Below are positions 1-64,000 of a DNA stretch of 64,000 nucleotides, one piece after another. Source of the DNA: Ignavibacteriota bacterium. GTDB taxonomy: Bacteria > Bacteroidota > Ignavibacteria > SZUA-365. The stretch is taken from positions 175,182-239,181 of the forward strand of contig JACRFB010000059.1 of NCBI GenBank assembly GCA_016218045.1, written 5' to 3'. The notes under the pieces were generated by a model, which did no database searches, was not told the DNA's origin, and worked only from the letters and a program-made list of their open reading frames with translations. Both the position numbers and the translations under genes were made by a program. The stretch's first letter is position 1, and every line of letters begins with the position of its first letter.

Positions 1-1
1 G

Positions 2-175
2 CTGGCAAAAAAAGCCCGCCGTGTTGTTCGTCAGAATCTGGTGCTCTCCATGGTAGTGATTACAGCGTTGATCACAGCCTCTTTCTTCGGGGCGACCCTA
101 CCGATCGCAGTGGTCGCGCATGAAGCGAGTGAATTCATCGTCATCCTCAATGGACTGCGCTTGCTACGCGATTGA
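2..175 (+). CDS. Heavy-metal P1B-type ATPase, C-terminal fragment
   Basis: Only the last 57 codons are present; the gene begins before the window. The translation runs from a basic stretch (AKKARRVVRQN) into two hydrophobic segments and ends NGLRLLRD. This matches the last two membrane helices of ZntA/CadA-type metal-transporting ATPases, which follow the ARRVxRQN linker and end in HEGS..NGLRLLR. The usual HEG motif reads HEA here. These enzymes export soft or transition metals across the inner membrane using ATP. Metal specificity cannot be judged because the CPC motif lies upstream. The frame closes with three consecutive stop codons (TGA TAA TAG). Confidence 0.8.
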   Translation: MAKKARRVVRQNLVLSMVVITALITASFFGATLPIAVVAHEASEFIVILNGLRLLRD

Positions 176-530
176 TAATAGCTGTGCAGCCTTCACGGCT
201 TCTTCTTGAACAGAGAACGCTTCAACATTTCGGGTTCCTAGCGCTGATTCACGGCTCGGATACAGCGCTATCTTATCCGCAATCAGTATTTTTATCCTCC
301 TCACATTCAATGTTGGGTTCGCGTGCAAGTCAGGTCATCCCGCACCTTATGAGGTTCACCTTAAGCGTCACCCAAGCAGGTTGCGACATCCACATTTCCA
401 AATGACCATACCCCCGGCAGAATTGTGAAAGCATGCTTGGTCATCCGATCTCGCCCTTCATAGTGAGGTTAAATAAGGGGCGGGTTTTTGTCTCATCAAT
501 ATAGGCAGGAAGGGCGGAAGGGTATCCGTG
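176..530. other. Intergenic region, no gene recognised
   Basis: No convincing coding frame is seen on either strand; the one short frame here starts with TTG inside the ATPase stop region and resembles nothing. A perfect 8-bp inverted repeat (TAGCGCTG at 239-246, CAGCGCTA at 263-270) could form a stem with a 16-nt loop, but no T-run follows. The region separates the ATPase from a convergent gene. Confidence 0.5.
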
Positions 531-1364
531 CTACGGCTGTCGATGTGCGGCGAGGAGTTCCAGAATCTGCGTCGAATACCGGTTGTTCTTTAGATTCCGT
601 TCGTCATAAATGCCTAAACCATTCGCACGCTTGCGCTTTGCAGATGAAACTATACGCGTGGTGAGGTACGCTCTGGAATCGTCCTTCGTCACGTATGGTC
701 CAAGCGATATCGTGACCATCTCTGCGCTGGGCCCTTTGAAACCGAATGATTGCAGGTAGCCATTGATTTGTAGATTGTACGCAGGGTACACACCCGTGCT
801 GTCAAGAGTAGCAAGTTTTCGATCTGTGGCTTCATCCCACAATTCCATGACCCAGGTAAGTGTGTCCGGTACGGTGACCAGGCCGTTGATATCCTCGCTC
901 CACATTTCGATCATCTTGAACATATGTAACTCCAATCCGGGCGAGAGTGAAAAGGGTTTCGAACGTGTGTTTTGATTCACGTAGTCATATGAAGTCTCGA
1001 AAGACCCCTCGGAAGTGTTCAGCCGTTCGTCACGCACCGGGCACTGTCCTCCCGGCAGCGAAAACAGCGTCTGCCATTCCACATCATCGTCACGGTCCTG
1101 ACTGCCGGACTTGTGCAGTTGCAGTTCTCCGTACAGGCACGACACACGCACGTGCGGATACGTTGCAAGAAGGCGTCGATAGTAGAAGTGCATATCATCC
1201 TTCGGAAGAGAAGCAGTCTCGTTATCGTCGCTGATTTCATGCAGTGCTGCCATGTTCATTGATTCGATTCGAAGGTGAAGCAAAACAAAAAACACACATG
1301 CGACAGTGCCTAGCGCCACAATTCGAGCTACGATCTGCCTGAATACCGGGGCCGGGAGATTCAT
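531..1364 (-). CDS. Hypothetical membrane-anchored protein
   Basis: The product is 277 aa. I chose the start at 1364 because CAGGAG lies about 8 nt upstream; the frame is open further upstream but runs into the region of the divergent Omp28-like gene. One hydrophobic segment near the N-terminus (about residues 10-30) suggests a signal anchor with the remainder outside the cytoplasm. The rest is mixed alpha/beta, without cysteine motifs or repeats. I do not recognise a family. It is transcribed divergently from the Omp28-like gene, leaving about 210 bp for both promoters. Confidence 0.6.
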   Translation of the reverse strand: MNLPAPVFRQIVARIVALGTVACVFFVLLHLRIESMNMAALHEISDDNETASLPKDDMHFYYRRLLATYPHVRVSCLYGELQLHKSGSQDRDDDVEWQTLFSLPGGQCPVRDERLNTSEGSFETSYDYVNQNTRSKPFSLSPGLELHMFKMIEMWSEDINGLVTVPDTLTWVMELWDEATDRKLATLDSTGVYPAYNLQINGYLQSFGFKGPSAEMVTISLGPYVTKDDSRAYLTTRIVSSAKRKRANGLGIYDERNLKNNRYSTQILELLAAHRQP

Positions 1365-1575
1365 ACCAGGTGCTCCTGTGAAATATTCCGCGATGTGAAC
1401 TGTACACCCTGATAAGGTGCCATCACCTTTCGATGCGTCGAAGTGTGGCTCACGACTGGATGCGTGAATGAAGCCGCCGAACCCTGTCCGGAAGCAACAC
1501 TCGTTTATTGTCGAAAAACTACTCACATTAAAGCCTGTTGTCAAAAACTTTTGTGACATCTGTGCGGCGGATGAC

Positions 1576-2715
1576 ATGAACACGACTCGTTTACTATCGG
1601 CAATGGGGCTCTGCCTGCTTCTGGCAACCATGCCACTCGCACGAGTGAAGGCGCAGGATGGCAATCGCAGTGCGGCGGTGGAGAGGATGGTGCTCTTCGA
1701 GGAGTTTACCGGCGAATGGTGCTCGCTCTGTCCTGCGGGCACGATCGAGATGGAAAACGCGCTGCATGCATATGCGGGTCGGGTGGTCCCCGTCGTGTAT
1801 CACGACAACGATCCGCTCGAGATACCGGAACTGAACACGATGCTGGGAAGCATTCCCATCGATCCACTGTACCCGGGCGGAACCTTCGATCGTGTGCCGT
1901 TCGGTATCAGGAATCCGAAACACAAAATGTCCGTCGACCGTGTGGAATTCCTCACAACGCTCGGGGCGGCGGCGGCACGACCTGCCCATACATCCATCGA
2001 GGCGTCCGTGACCATCGACCCGGCTGCCCGCCTTCTCACGGTATCGCCGCGTATCGAATTTTTCGCCGCCGACACGGGCGACTTCCGCGTGCAATGTGTG
2101 GTGACTGAAAGCGGCATACGCCGCGACAATGTGCAGCGCAACGCGTATGACAAGGACTCGACCAGCTACCCCACCCTGTTCGGGGCGGGCGATCCGCTTC
2201 GCAGTTACAGACACAATCATGTGGCGCGCGCGCTGCTGGGCGGCGCGACGGGCAGATCGGGAGTGATTCCGGCACTGCCTCTTGCAGGCGGTGTGTATCA
2301 GACGACGTTCACGTACACCGTCCCGCAACAGTACGCACTCGACAGAATCGGCGTGGTGGTGTTTGCCTCACACTTTACGGCAGGGAGTCTCACCGGCAAC
2401 GAGGTGCTGAACGCACGCGGGTATCTCGCGAGTGTCATCACCTCGCTGCCCTCTCACGCGTCTGCCGGGGACGACGGAATAACCCTCCACCCGAATCCCA
2501 GCGACGGCATGGTGTACGTCCGCTTTTCCTCCGCGCGGCCTCACACGCCGACGGTGGAGCTATTCGACATGATGGGCAGGCGCATGAATGTTCCACAGTA
2601 CCGGCATTCGGATGGAATCCTGATGGTGGATCTTCACACCGTTCCTTCGGGAGTGTATATGCTGCAGTGTTATGACACAGGGCGGCTCAGCACGCGGCTC
2701 GTGTGTCGTCGCTGA
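1576..2715 (+). CDS. Omp28-like secreted protein with thioredoxin-type CxxC and T9SS sorting domain
   Basis: The product is 379 aa. I chose the ATG at 1576 because it begins a good signal peptide (MNTTRLL, hydrophobic core, then VKAQ). The mature part opens with FEEFTGEWCSLCPAG, giving a CxxC at residues 49/52, as in Omp28-related outer-membrane/secreted proteins with a thioredoxin-like fold. The last 80 residues (HPNPSDG near the beginning, GVYMLQ near the end) form a Por-type sorting domain, so export by the type IX system to the cell surface is expected. A role in disulfide handling is plausible but not shown. Family assignment is good; substrate unknown. Confidence 0.75.
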   Translation: MNTTRLLSAMGLCLLLATMPLARVKAQDGNRSAAVERMVLFEEFTGEWCSLCPAGTIEMENALHAYAGRVVPVVYHDNDPLEIPELNTMLGSIPIDPLYPGGTFDRVPFGIRNPKHKMSVDRVEFLTTLGAAAARPAHTSIEASVTIDPAARLLTVSPRIEFFAADTGDFRVQCVVTESGIRRDNVQRNAYDKDSTSYPTLFGAGDPLRSYRHNHVARALLGGATGRSGVIPALPLAGGVYQTTFTYTVPQQYALDRIGVVVFASHFTAGSLTGNEVLNARGYLASVITSLPSHASAGDDGITLHPNPSDGMVYVRFSSARPHTPTVELFDMMGRRMNVPQYRHSDGILMVDLHTVPSGVYMLQCYDTGRLSTRLVCRR

Positions 2716-2770
2716 GTTTCGCTGCACAACGACAATCCTTGCCGCTCTCGCGGCAGGAAAAGCACATGTA

Positions 2771-3070
2771 GAGGAGTAGTAAGTAGTTGGTAGATAGTAG
2801 ATCGGTCTACTCTGTCCGCGTCAGGAGACAGGATACAGGAGGAAGGAGACACAGATTGTTTCAATGCCTGTCTCCTGTCTCCATTCTCCTGTATCCTCAC
2901 ACGAGCATAAGGAGACAGGATACAGGAGGCAGGAGACACGAATTGTGTCGATGCCTGTCTCCTGTCTCCTTTTTCCTGTATCCTCACACGAGCGTAAGGA
3001 GACAGGATACAGGAGGAAGGAGACACGAATTGTGTCGATGCCTGTCTCCTGTATCCTCACACGAGCATAA
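2771..3070. repeat. Heptamer repeats (RGTAGWT family) plus three tandem 87-bp palindromic units (GGAGACA family)
   Basis: A short array of GTAGAT/GTAGTT-type heptamers (about 2776-2810) is followed by three direct copies of a palindromic unit at 2824-2910, 2911-2997 and 2998-3070; the last is about 14 nt shorter. Each unit opens with four in-register heptamers (GGAGACA, GGATACA, GGAGGAA, GGAGACA), crosses a core of about 17 nt (ATTGTGTCGATGCC), then returns as reverse-complement heptamers (TGTCTCC, TGTATCC) and ends CACACGAGCRTAA. Each can fold into a long hairpin. No gene lies within. Confidence 0.9.
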
Positions 3071-3082
3071 CCCGGTAACAAC

Positions 3083-4183
3083 ATGACACGAACATTGATG
3101 ATCCTGGTTCTCCTGTGCGGCACACCTGCACTTCCTGTGTTTGCACAAGTGACAGTGGCGGTATATAACGACGAGGGCGCGTGGAGCGACGGCATCACCG
3201 CCTTCGAAAAGTTTCTGGATTGGAAGGGCCTTACCCACCAACGGGTGAGCGCGGCCGACATCAACACAACAGCGCTCGATGGTACGTACAAGGTTGTATA
3301 TTTTCCCGGGGGCTATGCGTACGACTATAAGCGCAAACTCACGGCGCGGGGGGAACAGCACATCCGTGATTTCGTAAACAACGGCGGCGCGTATATCGGG
3401 ATATGCGCGGGCGCATTTTTTGCCGCGGACCGTGTGGATTGGGAGGGCGGATCGTATCCCTACACGCTGGGCCTGTTCAAGGGCACGGCGCGCGGAGCCC
3501 TGGATGTGATCACACCCTGGCCGGGTTGGGCAATGACATCGATCACCATGAGGCCGGACCATCCGATCACCGCAGGCAGGCGGTCGTCGTATACAACGCT
3601 CTACTACGGCGGACCCTCCTTCCATCCCGCCAGCGGCACACTGATCGACACACTCGCCACGTGGGACGCCGATGCCGCGTCACCCGCCATCATCACATTG
3701 ACATACGGCAGCGGACGCGTGTTGCTTATCGGCCCGCATCCCGAGATCGAGGAGAACGACACACGCGACGGAACGGCCTTCGCCAGCGACCTGACCGACC
3801 CCGAGTCGGAATGGGGGATGCTGTGGACATCGATGGACTGGCTATTACAACGTCCTATCAGCGATACAACGGTGACCGGCATTGAAGCGGGCGCGGAACC
3901 AACCACGCCGGACGTCATCACCGTCTTTCCGAATCCCGCGGGGGCGTCCGCGACTGTCACACTCACGCAGCGTGTAACAACGACGGGGCGTCTCAGTCTC
4001 GTCGACGCGCTGGGACGTGAATGTATGGTGCTTCACGATGGTCCGGTGCTTCAGGGGCCTGCACATTTCCGCGTATCCATGCGAACGCCGGACGGAACAG
4101 CACTGCCTGCGGGGGTGTATCACGTTGTGCTTCGTGTTGGTGACGGGGTACGAACGGCGCGTGTGGTAGTTGGTAGATGGTAG
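3083..4183 (+). CDS. BPL_N (glutamine-amidotransferase-like) secreted protein with T9SS sorting domain
   Basis: The product is 366 aa with an N-terminal signal peptide ending near VFAQ. Residues about 23-260 resemble the biotin-protein-ligase N-terminal-like (BPL_N) class I amidotransferase fold. They carry FPGGYAYDYK and GGAYIGICAGAFF, with the nucleophile-elbow cysteine near residue 108. The C-terminal ~85 residues (VFPNPAG at the start, LPAGVYHVVLRVGD near the end) are a T9SS sorting domain. The final residues VVVGRW and the stop codon are encoded inside a GGTAGAT/GGTAGTT heptamer array, so the native C-terminus may have been overwritten. Direct copies of the same repeat module lie on both sides. 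Its substrate is unknown. Confidence 0.75.
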   Translation: MTRTLMILVLLCGTPALPVFAQVTVAVYNDEGAWSDGITAFEKFLDWKGLTHQRVSAADINTTALDGTYKVVYFPGGYAYDYKRKLTARGEQHIRDFVNNGGAYIGICAGAFFAADRVDWEGGSYPYTLGLFKGTARGALDVITPWPGWAMTSITMRPDHPITAGRRSSYTTLYYGGPSFHPASGTLIDTLATWDADAASPAIITLTYGSGRVLLIGPHPEIEENDTRDGTAFASDLTDPESEWGMLWTSMDWLLQRPISDTTVTGIEAGAEPTTPDVITVFPNPAGASATVTLTQRVTTTGRLSLVDALGRECMVLHDGPVLQGPAHFRVSMRTPDGTALPAGVYHVVLRVGDGVRTARVVVGRW

Positions 4184-4605
4184 TTAGTAGATAGTAGATC
4201 GGTCTACTGTGCCCCAGTGAGGAGACAGGAGACAGGAGACAGGAGACACGGATTGTTTCGATGCCTGTCTCCTGTCTCCTTCCTCCTGTATCCTCACACG
4301 AGCGTAAGGAGACAGAATACAGGAGGAAGGAGGCCATCGAGTCAAGGCCTGTCTCCTGTCTCCTTCCTCCTGTGTCCTCACGGGAGTGTGAGGACCGCAG
4401 GGAGTTTTGGTGGCGCTGAATGCAACCGGGTCGGTTACACAACTCCCCCTTCCCCCTCTTAAAAAGAGGGGGTTGTCCGATAATATTTTCAAACACGCGA
4501 CTCCTGTCTCCTTCCTCCTGTATCCTCACACTCCTTGAATAGATCGATCTACCCATCTACCAACTACCATCTACCACCTACCACTTACCATCTACCAACC
4601 ACCCT
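4164..4605. repeat. Nested palindromic repeat block
   Basis: The outer arms are heptamers of the TGGTAGT/TAGTAGA family: five in register at 4164-4198, inverted at about 4545-4605. Inside are GGAGACA-family units; 4221-4248 has four exact GGAGACA copies, and inverted TGTCTCC/TGTATCC arms follow at 4265-4295, 4350-4380 and 4502-4530. The core holds a 9-bp hairpin (CCCCCTCTT at 4452-4460 against AAGAGGGGG at 4464-4472) with no T-run. The left arm begins inside the upstream coding sequence and includes its stop codon. There is no gene in the block. Confidence 0.85.
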
Positions 4606-4649
4606 CGCCCTACGTGGAACGTTCCCAGACGGAACGTATTTTACGCTCC

Positions 4650-5936
4650 ATGAACTCCCGCCCCATTTTCCGGCAATGGCTGCCGTTGGCGACAACGTGG
4701 CTGATGATGTCGGCCGAGGGACCGTTTCTGGCGGCGGTGATTGCGCGGCTGGTGGATCCGAAGGAGAATCTGGCAGCGTATGGAGTGGCCTTTTCCTTTG
4801 CGCTGATCATGGAGGCGCCCATCATCATGATGATGAGCGCGGCGACGGCGCTGGTAAAGGACGGACGGTCGTACAGGCGGCTGCGTAACTTTTCCTATGC
4901 GCTGAACGGGCTCATCACGCTGGTCATGCTGCTGTTCCTGCTGCCGCCGGTGTTCGACACCGTGGCAATCCGCCTCATCGATCTGCCCGAACATGTCGCG
5001 CGCCTGACACACATGGCGACACTCGCGCTGCTGCCCTGGCCCGCCGCCATCGGCTTCCGGCGTTTCTATCAGGGCATACTGATCAGCCGGCGGCTCACAA
5101 AATATGTGGCGTACGGCACCGTGGTGCGTATCAGCACCATGGGCGGCGCGGCCCTGCTGCTCGCACAAGCCACAGAACTGCCCGGTGCAGCACTGGGCGG
5201 ACTCGCGCTCAGCAGCGCGGTGGTGATTGAGGCCGTGCTGAGCCGTTTCATCACGGCGCGGTCCATCCGCGACCTCCGCGTCTCGCCCGACACGGTCGAT
5301 CCTTCCACGATCACCTATCCCGCCATCGCGCGTTTCTACATTCCCCTCGCACTGACGTCGCTGCTCGCTCTCGGTGTACAACCGATGATCACATTTTTTA
5401 TCGGCCAAAGCCGTATGGCGCTCGAATCGCTCGCGGTGCTGCCCGTCATCAACGCGCTCGTTTTTGTGTTCCGCAGTTTCGGTCTCTCGTTCCAGGAAGT
5501 CGCCATTGCAAACATCGGCGCGAGGCATGAGGGTCTGCCCGCTCTGCGCCGCTTTGCGACAGTGCTCGCCCTCTCAGCCGCGGGCGGACTCTCGCTCATC
5601 GCCTTCACACCGCTCGCATCCTGGTGGCTCGGAAACGTGTCGGGCCTCCCGCCCGATCTCGCGGCCTTCGCCCTGATTCCGCTGCGCATTCAAACGCTCA
5701 TACCCGCGGCCTCGGTGCTGCTCGCCTTTCAACACGCGCTGCTTGTACATGCGCGCACCACCACACCCATCACCTGGGGCACAGGCATAGAAGTGACCGG
5801 CATCATACTCATCCTTGTCGTCGCCGTGCCCTTCCTCGATCTCCCGGGCGCCGTCGCCGCCGCCTGCGCCCTGCTCATCGGCCGCGCCGCCGCAAACGTG
5901 TTCTTGATTCGGCCCAGTGCTGTTGCGGCTGCGTGA
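4650..5936 (+). CDS. Polytopic MATE/MOP-superfamily-like membrane transporter
   Basis: The product is 428 aa from ATG 4650 (MNSRPIFRQW); a GTG at 4614 would add 12 residues. About 12 hydrophobic segments cover almost the whole protein, with typical MATE-like features: a conserved N-terminal PLATTWLMMSAEGPFLAAVIARL, then a repeat-like second half from about residue 225 (FYIPLALTSLLALGVQPMI). It could be a drug/sodium antiporter, a lipid-linked flippase or a member of the ANKH-like branch; the sequence alone does not decide. It stands alone between repeat blocks. TATTTT about 13 nt before the ATG resembles a Bacteroidota -7 element. Confidence 0.65.
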   Translation: MNSRPIFRQWLPLATTWLMMSAEGPFLAAVIARLVDPKENLAAYGVAFSFALIMEAPIIMMMSAATALVKDGRSYRRLRNFSYALNGLITLVMLLFLLPPVFDTVAIRLIDLPEHVARLTHMATLALLPWPAAIGFRRFYQGILISRRLTKYVAYGTVVRISTMGGAALLLAQATELPGAALGGLALSSAVVIEAVLSRFITARSIRDLRVSPDTVDPSTITYPAIARFYIPLALTSLLALGVQPMITFFIGQSRMALESLAVLPVINALVFVFRSFGLSFQEVAIANIGARHEGLPALRRFATVLALSAAGGLSLIAFTPLASWWLGNVSGLPPDLAAFALIPLRIQTLIPAASVLLAFQHALLVHARTTTPITWGTGIEVTGIILILVVAVPFLDLPGAVAAACALLIGRAAANVFLIRPSAVAAA

Positions 5937-5972
5937 AGATTGGGTGTTTCACGCGTCATTGCGTCGCACGGT

Positions 5973-6052
5973 GTAGCAAGGTAGCAAAGTGGTAAGGTAG
6001 CAACGTGGAATGTCGCCATCTTTTACTTTGCCACCTTGCTACTTTGCTACAC
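5973..6052. repeat. Octamer repeat palindrome (GTAGCAAR family)
   Basis: Five in-register octamers (GTAGCAAG, GTAGCAAA, GTGGTAAG, GTAGCAAC, GTGGAATG; 5973-6012) are followed by the inverted arm (ACTTTGCC, ACCTTGCT, ACTTTGCT; to 6052). This forms a hairpin-capable element directly upstream of gatB. The same family recurs at 12.7-12.9 kb, 14.87 and 15.36 kb, and 30.34-30.44 kb. Confidence 0.85.
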
Positions 6053-6114
6053 GACTTGTCACGTTCACACGTGGAACGTTCAAACTGACCGGCATTGATC
6101 CGTATATTGACGCT

Positions 6115-7569
6115 ATGACAACGACGTACGAATCCGTGATAGGCCTCGAGGTCCATGCGCAGTTGCGCACGCGCAGCAAGGCGTTTTGCGCTTGTCCGAA
6201 CGAGGCGGGGGCGGCTCCGAACTCCCGCACGTGTCCCGTCTGCCTCGGCCATCCGGGCACACTGCCGGTGCTGAACCGCGAGGCGGTGGATATGACCGTG
6301 TCGCTCGGCCTGGCCCTCGGTTGTTCCATACGCACCGTGTCGGGTTTTGCACGCAAGAATTATTTCTATCCGGATCTGCCCAAGGGGTATCAGATCACGC
6401 AGTACGAGGATCCGATCTGTCACAATGGCACCCTCGAGATAGAAACGGAGCAGGGAGTCCGAAAATCCGTTGGCATCATCCGCATCCATCTGGAAGAGGA
6501 CGCGGGCAAGTCCATACACGACATCGGACGTGAAACACTCATCGATCTGAATCGCAGCGGTGTGCCGCTGGCGGAAATCGTGAGTGCGCCCGATCTGCGC
6601 AGTCCCGCCGAGGCGCACGCCTATCTCACCCTGCTGCGGCAGACGGTGATGTACCTCGGCATCTGCGACGGCAACCTCGAGGACGGCTCCTTGCGCTGCG
6701 ATGCAAATATCTCGGTGCGCCTCCGCGGCGACACGTCGTTCGGCACACGCACGGAATTGAAGAACCTGAATTCCTTCCGCAACGTGGAACGCGCGCTCGC
6801 CTTCGAAATCGAGCGGCACATCGCCGTGCTCGACGCGGGCGGCACAATCGTGCAACAGACGCTGCTGTGGGACGCGGGACGCGGCGAGACCGTGCCCATG
6901 CGCGGCAAGGAGGATGCGCACGATTACCGCTACTTCCCCGAACCGGATCTGCCCGCCGTCGCCGTCGCACCCGAGCGCATCACGGCTCTGCGTGAACACC
7001 TGCCGGAGCTGCCTCTCGCGCTCCGCGACCGCCTCGCCGCACAGTACGGCATCCCGCTCTACGACGCGGGGGTGCTGACGGCCGAGCGTCCGATGGCCAT
7101 GTATTTCGAACAGGTGGCGCGGGCGCTGAAAAGTCCCTCGCGGGAAACCTGGAAAATGGCCGCCAACTGGGTGATGGGTGATGTGTTGCGCGTGATGAAG
7201 GAGGAGCGCCGCGGCTTCGAGAATCCCGTCGTGCCCGCCGCGGCGATCGCCGATCTCATCGACCGCGTGCACGAGGGTGCCATTAGCGGAAAAATCGCGA
7301 AGGACGTATTCGAGGAAATGCGGACGAGCGGCGATTCGCCCGCCGTGGTGATAGAACGCAAGGGACTCGCGCAGGTGTCGGACGAAAGCGCGCTCGAGGC
7401 GCTTGCCCGCGCGGCGCTCGAAACACATCCCGATTCGGTGGCGCTGTACCGCTCGGGACGCACAAATGTGCTCGGATTTTTTGTGGGCGAAGTGATGAAA
7501 GCCACACGCGGCCAAGCGAATCCGGCCATCGTGAACCGCCTGCTGAAAGACATGCTGCATGGAGATTGA
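6115..7569 (+). CDS. gatB: Asp-tRNA(Asn)/Glu-tRNA(Gln) amidotransferase subunit B
   Basis: The product is 484 aa, the usual GatB length. I chose ATG 6115 because the protein then starts [17 protein letters not shown], the conserved N-terminus; the open frame upstream is repeat sequence. Family signatures visible are [29 protein letters not shown] and [11 protein letters not shown], with a YqeY-like C-terminal helical domain ending near [12 protein letters not shown]. GatB binds the misacylated tRNA and carries out the kinase/transamidase step with GatA and GatC, which are not in the window. TATATTG just before the start may be a -7 promoter element. The last 11 nt overlap the glycosyltransferase gene, so the two are probably co-transcribed. 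Confidence 0.97.
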
Positions 7570-8749
7570 CCTTTTCCTCGCGCTGTGTGTGATCGGCTCG
7601 TCCCGATTTTTTGTGGTCCTCGGCATGGGCTGGGCGCGTCTCGAAGGACGGGCGGCGATCTGCGACATCGATACACGGCGCGCAGCCGACACACCGCAAT
7701 CCGGCGCGGACACACAACACGAGGGTGCGATCGACGCGGATTCGTCCGTTGATGTGACCGTGATCATCGCCGCGCACAACGAGGCGCGGCACATGCCGGC
7801 ACTGTGCAACGCGCTCGCGCGGCAGACCTGGCCTCTGCATCGTTTCCGTGTGCTCCTCATCGACGACCGCTCCGACGACGGCACCGCCAGTGCCGCGCGC
7901 GCCGCCGCGCCGGCTAATCTGTCCCTGCGGATACTGCGCATCGACGCGGTGCCCGCGGGCGTCTCACCAAAAAAGTACGCGCTGCACACCGCCATAGAAC
8001 ACAGCGCAACCGAGAACCTGCTCTTCACCGATGCGGACTGCGAACCGGCGCCGCACTGGATCGAGTCTATGATGCGGCATTTCTCTGCAGGGGCCGATGT
8101 GGTGATCGGGCTCTCGCCCGCGAGGGGCGGCAGCGGCGTCGCCGCGCAATACGCCGCCTTCGAAAGTGTGCGAACCGTCCTGCTCTCCTGCGGCGCCGCA
8201 GGATGGGAACGTCCCTACATGGCAACCGGACGAAACTGGGGATACCGCGCCTCGGTGTACCGGAATATCGGAGGACTCACTCCTTTGTTCTCACAGCTCG
8301 GCGGAGACGACGATCTGCTGTTCCAGCGCTTCACATCCGCTGGTGCACGCGTGCGCGTCAACACCGATCCGGGCGGCATCTGTCCCACCGCCCCGCCGAA
8401 ATCGCTGCCCGCGCTGCTGCGCGCCAAACTCCGCCACTTCCGCACATCCGCCTCCTACACGCGTTCCTCACAACTGTGGCTCGGGCTGTTCGTCGCCAGT
8501 GAACTGCTGGCGCTGGGCGCGGCGCCCGTGTGGTTCGCCGTCGTCCGCGGAGTCCATCCACTGCTGCTTGTGACGGGAGTCGTTGCAAAACTCCTGTACG
8601 ACACGTCCTTCCTGCTGCCCGCGGCGCGGACTATGGGTTTCAGCCCCGGTCTCACGTTCCGCCTTCGCTTCGTTTTCCTCGAATGGATACACGCGCTATT
8701 TTCTCCCTTCGTCGGACTCCTCTCATTCGTTGTACGAAGCCGCTGGTGA
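7559..8749 (+). CDS. Family 2 glycosyltransferase, membrane-associated
   Basis: The product is 396 aa. An N-terminal hydrophobic stretch is followed by a GT-A fold: [17 protein letters not shown] (about residues 66-82), the acidic DxD-type motif TDADCE near residue 157, and [11 protein letters not shown] near residue 246, which fits the ED/DD catalytic acid region. Three hydrophobic segments occupy the last ~90 residues, so it is likely an inner-membrane enzyme transferring a nucleotide-activated sugar to a lipid-linked or cell-wall acceptor. It overlaps gatB by 11 nt and is followed after 2 nt by the methyltransferase, suggesting one transcript. Donor and acceptor are unknown. Confidence 0.8.
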
Positions 8750-8751
8750 TC

Positions 8752-9588
8752 ATGTCGACCTCGGACGTCTTTCATAGCGCCTATGCGCTGGATCCCGCGC
8801 ATCCCAATGCGGAGCGCTGGCAGCGCGCGATCGACGCCGCGCTTGCGCGGGGAGGTCTTGTTGTGCGGCTGCTGGAACACGCGGGTCTCGCCCCCGGCTC
8901 CGCTGTGCTGGATCTGGGCGCCGGCGTGGGAGGGACGGCGCAGGCGCTTGCCGTGCGCGGGTATCAGGTCACCGCCCTCGACCGCGATCCCGCGCGTGTC
9001 GCGGCGCTGTCGCGTCTCGCGGCATTCCGGGTGGAGACGGGAGATGCCGCGTGTACGGCCTTCGTGGACGCCTCCTTCGATGCGGTGGTATTGCAGGACA
9101 TGCTGGAACACTGCGCGGATCCGGCCGCGGTGCTGCGCGAAAGCGCACGGCTGCTGCGGCCCGAAGGAGTGTTGTACATCAGCACGCCGAATCGATTCGC
9201 CCTGCTGACTCTGGCGGCGGATCCGCACTGGGGCATCCCGCTGCTCGGTCTGCTGCGCAGATCCGCACTGCGCAGGGTGCTACGTCTCCTGCGTCCTCAT
9301 GACGCCGTGCGTGAAGATCTTGCGCAGCTTCTCTCGTGGTCCGAACTGTCGTCCATGCTCCGCGGCGCGGGACTTCTGCCGACCCTGCACACGCGTGCTG
9401 TGACCGACGCGCTGTTCGACCATCCCGGCGAAGTGGTGTGGAGCGATTTCCATCGGACCCTCGTGCGCGGCGCGTCGTTCCTCCGTCTCGACGCCGTTGT
9501 GCGCGGAATCGCGCGTGATACGGCGTCACCTCTGCAGCGTCTGCTTGTGCCCTCCTGGCATTGCATCTGCAGGAAGGCGCGGCCGTGA
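8752..9588 (+). CDS. Class I SAM-dependent methyltransferase
   Basis: The product is 278 aa from ATG 8752, two bases after the preceding stop. Motif I (AVLDLGAGVGGTA, about residues 51-63), the acidic end of strand 2 (TALDRDP), and the post-motif region VVLQDMLEHCADPAAVL are all clear, followed by LLRPEGVLYISTPNRF. This is the Methyltransf_11/UbiE-like Rossmann fold using S-adenosylmethionine. It sits between a glycosyltransferase and a radical SAM gene, so a small cell-surface or natural-product modification operon is likely; the substrate cannot be deduced. Its last four bases overlap the next gene. Confidence 0.85.
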   Translation: MSTSDVFHSAYALDPAHPNAERWQRAIDAALARGGLVVRLLEHAGLAPGSAVLDLGAGVGGTAQALAVRGYQVTALDRDPARVAALSRLAAFRVETGDAACTAFVDASFDAVVLQDMLEHCADPAAVLRESARLLRPEGVLYISTPNRFALLTLAADPHWGIPLLGLLRRSALRRVLRLLRPHDAVREDLAQLLSWSELSSMLRGAGLLPTLHTRAVTDALFDHPGEVVWSDFHRTLVRGASFLRLDAVVRGIARDTASPLQRLLVPSWHCICRKARP

Positions 9589-10592
9589 CGATCCGCACCC
9601 TCCGCAATCTGCTCCGCTGTGTCACGCCGCGACGCCTCTTCAATATGGCGGCCGTGCTGGTGTCGTACACGATATCCGATCTGACAAAACGGAGCTTGGT
9701 GTGGGGCATGCCGTACACCGTCACGCTCGAACCGACAAACCGCTGCAATCTGCGCTGCCCCGAATGTCCTTCCGGCAACGGCGAGATGGTGCGTCCGCTC
9801 GGCATGATGGACTACGATGCCTTCACGACGCTCATCGACGAACTCGCGCCCGAGACGTTTTACGTGCAGCTTTTTTTCCAGGGCGAGCCCTTCATCAATC
9901 CGCGCCTTGCCGACATGATCCGTTACGCGCGCTCGAAGCGGATGTATGTGTCGGTGAGCACCAACGCGCATTACCTGCGCCCCGACACTGTGCGCGCGCT
10001 GTTCGCGAGCGGACTAGACCGGCTCATCGTGTCGATCGACGGCATGAGCGAGGCGACGTATCAGGAATACCGAGTGGGCGGTTCCCTTGCGAAAGTACTC
10101 GCGGCACTCGATCTGCTCGATGCGGAACGCGCCGCCTCCCCTTCCTCGATGGAAGTGGTGCTGCAATTCCTCATCACACGCGCAAACGAACACGAGATCC
10201 CCGCGCTACGCGCCCTTGCGGCGAAACATCGCGCGGCCGTGGCGCTCAAGACGATTCAGGTCTATTCGCTTGAATCGGCAGAGCAGTTCCTGCCACGCGA
10301 GGAGAAATACCGCCGCTATACCATCGAGGCGGGCGAGCTGCGGATGAAAGGCGCGCTGCGCAACCGCTGCGTGCGTCTCTGGGAGCGCAGTGTCATCACG
10401 TGGGACGGTGTTGTAGTACCCTGCTGTTTCGATAAAAACGCCGCGTATCCCCTCGGCACCGTGAATGGCCGGCGCTTCCGCGACATCTGGCGTTCGGAGG
10501 AATATCACGCGTTCCGCCGCCGCATCCTCGCCGGCCGCCGCGAGGTGCCGATGTGTACGAATTGTACGGAGGGGCTGAGGGTGTATCGGTAG
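9585..10592 (+). CDS. Radical SAM/SPASM domain protein
   Basis: The product is 335 aa from GTG 9585, which overlaps the previous stop (GTGA) and has GGAAGG about 9 nt upstream; a TTG at 9561 is an alternative. The radical SAM cluster is TNRCNLRCPEC (C54, C58, C61, the CxxxCxxC pattern). A C-terminal SPASM-like set of cysteines (CVRLWE, VVPCCFDKN, MCTNCTEG) suggests an auxiliary Fe-S cluster, as in enzymes that modify peptides or carry out dehydrogenations. A PqqD-like protein is encoded about 4 kb away, but they are not adjacent. Heptamer repeats begin 3 nt after its TAG stop. Confidence 0.85.
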   Translation: MTIRTLRNLLRCVTPRRLFNMAAVLVSYTISDLTKRSLVWGMPYTVTLEPTNRCNLRCPECPSGNGEMVRPLGMMDYDAFTTLIDELAPETFYVQLFFQGEPFINPRLADMIRYARSKRMYVSVSTNAHYLRPDTVRALFASGLDRLIVSIDGMSEATYQEYRVGGSLAKVLAALDLLDAERAASPSSMEVVLQFLITRANEHEIPALRALAAKHRAAVALKTIQVYSLESAEQFLPREEKYRRYTIEAGELRMKGALRNRCVRLWERSVITWDGVVVPCCFDKNAAYPLGTVNGRRFRDIWRSEEYHAFRRRILAGRREVPMCTNCTEGLRVYR

Positions 10593-10595
10593 GGA

Positions 10596-10805
10596 GAAGC
10601 TAGAATTCAGAAGCTAGAATTCAGAATTCAGAATCCAGAATCCAGAATCCAGAATTCAGAATATCTACGATCAACGAGCATCGTGGGGATGGTACGTGTG
10701 CCGGGCGGAACAATCGTTAGACGGGCGTTACCGCAATGCGAATCACACTGCATTCTCGAATGTGATATTCTGGATTCTGAATTCTGGATTCTGGATTCTA
10801 GCTTC
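10596..10805. repeat. Heptamer repeat palindrome (GAATYCA family)
   Basis: The left arm is ten in-register heptamers from 10596 to 10665 (GAAGCTA, GAATTCA, GAATCCA types). A core of about 100 bp without a gene follows, then the inverted arm (TGGATTC/TGAATTC units) at about 10765-10805. The same family occurs around the S23-type gene at 43.4-43.8 kb, as an ORF-less copy at 46.25-46.40 kb, and as a single stretch inside the coding sequence at 22529-22551. Confidence 0.9.
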
Positions 10806-10870
10806 TTCTTTCGCGACGTTTCCGTTTCGACGGCGTGTCGCGTACTTTGTACCGACCATCATCCACACAC

Positions 10871-12655
10871 ATGTCCGACCGTCCGGTGCAATCACATACC
10901 GTCCATGGAGGAATCTCCGACAGCGCGGCGCTGCTCGAGCTGAGCGGTGTTTTGAATTCGTCGCAGAGTCTCGACTTCATTTTGGGGAATGTGCTGTTGA
11001 CGGCGATGGGCAAGCTGCTCATCACCAAGGGTGTGGTGCTTGTGGCGGAGACCGATGGCGGCCGCTACCGCGCGCGCGCGTTGAAGGGTTTGGCCGACAC
11101 ACATTTTGCCGCGATGTATCACATCGAGGGCGACTGGCATGGTCTGCGGCGCGTGGACGACCTCCGCAGCGCCGCCGATGCGGCCCGCGAGGATGCGGGC
11201 TCCGCGGATGATACCTGCGCGTTGCTCGATGCCTGCGCCACGGCGGGCCTGACGGCGCTTGCGCCGATGATACTCAACGGCACGATGGTGGGATTGGTGG
11301 GAGTCGGTCCGAGCCTGCACGCGCGGCCCTTCGGTCAGCCCGAGACGGAATTTCTGGAATCGCTCGCGGCCATCGCCGCAACGGCCGTAAACAATGCCGT
11401 GACCATCGAGCGCCTGCGCGGCGCGAACCGCCGTCTCGACACAAAAGTGCAGGAGATGAACACGCTCTTCGAATTGAGCCGCGAGATGAACGCGTCCTTC
11501 GACGACCAGGCCATCCTCCGCACGCTCGGATACGCGCTGATGGGCCAGCTCCGTGCCACGCGGCACCTGGTCTTTGCCTGGGATGGCGCCACGATGCAGC
11601 CCGTGCTGGTGCGTGTTCCGGGCTTCACGCCCCGCGTGGAACTCTTCGGCGCAATTACCGACATAACGGATCCTGTTCTCCTGCATGAGGACGACGCTGA
11701 TGCCGAGGACTTCCGGGCCTGGGCATTTTCGCAGGGCCTGCGTGTGCTCATCCCGATGCGATCGCAGAACGAGACCCGCGGCCTGCTCTGCCTCGGCGAA
11801 CGGTTTGGTGTGTCGGACTACGGCGCGCAGGACGTCGAATACCTGCTCGCGCTCGCGAACATCACCATCACCGCGCTCGAGAATGCGCGGCTTGTGCGCG
11901 AGATGGTCGAGAAGCAGCAGCTCGAACACGAAATCTCGCTGGCGCGCAGCATACAGAAGGGGCTGCTCCCCGCGGTGCTGCCGACACCGCCCGGGTACGA
12001 GATTGCCGCGGCGAACGAGTCGTCGCTCCAGGTAGGCGGCGACTATTACGACGCCATCGCGCTATCGAACCACGAGTTCATACTCGCTATCGGCGACGTG
12101 TCGGGCAAGGGTATCCCGGCGTCGCTGCTCATGGCCAACGTTCAGGCCGCCTTGCGCGCCATCGCCCCTCTGCGGCTCCCGCTGGCCGAGGCGACCGAGC
12201 GTCTCAACGCGATCGTGTTCACCAACACCGACTCCGACAAGTTCATCACCTTTTTCTGGGGCCTGCTCGACACGGAGGCGCACACCTTCACCTACGTCAA
12301 CGCGGGTCACAATCCGCCCTGGCTCGTCTCGGCGGACGGACGCACGCGTCCGCTCTCCGAGGGCGGCCTGATACTCGGCATACTCGACGAAGTTCCGCCG
12401 TACGACATCGAGACCGTTCCGCTCGAACCGGGCGACACCATCGTCACCTACACCGACGGCGTCAACGAGGCGCTCTCCGTGGACCTCGTCGAATACGGCA
12501 ACGACCGGCTCGAGTCGCAGCTCATCACCCTGCGCGACGAATGCCCCGCCACCATCATCGATCACATCCGCCGCGACATCCTCACCCACACCATCGGCGC
12601 CAAACAGAGCGACGATATAACGATGCTCGTCGTGAAGCGGCTGCCAGGGGCGTGA
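10871..12655 (+). CDS. GAF-domain PP2C/SpoIIE-type serine phosphatase
   Basis: The product is 594 aa. Two GAF-like sensor regions (about residues 20-185 and 195-360) are joined by a short coiled segment (RLRGANRRLDTKVQEMNTL). The C-terminal 230 residues are a SpoIIE/RsbU-type phosphatase: LEHEISLARSIQKGLLP, then VGGDYYDAIAL and IGDVSGKGIPASLLMAN, with metal-binding aspartates, and NAGHNPPW and YTDGVNEA later. Such enzymes dephosphorylate anti-sigma-factor antagonists in partner-switching stress signalling. No HATPase or STAS partner is adjacent. TACTTTG about 30 nt upstream of the ATG matches a Bacteroidota -7 element. Confidence 0.88.
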   Translation: MSDRPVQSHTVHGGISDSAALLELSGVLNSSQSLDFILGNVLLTAMGKLLITKGVVLVAETDGGRYRARALKGLADTHFAAMYHIEGDWHGLRRVDDLRSAADAAREDAGSADDTCALLDACATAGLTALAPMILNGTMVGLVGVGPSLHARPFGQPETEFLESLAAIAATAVNNAVTIERLRGANRRLDTKVQEMNTLFELSREMNASFDDQAILRTLGYALMGQLRATRHLVFAWDGATMQPVLVRVPGFTPRVELFGAITDITDPVLLHEDDADAEDFRAWAFSQGLRVLIPMRSQNETRGLLCLGERFGVSDYGAQDVEYLLALANITITALENARLVREMVEKQQLEHEISLARSIQKGLLPAVLPTPPGYEIAAANESSLQVGGDYYDAIALSNHEFILAIGDVSGKGIPASLLMANVQAALRAIAPLRLPLAEATERLNAIVFTNTDSDKFITFFWGLLDTEAHTFTYVNAGHNPPWLVSADGRTRPLSEGGLILGILDEVPPYDIETVPLEPGDTIVTYTDGVNEALSVDLVEYGNDRLESQLITLRDECPATIIDHIRRDILTHTIGAKQSDDITMLVVKRLPGA

Positions 12656-12905
12656 CACGTAACACGTATCCACGTTACACGTTGCATGCAGGATGTAGCA
12701 AAGTGGAAAGTAGAACCGAGCGGTTTTTCTACTTTGCTACATTCAACGTTGAAAGTGGAAAGTAGCAAAGTGGAAAGTAGAACCGCGCGATTTTTCTACT
12801 TTGCTACATTCAACGTTGAAAGTTAAAAGTAGCAAAGTGGAAAGTAGAACCGCGCGATTTTTCCACCTTGCTACTTTGCTACCTTCTACGTTGAACGTGT
12901 AACGT
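12656..12905. repeat. Mixed octamer palindromes (ACACGTAA and GTAGCAAR families)
   Basis: Immediately after the phosphatase stop come ACACGTA/CCACGTT units (12656-12690). Three successive GTAGCAAAG/AAAGTAGAA hairpins follow, with inverted TTCTACTTTGCTAC arms and the perfect palindrome TTCAACGTTGAA between them. CCGCGCGATTTTT recurs at the hairpin turns. ACGTGTAACGTGTAACG closes the block. There is no gene; it lies between convergent genes and may terminate transcription in both directions. Confidence 0.85.
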
Positions 12906-12914
12906 GTAACGTCA

Positions 12915-14261
12915 CTACACTGCCGCCCTCTCCAGCCCATGCCCATCCGGCCGGGCGTCCGCGCGGCGGAGGAGCAGGGCAAACAGAAAACCTACCACTC
13001 CGAGTGCGGCGAACATGAGTATGGTCCAGGTGTAGTCGTACGACATGGTCCCGGCGGCGAGCGCGTCTTCGGTGATGCCGGGATTGGTGGCGTCGAGAAT
13101 GGCGCCCGCAAGTATCGGGAAAGCCCAGAGGCCGAGATTCTGCAGCGAGGCCATCACACCGTAGGCGGTGCCGAGACGCTTCTCCTCGACGATGAGGGCG
13201 ACGGCGGGCCACATCGCGGCGGGCACGAGCGAGAAGGCGATACCGAGTATAAACATCGCCACGTAGGGCGTGATGGACGTGAGAGCGAGGACCAGATGTG
13301 TCACGATGAGCAGGAAGGAACCCAGCAGCATGAGCGAGGCGCGGCGCCCGCGTTTATCCACAAACAGCCCGAACATCGGCGTGAACACGATGGTGCCCCA
13401 GATGATGAGACTCGAGAGTATCCCGCTCCACTCGATGTCGAGGCCGAATTTGTTGTGCAGCAGATCAGGACAGTACGCCTGGAACGGGAACACCGCGGAA
13501 TAAAACGTGACACACAGCAGTATCACATACAGAAAGGATTTGTTCTTCAACAGCGCGGTGATGTCGCTGAGATGGAATTCCTCGTCGGCGCCGAGAGCAC
13601 CGTCGCGCGAGCCCTTCGCGGTAAAGGCGGCGTCGTACATCATGTACACGAGCCACACGAGGAAACCGGCCGACATGGCGATGGCGGCAACCCAGAGCGC
13701 CCAGGTCCATCCCGACGGATCCGCGATGAGCTGCGGCGAGAAAATGAGCGCGGCGGCGGTGCCGATACGCGCGATGGCGATGTTCACCGCAAAGGCCAGC
13801 GCCAGCTCCCTGCCCTTGAACCATTTCACCATCACCTTGTTGATCACAACGATGCTGGTTTCCGCGCCGAGCCCGAACAGCAGCCGGCCGAGCATCATCA
13901 TTTTCAACTGCGGCGAGTACGACGGGAATATCGCGGAGATCGCACCGTGGCCGAAGCCGCCCGAAAGGAAGGTCTCACTCGCGCCGTAGGCCGTCACCAC
14001 CGCGCCGAGCGCGCAGAATAAAAGAAAAAGGAATCCTGTTTTCCGAATCCCCCACTTGTCCAGTATGATGCCGCCCAGTATCGACATGAGCAGGAAGGTG
14101 TTCGGGAACGAGTAGAACGAGACGATGAGTCCGTAGTCGACATTGCTGAAGCCGAGTTCGGTCTGCATCACCGACTTGATCGACGACATCGCGTCGTACA
14201 CGTAGTAGTTCGTCGCGATCACCACACTCACAAGCGCGAGCACGATCCAACGCGTCGACAT
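12915..14261 (-). CDS. Major facilitator superfamily transporter
   Basis: The product is about 448 aa from the ATG at 14261 (MSTRWIVLAL), which has AGAGAAG 5 nt upstream; an ATG at 14276 or GTG at 14288 would lengthen it slightly. There are twelve hydrophobic segments, with the loop 2-3 signature GGIILDKWGIRKTG and its counterpart FGLFVDKRGRRAS in the second half, typical of MFS. The overall pattern resembles the MFSD1-like branch, whose eukaryotic members transport dipeptides, but substrate assignment is inference. It is convergent with the phosphatase gene. Confidence 0.82.
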   Translation of the reverse strand: MSTRWIVLALVSVVIATNYYVYDAMSSIKSVMQTELGFSNVDYGLIVSFYSFPNTFLLMSILGGIILDKWGIRKTGFLFLLFCALGAVVTAYGASETFLSGGFGHGAISAIFPSYSPQLKMMMLGRLLFGLGAETSIVVINKVMVKWFKGRELALAFAVNIAIARIGTAAALIFSPQLIADPSGWTWALWVAAIAMSAGFLVWLVYMMYDAAFTAKGSRDGALGADEEFHLSDITALLKNKSFLYVILLCVTFYSAVFPFQAYCPDLLHNKFGLDIEWSGILSSLIIWGTIVFTPMFGLFVDKRGRRASLMLLGSFLLIVTHLVLALTSITPYVAMFILGIAFSLVPAAMWPAVALIVEEKRLGTAYGVMASLQNLGLWAFPILAGAILDATNPGITEDALAAGTMSYDYTWTILMFAALGVVGFLFALLLRRADARPDGHGLERAAV

Positions 14262-14313
14262 TTTCACTTCTCTCATTGCTGTAGTCACTTTTTCGGAATC
14301 CTATCGCGTGTGT

Positions 14314-14484
14314 GGGAAGGGGCAAGGGGGAAGGGGGAAGAGAGAAGAGAGAAGGGGGAAGAGGGAAGAGAGAAGGGGGAAGAGGTAGAGGATGAAAGAA
14401 CTGTTCGATTATCGATTCACTCCATTTACCCCATTCACTCCATTTACCCCATTTACCCCATTCACCCCATTTACTCCATTTACA
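14314..14484. repeat. Heptamer array (GGGGAAG family) and nonamer array (CCATTYACY family)
   Basis: Positions 14314-14383 hold ten in-register heptamers of the type GRGAAGR. Positions 14422-14484 hold seven in-register nonamers (CCATTTACC, CCATTCACT and similar). On the minus strand the nonamer array begins inside the last codons of the PqqD-like gene and provides its TAA stop. Confidence 0.9.
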
Positions 14485-14836
14485 CTACTTCCCCTTCGGC
14501 CGTCTTGAGTGTGACAAACGCGCGCCGCTGCAGAAGACGCATGAAGGCCGCCACGCGCGCCTCGTGATCCTCGACGGCATCGCCGAATTCTGCCCGGAGA
14601 AGTTCCGCCACTTCCAGCACCGTCCGCACGCCGTCGATCTGTTTCCACACATGTGAACCAAAACGATCGAGCTTCACGCGGATGTACGGATACTTGGCAC
14701 GCGGCACGAGCAGCCGCTGCATCCACGCCACATGAAAACGCGGCATGTCCACCGTCACCACTCCCTCTTCATCCTCCGACCAGCCGAACGTCCGTGTAGG
14801 TATTAAGGTCAGCAGATTTATGTCCTGTTTTTTCAT
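14480..14836 (-). CDS. PqqD-family (RiPP recognition element-like) protein
   Basis: The product is 118 aa from the ATG at 14836 (MKKQDINLL). The middle and C-terminal part, with VWKQIDGVRTVLEVAELL, then RAEFGD, and RLLQRRAFVTL at the end, fits the winged-helix PqqD fold, which in RiPP pathways binds leader peptides for a radical SAM partner. The 60 N-terminal residues are less typical. Stand-alone PqqD-like proteins are common without a known peptide. No precursor or adjacent radical SAM gene is seen. The C-terminal GEVV and stop are encoded by nonamer repeat sequence. Confidence 0.65.
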   Translation of the reverse strand: MKKQDINLLTLIPTRTFGWSEDEEGVVTVDMPRFHVAWMQRLLVPRAKYPYIRVKLDRFGSHVWKQIDGVRTVLEVAELLRAEFGDAVEDHEARVAAFMRLLQRRAFVTLKTAEGEVV

Positions 14837-14865
14837 GCGGGAAGATACTGCTGTTTGATGACAGC

Positions 14866-15392
14866 GTGCAAAGTGGAAAGTAGCAAGGTGGAAAGTACCA
14901 GTGGGAATGTGCATGACTGGAACGATGATCAGGATCGGGAACAAACGGAACCCGACATGCGTACAAGGGCGGGAGGGAGGCATGTACGCAAGGCAATTTG
15001 AGGAATTGGATGTGTGGCGCAATGCGCGGACGCTCTGCACGGCTATCATCGCAGTATCCCAACGTGGTCGATTTCGAGCGGATGATGTATTACGCAAACA
15101 GATCTACCGCGCGGCACTGTCGATAGTGTCGAATATCGCGGAAGGCTTCGAGAGCAGAACCATCGGGCTCAATCGCGAATTTCTCGGCCGGGCAAAGGGT
15201 TCAGCGGGAGAAGTTCGCGCACAATTGCATATCGCACGGGATCTTGGGTACCTGGACGATTCTGTTTATGCCGAACTTCTTGCGAAGGTTCGCCACTGCA
15301 GCGCTCAACTGCAGCGATACATGGCCCGTTTGCACTGAGACATATTGCTGCATGCGCACCTTGCTACTTTCCCACCTTGCTACTTTCCCACT
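14866..15392 (+). mobile_element. Putative cassette: S23-type gene between inverted octamer-repeat arms
   Basis: The left arm (about 14866-14900: AAAGTGGAAAGTAGCAAGG, then TGGAAAGTA) and the right arm (about 15357-15391: CACCTTGCTACTTTCCCACC, then TTGCTACTTTCCCAC) are near-perfect inverted copies of the GTAGCAAR family. They enclose one gene, the four-helix-bundle protein. The same arms occur without a gene at several places in the window. No target-site duplication is obvious. Calling it mobile is inference from the arrangement, which is repeated at 43.4-43.8 kb with a different arm family. Confidence 0.45.
14982..15338 (+). CDS. Four-helix-bundle protein (23S rRNA intervening-sequence/S23 family)
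   Basis: The product is 118 aa from ATG 14982, preceded by GGGAGGGAGG. The sequence shows the family pattern FEELDVWRNARTLCTAI, then IYRAALSIVSNIAEGFESR, and GSAGEVRAQLHIARDLGYL. These are the hallmarks of the S23/IVP four-helix-bundle family (TIGR02436), first known from ORFs within 23S rRNA intervening sequences and related in fold to Avd of diversity-generating retroelements. The biochemical role of stand-alone members is unknown. The gene is flanked by inverted octamer repeats. Confidence 0.85.
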   Translation: MYARQFEELDVWRNARTLCTAIIAVSQRGRFRADDVLRKQIYRAALSIVSNIAEGFESRTIGLNREFLGRAKGSAGEVRAQLHIARDLGYLDDSVYAELLAKVRHCSAQLQRYMARLH

Positions 15393-15398
15393 ATCTGT

Positions 15399-15437
15399 AA
15401 AAAAACGGACCCCGCAGCTAACCCACGGGATCCGTTT
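15399..15437 (-). terminator. Rho-independent terminator of the OPT gene
   Basis: Read on the minus strand, ACGGATCCCG pairs with CGGGGTCCGT across a loop of about 11 nt, followed by a run of T. It lies 28 nt after the OPT stop codon. Confidence 0.8.
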
Positions 15438-15464
15438 CATTCCACCGCGTTCAGCGGGTATATA

Positions 15465-17522
15465 TCACGTCATTGCACGCGGGGGTGCGGGATCGTCGGG
15501 GTTGCCTGCATTTTTGGTGGGGATGCGGACGAGCAGCCAGCCAACCAGGATGAAGACGAGGATGGACGGGATGAATTCGAGCATGGTGCCGTTCTGCGGG
15601 AAGATCGCCCAGTTCTTGTAGGGGATGTTCGCCACGTTGAAGAACGCAAACAGCAGACCGATGAGGGCTTCGCCCGCGATGAGTCCTGCCGCCAGCAGTG
15701 TGCCGTTGTTTTCGACACGCGCCGCCTGCGCCTCGTTGAACTTGCGCTTCGCGACAACCTTGTCCATGATGCCGCGGATAAGGCCGCCGATGAAGATCGC
15801 GAACGAGGTCTCGAGCGGCAGGTACATGCCCACACACACGAGCATCGGACTCTTCACGCGCAGCAGAATAAATCCGATCGCCATCAGGATACCGACGATG
15901 ATGAGCGGCCACGCCATGTCGCCACCGACGATGCCGCCGGCGAGGATGGCCATGAGTGACGCCTGCGGTGCCGGGAAGGCCTTGCCGCCGAGTCCGGTGC
16001 CGCCAACGTTGATGTCGCCCTGATGGAGGATGTACAAGGGGAAGTACATCACCGCCGCCGAGAGGAACACACCCATAAAATCGCCCATCTGCATCTTCCA
16101 CGGCGTGCCGCCGAGGATGTGCCCGACCTTCAGATCCTGCAGCATCTCGCCGGCCACGGCCGCCGCGACGCAGATCACCGCCGCCACACCCAGCACGGCC
16201 GCAACACCCGCGGTGCCCTTGACGCCGAGCACCACCATGAGGATGGCCGCGACGATGAGTGTGGAAATGGTGAGACCCGAAATCGGGTTGTTGCTCGAGC
16301 CGATGAGTCCGACGAGGTAGCCCGACACGGCCGCGAAGAAGAAGCCCGCGATCACCATCACAACGGTGGCCGAGAGGGCGGCGACAACATTGTACTGGCT
16401 GAAATACAGGTAGATGAAGAACGTCGCGATCGAGGCCAGGATGATGCCGATGAACACCCACTTGAAGGGCATGTCGCGCTCGGTGCGATCCTCGACCACC
16501 GCGCCGCCGGAGGCCGCGCGCTTTACGTCGCCGATGGCGCGGCTGAGGCCGGCGCCAAGGCTCTTGCGCATACGGAACAGCGTGAACGCCGCGCTCATGA
16601 GCATGCCGCCGATGGCCACGGGACGCACGATGGAGCGCCATACCTGCACGGCCATGCCTATCATGGAATGGTCGTTGACCGGTGTGTTGCTCGCGATCAT
16701 GCTCGCTTCGATCTGCGGACCGAGGAAGTACAGAAGCAACGGTACAAACAGACCCCATGCGAGAAGTCCGCCCGTGAAGTTCAAGGCCGCAAGCTGCGGT
16801 CCGATGATGTACCCCACGCCCATGTAGGCGGGAGACACACCCGGCGTCGAGATCAACGCGCCGCCGCCGCCCTTTACTTCCACGCTGCCGAGTTTCAACG
16901 TCTGCTTCGCAAACGAAATGAACGCCTCGCCCGCGGACGCAAAGAGCTGGAATTCCTTGAAGAACTGAATGGCCGCGCCGATGCCCATGGCGGTGAAGAG
17001 GAACTTCGCACCGCTGGTGCCGCTGCGTCCGGCCTTGTGAATTTCAGCAGCCGCGACCGACTCGGGGAACGGCAGTTCGCGGTCCTCCACCATCACGCGG
17101 CGGAGAATGGTCACAAAAAGAATACCGATGAAACCGCCGACGAGCATGATCACCGTGGCCTTGAGGTAATTCTCGAAGGACAGGAAGGTGGTGCCCCAGA
17201 GCGGAAGACCTTCCGAATCCTTCGCGATGAAGAAGGCCGGAATGGTGAAGATGGCGCCCGCCGCGATCGACTCGCCGATGGAACCCACGGTACGCGTGAT
17301 GTTCTCTTCGAGGATCGATCCGCGGAACAGACGCAGCGCCGCCATACCGATGACGGCTGCGGGGTACGTCGCCGCGATCGTCATGCCTGCCTTCAGGCCG
17401 AGATACGCGTTCGCCGCACCGAGAACAACGGAGAGAACGAGTCCGATCAGGACCGCCTTCACCGTGAACTCGTGCATCTCCATCGTCGGAGGGACGTATG
17501 GAACATGTTTGGTTTCAGCCAT
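15465..17522 (-). CDS. OPT-family oligopeptide transporter
   Basis: The product is 685 aa with about 15-16 hydrophobic segments and short loops. The N-terminal region (EFTVKAVLIGLVLSVVLGAA, NAYLGLKAGMTIAATYPAAV) and the central VSGYLVGLIGSSNNPISGLT are characteristic of the bacterial OPT superfamily. Members import oligopeptides or metal-chelate complexes through the inner membrane by proton coupling. It stands alone with its own terminator. The substrate is not predictable here. Confidence 0.9.
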   Translation of the reverse strand: MAETKHVPYVPPTMEMHEFTVKAVLIGLVLSVVLGAANAYLGLKAGMTIAATYPAAVIGMAALRLFRGSILEENITRTVGSIGESIAAGAIFTIPAFFIAKDSEGLPLWGTTFLSFENYLKATVIMLVGGFIGILFVTILRRVMVEDRELPFPESVAAAEIHKAGRSGTSGAKFLFTAMGIGAAIQFFKEFQLFASAGEAFISFAKQTLKLGSVEVKGGGGALISTPGVSPAYMGVGYIIGPQLAALNFTGGLLAWGLFVPLLLYFLGPQIEASMIASNTPVNDHSMIGMAVQVWRSIVRPVAIGGMLMSAAFTLFRMRKSLGAGLSRAIGDVKRAASGGAVVEDRTERDMPFKWVFIGIILASIATFFIYLYFSQYNVVAALSATVVMVIAGFFFAAVSGYLVGLIGSSNNPISGLTISTLIVAAILMVVLGVKGTAGVAAVLGVAAVICVAAAVAGEMLQDLKVGHILGGTPWKMQMGDFMGVFLSAAVMYFPLYILHQGDINVGGTGLGGKAFPAPQASLMAILAGGIVGGDMAWPLIIVGILMAIGFILLRVKSPMLVCVGMYLPLETSFAIFIGGLIRGIMDKVVAKRKFNEAQAARVENNGTLLAAGLIAGEALIGLLFAFFNVANIPYKNWAIFPQNGTMLEFIPSILVFILVGWLLVRIPTKNAGNPDDPAPPRAMT

Positions 17523-17683
17523 ACACTTCTCCTGCTAGAGTTTCGGAAACAGAATCACTATGAATGTCGGGAACTGCCGAGAAACGGAAACGGAGGGAAC
17601 GCCGCTCGCGGGTACGACATGCGGCGTATCATGTGAAAATAGGGACGAAGCGGCGCTTTCGCAAAGAAAGCGGCCGGAATTCG

Positions 17684-18331
17684 TCACTTCGGTTGTGGCG
17701 GCTGCACGGTGCCGTCGGCGCCCGGTTTTGCGGTGTCGGGCTTCGCACCATCGGGGGAAATGACGTGCGGGGCCGGCGCCACCACGGGCGGAGGCGGATT
17801 GTCGATGATCAAGCTGTTCGGCGCAGGAGCGTTCATATCGACTCCGAGAAGAATGCCCAGCAGATCGCGCTCGAGCATCCCGACGGGTGCCTCGACGATG
17901 CGTCCGATCTCTTCGCCCTTTCTCTGAATAATGAAGGTCGGGACCTTCTCGATGTTGTACAGCGCGTGCTCGCCGCCCGGACTCTTCTTGTCCTTCGTCG
18001 TACCGATCAACACAAAACGCGCGGGATCGAAGTCGCGCATCGACTGCAGGATGCGCACCATGCGCGGAACCTCGCGGCGGCTGTCCTCGCACCAGGTGCC
18101 GAGCACACACACGATCGTGACATCCTTCATCTGCGCGGGCAACTGGTCAAGCTCGGCCTGCGAGGGCGTGTAGCGGATGAATTCGGTGCCGAACCAGCCG
18201 CGCAGATCGAGAAGTTGATCGAGCGTCAGCGGACCGACGAGTACTTTTTCTTCGGGCTCGTCCTGCGCGCGGAGTGATCCGGCGAATGGAAGCGCACAGA
18301 GGGCGAGTACGAGTGCAAGGCGTCTGATCAT
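17684..18331 (-). CDS. Secreted thioredoxin-like protein with single-cysteine WCEDS site
   Basis: The product is 215 aa with a signal peptide (MIRRLALVLALCALPFAGSLRA). A thioredoxin-like core follows: VTIVCVLGTWCEDSRREVPR places C81 where the first active-site cysteine lies, but the second position is serine (S84), giving CxxS. The cis-proline region is KVPTFII. The tail of about 45 residues is proline-rich and low complexity. A CxxS protein cannot form the usual dithiol, so it may act by a monothiol or binding mechanism. It is encoded upstream-overlapping with nadK's end (ATGA), so the two are in one transcript. Confidence 0.8.
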   Translation of the reverse strand: MIRRLALVLALCALPFAGSLRAQDEPEEKVLVGPLTLDQLLDLRGWFGTEFIRYTPSQAELDQLPAQMKDVTIVCVLGTWCEDSRREVPRMVRILQSMRDFDPARFVLIGTTKDKKSPGGEHALYNIEKVPTFIIQRKGEEIGRIVEAPVGMLERDLLGILLGVDMNAPAPNSLIIDNPPPPVVAPAPHVISPDGAKPDTAKPGADGTVQPPQPK

Positions 18332-19281
18332 GTTGTGTATCCTGCGTTCGTGGGTGTCATGGAATGTGCCTGCCGCTGCGCTTCGGCTTCGAAACGATGA
18401 TCCTGCGCCCAGCGCAGTTTGCGGCGCAGCATGTCGTAGTAGGTGGGTCCGACGTCCTTGATGAGCCGCAGCGACTTTGATCCGCGGCGCACGGTAAGTG
18501 TGACGGACGCGCTGGCTTCGCGCGCCGTCTGCCCGTCGGCCATCACGAGCACGCCGCCGTCGACCGTTGCAGCATGCAGGAATAGGTGGCTCGATGCGGG
18601 AAGAATGATGGGACGCGCGGTGAGCGTGTGCGGGCTGATGGGACTCACAACCAGCACGTCGCTGGACGGCACCACGATGGGTCCGCCCGTCGCCAGTGAA
18701 TACGCGGTCGAACCCGTGGGTGTCGCGATGATGATGCCGTCGGCGTAATACGTGGCGAGGAAGGCGCCGTCGACGTAGGCCTCGACGCGTATCACGCGGG
18801 CCGAGCCCGACTTGGAGACCACAACGTCGTTGAGCGCGTGGTGGCGGTCGCGGTCGCCGTCGAGCAAGGCCGTGAGTGTCATGCGTTTTTCGATACGGTA
18901 CTCGCCGCGTAACACGCGGTCCACCGCGGCGATGGCATCGTCGGCGTCGATGTCGGCGAGAAATCCGAGCTTGCCGAGATTCACGCCGAGTATGGGTGTG
19001 TCGGATCCGCGGGCTTCACGCGCGGCGGCGAGCAGTGTGCCGTCGCCGCCATACGTGACGATGAAGCGTGCATCGCGCGCGATGTCGGCTCGATCCGCGA
19101 TTTGTGGAATACGCACACGCGCCTCGCGCGCTGCGGGAGCGAGCAGCGCCGCCACCTCGGTCTCGACCACGGCGGGCACACGCTTGCGCGCGAGAAAGCG
19201 CAGCAGCGGCAGCACGGCCGACAAGGCCGACGGCTTGGTCACATTGGCAAGAATGCCGACAGGGCGCGATTCAGCGGTCAT
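18328..19281 (-). CDS. nadK: NAD kinase
   Basis: The product is 317 aa. It shows the ATP-NAD kinase signatures: GGDG at residues 78-81 (VTYGGDGTLL), LGVNLGKLGFLADI, the LND motif (HHALNDVVV) and the glycine-rich ADGIIIATPTGSTAYSLATG. The enzyme phosphorylates NAD to NADP in the cytoplasm. The C-terminus is extended by about 25 residues beyond the usual core. It precedes and overlaps the thioredoxin-like gene by 4 nt. Confidence 0.95.
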   Translation of the reverse strand: MTAESRPVGILANVTKPSALSAVLPLLRFLARKRVPAVVETEVAALLAPAAREARVRIPQIADRADIARDARFIVTYGGDGTLLAAAREARGSDTPILGVNLGKLGFLADIDADDAIAAVDRVLRGEYRIEKRMTLTALLDGDRDRHHALNDVVVSKSGSARVIRVEAYVDGAFLATYYADGIIIATPTGSTAYSLATGGPIVVPSSDVLVVSPISPHTLTARPIILPASSHLFLHAATVDGGVLVMADGQTAREASASVTLTVRRGSKSLRLIKDVGPTYYDMLRRKLRWAQDHRFEAEAQRQAHSMTPTNAGYTT

Positions 19282-19370
19282 GGTTCCGCCGACGGAATGG
19301 GAATGGGATCAGCATAGCGGCGCGATCTTCCGTGTTTGAAAACGGAAAATAGGCAGTTTCCCTCGAATTG

Positions 19371-19634
19371 TCACTCCCGAACCATCATGACACGGTGCAC
19401 GCCTGGTACCTCGAGTTTCATCATCGCCTGTATGCCCGCCTGCAAGGTCATGATGTTCAGCGAACAGGTGGCGCATTCGCCGAGGAAACGGATGTACACG
19501 ATTCCGTCCTCGGCCGACCACGACACAAACTCCACGTCGCCGCCGTCCTGCTGCAGATACGGCCGCGTGACGTCGAGCACCTCGTGGATGCGCCGCTCGC
19601 GATCGGCCTTCTCTTCGGGAGTCATGCCGCTCAT
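19371..19634 (-). CDS. NifU C-terminal-domain Fe-S scaffold protein
   Basis: The product is 87 aa, a single NifU_N-less NifU C-terminal (Nfu-type) domain. RPYLQQDGGDVEFVSW and ECATCSLNIMTLQAGI with the CxxC at residues 54/57 are diagnostic. Nfu proteins carry and deliver [4Fe-4S] clusters. It overlaps the Mrp gene by 4 nt (ATGA), linking two Fe-S assembly/transfer factors in one transcript. Confidence 0.9.
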   Translation of the reverse strand: MSGMTPEEKADRERRIHEVLDVTRPYLQQDGGDVEFVSWSAEDGIVYIRFLGECATCSLNIMTLQAGIQAMMKLEVPGVHRVMMVRE

Positions 19635-20740
19635 CCGAGTGAGATGTCGATGGCCGGCGGCGGGGTGGATGTAAGCAGGCGCGCGCTGATCGCGCCGGCC
19701 ATACTCATCGCCGTCTCCACGAAGCTGCGCGCGAGGGCGCTCTCGGGCTCCTGCTCCACGATCGGCACGCCCGCGTCGCCCGCTTCACGCACACGAGTCA
19801 CGATGGGGATTTCGCCGAGGAAGGGCACGCCCAGTTCGCCGGCCGCATTCCGTCCGCCGCCGTGGCTGAAGATCTCGTCGCGTTCGCCGCAGTGTGAGCA
19901 CACGTAGTAGCTCATGTTTTCGACAATGCCGAGTATGGGCACCGAAACTTTCTCGAACATGCGCACGCCCTTGCGCGCATCGGCGAGGGAGATGTCCTGC
20001 GGCGTCGTGACGATGACGGCGCCAGTCAGCGGCAGCGTCTGCGAGAGTGTGAGCTGTATGTCGCCCGTGCCGGGAGGCATGTCGAAAAGCAGATAGTCGA
20101 GTTCATCCCAGTCCACATCTGTGAGGAACTGCTTGAGTGCGCCGCTGGCCATGGGTCCGCGCCAGATGACAGCGGAATCGGGCTCGATGAGAAAACCGAT
20201 CGACATGACACCGACGCCATATCGTTCGATGGGAAGCAGGCGTGTCTTGCCGTTCTCCACATATGCGCGGGGCTGTTCCGTGATGCCGAACATCAGCGGC
20301 ATGCTGGGTCCATAAATATCGGCGTCGACGAGACCCACACGCGCGCCCGAGCGCGCGAGAGCCACTGCGAGATTCACGGCCACGGTGGATTTGCCGACGC
20401 CGCCCTTGCCGCTGGCGACGGCGATCGTGTTGCGCACGCCGGGGACCGGTGTGGCCGATTGTGCCTGGCCCAGACCCGGAATGTTCACGCGAGTGGCGAT
20501 GGACACCGCGCCCAGCACGGGGAAGTGTTTTTCGAGCGCGACGCGGACGTCCGAGAGCAACTGCTCCTCGATTTCCCGCGGCGGAACCTTCAGCTCGAGC
20601 GTGAAGGCGAGATTTGCACCGTCGATGACGATGTCGTGAACCATGCCGGCGGAGACGACGTCGAGGTTCATGTATGGGGCCTGCAGAACGCGCAGGGCGT
20701 TCAGCACGTCGTTTTCGTTGAAGACAGGTGCGCTGCTCAT
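19631..20740 (-). CDS. Mrp/NBP35-family P-loop iron-sulfur carrier
   Basis: The product is 369 aa. An N-terminal MIP18 (DUF59) domain (NALRVLQAPYMNLDVVSAGM) precedes the P-loop NTPase domain: deviant Walker A SGKGGVGKST (about residues 110-119), VDADIYGPSMP, and DMPPGTGDIQLTLSQ. The CxxC used for cluster binding (YYVCSHCGE) is near residue 285. These ATPases bind and transfer [4Fe-4S] clusters. The pairing with the Nfu protein downstream, with a 4-nt overlap, supports that role, and the Flx-Hdr proteins in this window would be heavy cluster users. Confidence 0.93.
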   Translation of the reverse strand: MSSAPVFNENDVLNALRVLQAPYMNLDVVSAGMVHDIVIDGANLAFTLELKVPPREIEEQLLSDVRVALEKHFPVLGAVSIATRVNIPGLGQAQSATPVPGVRNTIAVASGKGGVGKSTVAVNLAVALARSGARVGLVDADIYGPSMPLMFGITEQPRAYVENGKTRLLPIERYGVGVMSIGFLIEPDSAVIWRGPMASGALKQFLTDVDWDELDYLLFDMPPGTGDIQLTLSQTLPLTGAVIVTTPQDISLADARKGVRMFEKVSVPILGIVENMSYYVCSHCGERDEIFSHGGGRNAAGELGVPFLGEIPIVTRVREAGDAGVPIVEQEPESALARSFVETAMSMAGAISARLLTSTPPPAIDISLG

Positions 20741-20900
20741 TATTGCCTCAAAATGGATGCGTCAAAAAGGAAAGCGCCGCCGCTGCGGCGCACAATCATG
20801 AAACATATCCAAGCGCGGAAAGATTTCCAATGCCGCATCGCGCGGACACGCGCCCGCGTGGGCCCGCGATTGTGTATATTTCCGCAAGATCCCGACAGCA

Positions 20901-21716
20901 ATGGACCGACCGTCACACACGCGCCGCCTCGCCACCCGCACCGCCCTCATCACCGGGGCGACGCAGGGCATCGGCCGCGCCACGGCCCGGCTCTTCGCGG
21001 AGCAGGGCTGCGCGCTCCGCCTGCTCGCGCGCAACCCCGCCCGGCTCGACGAAACCTGCGCCGAACTGCGCGCGGAATACGGCGCCGATGTGCGCGGGGC
21101 CGCGGTCGACGTACGCGACATCCCGCTGCTGCACGATACCATCGTTGCGTGGGACGCGGAGACGCCCATCGACATCGCGGTGCTCAACGCGGGAATCGGA
21201 CAGTTCGGTCCTTTTTACCGCTCGCCCTGGCACGACATCGAGCCGGTGCTGCGCACAAACATCGACGGCGCGCTCGCCGCGGCGCACGCCGTGCTGCCCG
21301 GCATGACCGCGCGACGGCGCGGGTCCGTGGTGTTTGTGTCGTCGGTGCTCGGCAAACGCGCGATTCAATGGAATGCCGCGTACTGCGCGAGCAAGTTTGC
21401 GCTGAACGGTTTCGCCGATGCGCTGCGCCTCGAAGTGCGCCGCTCGGGCGTGCATGTCGGACTCGTGATGCCCGCGCGCACACGCACCAGTTTTTTCGAG
21501 AACATGCGCTACTCGGTGCCGCAGCACAAGCGCCGCGCCGTGCCCGACTCCGATCCCTCCGTCGCCGCGCGGGCCATACTGCGGAACGTGCTGCACAGGC
21601 GGCGCGAGACGGTCGTGTCGCTCGGCGGCATCTTGTACGCGCGGCTCGGACTGCATTTCCCACGAATCTCGGACCTCTTCCTCACTCTCGCCGTTCCCGA
21701 CAATGACAAAACATAA
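20901..21716 (+). CDS. Short-chain dehydrogenase/reductase
   Basis: The product is 271 aa. It shows the classical SDR fold: TGATQGIGRATARLF (cofactor glycine motif), VLNAGIGQFGPF (NAG motif), catalytic serine in VVFVSSVLG and YxxxK in AAYCASKFALNGFADALRLE. Arginines after the first strand (RLLARNP) favour NADP(H). The substrate is unknown. TATATTTC about 30 nt upstream of the ATG may be a -7 element. The last 14 nt overlap the HAD gene. Confidence 0.88.
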   Translation: MDRPSHTRRLATRTALITGATQGIGRATARLFAEQGCALRLLARNPARLDETCAELRAEYGADVRGAAVDVRDIPLLHDTIVAWDAETPIDIAVLNAGIGQFGPFYRSPWHDIEPVLRTNIDGALAAAHAVLPGMTARRRGSVVFVSSVLGKRAIQWNAAYCASKFALNGFADALRLEVRRSGVHVGLVMPARTRTSFFENMRYSVPQHKRRAVPDSDPSVAARAILRNVLHRRRETVVSLGGILYARLGLHFPRISDLFLTLAVPDNDKT

Positions 21717-22413
21717 CACCCGCGGCCATCTGCGCCTCGTACTCTTCGACATCGACGGCACGCTGCTCAGCACCAACGGCGTCGCCAAACAGACCTTCGC
21801 CGAAGCGGTCGACACCGTGTTCGGCCAACGCACCGTCGCGCGCGAGCACGACTTTGCGGGCAAGACCGACACGCAGATCTACCGTGAAATCCTCGTCGCC
21901 TCGGGTGTCGACGAGGAACTTATCCAGCAGCGCCAGGATGAAACGCTCGAGCTGTTCCTCGACATGCTCGAAAAACGTGTCACACCGGAATCGTTGACCG
22001 TGTTCCCCGGCGTACGCGAACTGCTCGATACACTGAACGAGGAGACGGTCACCACCATCGGACTGCTCACAGGAAATGTGATACGCGGCGCGCGTATCAA
22101 ACTCGGTCCCGCCGGACTCGGGTCGTATTTCACTTTCGGCGCCTTCGGCAGCGACGCCTACCACCGCCAGGATCTGCCCTCCATCGCGATAGAACGCGCG
22201 TATCATCGCACGGGCTACGTCTTTCGCGAGAAGGAGGTCGTGATTGTCGGCGACACGCCGCACGACATTTCCTGCGGCCGCCACCTCAACGTGCGCACCA
22301 TCGCCGTCGCCACCGGGAAATCGTCGGAGGCCGACCTCGCCCCGCACAATCCCGACTATCTGTTCGCGGATCTGTCCGACACGGCCGCCGTGCTCGAAGC
22401 CATCATCGAATAA
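21703..22413 (+). CDS. HAD-superfamily phosphatase
   Basis: The product is 236 aa. Motif I is LVLFDIDGTLL (D16, D18), motif II is in TTIGLLTGN, and motif IV is VVIVGDTPHDISCGR; the cap (residues 25-90) is helical C1 type. It resembles phosphoglycolate/pyrophosphatase-like HAD enzymes. It starts inside the end of the SDR gene and is followed 16 nt later by the T9SS lectin-like gene, so a shared transcript is likely. Confidence 0.85.
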   Translation: MTKHNTRGHLRLVLFDIDGTLLSTNGVAKQTFAEAVDTVFGQRTVAREHDFAGKTDTQIYREILVASGVDEELIQQRQDETLELFLDMLEKRVTPESLTVFPGVRELLDTLNEETVTTIGLLTGNVIRGARIKLGPAGLGSYFTFGAFGSDAYHRQDLPSIAIERAYHRTGYVFREKEVVIVGDTPHDISCGRHLNVRTIAVATGKSSEADLAPHNPDYLFADLSDTAAVLEAIIE

Positions 22414-22429
22414 GGGCGGGAGTGATACC

Positions 22430-24580
22430 ATGGTTGCAACGAGAAATTCCCGCGAATCACACGGAACAATACGGACCCCGGCTCCTCCTCCGCCATCCCG
22501 TTCGCTGTTCCCCGCTTCATCCTGGATGCTGACTTCCGGATTCTGGATTCTCCTGCTCTCCGTCACCGCCACAGCACAGATCTCCCTCAACTGGCGCGAG
22601 ACCGTGTGGAACGACGATTTCACGCGTCCAACACGCGCGCACTACACACTGGGGCGCAACAGCGGTTTCGACACTCTCGCGGGCAATGCGCTGCTGACGC
22701 CTTTTGTGGCGGCACAGACAGGGCGCCTGTACTTGATGCGGGAGCGTGACATCGAATATTTCGACGCACGCTTCGACGCATATTTCGGCGTGCGCACCAC
22801 GCAGAACAATCTTGGCGCCGACGGCATCGTGTTTGCGTTTGCGCGCGAGACGGCATACCCCGAAAGCGGCGGCGGACAGCTCAACTTCAACGGGAGCAAT
22901 GGACTGGGCATCGAGTTCGACACCTACGAAAACGCCTCGGAGAACGACCAGGGTGAAGAGCATGTGGCGCTGATTGCGCTCTCCACCGCCAATCACGTGC
23001 GTGCGGCGCAGCTCCCGCGCGGCACATTAAAAAACGGCGGCTGGCATACCATGTCCGTGAGTTTCGCCGCCGGCGCTCTGCGTGTATCCATCGACGGCGT
23101 GGACGCGCTGGTGTATTCACAGACGGGTTTTGTCCCGTATCGCGGTTGGTTCGGTTTTACGGCCTCGAGCGGATTCAGCTTCAACGAACACCGTGTCGAC
23201 AACGTGACGGTGTCACTCCCCACCGCGCGAGCGGAAAACCTCGGCATATATCCGGCGTGCGACACGGTGCGTGTCGACCGTCTTGTGCGTGTGCGCAACA
23301 ATCATCCGTCGGGCGCGCCGCTGTCGCTCACGTCCGCGACACTGCGCGAACTCGACGGCAGCGGCGAATTCACCTTCCCGGTCAATCCCCTGCCGATGGT
23401 TGTCGGCCCGGGCGACAGCATCGCAATTCCCATCCGTTTCATCGGCACCGGTGCGGGATTGCGCCGCGCCGTGCTCGAGATCAACTCGTCGATCGGAGAA
23501 CGGATAGTCGACACGCTGTTCCTCGACCTTGTCCTTCCCGTGGCGCAGGCCCTGCCCGCCGCGCTCGACTTCCCCGGCACGCAGGTGGGCGCGGCCAACG
23601 ATCTCGCCGTGACGATTCGTAATACGGGAACAGTGCCGTACGTGCTGCGCGCAGCGGCCATCTCGCATCCGGCCTTCGCCTTTGTCGCCGCGCCGTCATT
23701 GCCCGCCACTGTGCGCGCGGGCGATTCGCTGCGCCTGCTGCTGCGCTTTGCTCCGACCGCGGCCGGCTCCGTAAGCGGCACGCTTGTACTCACGGAAACG
23801 TGCGGCACGCAGATCGTTGTGCCTCTCACTGGCGAGGGAAAAATCACTCCGTGGATCGTGCAGCTCGGTCAGGGAGTGTTCCCGCATCGAATTCAAACGC
23901 TGATGCTGCATCCTGGCGGCAGGGGTGATGTCGAGGTGTTTCTCACGACACAAGTGATGGATGTGCAGGCGCGCGGCTTCGACGCGGACATCCGCTACGA
24001 TGCCTCGATCGTGCGCCCTGTGGGCGCCACGCTGTTGCGCAGCGTGTGGGACGCGGGCGCGTTACTCGTGTACACCACGCCTTCCGCGGGCCTCGTGCGG
24101 GTGTCGATACGGTCCGCCGCACCGCTGCAGCAGATGGGACGCCTCTTCACGCTGGAATTTGCCGCGGTCACTTCCGACACCGGTTGCACGGCCGTGGAAT
24201 GGGATACGGTTGTCTGGAATCCGCAGGGCCCGTCGCCCGGTGTGCCACCGACGATCAATCTCGACGGACGCATTTGCATCAATCCATCATGCCGGACACC
24301 CAACGGCGTACGCAGTCTTGTCCTCCCCGATCTGTCCATTCGTCCGAATCCTTCCAACCCCGGCACGACGTTTTTCTTCACCCTCCCCTCCGACTCACGC
24401 GTCGGTCTTGCGGTCGTCGATGCGCTGGGACGAGTCGTCGCAAAACTCATCGACGCGGAATATCCCGCGGGTGAACACCGTCTGTACTTCGACGCGCAGG
24501 CGCTCGCGAGCGGCTCGTACCTTGTCGTACTCGAAACAAACGCGGGCAGCATCGTTCGACAACTTCTGCTGCTGCGTTGA
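22430..24580 (+). CDS. Secreted T9SS protein with L-type lectin-like and choice-of-anchor domains
   Basis: The product is 716 aa from ATG 22430 (GGGAG upstream); an internal ATG at 22526 would begin exactly at the signal peptide (MLTSGFWILLLSVTATAQ). Residues about 55-260 resemble a legume-lectin/L-type fold (NNLGADGIVFAFARE, GNGLGIEFDTYEN type motifs). Two Ig-like repeats of the choice-of-anchor-D/ASPM type follow (about 265-480), then a cohesin-like beta region. The end is a T9SS sorting domain (IRPNPSNPGTTFFFTL to LASGSYLVVLE). The bases encoding the signal-peptide core match a GAATYCA-family repeat over 23 nt with one mismatch. Confidence 0.75.
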   Translation: MVATRNSRESHGTIRTPAPPPPSRSLFPASSWMLTSGFWILLLSVTATAQISLNWRETVWNDDFTRPTRAHYTLGRNSGFDTLAGNALLTPFVAAQTGRLYLMRERDIEYFDARFDAYFGVRTTQNNLGADGIVFAFARETAYPESGGGQLNFNGSNGLGIEFDTYENASENDQGEEHVALIALSTANHVRAAQLPRGTLKNGGWHTMSVSFAAGALRVSIDGVDALVYSQTGFVPYRGWFGFTASSGFSFNEHRVDNVTVSLPTARAENLGIYPACDTVRVDRLVRVRNNHPSGAPLSLTSATLRELDGSGEFTFPVNPLPMVVGPGDSIAIPIRFIGTGAGLRRAVLEINSSIGERIVDTLFLDLVLPVAQALPAALDFPGTQVGAANDLAVTIRNTGTVPYVLRAAAISHPAFAFVAAPSLPATVRAGDSLRLLLRFAPTAAGSVSGTLVLTETCGTQIVVPLTGEGKITPWIVQLGQGVFPHRIQTLMLHPGGRGDVEVFLTTQVMDVQARGFDADIRYDASIVRPVGATLLRSVWDAGALLVYTTPSAGLVRVSIRSAAPLQQMGRLFTLEFAAVTSDTGCTAVEWDTVVWNPQGPSPGVPPTINLDGRICINPSCRTPNGVRSLVLPDLSIRPNPSNPGTTFFFTLPSDSRVGLAVVDALGRVVAKLIDAEYPAGEHRLYFDAQALASGSYLVVLETNAGSIVRQLLLLR

Positions 24581-24596
24581 CGAGGCGGGCGATCGG

Positions 24597-24886
24597 CGGT
24601 AAAGGCGTAAAGGGCGTAAAGGGGTAAAGGGGTAAAGGCGTAAAGGGGGAAAGGCGTAAAGGGGTAAAGGGGTAAAGGCGTAAAGGGGTAAAGGGGTAAA
24701 GGCGTAAAGGGGTAAAGGGGTAAAGGGGTAAAGTAGTCGTTCGCTCAGCGTGGATACGAAACTCCGTGTGTTGTATCATGGAATGCAGTGATACAACACA
24801 CGGATTCGTCTCGGACCGTTTTCGGGAGGAGCCGAACTAGATCCTAGCTCCTAGATCCTAGCTCCTAGACCTAGACCTAGCTCCTC
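24597..24886. repeat. Octamer array (GNGTAAAG family) and TAGGAGC-family heptamers
   Basis: Positions 24597-24733 hold about 17 in-register octamers (GGGTAAAG, GCGTAAAG), with one unit lengthened by a base. About 100 bp without a gene follows; it includes an inverted ACACGGAGT..CACGGATT and TTGTATCA/TGATACAA pair near 24760-24800. Positions 24838-24886 carry CCTAGCT/CCTAGAT heptamers. The whole 311-bp gap between convergent genes is repeat or non-coding. Confidence 0.85.
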
Positions 24887-24891
24887 GCAAA

Positions 24892-25860
24892 TCAATTCGA
24901 ATGCTTGTACGGAATCCCCCACACGACGCTCGAGAAGTTCGTTGTGGCGTTGTCGTACAGCGATTCTTTTGTGGTGGCGGAGACCATAAGATTCGCGTAT
25001 TTCTTTGCGCTGCCGCTGATGGTCCAGGTATGTTCGAAGACGCGCAGGTATTTCGAACCGCTCTGCGTCTCGGACACCATCGTCAGAGGTGTATGGTGCA
25101 GCCCGAAGGCGCCCGGGAGTTTGTGTAACGTGACGATATCGGCTTCGGATTTTTCACTCAACACCGTCACTCGCAGCGTCACCTGCAGGTTGTTCAGCAC
25201 GGGAAGGCCGCGCAGCCAGCGGCGGTTGAACTGCATGAAGTACGTCGTGGGATCCGTGACGGTGAGAGTCTCGTTGGGCAGCACAACGTCCACCTGCTGG
25301 ATTGCAATATTGCGGATGGTGGGCATCAATGGATCGCCTGTCCCGCCGGAAAGCACGTTGATTGCATCGAGACGCCAGTTCAAACGCGGACGATTGGTGT
25401 GGGCGATACGCTCGAAACGCAGACTGCGCGACACGATCTCCGTGTACGGCTTTTGAATCACGACGGTATCAACGCCCGAAAGTGCCTGCACGATGAAGCG
25501 CCCGTTGAACGTGGTTTGCACGGTGGCGATGGCGATGGTGTCGCCCTGCTTCACGATGGGACGCAGCAGCACGCGGCGCACGGAATCGATGCGGCGGCCC
25601 CAGCGGATCGGTGTCACGGGAGCGGCGGTTGATTTCCGCAAACCGCTGATCAGCGCCTTTAACTCCTGTGTCTCGTCCAACGCCTCCATATCCGTGACAA
25701 AGGCGTCCTTTGTGTCGGTCTCGTTCCCGGCGCCATAGCTCAGGAACAGCGCTTCCTCGTTTTCGTTGGCATCAACCGGATCGTCCTTTGAACAGCCCGT
25801 TATCAGAAGCATCGCCAGGGCGTTCACGGCAAAAAACGCGGAAAATCGGATGTGTCGCAT
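24892..25860 (-). CDS. Hypothetical lipoprotein
   Basis: The product is 322 aa from ATG 25860, with AGGA about 7 nt upstream. A signal peptide ends in a lipobox (LLITGC), so the mature protein should be lipid-anchored. The mature part begins with an acidic linker (SKDDPVDANENEEA), and the remainder looks beta-rich (LTVTDPTTYFMQFNRRW, then LRGLPVLNNLQVTLRVTVL). No family is recognised. It is 81 nt downstream of the M6 protease gene on the same strand and could be co-transcribed with it. Confidence 0.65.
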   Translation of the reverse strand: MRHIRFSAFFAVNALAMLLITGCSKDDPVDANENEEALFLSYGAGNETDTKDAFVTDMEALDETQELKALISGLRKSTAAPVTPIRWGRRIDSVRRVLLRPIVKQGDTIAIATVQTTFNGRFIVQALSGVDTVVIQKPYTEIVSRSLRFERIAHTNRPRLNWRLDAINVLSGGTGDPLMPTIRNIAIQQVDVVLPNETLTVTDPTTYFMQFNRRWLRGLPVLNNLQVTLRVTVLSEKSEADIVTLHKLPGAFGLHHTPLTMVSETQSGSKYLRVFEHTWTISGSAKKYANLMVSATTKESLYDNATTNFSSVVWGIPYKHSN

Positions 25861-25941
25861 GGGAGTCCTCGAAATGGTGTAGGATGATGTATTCGATTCG
25901 TCCCTTTGATCCGGCACGACGGGAAAAAGTTTAATGCCCTG

Positions 25942-28900
25942 CTAACGGCGCACGGGAATGAGGCGCTGCGACCGCTGTGGCGTGGTGCCGTCGCTGGGTA
26001 CAACATCGAGCACGGCGAGATACATGCCAGAGGGAACATTCGCACGCCAATGTGCGAGATAGGTGCCCGCCTCGGCTGTGCGCTCGTCGAGCGTCGTCAC
26101 GAGCCGTCCATGCAGATCATACACGGCCAGACGTACGGTCGATCGTGTGGCAAGTGCGTACGGAAGCGTGGTGTGTCCCGCGACGGGATTCGGATAATTG
26201 GGTCCGAGATATGCGGTACTGGGTGCAGCCCGAACGGGAGCGACATCGAGCGGCACACGCGAGACCCCTGCGTCCTGCAAAATCTCGTACGCAAGACGCG
26301 CCGCGTCGGTCTCCTTCAGGAAGTACAGCGGGAAGCCGAGCACGTAGGCAGCGGAGGCCGGTGTGACATGGCGGAGCCCCACAGCCGCCCCGCGGTACGC
26401 GGGAAAAGCACTCGCCGGATCGTTGGCGTAGGTGTACAGGATGCTGGTGTTGACGGGAACGCCGGTCATCGTGGTGATCTGCGTCAGGCGGCCGTTATAC
26501 GGTGCCGGCGATATTTTTCCGGTGTCGACCGATACGGCCGTGAATGGCGCACGCCCGTCGGCGCGCACAAAGTCGCCCGTGTCGGCCACGGATTCGTCGA
26601 TGCCCGCGAGTCCGAGATACTCGCGCGCAAAGGTTCCCTGCGCAAACGCGCGCGGGAAAGGTTTGCCCCAGTCGAAGGAAGGCAGCGCGCGCCAGCCGCT
26701 TACGAGAAGCGTGCCGCCCGCATCCATGTATTCCTCCAGCACATCGGTGATCTCGATACGTGATACGGCATGCGGCACCTGCGTGGCACAATGATCGCCG
26801 TGTATCACCACAAAACGATGGAGCAGCAGGTACTCGAGTTTCGGCGTGCCGTACACCTGCATGTCCCACTCGCCCGAGGGTTGAAATGCGGAACGGTACA
26901 GCGCGTCCACTGTGCTGTCGTTGATGCCCAGTTCCTTGAATGGCGCGGACTTTTCATCGGTGGCATCGATCACCACCACGGCGCGCGAGAATCGCTCGAC
27001 GCGCCGTCGCACGGCCTCGTCCCAGCGTGTGGCGATGCGGATGCCGTCGGCGGTTGCGCCCGACACGCCGCGGTCCAGAGCCAGAAGTTTCACCGCGCCG
27101 ATTTCGAGCGGCGCCACACGGGGCAGAATCTGTATCAGATCGGGCTCGGGTTCGAAGGGCCCGACGGGAGGATTCACCCACATCGCCAGTGTGTCGGCGT
27201 CATCGGGTCCGACGCTCGTTTTTACGACGATGAGGTAGGTGCTGTCCTTCTCGAAGGTGTATCCGCTGCGGATCTGCGGCGACGCGTCGGGGTAAGGCAG
27301 GCCCGCACCAAACGACAGCTTTCCTCCGCTTTCCGCTACAAAAACCTGCACGGGAAGACCCACACTCTCGGGTGTGGCATCCAGCGCAAGGACACTCCGT
27401 GAGCTGTTATCGGCGGATGTCACCCGCAGCATAGCGGCCATGTACACGCTGCCGTCGGTGACGGAGCTGAAACTGTGCGCGGCGCCCTGCGCGGGACCTG
27501 AATTGCCGGTGATCTGCGCGGCCCGACCGATGTTCGAGCCGATATAGGATGGATAAAAGAGTCCTTCGTCCGATATTGTGATCGACGGCGCGCCGCCGCC
27601 GAACAGCGCCGTCCAGCCGTGCAGCGACACGCTGCCGCCCGGCGGATACGGGAAATTCTCCTCGAAGAGCAGCGCCGATCCTGCCTGAGGCAGTTCATAG
27701 CCGAAGAGCCGGTTGGGTGTGCCGAGCAGGGTGCCGCATAATGAACGCGTTCCCGTGACAACATCGACCGCTATGCAAAGTCCGCCCGCGAGTCCGTCCA
27801 CCGATGTATGCCCGATGTCCTGTAGCACGTCGTGGAACACGCCGCTGTGACGGCCGTCGAGTGCGCTGAGTCGATGCAGGTACTGCGGCTGACCGGGTCC
27901 GCTCCCCTTGCTGAACACCCAGAGATAGGGATCACCGGTGCTGAAGGCGTCGCAGGCGATACCGATGATGTTGTCGATGCCGTGCACGGCCGAATCGATG
28001 CGCCGCAGTTCCGTGCCTTGCAACGAAATAAGCACGAGATCGCTGCCCTGCGTGCCGATCCACAGCCCGCCCTTGCCCGCGTCGGCGGTAGGATCGTAAC
28101 TGATAAAGTCCGCGCGCACCGGCGCCATGATCTGCCCGAAACGGTTGCGCGTGATCGGGTGTATTTTGGGCAGACGGTCGGATCCGGTCGCGGCGTACAC
28201 GGTGCTGCCGTCGAACGCCATCGACTTGATGCCCACCGCCCCGCTGATGTAGAACTCGCCCACCATGTCGCCGTCGCGCGTCCAGTTCATGAGGGCGTCG
28301 CTGCTTGCGCGCGAAGTCCAGAACTGCCCGTTGAGGAACACGATGCCGGTGTTGTCGCGCGCCTTGGTCGTGTCGGTCACGTCGTAATTGAACTGGATGG
28401 GATAGAAGGGCGGACAGATGGCGAAGCTGCAACTGTCGCGCACCGAGGGATTCGCGGCGTCGGTGATGCGCATGCGGCAGAACCGCGAGGGAGTGTCGGG
28501 CACGGTCCAGTACAACGCGTTGCGCGCGGCGCCGTCGATGGTGCTCCATGTGACGCCCTTGTTTGTCGAGTATTCGACGCGCAAAGTGCGCTGCATGCCG
28601 AAACTCAACCAGCCGATTTTTTTCTTCGCGCCTGCCACGAGCTGGCTGCCCGCGACGGGCGAGGTGATCTGCACCAACAGTGTGTCGAGGCCGACGTCGA
28701 AGGATATCGTCCCGCCGGGTGTGCCGACGTTGAACAGATTTAACCCGCCCCGGTTGCCGTTGGTGAGAAAACTCGACGGACTGGTGATGTCGTTGATGGC
28801 CGTGCGTCCCGCGGTCGCACTGTAGAAGGCCTGCGCGGGCTGTCCGTTGGCCTTCAGTGTGCCACCCGGACGGTAGATGTACAGCTCGTCGGGGGGTCCG

Positions 28901-30207
28901 CTCGCATTGCCGCGGTACACGGTGTTGATGCGGTACACAAGCAGTCCGGTCCCCGGAATCGCGGCCTCGAACAGTCCGCCCTTCCGGCGGTATTCGACGA
29001 CAAAATATTCGGTGGTGGAATAGGGGGATGGAATCTTGTAGCAATTGTTTGTCGGTGATGTCAGCGGCGAGACGGTATAGGTGCCCGGTGTGCGGATTTC
29101 GGGGATGGAAGCGATCCACTTCCCGTACTTCCACTTCATGTAGGCGGTCATGTGCTGCGGTGGATTCGCGTTCGCCTCCATGAGATCCCATGAACCCGCC
29201 GGCTGCAAACCGTCGTGGTTGTAATGGTACAAGTCGGGGCCGCCGAGGGAATGGAACATCTCGTGGCACACCACGCTCACGCCCGCGTAATTGGCATAGA
29301 ACGATTGCAGCAGAAGATTGTAGGTGCGCAGCCGCGCGCCGTTGATGGTGATGGCCGGTCCGCCGTAACTCGTCGCATGCGGCCACAACAGCGTGGCCCA
29401 CGCGGTGGGTGTGCCGGAGATGATGAAGGAGACGTTGTCGATGAAACCGTCCTTGTCACCGTCCACCGCCAGTGTATCGGGGATCTGCGACGCGATGTAT
29501 TTCATGGCGCCGCCGACAAGATTTTGTTCGAGCGCGCCGGCATTAGTGTAGCCGGTGGGATTCGTTGTGGCGTTATACGGCATGTAGCGCGCGCGCGGAA
29601 GCGAGTCCTGATACGACAGCACCGTCGCACCGGTCGGCACGGGATAAAATGTCGTGCTTACGGTGAGCTGCCCGTACGACACTTCCTCGAAGTAGGCGCG
29701 CATCGAGTTCGCGGCGGGTTTGTTGTACTGCGCGTTGTAGTACTCGATCGAGTCCTTCCATTCCTGCTCGTCGCTGAATCGTATAAAGACGACGATGTTG
29801 TTGAGCCGGCCCTTGGTCGGCGCTGCGATAATGGGAGTATCGCCGCCTCGTTTTGCGAAGCCGGCGATGCCGTTCATACGCGACGCGTCAAATTTCAACC
29901 AGGGTTCCACACCGAGCACGGCCGGATCCTGCACACCCGCCACGGCGCCGCTCGGCACGAGTCGGCCATCACGTTTGAGCGCGTAGGTGTACCAGCCGGA
30001 CATTTCGTCCTGAATGATCGTGTAGCCGTTTTTATCGTGTAACCAGTTGTAATGTTCGTCGCCGCTCGCATAACAGAGCAGCACGGAGCCATCGGGTTGC
30101 ACGAGGCGCTGCGGCACAAACGACAAGGGCGCTGCGGCAGTGGCGGCGCCGAGCAGAACAAACAGTGCAAGGTGGAAAACCGCGCGACGAGGGGAGATCT
30201 GGTGCAT
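25942..30207 (-). CDS. M6-family (immune inhibitor A-like) secreted metalloprotease with T9SS sorting domain
   Basis: The product is 1421 aa with a signal peptide (HLALFVLLGAATAAAP). A propeptide-like segment precedes the M6 catalytic domain, where VVCHEMFHSLGGPDLYHY near residues 313-330 gives the HExxHxxGxPD zinc site. Large beta-rich regions follow, including one that looks propeller-like, a concanavalin-like region and a region of doubtful homology near LLVSGWRALPSF. It ends in a T9SS sorting domain (LGPNYPNPVAGHTTLPYAL to PSGMYLAVLDV). It is probably an extracellular protein-degrading enzyme. Several long open frames on the opposite strand are composition artefacts. Confidence 0.87.
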   Translation of the reverse strand: MHQISPRRAVFHLALFVLLGAATAAAPLSFVPQRLVQPDGSVLLCYASGDEHYNWLHDKNGYTIIQDEMSGWYTYALKRDGRLVPSGAVAGVQDPAVLGVEPWLKFDASRMNGIAGFAKRGGDTPIIAAPTKGRLNNIVVFIRFSDEQEWKDSIEYYNAQYNKPAANSMRAYFEEVSYGQLTVSTTFYPVPTGATVLSYQDSLPRARYMPYNATTNPTGYTNAGALEQNLVGGAMKYIASQIPDTLAVDGDKDGFIDNVSFIISGTPTAWATLLWPHATSYGGPAITINGARLRTYNLLLQSFYANYAGVSVVCHEMFHSLGGPDLYHYNHDGLQPAGSWDLMEANANPPQHMTAYMKWKYGKWIASIPEIRTPGTYTVSPLTSPTNNCYKIPSPYSTTEYFVVEYRRKGGLFEAAIPGTGLLVYRINTVYRGNASGPPDELYIYRPGGTLKANGQPAQAFYSATAGRTAINDITSPSSFLTNGNRGGLNLFNVGTPGGTISFDVGLDTLLVQITSPVAGSQLVAGAKKKIGWLSFGMQRTLRVEYSTNKGVTWSTIDGAARNALYWTVPDTPSRFCRMRITDAANPSVRDSCSFAICPPFYPIQFNYDVTDTTKARDNTGIVFLNGQFWTSRASSDALMNWTRDGDMVGEFYISGAVGIKSMAFDGSTVYAATGSDRLPKIHPITRNRFGQIMAPVRADFISYDPTADAGKGGLWIGTQGSDLVLISLQGTELRRIDSAVHGIDNIIGIACDAFSTGDPYLWVFSKGSGPGQPQYLHRLSALDGRHSGVFHDVLQDIGHTSVDGLAGGLCIAVDVVTGTRSLCGTLLGTPNRLFGYELPQAGSALLFEENFPYPPGGSVSLHGWTALFGGGAPSITISDEGLFYPSYIGSNIGRAAQITGNSGPAQGAAHSFSSVTDGSVYMAAMLRVTSADNSSRSVLALDATPESVGLPVQVFVAESGGKLSFGAGLPYPDASPQIRSGYTFEKDSTYLIVVKTSVGPDDADTLAMWVNPPVGPFEPEPDLIQILPRVAPLEIGAVKLLALDRGVSGATADGIRIATRWDEAVRRRVERFSRAVVVIDATDEKSAPFKELGINDSTVDALYRSAFQPSGEWDMQVYGTPKLEYLLLHRFVVIHGDHCATQVPHAVSRIEITDVLEEYMDAGGTLLVSGWRALPSFDWGKPFPRAFAQGTFAREYLGLAGIDESVADTGDFVRADGRAPFTAVSVDTGKISPAPYNGRLTQITTMTGVPVNTSILYTYANDPASAFPAYRGAAVGLRHVTPASAAYVLGFPLYFLKETDAARLAYEILQDAGVSRVPLDVAPVRAAPSTAYLGPNYPNPVAGHTTLPYALATRSTVRLAVYDLHGRLVTTLDERTAEAGTYLAHWRANVPSGMYLAVLDVVPSDGTTPQRSQRLIPVRR

Positions 30208-30294
30208 GGCGGGATCCTATATGGCGGGGCGAACGAATCGGAACCAGATTCCCGAAGGTACAGCGAATCCCGATGAATGGAAAGAGCAACCAAC

Positions 30295-30482
30295 TGATAC
30301 ACGTTACACGTTGCCACGTAACACGTATCCACGTGCTGTAACAAAGTGGCAAAGTAGCAAAGTAGAACGCTGCGAGCCGCGTTCTTTTACTTTGCTACTT
30401 TGCTACTTTGCTACCTTCCTACTTTTCCACCTTGCTACTTTCAACAACAACGTGTCACGTGGATACGTGTAACGTGGCACGT
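30295..30482. repeat. Nested palindrome of ACACGTAA and GTAGCAAR families
   Basis: Outer arms of ACACGTT/CCACGTA units (30297-30337 and, inverted, 30447-30482) enclose GTAGCAAAG octamers and their inverted partner (CTACTTTG repeated, 30388-30440). The nesting order is the same as at 12.66-12.91 kb. It fills most of the gap between the M6 gene and the isocitrate dehydrogenase terminator. Confidence 0.85.
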
Positions 30483-30509
30483 AAAAAAAGGGCCGGCGAA
30501 CCGGCCCTT
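30483..30509 (-). terminator. Rho-independent terminator
   Basis: On the minus strand GGGCCGG pairs with CCGGCCC over a 4-nt loop, followed by seven T. It lies 27 nt beyond the isocitrate dehydrogenase stop. Confidence 0.88.
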
Positions 30510-30535
30510 CGTTGAAACGTTGGAGCGTGAGGGAT

Positions 30536-31720
30536 TTACCCGAGCTTCGCGATAATCGCGTCCGTCATCTGCTGTGTCGTTGCAGCGCCCTTGGCGAACA
30601 CGCCGGCGCCGCCAGTGAGTTTAAGCATGTCGTAGGTGCGGACCTTGCCCTCGGCGACGACGTCGGCGATGGCCTTGGTGATGCGCGCGGACATGGCTGT
30701 TTCGCCGAGGTGATCGAGCATCATACATGCGCTCATGATCATGGCGATCGGATTGACGATTGACGGATCGAGCTTTTCGTACTTGGGCGCCGAACCGTGC
30801 GTCGGTTCGAACACGGCAACCTCACGGCCGATGTTGGCGCTGCAGGCAAAGCCGAGTCCGCCGATGAGTCCCGCGAAGCCGTCGGAGACGATATCGCCGA
30901 ACATGTTGCCCGCGACGATGACACCGTAGTCTTCGGGATTTTTTGTCAGCCACATCATCTGTGCGTCGATGTTGGTGCTCCACAGCGCGATGCCGGGATA
31001 TTCCTTCGCGATGATGGCGGCCTCGGCCTCCATCATGCCCGAGGTCTCGCGGATCACGTTCGGCTTTTCACACACGGTCACGTTTTTGTAGCCGTACTGC
31101 TTCGCGTGTTCGAAGGCGGCGCGCACGATGCGGCGGCAGGCATTGCGCGTGAAGATGCGCGTCGATATTGCCAGATCCTCGCCGGGCACGTTTTTGAAGG
31201 CCTTCATGCGCGGATGTGTTTCGAACGCCGCGCGTACATCGGCGGGCGGATTTGTCCATTCGACGCCTGCGTAGAGGCATTCGGTATTCTGACGGAAGAT
31301 CGCCGTGTCGACGACGGGTTCTTCAAATCCGCCCGCGGCGGATTTGCGGATGAAGTTCAGCGGATTGCCCGGAAAGCTCTTGCAGGGACGCAGGCAGATG
31401 TCGAGGTCGAAATGCTGCCGCATCGTGACGATGGGGCTGTAGTACACAAAGCCCTTGCCGTGCAGTTCCGGCGCGAGTTCCGCGGCGGCCTTGTCCTTGG
31501 GTTTCGACGTGATGGCGCCAAAGAGGCCGATCTTGTGTTCGGCCAGAAGATCGATGGTGCGCTGCGGAAGCGCGTTCCCTTCGGAACACCAGAAGTCCCA
31601 GCCGATATCGCCGTTGACGTATTCGGCGTCGAAGCCCGCTGCATCAAGCACGCGTATCGCTTCGGGAAGGACAACTTTGCCGATGCCGTCGCCCGGCATC
31701 GCTACGATGGTGCGTTTCAT
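30536..31720 (-). CDS. Isocitrate/isopropylmalate dehydrogenase family enzyme (probably isocitrate dehydrogenase)
   Basis: The product is 394 aa when started at the internal ATG 31720 (MKRTIVAMPGDGIGK), the natural N-terminus of the family, with AGAGGA upstream. Visible signatures are the GDGIG start, LRPCKSFPGN in the substrate loop, NMFGDIVSDGFAGLIGG for metal/substrate binding, and EPTHGSAPKY for cofactor binding. The length and loops fit NAD-linked isocitrate dehydrogenase of the TCA cycle better than isopropylmalate dehydrogenase, but the distinction is inference. The reading frame is open upstream, without a stop, into the SDR gene. Confidence 0.85.
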   Translation of the reverse strand: MKRTIVAMPGDGIGKVVLPEAIRVLDAAGFDAEYVNGDIGWDFWCSEGNALPQRTIDLLAEHKIGLFGAITSKPKDKAAAELAPELHGKGFVYYSPIVTMRQHFDLDICLRPCKSFPGNPLNFIRKSAAGGFEEPVVDTAIFRQNTECLYAGVEWTNPPADVRAAFETHPRMKAFKNVPGEDLAISTRIFTRNACRRIVRAAFEHAKQYGYKNVTVCEKPNVIRETSGMMEAEAAIIAKEYPGIALWSTNIDAQMMWLTKNPEDYGVIVAGNMFGDIVSDGFAGLIGGLGFACSANIGREVAVFEPTHGSAPKYEKLDPSIVNPIAMIMSACMMLDHLGETAMSARITKAIADVVAEGKVRTYDMLKLTGGAGVFAKGAATTQQMTDAIIAKLG

Positions 31721-32608
31721 GTGGCTCAATCCTCTGTTTGATATATGGGGGTGGGGTGTGCCGAAGAGAGTCATGCAAGATACGAGGACCGGCATTGAAA
31801 TCAGAGCACAACACCAGCCCCTTCCGCCAAGAACCGCCTTCACCGCCTTCACCCCTTCACCCTTTCTCGCACTCCGCATCGCCATATCAAAGAGCCAGTT
31901 CGGCACGTGACGGACAAAACGGGTAGCCCACACGATAGGCCAGGGGAATTGTACAACACGTCGTCTTCTCTCGATACGCCGGCGTATGATACGCGCAGCA
32001 CGTGCGGGTTCCAGCAGGAAAGGCATGTGGAATTCATTGCGCGCCGTCATGTCGGTGCGCACAAAGCCGGGACGGATGGTCACGATACGAATGCCCTTCG
32101 GGCGAAGCTCCACGCGGGCGGATTCGAGCAGGGCGCTCGCCGCGGCCTTGCTCGCACAGTACGCGGCCGAACCCGGATATCCGCGCGCGTCGGCCAGACT
32201 CGACACTCCCGCGATGATGCCGCCGCCCTGCGAGCGCAACAGCGGGACAAAACTTTCGAGTCCGTGCGCGAGGCCCTGCACATTGACGTCCATCACATCG
32301 CGGAACTCCGCGCTGTCGAAATCTTCCATCCACGCCGGAACACCGATGCCCGCGTTGAGTATCACAAGCTCCACATGCCCGAGGCATTTTTTCGAGTACA
32401 CCGCGGCCGCCCGCATCTGTTCGCGGTCGCGCACGTCGCAGCGCTGGTAATACGCCGTGCCTCCCGCGGCCTTGATTTCATGGGCAAGCGTGCGTATGGC
32501 ATCCACATCCCGCGCAAGCAGTACCACGGCCGCGCCGTGCTGTGCGTACTCGCGGGCAAGAGCCCTTCCGATCCCGCGTGACGCGCCGGTTATCACGATG
32601 GTCGACAT
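30536..32608 (-). CDS. Short-chain dehydrogenase running in frame into the isocitrate dehydrogenase
   Basis: From ATG 32608 (GAGG about 9 nt upstream) a 690-codon frame encodes an SDR (residues about 1-250: TGASRGIGRALARE, ILNAGIGVPAW, AAYCASKAAASALLESARVE). A linker of about 45 residues follows, then the complete 394-residue isocitrate dehydrogenase. The linker begins GEGVKAVKAVLGG, encoded by GGTGAAGG-type tandem units (31831-31868), so the SDR's own stop was probably lost when repeat sequence replaced its 3' end. Whether a true fusion protein is made, or the dehydrogenase is translated separately from 31720, is open. The SDR substrate is unknown. Confidence 0.7.
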   Translation of the reverse strand: MSTIVITGASRGIGRALAREYAQHGAAVVLLARDVDAIRTLAHEIKAAGGTAYYQRCDVRDREQMRAAAVYSKKCLGHVELVILNAGIGVPAWMEDFDSAEFRDVMDVNVQGLAHGLESFVPLLRSQGGGIIAGVSSLADARGYPGSAAYCASKAAASALLESARVELRPKGIRIVTIRPGFVRTDMTARNEFHMPFLLEPARAARIIRRRIERRRRVVQFPWPIVWATRFVRHVPNWLFDMAMRSARKGEGVKAVKAVLGGRGWCCALISMPVLVSCMTLFGTPHPHISNRGLSHMKRTIVAMPGDGIGKVVLPEAIRVLDAAGFDAEYVNGDIGWDFWCSEGNALPQRTIDLLAEHKIGLFGAITSKPKDKAAAELAPELHGKGFVYYSPIVTMRQHFDLDICLRPCKSFPGNPLNFIRKSAAGGFEEPVVDTAIFRQNTECLYAGVEWTNPPADVRAAFETHPRMKAFKNVPGEDLAISTRIFTRNACRRIVRAAFEHAKQYGYKNVTVCEKPNVIRETSGMMEAEAAIIAKEYPGIALWSTNIDAQMMWLTKNPEDYGVIVAGNMFGDIVSDGFAGLIGGLGFACSANIGREVAVFEPTHGSAPKYEKLDPSIVNPIAMIMSACMMLDHLGETAMSARITKAIADVVAEGKVRTYDMLKLTGGAGVFAKGAATTQQMTDAIIAKLG

Positions 32609-32630
32609 GTGTGGCTACCTCATTGTGAGT

Positions 32631-32850
32631 GGGACAGCGGGACAGCGGGACAGCGGGACAGCGGCCGAAGGCCGCAAGAAAATACCTCCGTTTCCTCCGT
32701 TCCTCCTGTGCGCCTTTTTTCTTCGCGCAACACACGATCCCGGGACACCGGGACAGCGGCCGAAGGCCGCAAGAAAAAACCTCCTTTCCTCCGTTCCTCC
32801 TGTGAGCTGTTTTTTTCGCGCAACACACGATCACGGGATTGCGGGACATG
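32631..32850. repeat. GGGACAGC octamers with two copies of a ~110-bp longer element
   Basis: Four GGGACAGC octamers (32631-32662) lead into GCGGCCGAAGGCCGC (a hairpin), CAAGAAAA, a CCTCCGTTTCCTCCG tract, a T-rich stretch and CGCGCAACACACGATC. The whole is repeated at about 32747-32845. An inverted third copy lies at about 50330-50425. The block separates two minus-strand genes and contains no gene. Confidence 0.85.
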
Positions 32851-32851
32851 A

Positions 32852-33556
32852 TTAGGCATCGGTGGCGAGGAGCCATGTGGTGATTTCGGGGAGGGTGTGC
32901 GCGATGAAAACGGGTGTGTATCCTTCCGGCACGGAGAGGCCTGCAGGATTGTACCAGCAGAAATCCATACCGGCGTTGCGTGCGGCGGGCATGTCGCTGC
33001 TGGTGCTGTCGCCGATCAGAAGCACGTCGCGGGCCGTGATGCCGTGTTTTGCGAGGACGGAATAAAAGATACGCGGATCCGGTTTTGCGGCGCCTGCTTC
33101 TTCCGAAATAACGATGTCGCTGAAATACGGCGTGATGGGCGAGTCCGACAGCCGTCCGCGCTGCACCGATGCGATGCCGTTGGTCACGAGCACAAGCGGA
33201 TACACGGCCGCGAGACGCCGCACAAGATCGAGCGCGCCGTCGAGGAGCTGACTCTGCCGCGACAGTGTGGTGAGGTACCTGGCGCTCATCAGCGCGGGCA
33301 GGCCGTCGCTGCTCCAACCGACCTCGTCGGCAAGGCGACGGAACCGTTCCACCTTCAACGTGGCCTTGTCCACCTCCCCGCGTTCATGCGCGCGCCACAT
33401 CGCCGCGTTGTGCGCGCGATAGGCCGCGAGCACCGCTTCCTCGTCACCCTGCAGCGTAAAGGCGCGCACACAGTCCATCAATGCCGCGCGCTCCGCTGCG
33501 GGATAATCGAGGAGCGTGTCGTCGGCATCGAGAAAGATCGCTTTGTAGGAATACAT
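32852..33556 (-). CDS. YjjG-type HAD pyrimidine nucleotidase
   Basis: The product is 234 aa. FLDADDTLLDYP (D10, D12), LVTNGIASVQRGRL, ISEEAGAAKPDPRIF and LLIGDSTSSDMPAARNAGMD form the YjjG-specific series of HAD motifs. Family members hydrolyse nucleoside monophosphates, including non-canonical pyrimidine nucleotides, and help to clean the nucleotide pool. It is flanked by repeat blocks on both sides, so probably monocistronic. Confidence 0.85.
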   Translation of the reverse strand: MYSYKAIFLDADDTLLDYPAAERAALMDCVRAFTLQGDEEAVLAAYRAHNAAMWRAHERGEVDKATLKVERFRRLADEVGWSSDGLPALMSARYLTTLSRQSQLLDGALDLVRRLAAVYPLVLVTNGIASVQRGRLSDSPITPYFSDIVISEEAGAAKPDPRIFYSVLAKHGITARDVLLIGDSTSSDMPAARNAGMDFCWYNPAGLSVPEGYTPVFIAHTLPEITTWLLATDA

Positions 33557-33589
33557 GGCGCTGTTGTGTCGGTGGAAAGAGATGGGGTG

Positions 33590-33724
33590 TAGGAGCGAGG
33601 AGTTAGGAGCTAGTATCTAGGAGAAAAACAGCATGTATTCTGTGCCCTTGCTCGGCGCCTTAGGCGCCATCGAGTTCCATCTCCACTCATTATTCTAGAT
33701 CCTACCTCCTAGATACTCGCTCCT
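33590..33724. repeat. TAGGAGC-family heptamer palindrome
   Basis: The left arm (GGAGTTAGGAGCTAGTATCT, about 33596-33622) and inverted right arm (CTAGATCCTACCTCCTAGAT, then ACTCGCTCC, about 33694-33722) enclose a core of about 70 bp. The core includes GGCGCCTTAGGCGCC, itself a perfect hairpin. There is no gene. Confidence 0.85.
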
Positions 33725-33740
33725 TCAGCAATACCCAAAT

Positions 33741-34295
33741 TCAGATATCGGTAAGCAGTGAATACAACACGGCATCATGCGGCACTCCGTTCACAAGCAG
33801 TCGCGCGCGCAGCCGGCCCTCCTCCACTGCGCCGACATGAACCGCCACTTGTTGCGAGGGACGATTCCCGACACCACAGATGATTTCGATGCGCCGGAGC
33901 GGTATCGTATCGAAGGCCCAGCGTGCAAGAAGGGATGTGGCGCGTGTTGCTATGCCTCTGCAGGTCCGTGTACTGCGCACCCAATACCCCAGATTGCCGG
34001 TCTGATACATGGCGTCGATCCGGTTGATGCCGCAGCCGCCGAGAAATGTGCCGTCCACGGAGGAGCGGATGCAGAACGAGTACTCGAGAGCCATGTGCCA
34101 ATCGCGCATCGTGCGCTCGATGTACTGCTCGCTGTCGGCCAGCGCATAATGCTCGTGGCACCACGGCATCCATGGGCGCATATCCTGTATCGACTCGCGC
34201 GCCGCCTCGAAGAGGTCCCACGCGTCCGACGGCTCGTACGGCCGCAGCACGATCTCGCCGTCGCCGATTCCGCTCCGCGATATTTCGTCAGCCAT
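33741..34295 (-). CDS. GNAT-family acetyltransferase, RimJ/RimL-like
   Basis: The product is 184 aa. The order LRPYEPSDAWDLFEAARESI, then FLGGCGINRID and NLGYWVRSTRTCRGIATRA, corresponds to the GNAT fold. The acetyl-CoA loop is degenerate but recognisable (TCRGIATRATSLLARWAF). RimL-like members acetylate N-termini of ribosomal or other proteins or small molecules. The target is unknown. It is isolated between two TAGGAGC-family repeat blocks. Confidence 0.8.
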   Translation of the reverse strand: MADEISRSGIGDGEIVLRPYEPSDAWDLFEAARESIQDMRPWMPWCHEHYALADSEQYIERTMRDWHMALEYSFCIRSSVDGTFLGGCGINRIDAMYQTGNLGYWVRSTRTCRGIATRATSLLARWAFDTIPLRRIEIICGVGNRPSQQVAVHVGAVEEGRLRARLLVNGVPHDAVLYSLLTDI

Positions 34296-34300
34296 TGGAG

Positions 34301-34514
34301 TAGGAAGGAGCTAGGAGTTAGGAATTAGGAGCTAGGAGGTTGGAGTAAGGAATTAGGATCTAGGAGTGTGGAATCCGGTGCTGGAAAGAAAACAGCATTT
34401 AAATGTCTTGAAGCGTGCTCTATGATCCAAGCAACTACCTACTCCTTACTCCAACCTCCTAGATCCTAATTCCTAGATCCTCGCTCCTAGATCCTCGCTC
34501 CTATCTCCCAGCTC
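34301..34514. repeat. TAGGAGC-family heptamer palindrome, longest example
   Basis: Positions 34312-34374 contain nine consecutive in-register heptamers (TAGGAGT, TAGGAAT, TAGGAGC, TAGGAGG, TTGGAGT, AAGGAAT, TAGGATC, TAGGAGT, GTGGAAT). After a core of about 60 bp, the inverted arm (CCTAGAT/CCTAATT/CCTCGCT units) runs from about 34440 to 34514. It covers the last codons and stop of the neighbouring dehydratase-like gene. Confidence 0.92.
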
Positions 34515-35454
34515 CTAGTTCAACATTTCCCCCCGACAAAACCACCCCCACCCGCTTCCCCGCGAATTGGTCGGGATGAGAAAACACGGCGGCCAGTGGT
34601 ACAGCCGCCGAGGGTTCCACGACTATTTTCATACGTTGAAGTATCAGTTGCATCGCTTCGAGAATTGATGCCTCGTCCACTGTCAGTATCTGTTCGACGC
34701 GGTCGAGGATGATCGGGAAAGTCCGCTCGCCAAGAGAGGTGAGCAGACCGTCGGCAACGGTCACGGGATTGTTGGAGGGAATGATGTGGCCTGCCGCGAG
34801 CGATCTGCAGGCGTCATCGGCCGCGGCGGGTTCGGCGCCGAATACGCGGGTGCGCGGATTCACCTCTGTCACTGCGAGCGCCGTGCCTGCGAGCAATCCA
34901 CCGCCGCCCACAGGTGCAATGACGATGTCGAGTTCCGGTGCGTCCGCCAGCAGTTCCAGGGCCGCGGTGCCCTGTCCCGCAATGATGCGGGTGTCGTCGT
35001 AGGGATGGACGAGCACGCAGTGATGTTCGTCGATCAGAGCGGCCGTGGCCGCCTCGCGCGCGGCGAGCGTGGGTATACAATACGTGATGCGCGCGCCGTA
35101 CCCGGCAGTCGCCGCCTTTTTCACCGCGGGTGCGTTCGACGGCATGACGATGCGGGCCGTGATGCCGCGCAGCCGCGCAGCAAGAGCCAGTGCGCCCGCA
35201 TGATTGCCGCTGGAATGCGTCACGACACCGCGAGCCGCCTCCTCGTCGCGCAGTTGAAAGACGACGTTGGTCGCGCCGCGAAATTTGAAGGCGCCCGCCT
35301 TCTGAAAATTCTCGCACTTGAAATACAGCGACGCACCCGTACGCGCATCGAGCGACGCACACGTGAGTACCGGCGTGTGATGAGCATACGGCGCGATACG
35401 CGCGGCGGCGGCCTGAATGTCGGCCAATGTAACGCTGTGTGCAGAGGCGTCCAT
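34501..35454 (-). CDS. PLP-dependent threonine/serine dehydratase-like enzyme
   Basis: The product is 317 aa. YFKCENFQKAGAFKFRGA holds the PLP lysine (about K57), THSSGNHAGALALAA binds the substrate and phosphate, and VGGGGLLAGTALA is the tetraglycine loop. It has only the catalytic domain and no ACT regulatory domain, as in catabolic threonine ammonia-lyases and serine racemases. It would convert threonine or serine to 2-oxoacid and ammonia, or racemise serine. The C-terminus after LSGGNV reads ELGAGR plus stop and is encoded by TAGGAGC-family repeat sequence, probably replacing the original ending. Confidence 0.85.
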   Translation of the reverse strand: MDASAHSVTLADIQAAAARIAPYAHHTPVLTCASLDARTGASLYFKCENFQKAGAFKFRGATNVVFQLRDEEAARGVVTHSSGNHAGALALAARLRGITARIVMPSNAPAVKKAATAGYGARITYCIPTLAAREAATAALIDEHHCVLVHPYDDTRIIAGQGTAALELLADAPELDIVIAPVGGGGLLAGTALAVTEVNPRTRVFGAEPAAADDACRSLAAGHIIPSNNPVTVADGLLTSLGERTFPIILDRVEQILTVDEASILEAMQLILQRMKIVVEPSAAVPLAAVFSHPDQFAGKRVGVVLSGGNVELGAGR

Positions 35455-35539
35455 GTCTCTAGAGCCGTATCAGTACGGCGAGTTTGGACAACACTTCGTG
35501 CATCGTTCGCTCAGGCAACGACCGGATCCTTTTCTCAAC

Positions 35540-36034
35540 CTATTCGTGATGCAGTTCGCGTATCTGTTCTGCGAATACTTCCAGCAGATCCAGCAGTCCG
35601 CGTTCGGCGATGGAGGCGCGCGCCTCATCGAGCGATACCCAGCGGCGCTGCCGTATCGCGCGTTCGTCGTACTCCTCGGCCACGCCCTGCACCAATAGTG
35701 CGTACATGTCGACGTGACAGATACCGCCCCACTTCTCGAAGCTGTAGCTGCCGAGCGCCTCTTCGGTCACGGCACCGAGCACACCCGCCTCCTCCCACGC
35801 TTCCTTCGCGGCCGAGTCCCGCGGATGCAGACCTGTTTCCACGATGCCCTTCGGAAAAATCCATCGACGGCCATTCCGGCTTGTCACAAGCAGCAGCTCG
35901 ATCCCCGCGGCACCCACGCGGTATGGAATCACTCCTGATTGAGCAATAACAGGCGGCTCCTTCTTTTTTTCTGATTGCCGACGGTGGCGGCGGAGGATGT
36001 TTTCCTTGACGTAGCGGGGAGTGTTTTTTGGCAT
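35540..36034 (-). CDS. Nudix hydrolase
   Basis: The product is 164 aa when started at ATG 36034 (MPKNTPRYVKENILRRHRRQ). The Nudix region is WIFPKGIVETGLHPRDSAAK followed by EAWEEAGVLG. It fits the Nudix box with the metal-binding EExxG pair kept, although the first Glu and the Arg of the consensus differ, as in many diphosphoinositol/dinucleotide-type members. A basic N-terminal extension of about 35 residues (KENILRRHRRQSEKKKE) precedes the domain. The substrate is probably a nucleoside diphosphate derivative but is not determined. Confidence 0.8.
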   Translation of the reverse strand: MPKNTPRYVKENILRRHRRQSEKKKEPPVIAQSGVIPYRVGAAGIELLLVTSRNGRRWIFPKGIVETGLHPRDSAAKEAWEEAGVLGAVTEEALGSYSFEKWGGICHVDMYALLVQGVAEEYDERAIRQRRWVSLDEARASIAERGLLDLLEVFAEQIRELHHE

Positions 36035-36160
36035 GGCGGGGTGTCTGCGGTACGCGTGTTCTTGCGGAGCAATATACACGACACGGCGCAAATACCCTGT
36101 GTCATTTGCACGGGATGATGACGGTTGTTCACGCGCACGTAGTGCGCCTCCAACGTGGTA

Positions 36161-39100
36161 TTACTTCACTTTCAGCAGCAGACCCGTGCGCCGCGCGCTC
36201 GGCGTTTCGACGCTGCATCGATACACACCAGCCGGCAGTCTGCCGGGAGACACCGGAAAACTGTGCGTGCCAGCAGAAAGCAGCCCCTCGTACACGGTGA
36301 GTACTCCACGCCCAGCGGCATCATACAGACGCACCGCAACATGCTCCTCCACGGGAAGCGCAAAGGTAATGGTGGTGCGTTCGTGAAAGGGATTCGGATA
36401 CACCGCGTACAAGCGGAAACCGGCCGAGGCAACTGCGACGCGCACTTCGGACGAATACTCGAAAGTCCCGTCGCGGTCCACCATACGAAGGCGGTACACA
36501 TACTCCTCCGCGGGCGGTAGCTGGGTATCCTCGAATACGTAATTGTTGCGGATGTCCGACGATCCGCTCGCCGGTACGGTCCCGATATACATCCAACCGC
36601 CGGTGCTTCGGCGCTCGACATCGTAGCGCAGTGCATTCAGTTCGCTGAGAGTGCTCCACGACAGCGACACACGCCCCGCGCTGAATCGCGCGCGAAGATA
36701 TTCAAGTTCGACGGGCAACGGACTGGTATTGTCACTCAATGTGAAGTCCGAGAACGCCGTCATGCCGCCCTGGCGCACTGTCCGCGCAACAGTGTCGATG
36801 GTGGATGCGGCATGGTGTGTCCATACACCGCCCGAACGCCGGGCCAGCCGCGCGTCGGCCTCGGCGGCAATCGAACCGAGCATGGCGGGTGTATAATGCA
36901 GCACCAGCTCGTATGTGTAGCCGCTTCCCCCCCACGCATCGATGCTCCAGTACGCGGAAGCGTGCGCACCCTGCGTCACCGCGGGAGGTGTTGTGCCGGT
37001 GCGTACGCGCGCGTGGAGGGAGTCGGGCACTGTGCCGCTTGAACCCCAGAGGAGTTCCAGCATCGTCCGGCCGCCCAGCGTGTACGTCGTCATCTGTCCG
37101 GTTCCAAGCAGTCCCTCCTGCCGCAGCATGGGTGGTGTAACCGAAGTCCCGAATTCATCGGAACCGAGATCGGTTCCGTATCCGCGCGTGCGCAGCCGTG
37201 TGCAGTGCCCGTCGATATCCGCATCGAGCGTATCGGATTCCACTCCCGCAATTCCATTTCCGTTCAGGAACCAGCACGTCCATCGCGTTGTGTCCACTGC
37301 GAGATTGCCCGTAGTGACTGCCGGGAACAGATCCGTCACGGAAATCTGCGATGTCGAACTCGGACTTCCCACCGAAGCGGTCAATGTCGCCACGTCGTTG
37401 TTTTCGACTGCTGTTTTCCAGGCGTGTGATGCGAGCGGAGTGCCCGCCCAGTCCGCAAGGCGTGTGGTGTCGCGCGCTGCAAGGAATTGATGGTTCGACG
37501 TCAGCGCCGGAACCCAGGCGTTGCCCATCCATCCCGACGTCTGAGCCGTGCCTATCGCATAATGGTAGTCGAGCCAGCCGCTCGACTGCCGGCCATTGAT
37601 GAAGACGTTGTTACGCAGCCGCGTGGTGCCGCTGCCACTGCGCAGGAACGCGTGTGTCGCTTGTGTCGCCGCCCCGCCGGCTGCGCCCGTGATCACAACG
37701 GTATTATGGAGAAACACACACAGGGAATCTGATGCGTGATCGATGCCCCTGAATCGTGTGTCGTATCCGAAACCCTCGCCGAGTGTCACCTGATTGTTGG
37801 CATACTGCCCGCGTCCTCCGAGAATCTGTATACCCGTCACCGAAGGTGCATTGACGCCGGAGTACTGATTGTCGCTGCCGACATCGTATACGCGATTGCC
37901 GCGTATGATACTGCCCGTTCGTGCACCCGTGACGACAAGCCCGTATGCGCCTCTCGGCGCGGATGTGGTGCTGCTGTTGTGTATCGTGCGTACGGTATTT
38001 TTTTCGATACGCAGAACGGCATCCCCCCGGATGCGCATGCCCGCGAGTGGCTGCGAGGAGGAAGTGACACTCAATCCGCTTGTATTCGATTCGAGGTCGG
38101 AAATGGTATTTCCGTTTACCTGCAGCACGCCTGATCCGCTCACCGCGATACCCGTAAGCCGCGCGTCGCCTCCAACAGTATACACCGCATGACCCACGAT
38201 ATTGTTCTCGACAAAAACAGTGTCGTTCGATGTGATGGAAAGGAGATCCGCGTTTGCGCCGACGGAAATGGTATCACACGGATTCGATCCACCGCCGAGC
38301 ACATTCCCGCTTACGGTCCCGACCACCGCCTTGCCTCCGGTGATGCCGAGAAGAATGCACGAATCAGCGCCGCGGGAAGCGATGTTGCCGATATGGTTAT
38401 TCTGCACACTCACGGGAGGCCTGCCGGGATCGTTCCCTGCCGCGATCACAATGCCCCGCACGGCGGTCGACGAGGCGAGCGGTGCACCGCCCCGGCTCGA
38501 ATCGCTTCCGCCGATACTGTTGTCGTGCACGATGTGCCCCATGCCGCCATCTTCCAAAACAATCGCGGAGAGTTCGCCCGCAACAACAGTACTGCGTGGC
38601 CGGTAGAAGTTGTTGCCCGCAATGGTCCAATCGTCGCCGTTCCCCGCGGGACCAAGCCACACGCCCCGGTATGAAAAATCCGTCAGCTCGTTGTCCACAA
38701 TGATTGTCGAGGAATTCTTTGCCGAGGATGACGCGCCTGCATATATACACACCGCGTGTGCGGAATCGCTCCAGATATGGGATCGGAATAGATTCTCGCT
38801 CACGAGTATGCTGTCGTTGCCGGTGGATGTGCCCGCGCCGATGTGCAGCAGTGCGGCGGTGCTGCTGCGGCCCTCCACAATGCAGTTGCGCACGGTATTA
38901 CGCGAGGCATCGTTCACGAACGAAAGCACGGACTGCGCCGTGGCGGCATTCACGAGACGAAGGTACCGTCCTCCATTGGCGTATCGGCCGTCGAACGATA
39001 CATGGTCGGCGCCATTGAGACGCAGCATCGCGTTTGCTGACATCGACCCGTGGATGACACGCACACGCGCGGTGTCCGGACGAATAGTGATGGTGTAGGC

Positions 39101-42100
39101 GGCCGTCGCGGGAGTCCGTGCCACGGTGTTCAGCGCCACGGCGCCGTCCTCGAACAATGAATCCCGTACAAGCACGGTGAGATCCGCGATGAGGGATTTG
39201 TTGTTCATGTCCGCAAAAAAGCCGGAGCTGCCCGTGAGCGATGGATATGTTCCGGGAATAGTCACCGTGCCGCTGATGGTGTCGGCGATGATGTAGGAGT
39301 GCGGCGTGCCTCCTATCGGAAACGCGGCGGTGGTTAATGCCACCGATGCGGGGGCGCTTGCGAATGTGCCCGCGTTGATGGCGACGTTCGGAACCGCGGC
39401 GCTGTCCTGCGCGACCACAAAGTATTGTATCACATTCCCGAGAGACACGCCTGTGCCGTTGAAAAGCAGCGAATAGTCGATCGTGAAGGAATACGGCGAG
39501 CTTGTTCCCGTCGCCTCCACCCATTTCCACCCGTCGGACGCACTGTTGTTGTTGCCCAGTGCGTTTGTCTCGGTGCTCTTTTTGAAATAGACACGAGGGC
39601 GCGTACCGCTCAATCCGCTCACACCGCTCGGATCGGTGATGGACACGTGCGTAAAGGGTCGCGTCGAGGTTGCCGCGCCGGGTGGCAGAGGATTATATAC
39701 AATCTCCGGACCCGCGTTGTCGGACCGATTAAAATTCCCTTCATCGGCTCCGATGTCGGGCGCAGTGCCGGTACCACCGTACCCCGAGGCGCCCTGCCGC
39801 GTCTGTCCGTCGTAATCGGACGTGATTCCCGCCACCGCGATGCCCGCACTTTCACACATGTTCACGCGCACGGTGTCGAGATGCACATCGTACGGCGTGG
39901 TGCTGATGTTGACAAAGGGCGGCAGACCGCTGAGTGAGAGCGTGTCGCGCGGAGCAACCCGGGCGCGGAACGCAGCCAGTGTTTGGTCGCCATTTGTCCC
40001 GTCCGTGAAGATCAGGCGTGTCGATGAAGGTGTGCCGACATAATACAGGTTGTTGTTCGAACTGCTGTCGTAACTGCTCAGCACTGAGCCATACCGGCGG
40101 TATGCCGAGGCGGTGCCCGATGTGCTTCCATGTCCGGCGAGATTGATGAAGATGTTGTTTTTCGCTGTGTACCGCGTGCTGTCGTCCACAAACACCGCGG
40201 CTGTTGACGCATTGGCGCCGCTCAACGATCCGTCGAGGTACACGGTGTTGTACAGGAGCTCTGCGCGCGTGCCGGTGACCGATATTCCGGCAAGCAGAGG
40301 TCCGACGTACGAGGGCGACATGTTCGGTGCGTAGAGTTCCGCGACAATATTGTTCGAGATTGTGGCGTTTCCACCCTCTCCTCGGATGCCTTGCACGAAC
40401 GAATTAACGCCACTCCCGTTCAGGTCTCGTATAAGATTCCGCGTGACGGTGATGCTTTTACATGTGTAGTTCCACCACACACCGACGGCGCCACCGAGAT
40501 CAAAATTACTGATCTGGTTCCGGTGAATCTCGATCGCGGAATCACCGCTGAAGGAGAGCCCGTAGGCACCACCCGAATTGGTGAAGTTGGTGATGCGACA
40601 ATCCTCGACTATGGCAACGGAGCTGTTCAGCAGAGTGATGCCGTTCGTACCAATGCGGCCGTGCAACGCTGTAATTGTATCACCACGAAATACCCGACGC
40701 GGTTTCGATACGGTGGACGAGTACACCGCGTAACACAGCGTGCCGTTCAGGTCCTCGAATCTGTTGCTGTCGAGTTCCTCCAACATCGGGGATCCATTGT
40801 TGTAGTAGCCATAGGTGTATCCCGCGGTTGTGTCGACTGTGTGCAGATTCGAGCCAATCAGGTTGTGATGCAGGCGCAGTGTGTCGGCAGCCGCGTACAC
40901 GCAATAGAGGTTTCCGGCGATGCCGGTCTTGCTGTTTCCGCTGACGGTGTTTCTGGTGGCAAGCACATGTGTCAGACCGCCGCTGCCGCCGAGATACAGC
41001 AGGTACATCATGCCCGTACCTGCAAGACTGTTGTTGGTGATGCGATTGCTGTCCACAACGAGTACCGCGACAGCTCCCGCGTTAAAGAAGCCGTAGAGCG
41101 CACCCGATGTGGCGGAGGAGTAACTGCAGCCGGAGATGGTGTTCCCGTACACGTCGATACGGCTGCCGTCGCCGCTGAAATTCACCGAGAGACCTATCAG
41201 ACTCGATGTTGTGCCGTCGCTTGTGACCGTGATGGTATTGTTTTCCACCCACAGACGCGCGGAGATACTGCCGGTGGCGAGTATGCCGTAGCAATTTGTT
41301 GTTGCGCCATCACCACCGTCGATCGTGTTGTAGGCGATGCGCATGGAATCCTGATACACCGCATAGATTCCGTGCGGTGCCGTGGTGGATCCGTAGCCGA
41401 AACCCGTGATGGTGTTGCCCGTCACGGTGCCGATCTCCACAAAGTGATCATATCGGTTGAACGGAGCGACCGCCTGGTTGTAGCCACGGGCTCCGATGCC
41501 GACCAGGGCGTTAACAATGGTGTTGCCCTGAATGGAGATCGACTCGTGCCGCCCATCCTCGTTGGCGACAGTGACACCGACCGCTGTTGTGTCGGTGGAT
41601 GTTGTCGCGACGGAGGTCGGCACCATGTTCGAAATCATGATACCGGTCGCGTACCGGTTCGACTTTGCTAGTGTGACCGTGCAGTTCCGAATCGTGACAT
41701 GTTTGCACCCGTTCGATGCGTTGGCCTTCCTCAACAGATACCCGTACTCGTAGCGGCCGTGATTAATGAACGATACCGTGTCGTCGGCCGCGTCGATGCC
41801 ATCGAAGGTGATGTAGTCGCCGCCTGTGATCTGAATCACCGCGTCGCCGTTGCCAAATTGTGTGCCGTTGCGCATTCCGCGTGTAGCCGGCACGACGATG
41901 GGATTCGCGCCGGTTCCGATGCGTTCGAAAACAATGGGTCGCGAGATTGTGCCCGTCGCTGTGATGGGCTGCAGTGTTTCGCGAAACGTCACCCCAGCCG
42001 AAACAAGAAACGTGACACCCGTACCTCCCACGCCGGATGCGTTCAGGGCATTTATAGCGGCGCCGAACGTAGTATAGTTGTTAGTGCCACTTCCGGAGGG

Positions 42101-42199
42101 ATTGATCGTCTTTGTGCCCGAGAGTTGCGCGGTTGCAACACCAGTGCAGACGAACAGCAACACACACGCGGCCATGCTCCGGTTAAGATTACCGTACAT
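36161..42199 (-). CDS. Very large (2012 aa) secreted beta-helix protein with T9SS sorting domain
   Basis: I chose ATG 42199 because AAGGGA lies 8 nt upstream and a signal peptide follows (MAACVLLFVCTGVATAQ). Residues about 25-830 and 1130-1740 are right-handed parallel beta-helix repeats, seen as recurring NNTI, GNTI and SITSND-type turns with asparagine ladders. Between them (about 850-1130) is an Ig-like region with low-complexity Ser/Thr. The C-terminus has a fibronectin-like stretch (LPVELEYLRARFSAGRVSLS) and a T9SS sorting domain (YAVYPNPFHERTTITFALP to LPAGVYRCSV). It is likely a surface adhesin or polysaccharide-binding protein; no catalytic residues are apparent. Confidence 0.82.
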   Translation of the reverse strand: MYGNLNRSMAACVLLFVCTGVATAQLSGTKTINPSGSGTNNYTTFGAAINALNASGVGGTGVTFLVSAGVTFRETLQPITATGTISRPIVFERIGTGANPIVVPATRGMRNGTQFGNGDAVIQITGGDYITFDGIDAADDTVSFINHGRYEYGYLLRKANASNGCKHVTIRNCTVTLAKSNRYATGIMISNMVPTSVATTSTDTTAVGVTVANEDGRHESISIQGNTIVNALVGIGARGYNQAVAPFNRYDHFVEIGTVTGNTITGFGYGSTTAPHGIYAVYQDSMRIAYNTIDGGDGATTNCYGILATGSISARLWVENNTITVTSDGTTSSLIGLSVNFSGDGSRIDVYGNTISGCSYSSATSGALYGFFNAGAVAVLVVDSNRITNNSLAGTGMMYLLYLGGSGGLTHVLATRNTVSGNSKTGIAGNLYCVYAAADTLRLHHNLIGSNLHTVDTTAGYTYGYYNNGSPMLEELDSNRFEDLNGTLCYAVYSSTVSKPRRVFRGDTITALHGRIGTNGITLLNSSVAIVEDCRITNFTNSGGAYGLSFSGDSAIEIHRNQISNFDLGGAVGVWWNYTCKSITVTRNLIRDLNGSGVNSFVQGIRGEGGNATISNNIVAELYAPNMSPSYVGPLLAGISVTGTRAELLYNTVYLDGSLSGANASTAAVFVDDSTRYTAKNNIFINLAGHGSTSGTASAYRRYGSVLSSYDSSSNNNLYYVGTPSSTRLIFTDGTNGDQTLAAFRARVAPRDTLSLSGLPPFVNISTTPYDVHLDTVRVNMCESAGIAVAGITSDYDGQTRQGASGYGGTGTAPDIGADEGNFNRSDNAGPEIVYNPLPPGAATSTRPFTHVSITDPSGVSGLSGTRPRVYFKKSTETNALGNNNSASDGWKWVEATGTSSPYSFTIDYSLLFNGTGVSLGNVIQYFVVAQDSAAVPNVAINAGTFASAPASVALTTAAFPIGGTPHSYIIADTISGTVTIPGTYPSLTGSSGFFADMNNKSLIADLTVLVRDSLFEDGAVALNTVARTPATAAYTITIRPDTARVRVIHGSMSANAMLRLNGADHVSFDGRYANGGRYLRLVNAATAQSVLSFVNDASRNTVRNCIVEGRSSTAALLHIGAGTSTGNDSILVSENLFRSHIWSDSAHAVCIYAGASSSAKNSSTIIVDNELTDFSYRGVWLGPAGNGDDWTIAGNNFYRPRSTVVAGELSAIVLEDGGMGHIVHDNSIGGSDSSRGGAPLASSTAVRGIVIAAGNDPGRPPVSVQNNHIGNIASRGADSCILLGITGGKAVVGTVSGNVLGGGSNPCDTISVGANADLLSITSNDTVFVENNIVGHAVYTVGGDARLTGIAVSGSGVLQVNGNTISDLESNTSGLSVTSSSQPLAGMRIRGDAVLRIEKNTVRTIHNSSTTSAPRGAYGLVVTGARTGSIIRGNRVYDVGSDNQYSGVNAPSVTGIQILGGRGQYANNQVTLGEGFGYDTRFRGIDHASDSLCVFLHNTVVITGAAGGAATQATHAFLRSGSGTTRLRNNVFINGRQSSGWLDYHYAIGTAQTSGWMGNAWVPALTSNHQFLAARDTTRLADWAGTPLASHAWKTAVENNDVATLTASVGSPSSTSQISVTDLFPAVTTGNLAVDTTRWTCWFLNGNGIAGVESDTLDADIDGHCTRLRTRGYGTDLGSDEFGTSVTPPMLRQEGLLGTGQMTTYTLGGRTMLELLWGSSGTVPDSLHARVRTGTTPPAVTQGAHASAYWSIDAWGGSGYTYELVLHYTPAMLGSIAAEADARLARRSGGVWTHHAASTIDTVARTVRQGGMTAFSDFTLSDNTSPLPVELEYLRARFSAGRVSLSWSTLSELNALRYDVERRSTGGWMYIGTVPASGSSDIRNNYVFEDTQLPPAEEYVYRLRMVDRDGTFEYSSEVRVAVASAGFRLYAVYPNPFHERTTITFALPVEEHVAVRLYDAAGRGVLTVYEGLLSAGTHSFPVSPGRLPAGVYRCSVETPSARRTGLLLKVK

Positions 42200-42339
42200 G
42201 ACACGTCCCTTCTTTCGTACGCCGCCTCCATCGAACATGCACGACTCGCGCAGACTGCTACAGGCTACTTCTTTGTCTGAAGATACGCCTTATTGTGGTG
42301 ATAAGGAACCGAGAGACCACGATGCGCCCCTGTTGTCCC

Positions 42340-42472
42340 GTCGCACCTCAACAAGCTCGGTGTGACACCACTTTGTTGTCCCGCTCTCCCGCTGTCCCGC
42401 TGTCCCGCTGTCCTGCTCTCCCAGCTTCTATCTCCTACATCCTAGATCCTAAATCCTACTTCCAATCTCCTC
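42340..42472. repeat. GGGACAGC-family octamers and CCTAGAT heptamers
   Basis: A CTCAACAAGCTCGG palindrome-like tract (42348-42361) precedes five to six inverted GGGACAGC units (CCCGCTGT/CCCGCTCT, about 42375-42420). CCTAGATCCTAAATCCTA heptamers follow (42425-42470). The neighbouring 42200-42340 region holds the promoter side of the beta-helix gene and no gene of its own. Confidence 0.8.
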
Positions 42473-42473
42473 C

Positions 42474-42511
42474 AAAAAAAACGCCGGACCCGCTGGCAAC
42501 GGATCCGGCGT
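42474..42511 (-). terminator. Rho-independent terminator of the flx-hdr gene set
   Basis: On the minus strand ACGCCGGATCCG pairs with CGGGTCCGGCGT (one mismatch) over a 7-nt loop, followed by eight T. It lies 26 nt after the stop of the last flx gene. Confidence 0.88.
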
Positions 42512-42536
42512 GTTCCGGGATCGTGTTCTTCTCTTC

Positions 42537-43370
42537 CTAGAACTCTTCCGGAAGTTCCTTGAGCTGCGTGTAGTTGAAGACGGGGCCGTCCTTGCAGACG
42601 TACACGCTGCCGATATTGCAGCGCCCGCATTTCCCGCAGCCGCATTTCATGCGGTTCTCGAGTGTGGTGATGATGTTTTCGTCGGTGAATCCGAGCTTCT
42701 GCATCACAGGCAAGGTGTATTTGATCATGATGGGCGGACCACAGATGATAGCAACACTGTTGTCGCCCGACGGCGCGAGTTTCTCGACTACGGTGGGCAC
42801 AAATCCGACCTCGCCCTTCCAGTCGGGCGTCTCCCCGCCCGGATCCACGGTCACCACCGTCTTGACACCAGCCATCGCGCCCCACTCCTCGAGTTCGCGT
42901 TTGTATACAAGATCGTTTACCGAACGCGCGCCGTAGACGATGGTCACATCCTTGAAACGGTCGCGCAAATCCAGCACGTTCCAGATGATGCAGCGCACGG
43001 GGGCGAGTCCGATGCCGCCCGCGATAAACACGACGTTTTTCCCCTCCATTTGCTCGAGCGGGAAATAATTCCCGTACGGACCGCGCAGCCCGATCACGTC
43101 GCCCACATTCAATCGCCGCATGGCCGTCGTCACGCGGCCGTATTGTTTGAACGAACATTCTATATAATCCATCCGCGTGGGCGACGACGCGATACAGAAC
43201 GTACATTCACCCTCGCCGAACACCGAATACTCGGCGAACTGTCCCGCGCGGAACGAAAATGTCTCCGCCACCACCGCATCCTTGAACTGCAGACGGAACG
43301 TCGTGGTGTCGGGGGTTTCCTGAATGATGTCTTTTACGACGAGGAGATGGGGAGTATAGAGGTTGGGCAT
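42537..43370 (-). CDS. flxA: FAD/NAD(P)-binding oxidoreductase subunit of the Flx-Hdr complex
   Basis: The product is 277 aa of the ferredoxin-NADP reductase/dihydroorotate dehydrogenase electron-transfer type. FRAGQFAEYSVFG and IASSPTRMDYIECSFKQYGR bind FAD, VFIAGGIGLAPVR binds the dinucleotide, and the C-terminal CGCGKCGRCNIGSVYVC holds a [2Fe-2S] cluster. It matches FlxA and the HydG/sulfhydrogenase gamma family. In the described FlxABCD-HdrABC system, NADH oxidation enters here. In this window it is the last gene of the cluster, separated from flxB by the S23 cassette, and is followed by a terminator. Confidence 0.85.
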   Translation of the reverse strand: MPNLYTPHLLVVKDIIQETPDTTTFRLQFKDAVVAETFSFRAGQFAEYSVFGEGECTFCIASSPTRMDYIECSFKQYGRVTTAMRRLNVGDVIGLRGPYGNYFPLEQMEGKNVVFIAGGIGLAPVRCIIWNVLDLRDRFKDVTIVYGARSVNDLVYKRELEEWGAMAGVKTVVTVDPGGETPDWKGEVGFVPTVVEKLAPSGDNSVAIICGPPIMIKYTLPVMQKLGFTDENIITTLENRMKCGCGKCGRCNIGSVYVCKDGPVFNYTQLKELPEEF

Positions 43371-43382
43371 GGCGGCTGACGT

Positions 43383-43840
43383 GAGAATTCAGAATCCTGA
43401 ATCCAGAATTCAGAATGGTAATGAAGAAGGTCGTTTATTTGTCGTTTCGAAGTATTGTCGACATGTATGATTCGAGGAGTTTGCTGGTTTCTTCGAGAAG
43501 TTCCTTTGCAAGTGCAATCTCACTGTACCCGAGATCACGTGTGAGAATCAGAAAATACCGGCATTCTTCCAGTGAGCCCTGAGCGATATTGAGATATCGG
43601 ACTTTGTCCGCTTTCGAACGTTTCTTGAATCCCTCGGCGATGTTCGCCGGAATCGACGAGGATGCACGGCGTAATTGCGAACTCAGGCCGTATAGTTCCT
43701 CTTTGGGAAATAGACGCGTCATTCGATACACTTGGAGGACAAACGCATGCGCCTTTTGCCATACGATCAGATCCTCAAATGTTGTCGCTGGTTCTCGCAT
43801 CAATATTCTGGATTCTGAATTCTGGATTCTGGATTCTTCG
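43383..43840 (-). mobile_element. Putative cassette: S23-type gene between inverted GAATYCA-family arms
   Basis: The left arm at 43384-43415 (GAATTCAGAATCCTGAATCC, then AGAATTCAGAAT) and the right arm at 43803-43838 (TTCTGGATTCTGAATTCTGG, then ATTCTGGATTCTTC) are inverted copies. They enclose a single gene whose start codon directly follows the arm end CAGAATATTG. The same arm end occurs in the ORF-less copy at 46.25 kb. The cassette occupies the entire gap between flxB and flxA, 14 nt from one gene and 5 nt from the other. Mobility is inference. Confidence 0.5.
43435..43800 (-). CDS. Four-helix-bundle protein (S23/IVP family)
   Basis: The product is 121 aa from ATG 43800 (MREPATTFEDLIVWQKAHAF). 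The family pattern is plain: FEDLIVWQKAHAFVLQVYRM, then LYGLSSQLRRASSSIPANIA, EGFKKRSKADKVRYLNIAQG, and SLEECRYFLILTRDLGY. It differs clearly from the S23-type gene at 14982-15338. No Shine-Dalgarno sequence is visible, since the repeat arm abuts the start. Its position inside an operon of electron-transfer genes makes a metabolic role unlikely. Confidence 0.87.
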   Translation of the reverse strand: MREPATTFEDLIVWQKAHAFVLQVYRMTRLFPKEELYGLSSQLRRASSSIPANIAEGFKKRSKADKVRYLNIAQGSLEECRYFLILTRDLGYSEIALAKELLEETSKLLESYMSTILRNDK

Positions 43841-43843
43841 AGG

Positions 43844-44872
43844 TCACTGACACTTCGCGTGAATGTCACCAACAATCTCCGCAATATCCACCCCCATCGC
43901 GCAGCCACGGGAGCAGCGTCCGCAGCCGGTGCAGAGGATTTCGCCGAAACGTTCGGGGTAGTAGCTGAATTTGTGCGAGACGCGCTGGCGGTAACGTTTG
44001 CCCTGGTCGTCGCGGGGATTGTGACCGGAGGCGTGTTTGGTGAACAGACCGTGCTGGCAGGCGTCCCAGTTCTTCATGCGCCGTCCCTCGAGGAAGCCCT
44101 CGGACTCGTCCACAATGTCGAAGCAGTGGCAGACGGGACAGGCGAACGCACACTGCGCGCACCCGACACAATTTTCGCCGAAGCTCTTCCAGGTCTCGCT
44201 CTCGAAATTGTTGCGGATCCACTCGCGCACACCCACGGCATCGAAGCGTTTTTCCGGTCCCTCGGCGGCGGCGGGCTGATCTTGCACCGCGGTGCCGTCG
44301 GCAAACAGCGCCGGAAACTGCGCAAGCAACGACGCGCCCTTCGGTGTGAGTACACGCACGGCGTATCCGCCACCCTGCTGCGGCTCGAGGAAAATATCTG
44401 AGCCCTCCATCGAGACAGGAGACAGTCCGACCGACGTGCAGAAACAATGCTGATCGCGGTACGTGCAGGGCATGCCCACTATCACCGTGTTGTCGGCGCG
44501 TGTGTTGAAGTATTCATCCTTGTAATCCCAGTTGAATACTTTCGACAGCGTGCCGATCGACTTCGCGTCGCAGGGACGCGCGCCGAACACGACGGTGGTG
44601 TGTGTGGGGAGCTCCGGCTCGAACAACACCACATCGTCGGCCGACTTCCTGTAGTAAAAGACGGCTTCCGTTTTCGGAAACACCTGCGATTTGAATGAAA
44701 GCTTCGTGGGTGTTTCGCCCGCGCGGAAGCGCAGCGCCTCGCCGTTCCGCACGGCGGTGAATTCACGTCCGTCTGGCGATTCGCCGATGACGATGTGGCC
44801 CTTCGCGACGAGGCCGTCGGCGAAGGCCTGAAGATTGTCGGCGGTGATTGTATACTTTTCCATGGCGCTCAC
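43844..44872 (-). CDS. flxB: Fe-S subunit of the Flx complex (FlxB-like, 4Fe-4S dicluster)
   Basis: The product is 342 aa. The C-terminal half has two ferredoxin-type clusters (CVGCAQCAFACPVCHC and CTGCGRCSRGCAMGVD). Extra cysteines are at GARPCDAKS and GMPCTYRDQHCFCTS in the N-terminal half, matching the hydrogenase/sulfur reductase beta-subunit (HydB-like) family to which FlxB belongs. It would relay electrons between the flavin subunit and the Hdr part. The ATG overlaps the flxC stop (ATGA), so translation is coupled. Confidence 0.83.
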   Translation of the reverse strand: MSAMEKYTITADNLQAFADGLVAKGHIVIGESPDGREFTAVRNGEALRFRAGETPTKLSFKSQVFPKTEAVFYYRKSADDVVLFEPELPTHTTVVFGARPCDAKSIGTLSKVFNWDYKDEYFNTRADNTVIVGMPCTYRDQHCFCTSVGLSPVSMEGSDIFLEPQQGGGYAVRVLTPKGASLLAQFPALFADGTAVQDQPAAAEGPEKRFDAVGVREWIRNNFESETWKSFGENCVGCAQCAFACPVCHCFDIVDESEGFLEGRRMKNWDACQHGLFTKHASGHNPRDDQGKRYRQRVSHKFSYYPERFGEILCTGCGRCSRGCAMGVDIAEIVGDIHAKCQ

Positions 44873-45732
44873 TTTATATACTCTTCACGGTCGGACGCAT
44901 TGTACGTGCCCACGAGCGTGGGAGACGCCGGATCCATCCCGGCCACGTAGTTGAATTCCGCGCGCGCGGTCATGCCCAGCGTGCGGTTCAGGAGAGACAG
45001 CGGTATGTCGGCCGGGCAGGCGCGCTCGCACTCGTTGCATCCCACGCAACGTCCGCCCAGATGGAAGGCGCGGATGATGTTCCACGAGGTGTTGCCGCGC
45101 AGCGACGCGCTGGTCTCGATCCACTGCGGCATGTTCTTGTCGGCGATGCATTGTTCACAGTAACACATCGGACACACCTGCCGGCAGGCGTGACAGCGAA
45201 TGCAGCGGTCGAACTCGGCCGCCCAGTACGCGAACCTGTCGGCGGCCGACATCGCCGCCAGCTCGCCTATCCGCGCGCCCTTTGTATCGGCCGGCTTGTC
45301 ATACGCCGCGGCTTCGCCCGCCACCGCATCGGCAAAAAAGGGTGCCTGCACCGTGCAGTGTATACACTTCGCCGCCGCGCCGCAGTTCGCCCAGTCCTGT
45401 CCCATCGTCTCCGTCACACCGCCGCAATGCACGCCGATGACAAAGACGCTGTCGCGGTCGATCTGCTGTTCCTGTATCAGCATCACGATGGCGCGCGCGT
45501 CACAGCCCTTTGCAACCACGGCCACCTTGCCGGCACCGGGACGCTTCTGGCGCGACAAGTACACCGCGAGATTATTCAGGGCGCTGTGATTAAAGACGAG
45601 GCGCTCCGCTTCCTCCGCGGTGCGCGCGATCAACGGACGCGTGTGATGAGGCCCTGCAGCTTCATACCCGATCACTGCCTCCACCGCGCCGCTCGAAAGC
45701 AGGTCGCGTGCGATATCCTTCACGTCAGGCAT
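44869..45732 (-). CDS. flxC: Fe-S subunit of the Flx complex (FlxC-like)
   Basis: The product is 287 aa from ATG 45732, preceded by a strong GGAAGGAGG. Two 4Fe-4S motifs are visible (CIRCHACRQVCPMCYCEQC and CVGCNECERACPADIPL), with further cysteines at AKGCDARAI and CGAAAKCIHC. It resembles the CoB-CoM-reductase/hydrogenase-associated Fe-S proteins named FlxC. It overlaps flxD by 8 nt and flxB by 4 nt, which supports one complex. Confidence 0.82.
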   Translation of the reverse strand: MPDVKDIARDLLSSGAVEAVIGYEAAGPHHTRPLIARTAEEAERLVFNHSALNNLAVYLSRQKRPGAGKVAVVAKGCDARAIVMLIQEQQIDRDSVFVIGVHCGGVTETMGQDWANCGAAAKCIHCTVQAPFFADAVAGEAAAYDKPADTKGARIGELAAMSAADRFAYWAAEFDRCIRCHACRQVCPMCYCEQCIADKNMPQWIETSASLRGNTSWNIIRAFHLGGRCVGCNECERACPADIPLSLLNRTLGMTARAEFNYVAGMDPASPTLVGTYNASDREEYIK

Positions 45733-46213
45733 GGAGCGCTGCCTCCTTCCGTTCCGCGACGGCAAGCTCCGCCGGGAACTGGAACTGTGAGTTGATCATC
45801 CTGTATTGTTCGAAGGGCCCCTGGCGGCGCACTTCCTCGATCACACCATTGACGACATCGACCCACTTCTTTCCTTCCGAGGCCGACACCCACGAGAAAT
45901 GCAGCCGCGTCGGATCGATCCCGACAAAATCGAGCAGCGAGCGGAACAGGGTCCACCTGCGGCGCGCATGGAAATTGCCCGTGTTGTAATGGCAGTCGAA
46001 GGGATGGCAGCCCGAGACGAGCACGCCGTCGGCGCCGCTTTCGAAGGCCTTGATGATGAACACCGGATCGATGCGTCCGGTGCAGGGCACGCGGATGAGC
46101 CGCGCGTTCGCCTCCTGCTTCAGGCGCGATGTGCCCGCGAGGTCGGCGCCGGTGTAGGTGCACCAGTTGCAGACGAAGGCGACAATTTTTGGAGACCAGT
46201 TCGGTTCGGACAT
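45725..46213 (-). CDS. flxD: MvhD/FlxD-type [2Fe-2S] electron-transfer subunit
   Basis: The product is 162 aa. VAFVCNWCTYTGADLAGTSR at the N-terminus, CTGRIDPVFIIKAFESGADG, then VLVSGCHPFDCHY are diagnostic of MvhD, the small iron-sulfur subunit that docks to HdrA in methanogen and bacterial Hdr complexes. It links the Flx module to the Hdr module. A 193-bp gap with an ORF-less GAATYCA palindrome separates it from hdrA. Confidence 0.9.
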   Translation of the reverse strand: MSEPNWSPKIVAFVCNWCTYTGADLAGTSRLKQEANARLIRVPCTGRIDPVFIIKAFESGADGVLVSGCHPFDCHYNTGNFHARRRWTLFRSLLDFVGIDPTRLHFSWVSASEGKKWVDVVNGVIEEVRRQGPFEQYRMINSQFQFPAELAVAERKEAALHA

Positions 46214-46249
46214 TGTTGGTATTCTATAGTTCGTGTGGTCGGTTTCTTG

Positions 46250-46400
46250 GAGAATCCAGAATCCAGAATTCAGAATTCAGAATATTGGATCCGCAAACAT
46301 GCGGGATACGCATGTCCAGATGTACATCGTCATTTCAGATACAATCGACATCGTAGATGTTCTGACTTCTGGATTCTGGATTCTGGATTCTGAATTCTCT
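46250..46400. repeat. ORF-less GAATYCA-family palindrome
   Basis: The left arm (about 46252-46286: GAATCCAGAATCCAGAATTC, then AGAATTCAGAATATTG) and inverted right arm (about 46364-46399) enclose about 78 bp with no coding frame. The arms match those around the S23-type gene at 43.4-43.8 kb, including the inner end AGAATATTG. It sits between hdrA and flxD in the same gene set. Confidence 0.88.
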
Positions 46401-46405
46401 TTCTC

Positions 46406-48406
46406 TCATGCGAGCGCCTGAATCTCCGCCCAAATCTGCTCGTCGTTGAAACCGATGAGCTCGACGGACTTCGACGGACACGTCGCATTACACGTGCCGC
46501 ATCCCTGACACAGCCCCTCGTTGACGTAGGCGACGATTTTTTTCAGGTTGCCCTGGCGGTCGCGGATCTCGCGGCGTTCGACAGCGTTGTAGGCGCAGAC
46601 CTTCTGGCAGTAGAAACATCCGGCACAGGTGTGATCATTGACCTTCGCAACAACCGGCTCGCGCTCGAGCATGTCGGCGCCGAACAGCACGAGGGCTTTC
46701 GCCGCAGCGGCCGACGCCATGGAGACCGACTCGGGAATGTCGCGCGGCGAGTGGCAGGCGCCCGCCAGGAAGATGCCGCCCGTCGAACTTTCGACGGGAC
46801 GCAGCTTGGGATGCACTTCCACAAAGTAGCCGTGGCTGTCGTACGACACGCCGAGCGTCTGCGCGAGCTTGCCCGATTCGGGCTGCGGCACCATGGCCGT
46901 TGCGAGCACCACCATGTCGGCTTCGATCTCGACGGCCATGCCCGCGATGGTGTCTTCGCCGCGCACGATGTATTTGCCGTTCTGCTGATACACGCGCGAC
47001 ACGCGACCGCGCACGTATTTCACATGGTCTTCCTCGATGGCGCGGCGCACGAATTCCTCGTACATCTTGCCGCCCGCGCGGACGTCCATGTAAAACACAT
47101 AGGCCTCGCCGTCATGCACCTTGTGTTTGTACAGCATCGCGTGTTTCGCCGTGTACATACAGCAGATTTTGCTGCAGTACGAGATGCCCTTCGATTCGTC
47201 GCGCGAACCGACGCACTGGATGAACACGATTTTTTTCGGAACCTTCTTGTCCGACGGACGAAGTATTTCACCCGCGGTCGGACCCGAAGCGCTCGCAAGG
47301 CGTTCGAACTGCAGGCCGTCGATCACGTCCTTGTACAAGCCGTAGCCGTACTCGCCGTAGCCTTTGTACTTCGAATCGTCGGGTTTTTTGTCGATGCTGT
47401 ACAGTTTGTACCCCGTGGCGACGATGATGGAACCGACTTCCTCGGTGACAAAGCTGTCCTGCTGCTCGAAGTCCACCGCCTCGCGGCCGCAGGCCTTGGC
47501 GCAGGCCTGGCACTTGCCGGTCTTGAAGTAGGTGCACACCGTGCGATCGATGACGGGGATGTTCGGCACGGCCTGCGGGAAGGGCACGTACATGGCGGGT
47601 CGGAAAGCGAGACCTTCGTCGAATTCGCTGTAGGCCTTTTTCTTGATCGGACATTTCTGCACGCAATCGCCGCAGCCGGTGCACAGATCCTCGCGCACCG
47701 AGCGCGCTTTCTTGCGGATCGTCACCGAGAAGTTGCCGATGAAACCCTCGACCTTTTCCACTTCGGCATAGGTCATAAGTTTGATCTTCGGGTGCTGATA
47801 CACTTCCACCATGCGCGGCGTGAGAATACACTGCGAGCAGTCGAGCGTGGGGAAGGTCTCGGAGAGCTGGCTCATGTGACCGCCGATCGACGGTTCTTTC
47901 TCGACAAGCACCACTTCGAATCCGGCGCCCGCGATGTCGAGCGCCGCCTGTATGCCCGAGATGCCGCCGCCGATCACCAGCGCGCGTTTGGTCACGGGCA
48001 CACGGATCGGTTCGAGCGGCTGATTACGTTTCACCTTCTCGACGGCGATGCGGACGAGATCGACCGACTTCTGCGTGGCGACGGGAATGTCGTCGTGTAT
48101 CCACGAGCAATGTTCGCGGAGGTTCGCCATTTCGAACATGAACGGATTGAGTCCCGCGTTCGCGCAGGCCTTGCGGAAGGTCTTCTCGTGCATGTGCGGC
48201 GAGCAGGAACCTACCACCACGCCGTCGAGTCCATGCTCGCGGATGGCGTTGATGACGAGGTTCTGGCCCGGATCCGAACACATGTATTTGTAATCGACCG
48301 ACACGGCCACGCCGGGTATGGTGGCGCACTGCGCGGCGACGGACGGACAGTCGACGGTGCGGCCGATGTTCTCGCCGCAGTGGCAGATGAAGACGCCGAT
48401 TTTCAT
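46406..48406 (-). CDS. hdrA: Heterodisulfide reductase-like flavoprotein subunit A
   Basis: The product is 666 aa. The N-terminal cysteine region (GVFICHCGENIGRTVDCPSV, and YMCSDPGQ, then GSCSPHMHEKTF) precedes an FAD-binding thioredoxin-reductase-like domain (ALVIGGGISGIQAALDIAGA). Four ferredoxin motifs are visible, including CTGCGDCVQKCP, CAGCFYCQKVCAYNAV and CQGCGTCNATCP. HdrA carries the bifurcating flavin in Hdr complexes. It overlaps hdrB by 4 nt. Confidence 0.93.
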   Translation of the reverse strand: MKIGVFICHCGENIGRTVDCPSVAAQCATIPGVAVSVDYKYMCSDPGQNLVINAIREHGLDGVVVGSCSPHMHEKTFRKACANAGLNPFMFEMANLREHCSWIHDDIPVATQKSVDLVRIAVEKVKRNQPLEPIRVPVTKRALVIGGGISGIQAALDIAGAGFEVVLVEKEPSIGGHMSQLSETFPTLDCSQCILTPRMVEVYQHPKIKLMTYAEVEKVEGFIGNFSVTIRKKARSVREDLCTGCGDCVQKCPIKKKAYSEFDEGLAFRPAMYVPFPQAVPNIPVIDRTVCTYFKTGKCQACAKACGREAVDFEQQDSFVTEEVGSIIVATGYKLYSIDKKPDDSKYKGYGEYGYGLYKDVIDGLQFERLASASGPTAGEILRPSDKKVPKKIVFIQCVGSRDESKGISYCSKICCMYTAKHAMLYKHKVHDGEAYVFYMDVRAGGKMYEEFVRRAIEEDHVKYVRGRVSRVYQQNGKYIVRGEDTIAGMAVEIEADMVVLATAMVPQPESGKLAQTLGVSYDSHGYFVEVHPKLRPVESSTGGIFLAGACHSPRDIPESVSMASAAAAKALVLFGADMLEREPVVAKVNDHTCAGCFYCQKVCAYNAVERREIRDRQGNLKKIVAYVNEGLCQGCGTCNATCPSKSVELIGFNDEQIWAEIQALA

Positions 48407-49284
48407 GCGACTGCCTCCTTCTTCGACGCCTTTGCGAGCGCAGGCGCGGGGTTGATGAAGTGCAGATCGAGCCCGAGCTTTTTATGCTCCATGCCGAGCG
48501 CGAGTCCGACGAGTTCCGAGAGATAGAGCACGGGCAGATCCTGATGCGCGCTGTCGCGTTTGCGCATCGAGCGCTGCCGCATGTCGAGATTCGAGTGGCA
48601 CATCGGGCAGGCCACGAGCACCAGATCCGCGCCCGCCGCGCGCGCGTCGTCGAGGATTTTTTTCGAGAGGTCGATCACGATGCCGGTGTGTGCGATCGAA
48701 TGCGCGGCGCCGCAGCATTCGGTCTTGAAGTTCCACTCAACCGTCTTCGCGCCCGTCGCGGCCACGATGGCTTCCATGCTCACCGGCGCCTCGGCGTCGT
48801 CGAACTTCAGCACCGCCGAGGGACGCACGAGCAGGCAGCCGTAATAACAGGCGACCTTCAGTCCGTCCAGCGGCAGCGTCACCTTCTCCTTCACCACATC
48901 GGCGCCGATGCGTCCGAACAGTTCCAGGATGTTGAGCACACGCACGCCGTCGTGATAGGGCTCCTCGAGCACGTACTCGACCTTTTCGCGCATGCCCGGT
49001 CGTGTGGCGATTTCGTGCGAGGCTGCGACGAGGCGGTTGTAACAGGCCGCGCAGGGCGCCATCACCTCGTCCATCTTCTGTTTCGCCGCAAGCAGGAGAT
49101 TGCGCGCGGGCAGGGCAACCGAGAGCAGGTGGTTTGTCGCATGCGCCGACGACGCGCCGCAGCACGACCAGTCGTCGATCTCCTCCATCTCGACGCCGAG
49201 TGCGGCAAGCACTTCGCGCAGCGAGCGGTCGTATTCCTTCGCGGTGCCCGTCAGCGAGCAGCCGGGATAATATCCGAGTGTCAT
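48403..49284 (-). CDS. hdrB: Heterodisulfide reductase-like subunit B
   Basis: The product is 293 aa with two CCG-domain cysteine sets: YYPGCSLTGT, WSCCGASS and MAPCAACYN in the first half, and CYYGC, TECCGAAH and VACPMCHSN in the second. They match the pattern that ligates the non-cubane Fe-S clusters in methanogen HdrB and in bacterial HdrB. The natural disulfide substrate in this organism is unknown; in Desulfovibrio, DsrC has been proposed. Confidence 0.92.
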   Translation of the reverse strand: MTLGYYPGCSLTGTAKEYDRSLREVLAALGVEMEEIDDWSCCGASSAHATNHLLSVALPARNLLLAAKQKMDEVMAPCAACYNRLVAASHEIATRPGMREKVEYVLEEPYHDGVRVLNILELFGRIGADVVKEKVTLPLDGLKVACYYGCLLVRPSAVLKFDDAEAPVSMEAIVAATGAKTVEWNFKTECCGAAHSIAHTGIVIDLSKKILDDARAAGADLVLVACPMCHSNLDMRQRSMRKRDSAHQDLPVLYLSELVGLALGMEHKKLGLDLHFINPAPALAKASKKEAVA

Positions 49285-49832
49285 TCGTGTGTGCCCTCCT
49301 CTTTCGCGCGGATGAAGATGCGCTTCATCACGGCGGGATTATGGACGCGGTGCGGAAACACGGCGAGTTTTCCCTTCAGAAACATTTCGGGCGCGACATC
49401 GACGTCCTGCATCAGGTGACCCGACGCGAGTTTGTATTCGGCCACAAGCCCCATCTCGTATGCGCGTCCGTGCTGCTCGATCTGGTGCAGGAAGGCGGCA
49501 TGGAATTTCTGCACGTCCTTTTCCGCCGCCGTTTTGCCTTGAGCGCGCGCGAGCTGCCTGACAGCGTCCATAAATCCCGCCAGGTCGAATTCCTTCGGAC
49601 AGCGGGTGGAACACGTCATACATCCGGCGCAGAGCCAGGCCATGGCCGCCTCGAGTGCCTGATCGTCGAAGCCGAGCTGGACGAGCCGCACAACGCGATT
49701 GGGCGCGCAGTCGGTGTACGGTCGGACCGGGCAGCCCGCCGAACACTTGCCGCACTGATAACACTGCGCGGGGTCCTGCCCCGTCATCGCGGCGATGGTG
49801 TCCGCGAGTGTGTTGCTTGAATGTGAGTGCAT
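49281..49832 (-). CDS. hdrC: Heterodisulfide reductase-like subunit C
   Basis: The product is 183 aa with two 4Fe-4S motifs near the N-terminus (CYQCGKCSAGCPVRPYTDC and CAGCMTCSTRCPKEFD), the standard HdrC arrangement. It passes electrons from HdrA to HdrB. It is the first gene of the minus-strand set, so the promoter should lie in the 49.83-50.24 kb gap. It overlaps hdrB by 4 nt. Confidence 0.92.
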   Translation of the reverse strand: MHSHSSNTLADTIAAMTGQDPAQCYQCGKCSAGCPVRPYTDCAPNRVVRLVQLGFDDQALEAAMAWLCAGCMTCSTRCPKEFDLAGFMDAVRQLARAQGKTAAEKDVQKFHAAFLHQIEQHGRAYEMGLVAEYKLASGHLMQDVDVAPEMFLKGKLAVFPHRVHNPAVMKRIFIRAKEEGTHE

Positions 49833-50242
49833 GGAGAATGTTTCCTGGAGGAAGAGAATCGGACTCGTGTGTCAGAAATACACGAACACGCCGCGGCTGC
49901 GATGCAACCGGGCGTGCGAGTGTGCTTCCATCGATGTGGAAGATGAAACGAAATACTCTGCGGGGAGGAACAGCGAAAGGGAAAGGAGGTGCGGTTGAAA
50001 CAAGGTGCGTGCTACGACGATGTGATGGAACACCAACATCTGATAGCAACAAATTTCACGTATCAACCACTAAGAAACAAGAAAAAAAGAAAAACCCACC
50101 GAAATATCCGCCCATATTCGGACAAATACGATCTCACCAAGCCGATAATAGACAGATAATGCACGTTTGTTGTAAAAGTCCACACTAACAAAAACACAAC
50201 CGCTTCTTCCGAATTTTCCACGGAAGGTGTACTCATAAAAGT
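49833..50242. other. Non-coding region upstream of hdrC
   Basis: About 410 bp without a coding frame I would support. The half from about 50040 to 50220 is visibly A/T-richer than the surroundings and contains A-rich tracts (AAACAAGAAAAAAAG). It is the likely promoter region of the hdr-flx genes, but no operator or consensus promoter stands out clearly. Confidence 0.5.
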
Positions 50243-50520
50243 GCTGTCCCGTCGTGCTTTCCCGCTTCGCGGGACTCAGCGTGACACTATTTCGTTGTTC
50301 CGCTCCCGCTGTCCCGCTCTCCCGCTGTCGCACCACAGAGTGTTGCACGAAGAAAACAGCACACAGGAGGAACGGAGGAAACGGAGGTTTTTTCTTGCGG
50401 CCTTCGGCCGCTCTCCCGCTGTCCCGCTGTCCGGTGTCCCGTCGCGCTTCGACAAGCTCAGCGAGACACTATTGCGTTGTCCCGCTGTCCCGCTCTCCCG
50501 CTGTCCCGCTCTCCCGTTCC
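50243..50520. repeat. GGGACAGC-family block with inverted copy of the ~110-bp element
   Basis: CCCGCTGT/CCCGCTCT octamers occur at about 50304-50332, 50410-50440 and 50480-50520. Between them lies an inverted copy of the element seen at 32.63-32.85 kb (CACAGGAGGAACGGAGGAAA to TGCGGCCTTCGGCCGC). CTTCGACAAGCTCAG at 50449-50463 is an imperfect palindrome; a sequence like it is common in environmental bacterial genomes. There is no gene. Confidence 0.8.
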
Positions 50521-50976
50521 CTATCCGCGCGACGCGGAAGAAGTATGATCGGCAACAATCTTCCATCCCGTCTCTGTGCGACGGACGAGAAGCGTGAACA
50601 GTCCCTACGGCGTGTCGGTGCTGCGTCGCAGTATCCACTTGCCAAAAACCAGCGCCGCTTCGTCGTTCAGTATCTTGATGTCGATGTCGGTATAGACAAG
50701 GGTGCCCATGGTCTCGGCATCGGGATACGCCCGTTTCATGCGGTCGCGGACCGTCTTCCAGCCGAAGGTTACCGTCCCTCCCGATGCAAAACGTACAGAA
50801 TCCGATTCCTCATAGACACGCATGTATCCGTCGAGATCCGCATTATTCCACGCGTCGGCTTGTTTTGTGAGCGTCTCGGTGATTTCCTGCCGTATGGCGG
50901 ATTCGTCAATCGTGGAACAGGAGGCGCAGAAAAGGACGAAAAACAGCGGAGCGGCGGTGACAAGGCGAGACTTCAT
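50521..50976 (-). pseudogene. DUF4440/SnoaL-like lipoprotein gene interrupted by an in-frame TAG
   Basis: From ATG 50976 a lipoprotein signal (LFFVLFCASC) leads into a DUF4440/NTF2-like domain (QADAWNNADLDGYMRVYEES to YTDIDIKILNDEAALVFGKW). The frame stops at TAG 50605-50607 after 123 codons (ILRRSTDTP). Read through that codon, the same frame continues GLFTLLVRRTETGWKIVADH and TSSASRG before TAG at 50521-50523. The extension is exactly the conserved last strands of this family, so the first TAG is a nonsense change, a sequencing error, or a recoded site. Other genes here end in TAG, which argues against general recoding. Function unknown. Confidence 0.8.
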
Positions 50977-51336
50977 GGCGGTGCTTTTTTGTGCGAATCG
51001 TCCGCGCCCGAGCGCGGCGGAGTGAGCAAACATTGGTTTTTCGCCCGTTCTAAACAAATCGGACGAGAAAATTCTTTTCATTTTCGCTTTTTTTTGTTGC
51101 CTTTGCCTGAAAATCCGTGTAAGTTATCGCTGCATAATTCACCAACGTGGTTCATGTTTTCCGCTGTTAGTTTGATGGTTCGATTGAGGGTTGATGACGC
51201 TGGACTCCAGTGCTGTGGTACCCGTGTCACATCAACACACACAGCGCGGCAGGGTACGCGCTGATAGCGCATACCGGGTCCGCGACACTGGAAAACACTG
51301 CTCCTCTATGTAACACTCAATCGAAGGATGACAGTC
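50977..51336. promoter_or_regulatory. Long untranslated region upstream of the cold-shock gene
   Basis: There is no gene in this 360-bp gap. A weak Bacteroidota-type promoter candidate is TTG at 51098 with TAAGTTAT about 20 nt later (near 51120), which would give a 5' leader of roughly 200 nt. Long structured leaders are known for cspA mRNAs and act as thermosensors. Here the leader is inferred only from spacing. Confidence 0.35.
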
Positions 51337-51537
51337 ATGGAAAAAGGTACTGTCAAGTGGTTCAACGAGACCAAGGGTTTCGGATTTATTCAGCGTGAGT
51401 CGGGTGACGATGTGTTCGTTCACTATCGCTCGATCAACGGCAAGGGCTTCCGCAAGCTGAACGGCGGCGACATGGTCGAGTTCGAAGTGGAAGAAGGTCC
51501 GAAGGGTCTCCAGGCGGTCAACGTCACAAAGATCTAA
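51337..51537 (+). CDS. Cold-shock domain protein
   Basis: The product is 66 aa from ATG 51337 ([19 protein letters not shown]), with GAAGGA about 8 nt upstream; ATG 51328 would add MTV. RNP1 (KGFGFIQ) and RNP2 (DVFVHYRSI) motifs show a single CspA-type OB fold that binds single-stranded RNA or DNA. It is monocistronic with its own terminator. Confidence 0.96.
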
Positions 51538-51570
51538 CCCGGCACACACCGCAAACGATTGCATAGAACC

Positions 51571-51608
51571 AACGCCCCGCGGCACACTCCGCGGGGCGTT
51601 TCTTTTTT
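51571..51608 (+). terminator. Rho-independent terminator of the cold-shock gene
   Basis: AACGCCCCGCGG pairs with CCGCGGGGCGTT over a 6-nt loop (CACACT), followed by TTCTTTTTT. Confidence 0.92.
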
Positions 51609-51617
51609 CCCACGCCC

Positions 51618-51650
51618 GAAAAAAAACGCGCGACCCGAAGGCCGCGCGTT
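51618..51650 (-). terminator. Rho-independent terminator of the He_PIG T9SS gene
   Basis: On the minus strand ACGCGCGGCC pairs with GGGTCGCGCGT around TTCG, followed by a run of eight T. Confidence 0.88.
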
Positions 51651-51686
51651 CTGTATCGAAGGATGTACGCGGTGTGCGCCGGGGAA

Positions 51687-54035
51687 TCAGCGCACGATGT
51701 TGAACGGACGCGTCAATGTGACCGCGCCTGCGCGCAGCGTAACGTAGTACGCGCCCGCGGGCAGGGCCGCCGTCTCGAACATCGCGCGGTGTGTGCCCGC
51801 TTCAACGCTGTTGTTGATGACGGTCGACACCGTGCGGCCGGCCGCGTCGCTGATCGTCACAAGAAGTTGTGACGCGGAGGGGACGGTGTAATCGAAGGAC
51901 GCCGCGGCACTCGAAACAGAGACGGGATTCGGGTACACACTCGAAAGCGTAAAGCCCTGCTCCGACACGAGACCTTCCACACCCACCGGATCAGACACGT
52001 CGATGGTGAAGGCCTGGTCGGCCTTGCCCACAGGATTCGTAGCGGTGACGGTCACGTTGTGCCGGCCCTTCTGCCCTGTTACCGGAGTCCACGTGATCAG
52101 TCCGGTTGTGGGATTGACTATCAAACCCGTGGGCGCCACGGTCATGCTGAATGTGGGTGCGGGCTCGGCCTCGGCCGTCACCTGATAGCTGTACGGCTTG
52201 CCGATAGTGGCGGTGAAGACTTCCGTGCTGGTGATGCGCGGGCTTGCTTGGACAAAAAGGGCGTACGGGAATTCGACGCTACCGGCGGAATTACGCGCTT
52301 CGAGCGTGACGGCATTGCTGCCCCTGTCGTCTCGTGCCGGACTCCATGTAATGATGCCCAACACCGAATCTACACGCATGGTCGGCGGCCCGGATTTGAG
52401 GAAGAACCTTGGTGCGGGTGTGCCTGACGCGGTGATCGTGTCACGGAAGAGCTGTCCGGCAACGGCGATTATCCGCGGTGAGCGGGTGAACACCGGCAGT
52501 ATCGCCCCGCTGCCTACGGTGATCTTATACGTCTGCTCGTCTATACCGAGGCGGTTTTCCGCGCGGACCTTCACGTCCACCTGCCCCTCCGCCGTCGGGG
52601 TCCACGTGATAATCCCCGAGTTGGCATCGATCTTCATCGAAGGCGGAAACACTTGCAGCGAATACGTCGCCTGCGGATTGCCGAGCGACGACACCTGGTA
52701 CGTGTACGGAACGTTCACCGTGGCGGCGGTACGCGCCTGCGAGGTGATCTGCGGGCCGTATGCCACGGACTCGATCTTGAGTGTGAAACTCTGCACATCA
52801 CTGCCCACATCGTTTGTGGCGGTAATGCCCACGATGTGTTCGCCTACCTGCTGCGCTGTGGGCACCAGGGTCACCTGACCCGTCAGCGGATCGATGGTGA
52901 TACCCTGCAGCGATGCCTGCAATTTGAATGTCGGATCCGGACCGCCCGTCGCCGTCACATTATAAAAGTACGGTTCACCGGTGAGGGCCATACGTTTCGG
53001 GTACGACGTGATTTTCGGCGCGGTCGGATCGGCGACAACGATGGTGTAGCTCTGCCTGTCCGTTCCGTTTGTATTCATCGCCTCGATGGTCACCGACTGA
53101 TTCCCCTTGTCGGATGCGCCCGGGGTCCAGCGAATCGCTCCCGTGTTATGATCGATCGTCATCGACTGCGGACCTGTGACGATGCGGTACGTGGGCCGCG
53201 GATTACCCGACGCGTGCAGATCGTAGCGGTATTCCAGACCGACAAAACCCTTGGTCTTCGCCGCGGTCACAATCTTCGGCCACGGATTCGACGTGGCTGT
53301 GTCGGCGAACGCGGTCATATACAGATACGAGAAAATCGGTTTCTGCGTGCCGGACTCGACAAGTGTGCTGTCGAGTGTAGCAAGCTGCAGATCGCCGCCC
53401 GAGGTGTTCAGCATGATCACACGCGTTTTCTCGAGCGTGCGCGCAGGCAGTTCGTGGAAGTCGCCCGCGACGGTCACCGTGTTGTTGGTGCCGCCCGTGA
53501 GCGTAAATTCGACGGAGATAAAAAATTCCTTCGGAACAGTTTTGCCGTTGAAGACGATGGTGTTCCAGGCATTCTGCGCGATGGCCGTCGAGGGGATGAA
53601 CAGCGAATCGATGGCTGGTGAGAACTGCGGCACATAAAAAGTGGACGAACCAAAATTCGCCGGCACCGCGGGATATACACGGAACGACACCGATCCCGGC
53701 GTCAGCGCCGAAATAAACACCTGCATGGAATCGAGGAAGCCCGCGTTGTTCGGCAGCGTGAAGCGCTGGAACAGCATAAGGTTCATGAACGAACCGTAAT
53801 CGCGCGGCATCTGCCAGTTGAAGCGCGGCAGCGTGATATCGTGGTACTTCATGGCGACGGTTGTGCCGGCCGCGGGTGCGGGCGGCTGCGTGCCGAGCGG
53901 GGCCGCCATACGCGTCAACGGCGACGCTGCGGGCACGGCCGTGGGGACAGTCGCGACAGAATTCTCGATCCGTACCTGCGCGTACGCCGCGGAAGCCAGA
54001 AGGAAGACAACAAGCAATAAGTACGAACGCTTCAT
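51687..54035 (-). CDS. Secreted T9SS protein with tandem He_PIG (Ig-like) repeats
   Basis: The product is 782 aa from ATG 54035 (GGAG 6 nt upstream) with a signal peptide (YLLLVVFLLASAAYAQ). The N-terminal ~260 residues form a beta-rich domain. About five He_PIG repeats follow, each with the pattern P.Y.Y.V.A..NP.P.YSL...P..M.ID..TG.I.WTP. It ends in a T9SS sorting domain (LSSVYPNPVSVSSAAASFDY to LPAGAYYVTLRAG). He_PIG repeats occur in surface and adhesive proteins. No catalytic motif was found. Confidence 0.85.
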   Translation of the reverse strand: MKRSYLLLVVFLLASAAYAQVRIENSVATVPTAVPAASPLTRMAAPLGTQPPAPAAGTTVAMKYHDITLPRFNWQMPRDYGSFMNLMLFQRFTLPNNAGFLDSMQVFISALTPGSVSFRVYPAVPANFGSSTFYVPQFSPAIDSLFIPSTAIAQNAWNTIVFNGKTVPKEFFISVEFTLTGGTNNTVTVAGDFHELPARTLEKTRVIMLNTSGGDLQLATLDSTLVESGTQKPIFSYLYMTAFADTATSNPWPKIVTAAKTKGFVGLEYRYDLHASGNPRPTYRIVTGPQSMTIDHNTGAIRWTPGASDKGNQSVTIEAMNTNGTDRQSYTIVVADPTAPKITSYPKRMALTGEPYFYNVTATGGPDPTFKLQASLQGITIDPLTGQVTLVPTAQQVGEHIVGITATNDVGSDVQSFTLKIESVAYGPQITSQARTAATVNVPYTYQVSSLGNPQATYSLQVFPPSMKIDANSGIITWTPTAEGQVDVKVRAENRLGIDEQTYKITVGSGAILPVFTRSPRIIAVAGQLFRDTITASGTPAPRFFLKSGPPTMRVDSVLGIITWSPARDDRGSNAVTLEARNSAGSVEFPYALFVQASPRITSTEVFTATIGKPYSYQVTAEAEPAPTFSMTVAPTGLIVNPTTGLITWTPVTGQKGRHNVTVTATNPVGKADQAFTIDVSDPVGVEGLVSEQGFTLSSVYPNPVSVSSAAASFDYTVPSASQLLVTISDAAGRTVSTVINNSVEAGTHRAMFETAALPAGAYYVTLRAGAVTLTRPFNIVR

Positions 54036-54120
54036 GAGTCACTCCGGAATGAGAATGGGCGGGCGGGTGAAGAAAATGAAATTTGGATGCGCGCCTGGAA
54101 AAAAACAAGCGAGAGGCGTC

Positions 54121-54412
54121 GGGGAATGGGAACGGGGAACGGGGAACGGGGAACTGGGAACTGGGAACGAGAGGGGAAGAACGAAATTATCGGACCAGCA
54201 CATCTTTTAAAGAAACCGCCGGAAGGCGAACCTCGCGCAGGCAATGCTGAACGCACCGAGGAATTCCCGCTGTCCCGCTCTCCCGCTGTCCCGCTCTCCC
54301 GCTGTCCCGCTCTCCCGCTGTCCCGCTCTCCCGCTGTCCCGCTCTCCCTACTCCCAACTCCCCACTCCCTACTCCCAACTCCTAGCTCCCAGTTCCTAGC
54401 TTCTCTACCCAC
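54121..54412. repeat. GGGAACG heptamers, GGGACAGC octamers and TAGGAGC heptamers
   Basis: Positions 54121-54169 hold seven in-register heptamers (GGGGAAT, GGGAACG x3, GGGAACT x2, GGGAACG). Positions 54268-54349 hold about ten CCCGCTGT/CCCGCTCT octamers. Positions 54350-54412 hold inverted CTCCCAACTCC/CCTAGCTCC units that extend into the last codons of the following minus-strand gene. Confidence 0.88.
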
Positions 54413-55239
54413 AGCAGCTCCGGTTTTAATCCTCCGCAACGCTGGCGGCTGCTGGCCAGATTTTCGTCGGACATAAGCCAGAGCAGTTCGGGCATGATGG
54501 TGGAATAATGGCGCAACGTATCCAGCTCGATGTTGAACGCGCGGTCGACGGCATCGGAAAATCGTGCGCCCCCCGTCCATGTACGCAGAAAGGCGATCGG
54601 TGAGTACAAAGTAATATTATTGACGCCGGGTGCTCCTGACACGGCTGCGAGACCCGCAGTTTCCCAGGTTGCAATAGCAGTTGCCGCGTGACAACATGTC
54701 TGATAGAGAGCGCGGACGCCGAGCCGTTCGCGGCTGATAACCGCTGCCAGATCCGCAACAGCCGCCCTCCCATCACTGAACAGGAGAGTGGGACCATCGG
54801 AGTGCAGATCGAAGATCAGATCGACCGCGAGACCTCGCGACGACATCGCCCGGATGGAATCCAGCAGGATGCTGCTCCGCGCGCTGCCATCGGTCAGTGC
54901 GCAGAAGCTTGTGTAGCGTCCCTCAGCAACCTTTTCCAGTTCGCCGATCATCCACGGTTCGCCATACGCCTCGAGGATGTCGTTGAGCAACATGCCGCGC
55001 ATCGCCGCTGTATCCACTCCCAGAATTCCGCCGAGCACCTGCAGCACCTGCGGCCTCCGCATCTCAAACGCGAGTTCCAACGCCGATCCTCTCTCGCCGT
55101 CACTGTTCTCCACAACCGCGATGAGTCCGGCGGGACCGCAGGCATACACCACGGGTTCGCGTGGAGCAACCGGATCGTCACCGCCGCAACCAAGCAACAC
55201 AACAACGGTCAACAACAGCAGCACGGCAGTTGCTCGCAT
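54382..55239 (-). CDS. Lipoprotein of unknown function with a His/Cys pair
   Basis: The product is 285 aa from ATG 55239 with a near-perfect AAAGGAGG. A lipobox (VVLLGC) follows the signal. The middle region has DLIFDLHSDGPTLLF and, about 35 residues on, VRALYQTCCHAATAIATWET, then SGAPGVNNITLYSPIAFL. Histidine and cysteine at the ends of two predicted strands are arranged as in clan CD cysteine peptidases (caspase/gingipain/C11 fold), but overall similarity is weak and this is only a suggestion. The final KLGTGS and stop are encoded by TAGGAGC-family repeat sequence. Confidence 0.6.
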   Translation of the reverse strand: MRATAVLLLLTVVVLLGCGGDDPVAPREPVVYACGPAGLIAVVENSDGERGSALELAFEMRRPQVLQVLGGILGVDTAAMRGMLLNDILEAYGEPWMIGELEKVAEGRYTSFCALTDGSARSSILLDSIRAMSSRGLAVDLIFDLHSDGPTLLFSDGRAAVADLAAVISRERLGVRALYQTCCHAATAIATWETAGLAAVSGAPGVNNITLYSPIAFLRTWTGGARFSDAVDRAFNIELDTLRHYSTIMPELLWLMSDENLASSRQRCGGLKPELLWVEKLGTGS

Positions 55240-55274
55240 GAGACCTCCTTTGGAAAGAAAATGTAGAGGAAGAG

Positions 55275-55511
55275 ATGGGATCAGGCCGCTACGACCCGAA
55301 CGGCAAAAACTATCACGATCCGCTCACAGGGAAAAGGCGAAAGAACATCCGGTCCTGCCTTCGCACCAACGCCACCACCAACGAACAGATACCGCTTCCA
55401 CCACTTTACCCCTTTACCTCTTTACCCCTTTACCTCTTTACCCCTTTACCTCATTTCGCCAAGAAAAAAGTATCACGCGCTGATACCATTTCCGGCCATC
55501 AAATGCGGTAG
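55275..55511 (+). CDS. Possible small protein, C-terminal half of repeat origin
   Basis: A 78-codon frame begins ATG 55275 with AGAGGAAG just upstream. The first 28 residues (MGSGRYDPNGKNYHDPLTGK) look protein-like and basic-rich. From about codon 40 the frame crosses a CTTTACCC octamer array (55396-55453), giving LYPFTSLPLYLFTPLP, which is clearly repeat sequence. It could be a small gene whose end was overwritten, or chance. Confidence 0.25.
   Translation: MGSGRYDPNGKNYHDPLTGKRRKNIRSCLRTNATTNEQIPLPPLYPFTSLPLYLFTPLPHFAKKKVSRADTISGHQMR
55396..55453. repeat. CTTTACCC octamer array (inverse of the GNGTAAAG family)
   Basis: About seven in-register octamers (CTTTACCC, CTTTACCT), the inverse orientation of the 24.6-kb array. 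The remaining gap to cas3 (55454-55777) contains no gene I can support and presumably holds the cas promoter. Confidence 0.85.
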
Positions 55512-55777
55512 ATAGCGGATAAACTTGACTCTTTCCGCCCCAAACAGTACCATGTGACACAGGTTGTAGCGCTTCATCAATCCCACACTGCAGCATAGAT
55601 CGGTGCCATATCGGGAATCCGCACCGGTCGACCATACTATTAACACCGCAACCCGCAACCGCCCCGTATTCAGAGACACCCGTCGATCCGTCACAGCACT
55701 GTGAGCGGATTGGCGGAGCGCGGATAAAAGGGTGGGTGCCATAGTGCCTGTGCGACTGACCAGAAGGACGATAGACT

Positions 55778-58519
55778 ATGCATCATTATAAGTACTGGGC
55801 AAAGGCCGAACGGAGTGGATCAGCATACCACTTGCTGCCTTACCACCTGCTCGATGTTGCTGCAGTCGGCGATGTGTTGACAAGACACGAGAACACTCTC
55901 CCCTCTGAACTCCACGCGCGTGCCGGTCTTGATCCAGACACAGCGCGTGCCTTCGTCTGCTTCCTCCTTTCTCTTCACGATTTTGGCAAGTTCTCTCATA
56001 CCTTCCAGTATCTGCGCCCCGATATCGACACGTCTCTGAATGGAATTTCGCGGCCGCGGCCCATGGCCTACGGGATGCACCATGGCGCGATGGGAAAATT
56101 GCTGTGGGAGGAATGCCTGACACGCAGAATGATGAGCAATCTCGTTGCTGATCGCGCGCACTCACTGAGAATAAACAGCATAAGGCGCGTACTCAACCCG
56201 TGGATGGAAACAGTGATGGGGCACCATGGCGCGCCCATTATTTCTACACAAGGATTGTTGCGCGACAAATTCGATGAGCGGGATATCGCTGCTGCGGAGC
56301 AACTGTTCGACGATTTGCTGCGGCTGCATTTGCGGGATGGTACCGGTCTGACGGATATCTTTGAGAAAATCGGATCGATGGAAAATGGAGATACAAATCG
56401 GCTTTCATGGTTGATGGCCGGACTCACCATTCTGAGCGATTGGGTCGGGTCAAATGCGGAATTATTTCCGTTCCACCCGGAGACGATTCCCATTGAACAC
56501 TACTGGAGGGAATACGCCCTGCCTCAAGCTGAGGAAGCGCTGCAAACACTCATGCTGTTGCCGACACGTGTGCGGAGTGGGGTAGATTTTCACGCACTGT
56601 TTAATGCCGCGATTTGCGACCCGACAGTGAAAATGATACCCACGCCTCTCCAGCGTTACGCTCTCGAATGTGACATTCCTGATGGACCCAATCTCTACAT
56701 CATGGAGGATTTGACTGGCGCTGGAAAAACCGAGGCGGCGCTGTCCTTGGCCTATCGCATGATGGAAAATGGGCAGGCGGAGGGGTGGTATTTTGCCCTC
56801 CCGACACAGGCCACTTCAAATGGCATATTTGCCCGCACCGCTTCAATGTACGAGAACTGTTATGACGAGCGCACGCGGCCGACCATAGTCCTTGCTCATG
56901 GAGGAAAGGCGTTTCATGCGCCATTCCAGGCTGTTCTCGCAACCACCATGCATGATACCTTGGACAGTGCTGCCATAGGCATTTTGGAAGACGAGGAGTT
57001 CCCAGGTGGCGCGAGCTGCTCCGCGTGGCTAGCTGAGGATTCGCGCCGGGCGTTCCTGGCCAGTGTCGGCGTGGGTACCATCGATCAAGCCCTGTTGTCT
57101 GTATTGCCGGTTCGCTATCAGGCGCTACGGCTCTACGGGCTTTCGCGAAAGGTTCTGATCGTCGACGAGGTGCATGCTTACGACTCTTACATGCGAAACC
57201 TCCTCGGCGCTCTACTTTCTTTTCACTCCGCCTTGGGTGGCAGCACCATACTGCTTTCCGCAACTCTGCCCTCAGAAATGCGAAGCTACCTGATCCACGC
57301 ATTCCTCCACCATTTGGGCGACACCCCTCCACACGATCTTCGCTCGGAATATCCGCTCGTAACGCATGTGAGTTGGCAACATGCCCGGCCCGCGGAAACT
57401 CCCATCTCCTGCCGCACTGGTGGTAAGCGCGAAGTACAATTCCACTTCTCGGATAGCAAATCCGCCGTTCACGAGAGAATAGGGAACGCAGTGGACCGGG
57501 GACAGTGTGTCTGCTGGATTCGCAACACCGTGAATGATGCCATCGATGCGTATCGCGAGCTCATCGTTACGTACGGTCGCGAACGTATCGATCTGTTTCA
57601 TGCGCGTTTCACACAACATGACCGCTCGAACATTGAGCGCCGGGTCATGACTATGTTCGGCAAGGAAAGCGGACCTGAATCCCGCGCGGGACGTATTCTC
57701 GTTGCGACACAGGTGGTGGAGCAGTCGCTCGATCTGGATTTCGATGTGCTGATCAGCGACCTCGCACCTGTAGATTTAATAATTCAACGCGCGGGTCGCC
57801 TGCATAGACACAGCCGCGGTGAGCGAGGTAAACCCGAAATGCTCGTATTCGGACCTGTCCCTGTGGACGATGCCGGTGAGGATTGGTATCCATCGTTGTT
57901 TCCACGCGCTGCCTGGGTATACCAGGATCATGGTAGGCTGTGGCTTACCGCTCGCGTACTGAGAGAGCGAGATGGTGTGCAATGCTTTCCGGAGCATGCG
58001 CGTACGCTTATCGAATCGGTACACGGACCACACGCCGCAGACAACATGCCTGCCGCACTTCGTGCCCCGCATTTTCAGGCTGAAGGGAAGGTCAGAGGAC
58101 AAGGTTCACTGGCAACCGCCCGTGTACTCAATGTCATGGACGGTTATACCGCGCAAAACACCCGTTGGGAAAACGATCAGATTGCGTCTACACGCCTTGG
58201 ACAGGGTTCTGTGAGAGTTGTTCTCCTGAAGCGCATCGAGAATACAATAGAACCCTGGCATGGATTCTCCGAAGGTGGAATCATGCTGAGCGGGCTTAAT
58301 TGCCCCGCCAATCTTTTTAAGGCCGTGCCTGAGTTGAGAAGGGATTCCGTACTGAAGGATTTTCTGGAAACTTATAGAGCCGTGTTCAAATGGGCACGCC
58401 CGCTGGTGCTCGCAGAAGATAATGCTGTGTGGTGTGGTCAATCCTCTTCAACGCAGAATGCGGAGATCCTCTGGTGCTACGATTCCGCCTTTGGTTTACA
58501 AAAACAGAAAGTCCTATAA
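55778..58519 (+). CDS. cas3: Type I-E CRISPR helicase-nuclease Cas3
   Basis: The product is 913 aa from ATG 55778 (AAGGA about 9 nt upstream). The N-terminal HD nuclease has H18/H23 and the LLSLHDFGKFS motif (H67, D68). The superfamily 2 helicase follows: Walker A LTGAGKTEAAL near residue 320, DEVH box VLIVDEVHAYD near residue 463, SATLP motif III (ILLSATLPSE) and motif VI QRAGRLHRH near residue 673. Cas3 is recruited by Cascade to unwind and degrade target DNA. It heads the cas gene set; 114 nt separate it from the chosen start of cse1. Confidence 0.96.
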   Translation: MHHYKYWAKAERSGSAYHLLPYHLLDVAAVGDVLTRHENTLPSELHARAGLDPDTARAFVCFLLSLHDFGKFSHTFQYLRPDIDTSLNGISRPRPMAYGMHHGAMGKLLWEECLTRRMMSNLVADRAHSLRINSIRRVLNPWMETVMGHHGAPIISTQGLLRDKFDERDIAAAEQLFDDLLRLHLRDGTGLTDIFEKIGSMENGDTNRLSWLMAGLTILSDWVGSNAELFPFHPETIPIEHYWREYALPQAEEALQTLMLLPTRVRSGVDFHALFNAAICDPTVKMIPTPLQRYALECDIPDGPNLYIMEDLTGAGKTEAALSLAYRMMENGQAEGWYFALPTQATSNGIFARTASMYENCYDERTRPTIVLAHGGKAFHAPFQAVLATTMHDTLDSAAIGILEDEEFPGGASCSAWLAEDSRRAFLASVGVGTIDQALLSVLPVRYQALRLYGLSRKVLIVDEVHAYDSYMRNLLGALLSFHSALGGSTILLSATLPSEMRSYLIHAFLHHLGDTPPHDLRSEYPLVTHVSWQHARPAETPISCRTGGKREVQFHFSDSKSAVHERIGNAVDRGQCVCWIRNTVNDAIDAYRELIVTYGRERIDLFHARFTQHDRSNIERRVMTMFGKESGPESRAGRILVATQVVEQSLDLDFDVLISDLAPVDLIIQRAGRLHRHSRGERGKPEMLVFGPVPVDDAGEDWYPSLFPRAAWVYQDHGRLWLTARVLRERDGVQCFPEHARTLIESVHGPHAADNMPAALRAPHFQAEGKVRGQGSLATARVLNVMDGYTAQNTRWENDQIASTRLGQGSVRVVLLKRIENTIEPWHGFSEGGIMLSGLNCPANLFKAVPELRRDSVLKDFLETYRAVFKWARPLVLAEDNAVWCGQSSSTQNAEILWCYDSAFGLQKQKVL

Positions 58520-58633
58520 ACGGGAATCTACCCGGTGTTGGTCCTGGTGCGACGCGTGTCGGTGTGTTGCAATAGGCCAAGCGATGAAGAACTTATGAAT
58601 TACAGAACTTCTCACAATGATCGAGGCACAGTG

Positions 58634-60274
58634 ATGTACAATCTCCTCAATGAACCCTGGCTACCAGTCCGACGACGGAGTGGTGAGCGACAACGGATCG
58701 CATCCTGGCAGATCACAGACAAGCCCGAGGATGCCATCGTGGCGCTCGATTTTCCCCGTCCGGACTTCAACGGCTCGGTGATGCAATTTCTCATCGGATT
58801 ATATCAGGTCACACTCGCACCCTGGCCCGAGAGCGACTGGCTCGAGCGTTTCACTACACCACCAACGCCGCAGCGGATACGCGAAGCGTTTCAGGCCTTC
58901 GAAAAGGCCTTCCTTCTTGATGGTGAAGGGTATCGTTTCATGCAGGATCTGTCAGCCGCCGATGCGGAACCGAAATCGATAAGCGCAATACTGATCGAAG
59001 CACCTGGACAACAATCAATACGCGAAAACAAGGATTTCTTCGTCAAGGACGGCTTTGCGAATACGCTTTGCCGTTCCTGTGCCTCAGCCGCATTGTACAC
59101 CATGCAAAGCAATGCTCCGGCTGGTGGTAAGGGATTCCGCACCTCCTTGCGTGGTGGCGGGCCCTTGAGCACTGTTCTGTACGCAGATAGCTTATGGCAT
59201 TCAATTGTATTGAACACGCTTCCAGGCAATGTGGCTGCGACCGTGAATGCACGGCTTTTCCCTTGGCTCACTCCCATGCCCACCAGCGAGAAGCAGGAGG
59301 TGATCATCCCAACCGACGTTGCTCCCATGCATGAATATTGGGGTATGCCACGACGGATTTTTTTCCATTTCAGCGACCAAGCATCCCTCACTTGCGATGT
59401 GTGCGGTGGCAGTGACACCACTCTTGTGACGAAGTACAGCGAACGCAATTACGGCCCGAACTATCAGAGTGGTGTTTGGAAACATCCCCTCACGCCAGTG
59501 TACGTGAAGGACGATATGCCTCGCAGTCCGGTACATGCCTCGGCGCATTGTTTGCATTACCGGCATTGGCCCTCCTATGTGCTTCCCGGTGGCAGTGGCG
59601 GCACAGTCCCTGCTCCAGTGGTGGAACTGTTCCTTTCGATGAGAAACAGGGATTTGCGTGACGAAAACATCGATACCGGGGACATTGGCCTCAACACTTT
59701 TGGCTATGATATGGACAAGATGAAGGCGCGCTGCTGGTACGAAGGCCGCATGCCGGTCTTCAACCTTCCGGCGGAAGAATTGGAAGTATACCGCCGCCGC
59801 GTAGAAGGCATGATCGAAGCCGCGACTCTTATCGGCGGCAATACTGTGAAAGCGGTTCGCAGAGCGCAGTTCGGTCGTGTTGAATCCATCTCGAAAAATG
59901 GTGCGATAAAATGGACCCTCCCCAAAGGCAACAGCGACGATGCAGCGTTGCCTCAATCCTTGACTGATGCATTCTGGCAATACACGGAAAGCCAGTTCTA
60001 CCGGCATATACATCAACTTCGCGATATCGTCGGTGACACAGACAAGGAGATTCCCCTGATGCGTTCGTGGAACGATGTGCTCTCGCGACAGGCGGAAACG
60101 CTGTTCGACGCCATCGTCGACAGCGAGGACTACTCGCGAACCAACCCACGCAATGTTGTCCTCGCTCGCAAGGAACTGTATGGAATGAACCGCAGCAAGA
60201 AAATTTTCGAATTGCTGAATATCCCGCTCGAAATACATGCCTTCGAAACACAACTCATTACGGAGGAGAGATGA
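58634..60274 (+). CDS. casA: Type I-E Cascade large subunit Cse1 (CasA/Cas8e)
   Basis: The product is 546 aa from ATG 58634 (MYNLLNEPWLPVRRRSGERQ), the typical Cse1 N-terminus, with GAGG 7 nt upstream. It has the Cse1 body (FNGSVMQFLIGLYQ, AFLLDGEGYRFMQDL) and a CxxC pair (SLTCDVCGG). Cse1 recognises the PAM and recruits Cas3. The stop overlaps casB by 4 nt (ATGA). The frame is open 99 nt further upstream, but that part does not resemble the family. Confidence 0.93.
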   Translation: MYNLLNEPWLPVRRRSGERQRIASWQITDKPEDAIVALDFPRPDFNGSVMQFLIGLYQVTLAPWPESDWLERFTTPPTPQRIREAFQAFEKAFLLDGEGYRFMQDLSAADAEPKSISAILIEAPGQQSIRENKDFFVKDGFANTLCRSCASAALYTMQSNAPAGGKGFRTSLRGGGPLSTVLYADSLWHSIVLNTLPGNVAATVNARLFPWLTPMPTSEKQEVIIPTDVAPMHEYWGMPRRIFFHFSDQASLTCDVCGGSDTTLVTKYSERNYGPNYQSGVWKHPLTPVYVKDDMPRSPVHASAHCLHYRHWPSYVLPGGSGGTVPAPVVELFLSMRNRDLRDENIDTGDIGLNTFGYDMDKMKARCWYEGRMPVFNLPAEELEVYRRRVEGMIEAATLIGGNTVKAVRRAQFGRVESISKNGAIKWTLPKGNSDDAALPQSLTDAFWQYTESQFYRHIHQLRDIVGDTDKEIPLMRSWNDVLSRQAETLFDAIVDSEDYSRTNPRNVVLARKELYGMNRSKKIFELLNIPLEIHAFETQLITEER

Positions 60275-60774
60275 AACAACTCAAGGAAACAATTTCCTTC
60301 CTGCCCGACAGCAACCACGGTGCGGCGCTGCTCGCATGGTGGAAGAGTCTGGACAATCGACGAGGTCCACGAGCTGAATTACGGCGCTGCCGCGATGTCG
60401 CCGATGTGCTGATGACACAAGAATTCTACAACGCGCTGCGTTCCATTCTTCCGGGCGAGAGGAATTCCGTCGAGGCCTTCGCACGAGTCGTCGGTTTACT
60501 TGCGCACGTGGAACAGCACGACCCGCACAATCCGTTCGCGAAGCGGCTGGCTCGCGGCGATGAACGGTCAACACCCCTTGTAAGCGGACTTCGATTCCGC
60601 CGTCTACTGACCGTCGGTGTAGACGGTCTGTACATACCCATGTTACGCATTCTGCGCTTGGCAGGACGCAAGGCGGACATCCACGACTTGGCCACGAGTG
60701 TGTATTGGTGGAACGAGCGTACACGCAAGGACTGGGCCAGACATTACTACGAAAACGCAATGGATCAAGCATAA
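60271..60774 (+). CDS. casB: Type I-E Cascade small subunit Cse2 (CasB)
   Basis: The product is 167 aa, all-helical, with the family landmarks AALLAWWKSLDNRRGPRAELRR near the N-terminus, SGLRFRRLLT in the middle and TSVYWWNERTRKDWARHYYE at the end. Two copies in Cascade stabilise the R-loop by holding the displaced strand. Its ATG overlaps the casA stop. Confidence 0.92.
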   Translation: MKQLKETISFLPDSNHGAALLAWWKSLDNRRGPRAELRRCRDVADVLMTQEFYNALRSILPGERNSVEAFARVVGLLAHVEQHDPHNPFAKRLARGDERSTPLVSGLRFRRLLTVGVDGLYIPMLRILRLAGRKADIHDLATSVYWWNERTRKDWARHYYENAMDQA

Positions 60775-60793
60775 TCACACAAGGAGTACAAAC

Positions 60794-61849
60794 ATGTCGA
60801 AATTCATTCAGCTACACATTCTTACCGCCTATCCGCCCTCGAATCTCAATCGCGACGATCTCGGGCGCCCCAAGACTGCCATCATGGGTGGAAGCACGCG
60901 TCTTCGCATTTCTTCGCAAAGTTTGAAACGCGCATGGCGCACCTCAGAGGTGTTTGCCGAACACTGCGGTAATAGCCTCGGCGTACGAACGAAGGCCATG
61001 GGACTCGAGATACACAAGGTGTTCATCGACGCAGGTATCGACGAGAAATCCGCGAAGGAATGGGCGATGAGCATCGCGGGCTGCTTCGGAAAGAACAAGG
61101 CCGCGGATAAGAAAAATCCGCTGAAGGAATTGGAGATCGAACAACTCGCGCATTTCAGTCCGGAGGAAAAGGATGCGATCGCAACTCTGCAAGCGACTTT
61201 GATTAGGGAGAAGCGCCCACCCAACGAAGAGGATTTGAAGCTGCTACGAAAGGAGAACACTGCCGTCGACATCGCCATGTTCGGTCGCATGCTTGCGAGT
61301 AACCCGGCATTCAATTGCGAAGCCGCCGTGCAGGTTGCACATGCCATCACCGTCCATGAGGTGGCGGTGGAGGATGATTTTTTCACAGCGGTGGATGATC
61401 TGAACAAAGGCGGCGAAGATCTAGGCGCAGGGCACATGGGCGAGGTGGAATTCGGTTCCGGTCTCTTCTACCATTACCTCTGCATCAATCACGACCTGCT
61501 GCTGGAGAATCTGAACGGCGATGCGCAGCTCGCCGCCTCTGGTCTGCGCGCACTTGTGGAAGCCGCCACACGTGTGGCTCCCACAGGCAAGCAGAACAGT
61601 TTCGGCTCGCGCGCCTATGCAGAATACCTCCTCGCCGAGAAGGGAAAGCAACAGCCCCGTTCACTCGCGGCCGCCTACCTCGAGCCCGTGCGTGGTAAAG
61701 CCATACGCACCACCGCGGTTGCAGCCTTGGAATCCTTCCGTGACAACATGGACAAGGTATACGGTACGTGCACGGACGAGTGCCGTGTGTTTAATGTAGC
61801 CAGAGGCGAAGGTTCACTGGCCGACGTTCTGAATTTCGTAACGGAGTAA
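60794..61849 (+). CDS. casC: Type I-E Cascade backbone Cas7 (CasC)
   Basis: The product is 351 aa from ATG 60794, with AAGGAG 9 nt upstream. It begins IQLHILTAYPPSNLNRDDLG and has GGSTRLRISSQSLKRAWRTS, both typical of Cas7e RAMP proteins. GHMGEVEFGSGLFYHYLCIN is also conserved. Six copies coat the crRNA spacer. It is complete. Confidence 0.95.
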   Translation: MSKFIQLHILTAYPPSNLNRDDLGRPKTAIMGGSTRLRISSQSLKRAWRTSEVFAEHCGNSLGVRTKAMGLEIHKVFIDAGIDEKSAKEWAMSIAGCFGKNKAADKKNPLKELEIEQLAHFSPEEKDAIATLQATLIREKRPPNEEDLKLLRKENTAVDIAMFGRMLASNPAFNCEAAVQVAHAITVHEVAVEDDFFTAVDDLNKGGEDLGAGHMGEVEFGSGLFYHYLCINHDLLLENLNGDAQLAASGLRALVEAATRVAPTGKQNSFGSRAYAEYLLAEKGKQQPRSLAAAYLEPVRGKAIRTTAVAALESFRDNMDKVYGTCTDECRVFNVARGEGSLADVLNFVTE

Positions 61850-61852
61850 GTC

Positions 61853-62596
61853 ATGCGGAGCTATCTGATATTCCGCTGCTACGGCCCTTTGGCGAGCTGG
61901 GGAGACATTGCCGTCGGCGAACATCGACGAAGTTACGCGCACCCCTCCAAATCCGCGATACTTGGCCTCGTCGCTGCGGCCCTCGGTATCCGTCGTGGCG
62001 AGGAACAGAAACTCCATGAACTGCGCGAGGCCTTCGGTCTGGCACTGTGTGTCGAGAACGAAGGTGTTCCCCTTCGCGACTATCACACCATCCAGACACC
62101 ATCCGCAGGAAGCGGTCCGCATCGCACACGCCGAGAGGAACTCGCGGTTGATCCCGCAAAGATCAACACGCTGCTCTCTGCCCGCGAGTATCGCTGCGAT
62201 GCCTTGTCATTGGTAGCACTTTGGGATACCGACAATGCGTCATGGCCACTGGAGACGGTGCGAGACGCATTGCGCGAGCCCATATTCACCCTCTATCTCG
62301 GGCGGAAAAGCTGTCCGCCCGCTTACCCGCTGAATCCGCATATCATTACCGCCTCGGTCGGTGTGCATGAAGCATTTCTCACGTACATACGCGAGCATCA
62401 CATGCTCACTGATACACTGACGCGGGAGGAAAACACCTTACGCATTTTTTCCGATGCCAATGCCGATCCCATCAGTGGAAAAAAGCAGTTCGAACGTATA
62501 CGTCGCGACCTGCCGCACAATCGCGGGCGCTGGCAGTTCGCTGAACGGATAGAACACTGCACCGTACTGCCCCGGCCGCTGGAGGATACCGTATGA
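61853..62596 (+). CDS. casD: Type I-E Cascade subunit Cas5 (CasD)
   Basis: The product is 247 aa. YLIFRCYGPLASWGDIAVGE followed by RRSYAHPSKSAILGLVAAAL is the Cas5e signature. It caps the 5' handle of the crRNA. It begins 3 nt after the casC stop, and its stop overlaps the cas6e start by 4 nt. Confidence 0.94.
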   Translation: MRSYLIFRCYGPLASWGDIAVGEHRRSYAHPSKSAILGLVAAALGIRRGEEQKLHELREAFGLALCVENEGVPLRDYHTIQTPSAGSGPHRTRREELAVDPAKINTLLSAREYRCDALSLVALWDTDNASWPLETVRDALREPIFTLYLGRKSCPPAYPLNPHIITASVGVHEAFLTYIREHHMLTDTLTREENTLRIFSDANADPISGKKQFERIRRDLPHNRGRWQFAERIEHCTVLPRPLEDTV

Positions 62597-63261
62597 ATTT
62601 CCTCAGTAAAATCACCGTGCACCCAACGGCCGGCCCGAGAGAATTGTTTAGTATCGCCCGTGTCGATGCATACGGAATTCATGAACTGGTGTGGGATCTC
62701 TTCGCCGATCATGCGGATCGACGGCGGGATTTTCTTTTCCGTCTTGAACGCGATCAAGGACGTCCACTGCTGTATGTACTCTCAGAACGCCGCCCCGAGG
62801 CAAACGGAAGTGCGTTGCAGGTTGAGTGCAGGGAATGGACTCCGAAGCTCATCGAGGGCGACACCTTGCGCTTCCGGCTCCGCGTCAATCCCGTCCGTTC
62901 TAGTCGGGACGACAACGATCGTCAACATCGGTACGATGTGGTGATGCACCGCCGCTTTCACGAAAAGAAAGGTGGCAAGGGTATTACCCCTTTGCATTGC
63001 ATAGTTCAGGAAGAAGGGGAAAAATGGTTCCGCGAGCGCGGAGTGCGATCTGGATTCGAAGTGCTGGCCGTGATTGCGGACGGTTACACCCAGCATCGTT
63101 TCGCCAAGCGCAAGGGCGGTCCGGCTGTGACAATCGGCACGGTCGAATTAGAGGGTGTGCTGCGCGTGCTGGATGTGCAGACTTTCCTTCGGATGGTACA
63201 CTCTGGATTCGGACCCGCCAAGGGTTTCGGTTGTGGATTGATGCTGTTGCGAAGGGCATGA
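62593..63261 (+). CDS. casE: Type I-E CRISPR RNA endonuclease Cas6e (CasE)
   Basis: The product is 222 aa. The probable catalytic histidine is in YGIHELVWDLFADH (about residue 30), equivalent to H20 of the E. coli enzyme. TLRFRLRVNPV and GFGPAKGFGCGLMLL (the glycine-rich loop) are conserved. It cleaves the repeat RNA 3' of the hairpin, leaving the 8-nt handle ATGAACCG. It is followed after 1 nt by the cas1 remnant. Confidence 0.94.
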   Translation: MNFLSKITVHPTAGPRELFSIARVDAYGIHELVWDLFADHADRRRDFLFRLERDQGRPLLYVLSERRPEANGSALQVECREWTPKLIEGDTLRFRLRVNPVRSSRDDNDRQHRYDVVMHRRFHEKKGGKGITPLHCIVQEEGEKWFRERGVRSGFEVLAVIADGYTQHRFAKRKGGPAVTIGTVELEGVLRVLDVQTFLRMVHSGFGPAKGFGCGLMLLRRA

Positions 63262-63262
63262 C

Positions 63263-63385
63263 ATGCTGCCGCGACTCAAACCCATTCCCATCAAGGACAG
63301 ATATTCGGTGGCGTATATCGAATATGGTTTGATTGACGCCCCTGATACTGCCCTCGTGGTGGTGGAGAGGCTGAGCCGTCGTTAA
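63263..63385 (+). pseudogene. cas1: Truncated cas1, N-terminal 40 codons only
   Basis: ATG 63263 is placed where cas1 normally follows cas6e. The encoded LPRLKPIPIKDRYSVAYIEY then GLIDAPDTALVVVE aligns with the N-terminus of I-E Cas1 (PLNPIPLKDR, then YGQIDVIDGAFVLID in E. coli from memory). After VVVE the homology ends (RLSRR, TAA). The remaining ~260 residues, including all integrase active-site residues, are missing, and the array begins 29 nt later. No cas2 is present. A deletion that also removed the leader is the simplest explanation. Confidence 0.9.
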
Positions 63386-63413
63386 ATGACTCAGCCGAGG
63401 GTCGCCGCGCGGG

Positions 63414-64000
63414 GTATTCCCCGCACGCGCGGGGATGAACCGGACCCGAAACAGATGCTTGCCGACGCTGCGGCGTATTCCCCGCACGCGCGGGGATGAA
63501 CCGTACGGACTGAACAAGGTGCAACTGATCGGACGGTATTCCCCGCACGCGCGGGGATGAACCGACCGGCGCGAACGGCTGGGATTTGACCACTACGTAT
63601 TCCCCGCACGCGCGGGGATGAACCGTACTCTCGGACGGCGGCGTCAACGATTCGGTGGTATTCCCCTCACGCGCGGGGATGAACCGGCCCATTTCGCCTA
63701 GTTTCTCGGCGATGGTGCGTATTCCCCGCACGCGCGGGGATGAACCGTGGTTTACCGAGCTACAACACAGCAATGACCCGTATTCCCCGCACGCGCGGGG
63801 ATGAACCGGACCTGGGCCTCATCGATCCGCATTGGACCACGTATTCCCCGCACGCGCGGGGATGAACCGTCCCACTTACGCTCGACGATCCACCATTTTA
63901 AGTATTCCCCGCACGCGCGGGGATGAACCGAGCCAATCACGATCTACATTGACGAGGATTTGGTATTCCCCGCACGCGCGGGGATGAACCGGAAATTTCC
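63414..64000 (+). CRISPR. Type I-E CRISPR array, at least ten repeats, continuing beyond the window
   Basis: Repeats are 29 nt (GTATTCCCC to GGGGATGAACCG) and spacers 32 nt, with a constant 61-nt period. Repeats start at 63414, 63475, 63536, 63597, 63658, 63719, 63780, 63841, 63902 and 63963. All are identical except the fifth, which has T for G at repeat position 10. The repeat has a CCCCGC/GCGGGG stem around ACGC. Orientation (handle ATGAACCG at the 3' end) is the same as the cas genes, so the leader would be expected between cas2 and 63414, where only about 28 nt separate the array from the cas1 remnant. Confidence 0.99.

Follow-up and report, generated by a model that had tools for sequence, protein, structure and literature searches.

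Short-unit arrays crowd the gene gaps of the window

The window analyzed here, a 64,000-nucleotide stretch of an Ignavibacteriota genome (G000), raises the question of what the short tandem arrays between its genes are and how so many unrelated units came to share one layout. A first-pass annotation had described arrays of period 7, 8, and 9 in many unit families that occupy most gene gaps. Both TRF and our own lag scan found such arrays in place, for example at 10616-10662, 14314-14385, 34306-34365, and 24599-24733 (window positions). TRF returned 73 rows, often several per array, while the lag scan at a score of ≥12 gave 34 arrays, as against 0, 0, 0, 1, and 0 in five dinucleotide shuffles. 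By eye, about 11 unit families can be told apart, and gene gaps longer than ∼100 bp mostly hold at least one array. The genes beside array-rich gaps are unrelated and largely housekeeping. TRF also revealed hairpins that are themselves tandemly amplified, with periods of 67, 87, and 95 bp, and no Rfam match was found in the window. Two of the 34 arrays (18840-18862 and 31833-31853) look like coding repeats.

The arrays had further been called genome-wide, which is correct insofar as they recur across the 859 kb that we sampled of the 4.77-Mb genome (107 arrays, versus 4, 0, 1, 2, and 1 in shuffles); the excess at periods 7-9 over shuffled sequence is present in this 18% of the genome. The window, however, is a hot spot, atypical of its own genome and of relatives, with 34 arrays in 64 kb compared to 73 in the other 795 kb (binomial P∼2e-13). 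The sampled stretches were non-random: contigs C1, C10, and C59 were taken in order, and C7, C15, and C39 were picked for a known S23 gene or array.

Where neighboring arrays lie no more than 600 bp apart in the 859 kb, a purine arm precedes a pyrimidine arm in 21 cases and follows it in 1, with 5 purine-purine and 11 pyrimidine-pyrimidine neighbors. Thirteen of the 21 purine-to-pyrimidine pairs carry the same unit in both arms, and the three same-unit pairs with a core longer than 300 bp all enclose an S23 gene. The proposed arm-core-inverted-arm architecture thus stands, but it had been missed that two of its "cores," at 14.9-15.4 kb and at 43.4-43.8 kb, consist of S23 genes.

Most S23 genes lie between arrays of one unit

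The genome encodes nine S23 (PF05635) genes, two of them in the window (Table 1). Eight of the nine have arrays of a single unit on either side, and this unit differs from gene to gene; seven of these sit in plain inverted arms, and the eighth (L004) lies between AGGAGAC hairpin clusters. Between the arms of the eight S23-holding pairs there is room for S23 only. In the complete element at 43384..43837, both arms close a stem (z -4.8), and the S23 start, an ATG separated from the right arm by 4 bp, was set by eye; the resulting 366-bp gene has the length of the Nostoc, Trichormus, and Aulosira genes. The second element, L009, has an inverted-arm score of 17, with arms too short for the lag scan; its S23 gene spans roughly 14982-15338, the start again having been placed by eye.

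Table 1. S23 elements, arms, and S23-less hairpins of the window (window positions).
Feature	Position	Strand	Basis
Complete S23 element, AGAATYC arms around S23 gene	43384..43837	-	Arms: lag scan; S23 match E 4e-37
S23 gene (PF05635), 121 codons + stop	43435..43800	-	PF05635 match 43477-43776 (C59:218658-218957)
Purine-rich left arm, unit AGAATYC	43384..43416	+	Lag scan
Right arm, inverted AGAATYC	43805..43837	-	Lag scan
Second S23 element (L009), GTAGCAARGTGGAAA arms	14868..15391	+	TRF; PF05635 match 15000-15314 (C59:190181-190495)
S23-less AGAATYC hairpin, core 76 bp	46251..46398	.	Lag scan; RNA fold z -9.0
S23-less AGAATYC arm pair	10616..10806	.	Lag scan, arm pairing
Tandem AGGAGAC hairpins, 87-bp period, 2.7 copies	2823..3056	.	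TRF, fold
GTAGATR arms enclosing AGGAGAC hairpins (nested)	4164..4603	.	Lag scan
GTAGCAAG arrays, unit of L009	5973..6050	.	TRF
Tandem GTAGCAAA hairpins, 67-bp period, 2.7 copies, unit of L009	12695..12874	.	TRF, fold
GRGAAGR purine arm	14314..14385	+	Lag scan; arms of S23 gene L005 are GAGGGAA
RTGAATGGG nonamer pyrimidine arm	14412..14483	-	Lag scan; unit of S23 gene L010 also RTGAATGGG
GGTAAAGG octamer array	24599..24733	+	Lag scan
TAGGAGY arm	24837..24868	-	Lag scan
GTAGCAAA hairpin nested in ACACGTR arms (30300-30482)	30338..30441	.	TRF, lag scan, fold
GGGACAGC octamer array	32628..32664	+	Lag scan; unit of S23 gene L008 also GGGACAGC
Degenerate TAGGAGY arm pair	33590..33728	.	TRF
TAGGAGY arm pair, core 69 bp	34306..34521	.	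Lag scan, arm pairing
GGGACAGC + TAGGAGY-like pyrimidine arms	42379..42458	-	Lag scan
GGGACAGC pyrimidine arms	50304..50519	-	Lag scan
GGGAACK purine arm, GGGACAGC/GGGAGAGC + GGGAGTR pyrimidine arms	54128..54399	.	Lag scan
GGTAAAGG octamer pyrimidine arm	55400..55450	-	Lag scan

Many S23-less arrays carry the units of the genome's own S23 genes. Among arrays more than 700 bp from S23 in the 859 kb, 43 of 93 match one of the eight own S23 units (38 of 84 when contigs C7, C15, and C39 are left out), whereas for sets of eight random foreign S23 units the mean is 14.6 matching arrays and the maximum 32 (500 draws). In the window alone, 20 of 34 arrays match own units versus a foreign mean of 9.3 and maximum of 18. 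The AGGAGAC unit of the window hairpins, for instance, also stands beside L004 elsewhere in the genome. The other 50 of the 93 match none of the genome's S23 units: the ACACGTR family is without S23 in this genome, and no S23 with the GGTAAAGG unit was found in G000, one being present in a same-family genome (L043, CGTAAAGG). For the arm pair at 10616..10806, the folded piece contained just the left arm and gave no significant fold (z -0.3).

The unit follows the S23 protein across bacteria

Inverted arms scoring ≥13 are present at 43 of 53 S23 loci; the corresponding rates are 0.3% at 600 random places and 1.4% for 212 pairs of swapped flanks. This set comprises 58 of 140 S23 matches (all nine from G000, 28 chosen automatically at about one per genome, and 21 hand-picked, mainly completing the same family) minus five dropped for short flanks; L046 was excluded as a duplicate of L064. 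Across 147 S23 loci from relatives, cyanobacterial plasmids, and ∼20 phyla, 125 have an array of period 6-10 within 180 bp (period 7 in 91, 8 in 16, 9 in 11, 6 in 4, and 10 in 3), and 22 have none at threshold. Nine of 13 cyanobacterial loci entered this set; the near-duplicates L087, L090, and L097 were omitted, as was L092, a Calothrix locus without an array.

Unit sequence goes with S23 protein sequence (Mantel r 0.42, 0/999 permutations; relatives alone, r 0.22, 0/999). Cyanobacterial-plasmid S23 genes 67-69% identical to the window's have CAGRAKT units, like the window's CAGAATY, and a cyanobacterial S23 that is 65% identical (L091) has the octamer GGAGATAA instead. The annotation's idea of a shared generating mechanism therefore survives in part: one architecture does serve many unit families, and a single mechanism is probable, but it is not independent of unit sequence, as the unit follows the protein. 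Nor is the system special to a T9SS bacterium, since among the best 80 of at least 562 relatives, related S23 genes of ∼20 phyla by record title, cyanobacteria included, have linked heptamers with an AG[AG]A core that resemble the window's AGAATYC. For these multi-phylum loci, the swapped-flank control reaches 11% at score 13, a high rate because most of them share one unit family.

Relatives also mark the limits of the association. The unit of L009, expected to be kept throughout its clade across the phylum, is not kept at 40-55% identity, and inverted arms occur at 17 of 28 loci of its clade (one of 29 omitted for a short flank) versus 5% of swapped flanks. Arrays away from S23 number 1 in 160 kb of eight other S23-bearing genomes and 3 in 203 kb of S23-free genomes. 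We had expected such arrays to be common in all S23-bearing genomes, and accordingly dropped the idea that S23 fills genomes with arrays; S23 alone does not do so. Two S23 queries found no match in phages.

S23 genes keep a preferred strand. S23 genes of the L003 clade share the direction of both neighbors at 54 of 66 loci and run against both at 3 of 66; a second count gave ++ 22, -- 5, +- 12, and -+ 6, with 12 not usable. Both counts substitute the longest open frame for the gene, which is noisy in G+C-rich DNA. Such a bias would not be expected of a symmetric DNA element without selection. At several cyanobacterial loci (L086-L090), an arm ends 2-3 bp ahead of the S23 start codon and places an AGGAG motif at the position expected of a ribosome binding site.

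Gene and arms come and go as one block

At six plasmid sites with flanks 83-99.7% identical, empty gaps measure 0-40 bp and filled gaps 420-680 bp, such that S23 and its arms are present or absent as a single 420-680 bp block between genes of related plasmids. A further filled/empty site is chromosomal and belongs to the window's class. The empty gaps at sites A to E hold no S23-type array; L105 (Brasilonema) and L107 (Nostoc C057) were too divergent at the gap to count as empty for sites A and B. When two S23 elements from unrelated sites are compared, their similarity begins at the outer edge of one arm and stops at the outer edge of the other. No constant target-site duplication was found across the six plasmid sites: short direct repeats of 4-6 bp occur at sites A (GTAA) and B (TTCTA), and none is clear at the other four. 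Near-identical copies at site A differ by 14 bp, or two units. Two S23 genes in one Calothrix strain, considered as a case of recent movement, were rejected as part of a multi-gene stretch shared by two plasmids.

A probable mobile hairpin element and its alternatives

The arrays are not a free-standing repeat system. In our reading, which we consider likely, a single class of mobile hairpin element exists in full and in S23-less copies, and the arrays are the arms of both. Many window arrays match the arms of these small, probably mobile elements, whose only gene, S23 (23S_rRNA_IVP), encodes a protein that likely binds the unit of its own arms. The arm-S23-arm anatomy, the presence and absence of whole blocks, and the tie between unit and S23 sequence are observed; from them we infer unit binding and the movement of short copies by S23. 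In the proposed mechanism, an S23 ring would bind roughly one unit per subunit and recognize the arms of full copies as well as those of S23-less copies (arms plus a ∼10-150 bp core), and this recognition may drive or permit the spread of both kinds of copy. Slippage by whole units may lengthen and shorten the arrays, and in transcripts the S23 reading frame could be enclosed by a long stem formed between the two arms. Each of the two solved S23 entries, 2gsc and 2rld, contains five chains, and the paper on the 2gsc structure mentions five four-helix bundles in its title. Arms most often contain five units (40 of 104), or four to five in a looser count; however, G000 arrays away from S23 peak similarly (17 of 93 with four units, 18 of 93 with five), so that the peak may owe something to detection, and the argument from five units is a weak one. 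We know of no catalytic site in S23. A bolder proposal is that S23 is itself a new kind of mobility protein, a five-membered ring reading short-unit copies and moving hairpins among operons, perhaps via the transcript, with the cyanobacterial and Xanthomonas heptamers and the S23 intervening sequences of 23S rRNA as its products; we regard this as possible but somewhat doubtful.

The same tie between unit and protein could be expected if S23 were an RNA- or DNA-binding regulator that moves nothing, with arrays as operators for self-control beside S23 and for a regulon elsewhere. The arm at the S23 start with its AGGAG motif and the mostly co-directional neighbors fit this too, yet the arms are inverted and on both sides, gene and both arms come and go together, and array-rich gaps of the window separate unrelated, largely housekeeping genes, which makes regulation an unlikely account. 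It is improbable that slippage and recombination at purine-rich hairpins make the arrays and that S23 is a passenger inserting otherwise. The two-unit difference at site A, the amplified 67-, 87-, and 95-bp hairpins, and the many arrays without an S23 of their unit in this genome speak for it; against it stand the rarity of inverted arms at random places compared to S23 genes, the array-free empty gaps at sites A to E, and a unit that tracks the protein's own sequence across phyla, which is not expected of a passenger.

Movement of some or all arrays by a Y1 transposase, as in a REP/RAYT system, was sought and found little support. The ACACGTR family is without S23 in this genome, which has four Y1_Tnp genes above cut-off. 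One of these four, L083 on contig C50, is bordered on either side by arrays of GTAGCAA and ACGTG type, and two further matches, L081 and L085, have arrays within ∼1 kb. However, the L083 arrays lie outside its own inverted REP repeats, its GTAGCAA stretches have the pyrimidine strand first, opposite to S23 arms, the pair L082/L084 has no arrays, and every long-core same-unit arm pair in the 859 kb encloses S23; this route is quite improbable. A reverse-transcriptase route, through a DGR, retron, or telomerase-like addition of units, draws on the statement in PMC10053308 that Avd and PF05635 are structurally related and on the sense-orientation bias of S23. It was also sought, without support: the 99%-complete genome has no RVT_1 match, and we judge the route very improbable.

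Relation to known elements

We read the probably mobile S23 elements of gene gaps as kin of the S23-coding intervening sequences (IVSs) of 23S rRNA, which may be rRNA-resident members of the same class. PMC4990558 describes a 428-nt IVS with an S23 reading frame, termed a selfish element; like it, full elements here are of similar size with S23 as sole gene, which short-core copies lack, and have terminal inverted repeats that form a stem, as arm scores and folds indicate. Where the IVS sits in rRNA, the elements here occupy gaps between protein genes; their arms are built of a tandem 6-10 bp unit that goes with S23 sequence, and their S23-less copies are dispersed. Among the examined loci shorter than 8 kb, none contains any of four 23S signature motifs.

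STRR heptamers are known from heterocystous cyanobacteria, and the arrays here are likewise intergenic, head-to-tail, and variable in bases, with octamers and nonamers as well; unlike STRR, the S23-linked heptamers extend to ∼20 phyla among the best 80 of at least 562 relatives. PMC4692102, on GGGAATC/GGGGATT heptamers in Xanthomonas and Nostoc, reports 70 and 75 inverted GGGAATC pairs in two genomes and no general link to mobile elements, and PMC4679880 treats TAACTGA repeats as intergenic tandem heptamers. The terms S23 and four helix are absent from the main text of both papers, and no paper linking S23 to such arrays appeared in the literature searched. Nostoc S23 arm units are of AGTAGGG and CAGGAGT type; neither GGGGATT nor GGGAATC was observed among them. 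REP/BIME sequences with RAYT transposases combine one gene-bearing copy between inverted repeats with dispersed gene-less copies, as do the elements here, but the gene is S23 and the arms are made of tandem units; the eight gene-enclosing arm pairs examined in G000 hold S23 rather than a Y1 transposase. Insertion sequences and MITEs have a transposase in the gene-bearing copy, where the elements here have room between their arms for S23 only. S23 is a four-helix-bundle protein related to the DGR accessory protein Avd (PMC10053308), and, unlike diversity-generating retroelements, G000 has no reverse transcriptase (RVT_1).

This reading would explain repeat families of hitherto unknown origin. 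It joins intergenic heptamer-type repeats with the widespread genes annotated as "four helix bundle / S23 ribosomal protein," both unexplained, and offers a candidate binding protein for many repeat families, with unit recognition addressable protein by protein; the tie between unit and protein amounts to a natural code of more than 100 pairs. Mobile elements would also gain a class that has no known transposase or reverse transcriptase and can insert into gaps of 0-40 bp between genes, including those of CRISPR operons.

Results

S23 genes lie between arrays of a unit of their own

In the window, the core at 14.9-15.4 kb encodes a small S23-family protein (PF05635, 23S_rRNA_IVP); members of this family are four-helix bundles. 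A PF05635 search of the genome found nine S23 genes, eight of which are flanked on either side by arrays of a single unit, with a different unit for each gene: AGAATYC, AGGAGAC, GAGGGAA, GTGAGAC, TTAGACGR, GGGACAGC, GTAGCAARGTGGAAA and RTGAATGGG. Two of the eight lie in the window. Plain inverted arms are present at seven, the right arm of the RTGAATGGG gene being short, while the AGGAGAC gene is flanked by AGGAGAC hairpin clusters instead. The ninth gene, a weak PF05635 match in a 272-residue frame, has no flanking arrays. Judged by the units at the eight genes, an S23 gene of this genome corresponds to six of the window's roughly eleven unit families.

Features of the window (positions without a contig or gene name), the second hot spot, and the plasmid gene gaps compared with and without an S23 element
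Feature	Place	Description
Por_Secre_tail protein	1468-2712	
Amplified hairpins	2823-3056	entire hairpins in tandem, 87-bp period (Tandem Repeats Finder)
Amplified hairpins	12695-12874	as above, 67-bp period
S23 element L009	14868-15391	
Por_Secre_tail protein	22244-24577	
Por_Secre_tail protein	25945-30207	
Amplified hairpins	32646-32838	as above, 95-bp period
S23 element	43384-43837	AGAATYC arms
Short-core hairpin	46251-46398	fold z -9.0
Por_Secre_tail protein	51690-54035	
CRISPR-Cas locus	55778-63991	Type I-E (Cas3, Cse1, CT1975-like matches), then repeat-spacer arrays of 61-bp period
Hot spot L014	contig C1, 41-50 kb	four S23 elements in ~8.5 kb, no two sharing a unit
Site A		filled: Trichormus 441 bp, Scytonema 427 bp between genes; empty: Fremyella, N. 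linckia, Aulosira, 13 bp, flanks 97-99.7% identical
Site B		filled: three Nostoc plasmids, 420-602 bp; empty: four, 3 bp
Site B2	next gap in site B gene row	one plasmid carries a different S23 between GGGAAAA-type arms; in other plasmids the gap is empty
Site C	cmr2/cmr3	Picosynechococcus 7003 vs 7002
Site D	nrdB/nrdA	Nostoc edaphicum vs Calothrix
Site E	cas6/cas4	two Pseudanabaena

The window is a hot spot of arrays that match S23 units

The first-pass annotation had described a "genome-wide-style" system of many array families in a T9SS bacterium, and Tandem Repeats Finder and a lag scan recovered the arrays where it had placed them. The lag scan found 34 arrays of period 6 to 9 (score at least 12) in the window, whereas five dinucleotide-shuffled versions gave 0, 0, 0, 1 and 0. 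Contig C59, whose final 64 kb make up the window, belongs to a genome of 4.77 Mb that is 99% complete; across 859 kb of that genome (18%) we counted 107 arrays, compared with 4, 0, 1, 2 and 1 in shuffles. Since 34 of the 107 fall within the window's 64 kb, "genome-wide" holds in that the families recur in the sampled genome, but the window itself is a hot spot. Arrays away from S23 genes are rare in the other genomes sampled: eight that bear S23 gave 1 in 160 kb, and eight without S23 gave 3 in 203 kb. The high array density of the window is thus exceptional. Neighbouring arrays at most 600 bp apart run from purine to pyrimidine arm 21 times in the 859 kb and in the opposite order once, which upholds the proposed inverted-arm architecture. 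The four Por_Secre_tail matches, one above the Pfam cut-off and three below it, agree with a T9SS bacterium.

We compared array units with the eight S23 units (12 variants), requiring equal period and at most one mismatch, and used 500 draws of eight units from S23 loci of other genomes as the control. Fifty-seven of the 107 arrays match one of the genome's own units (56 with a single consensus per unit), against a foreign mean of 20.5 and maximum of 38. With arrays up to 700 bp from S23 removed, 43 of 93 still match (foreign mean 14.6, maximum 32), and in the window taken by itself 20 of 34 do (21 with variants; foreign mean 9.3, maximum 18). Same-unit arm pairs with a core above 300 bp occur three times in the 859 kb, all around S23. 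For about one array in two, this genome has no S23 gene with the corresponding unit; some of these units adjoin S23 genes in other genomes.

S23 arms occur across many bacterial phyla

Among 41 genomes, comprising the window's own and others of its family, order and class, 33 contained S23 matches, 140 in total. We examined 58 of these, of which 53 had enough flank for the arm test. Inverted arms (score at least 13) were present at 43 of the 53, compared with 0.3% of 600 random positions in the window's genome, tested with matching geometry, and 1.4% of 212 swapped-flank pairs. Of 562 relatives matched in named genomes by the S23 protein from the window's AGAATYC element, the best 80 were retained; they span about 20 phyla by record title, and 54 of these 80 have inverted arms at the same score. 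Swapped flanks reach 11% in this set because its loci have a unit family in common. On cyanobacterial plasmids, 11 of the first 12 S23 loci have arrays on at least one side by eye. In the combined set, an array lies within 180 bp at 125 of 147 S23 loci, with period 7 (91), 8 (16), 9 (11), 6 (4) or 10 (3), and the inward-pointing strand is more than half purine at 115 of the 125.

Filled and empty gene gaps

Six plasmid gaps exist in filled and empty versions. At site A, one Nostoc plasmid holds a degraded remnant that still has the left arm, and a pair of copies whose flanks are nearly identical shows a length difference of 14 bp, equal to two units, in the left arm. Two S23 elements at unrelated sites share similarity confined to the stretch from outer arm edge to outer arm edge. 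Short direct repeats surround the insert at sites A and B only. At a chromosomal S23 locus in the window's class, which has weak arms (score 11), the matching place is only about 150-160 bp in two same-genus genomes. Some empty gaps could be losses; insertion is favoured because the intergenic gaps measure 0-13 bp, several relatives are empty at sites A and B, and one element is found at unrelated sites.

S23 elements also lie within CRISPR operons of cyanobacterial plasmids (L091, L093, L240), once in cmr2/cmr3 and in two lineages in cas6/cas4, with differing arrays. An S23 locus with CAGATTA arms in genome G006 has at least 56 matching places in G011 and at least 21 in G002, both of the same genus; most of these matches are short and fall in the arms, and some lie in flanking genes.

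Unit sequence goes together with S23 protein sequence

Plasmids of Nostoc, Trichormus, Aulosira and Scytonema carry S23 genes that share 67-69% identity with that of the window's AGAATYC element, and their units CAGGAGT, CAGAAGT and CAGAATT are near the window's CAGAATY; an exception is a Picosynechococcus plasmid S23, 65% identical, with the unit GGAGATAA. Units agreeing at six or more of seven bases make up about 4% of pairs below 35% protein identity, 28-38% at 60-70% and 65% at 70-80%. Over all pairs, protein identity and unit similarity give a Mantel r of 0.42 (0 of 999 permutations), and the same test on 45 loci of relatives not picked by similarity gives 0.22 (0 of 999). Unit and S23 protein sequence thus go together. 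The unit is not kept at 40-55% protein identity in the clade of L009, as the overall curve would lead one to expect.

Units per arm

By weight matrix, 104 heptamer arms with an AG[AG]A core hold exactly five units in 40 cases, four in 19, three in 18 and six in 12. A looser count gives four units in 40 and five in 36 of 123 arms, and in other clades four in 26 and five in 16 of 84. The solved structures 2gsc (E 3e-33) and 2rld (E 7e-24) match the S23 family and have five chains each, and the title of the 2gsc paper, as cited in PMC10053308, describes a protein assembled from five four-helix bundles. An S23 ring reading one unit per subunit would be a simple reading. Arrays of the window's genome away from S23 peak likewise, with a median of 5.4 and with four units in 17 and five in 18 of 93. 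S23 arms are therefore not alone in showing the peak, which may partly reflect the detection threshold.

Discussion

In our working model, a full element would consist of arm, S23 gene and arm, and short-core hairpins would be S23-less copies whose arms S23 recognises. Both arms of the window's full element pair as a closing stem (fold z -4.8), which resembles the stem of the rRNA IVS described in PMC4990558. In the clade of locus L003, S23 is co-directional with both neighbours at 54 of 66 loci, a bias that may reflect selection for read-through or a step in RNA.

Other proteins were weighed as the mobile agent. The genome, at 99% completeness, has no reverse transcriptase match (RVT_1). Among its five Y1_Tnp matches, L083 has GTAGCAA- and ACGTG-type arrays on both sides, outside its own REP repeats and facing the opposite way to S23 arms; L081 and L085 have arrays within about 1 kb, and two have none. 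The REP-type inverted repeats at L081, L083 and L085 are GGGCGACA-like. For the ACACGTR family, S23 is accordingly not the sole candidate. On this evidence, S23 is the protein most closely linked with the elements.

PMC4679880 suggested that the mobile element might be a protein which binds the repeats; the candidates named in its abstract are ribosomal protein S1 and the Csp and Csr families, S23 not being among them. Our search of an open-licence library found no paper linking S23 genes to tandem arrays.

Overall, many of the arrays probably represent arms of likely mobile hairpin elements with S23 as their only gene; S23 likely binds the unit of its own arms and would thereby drive or license the spread of the elements. 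That S23 is itself a mobility protein of a new kind, and that the cyanobacterial and Xanthomonas heptamers and the S23-coding 23S rRNA IVS all derive from this class of element, is a more tentative and rather doubtful extension. The unit-count control and L083 slightly reduced our confidence in both.
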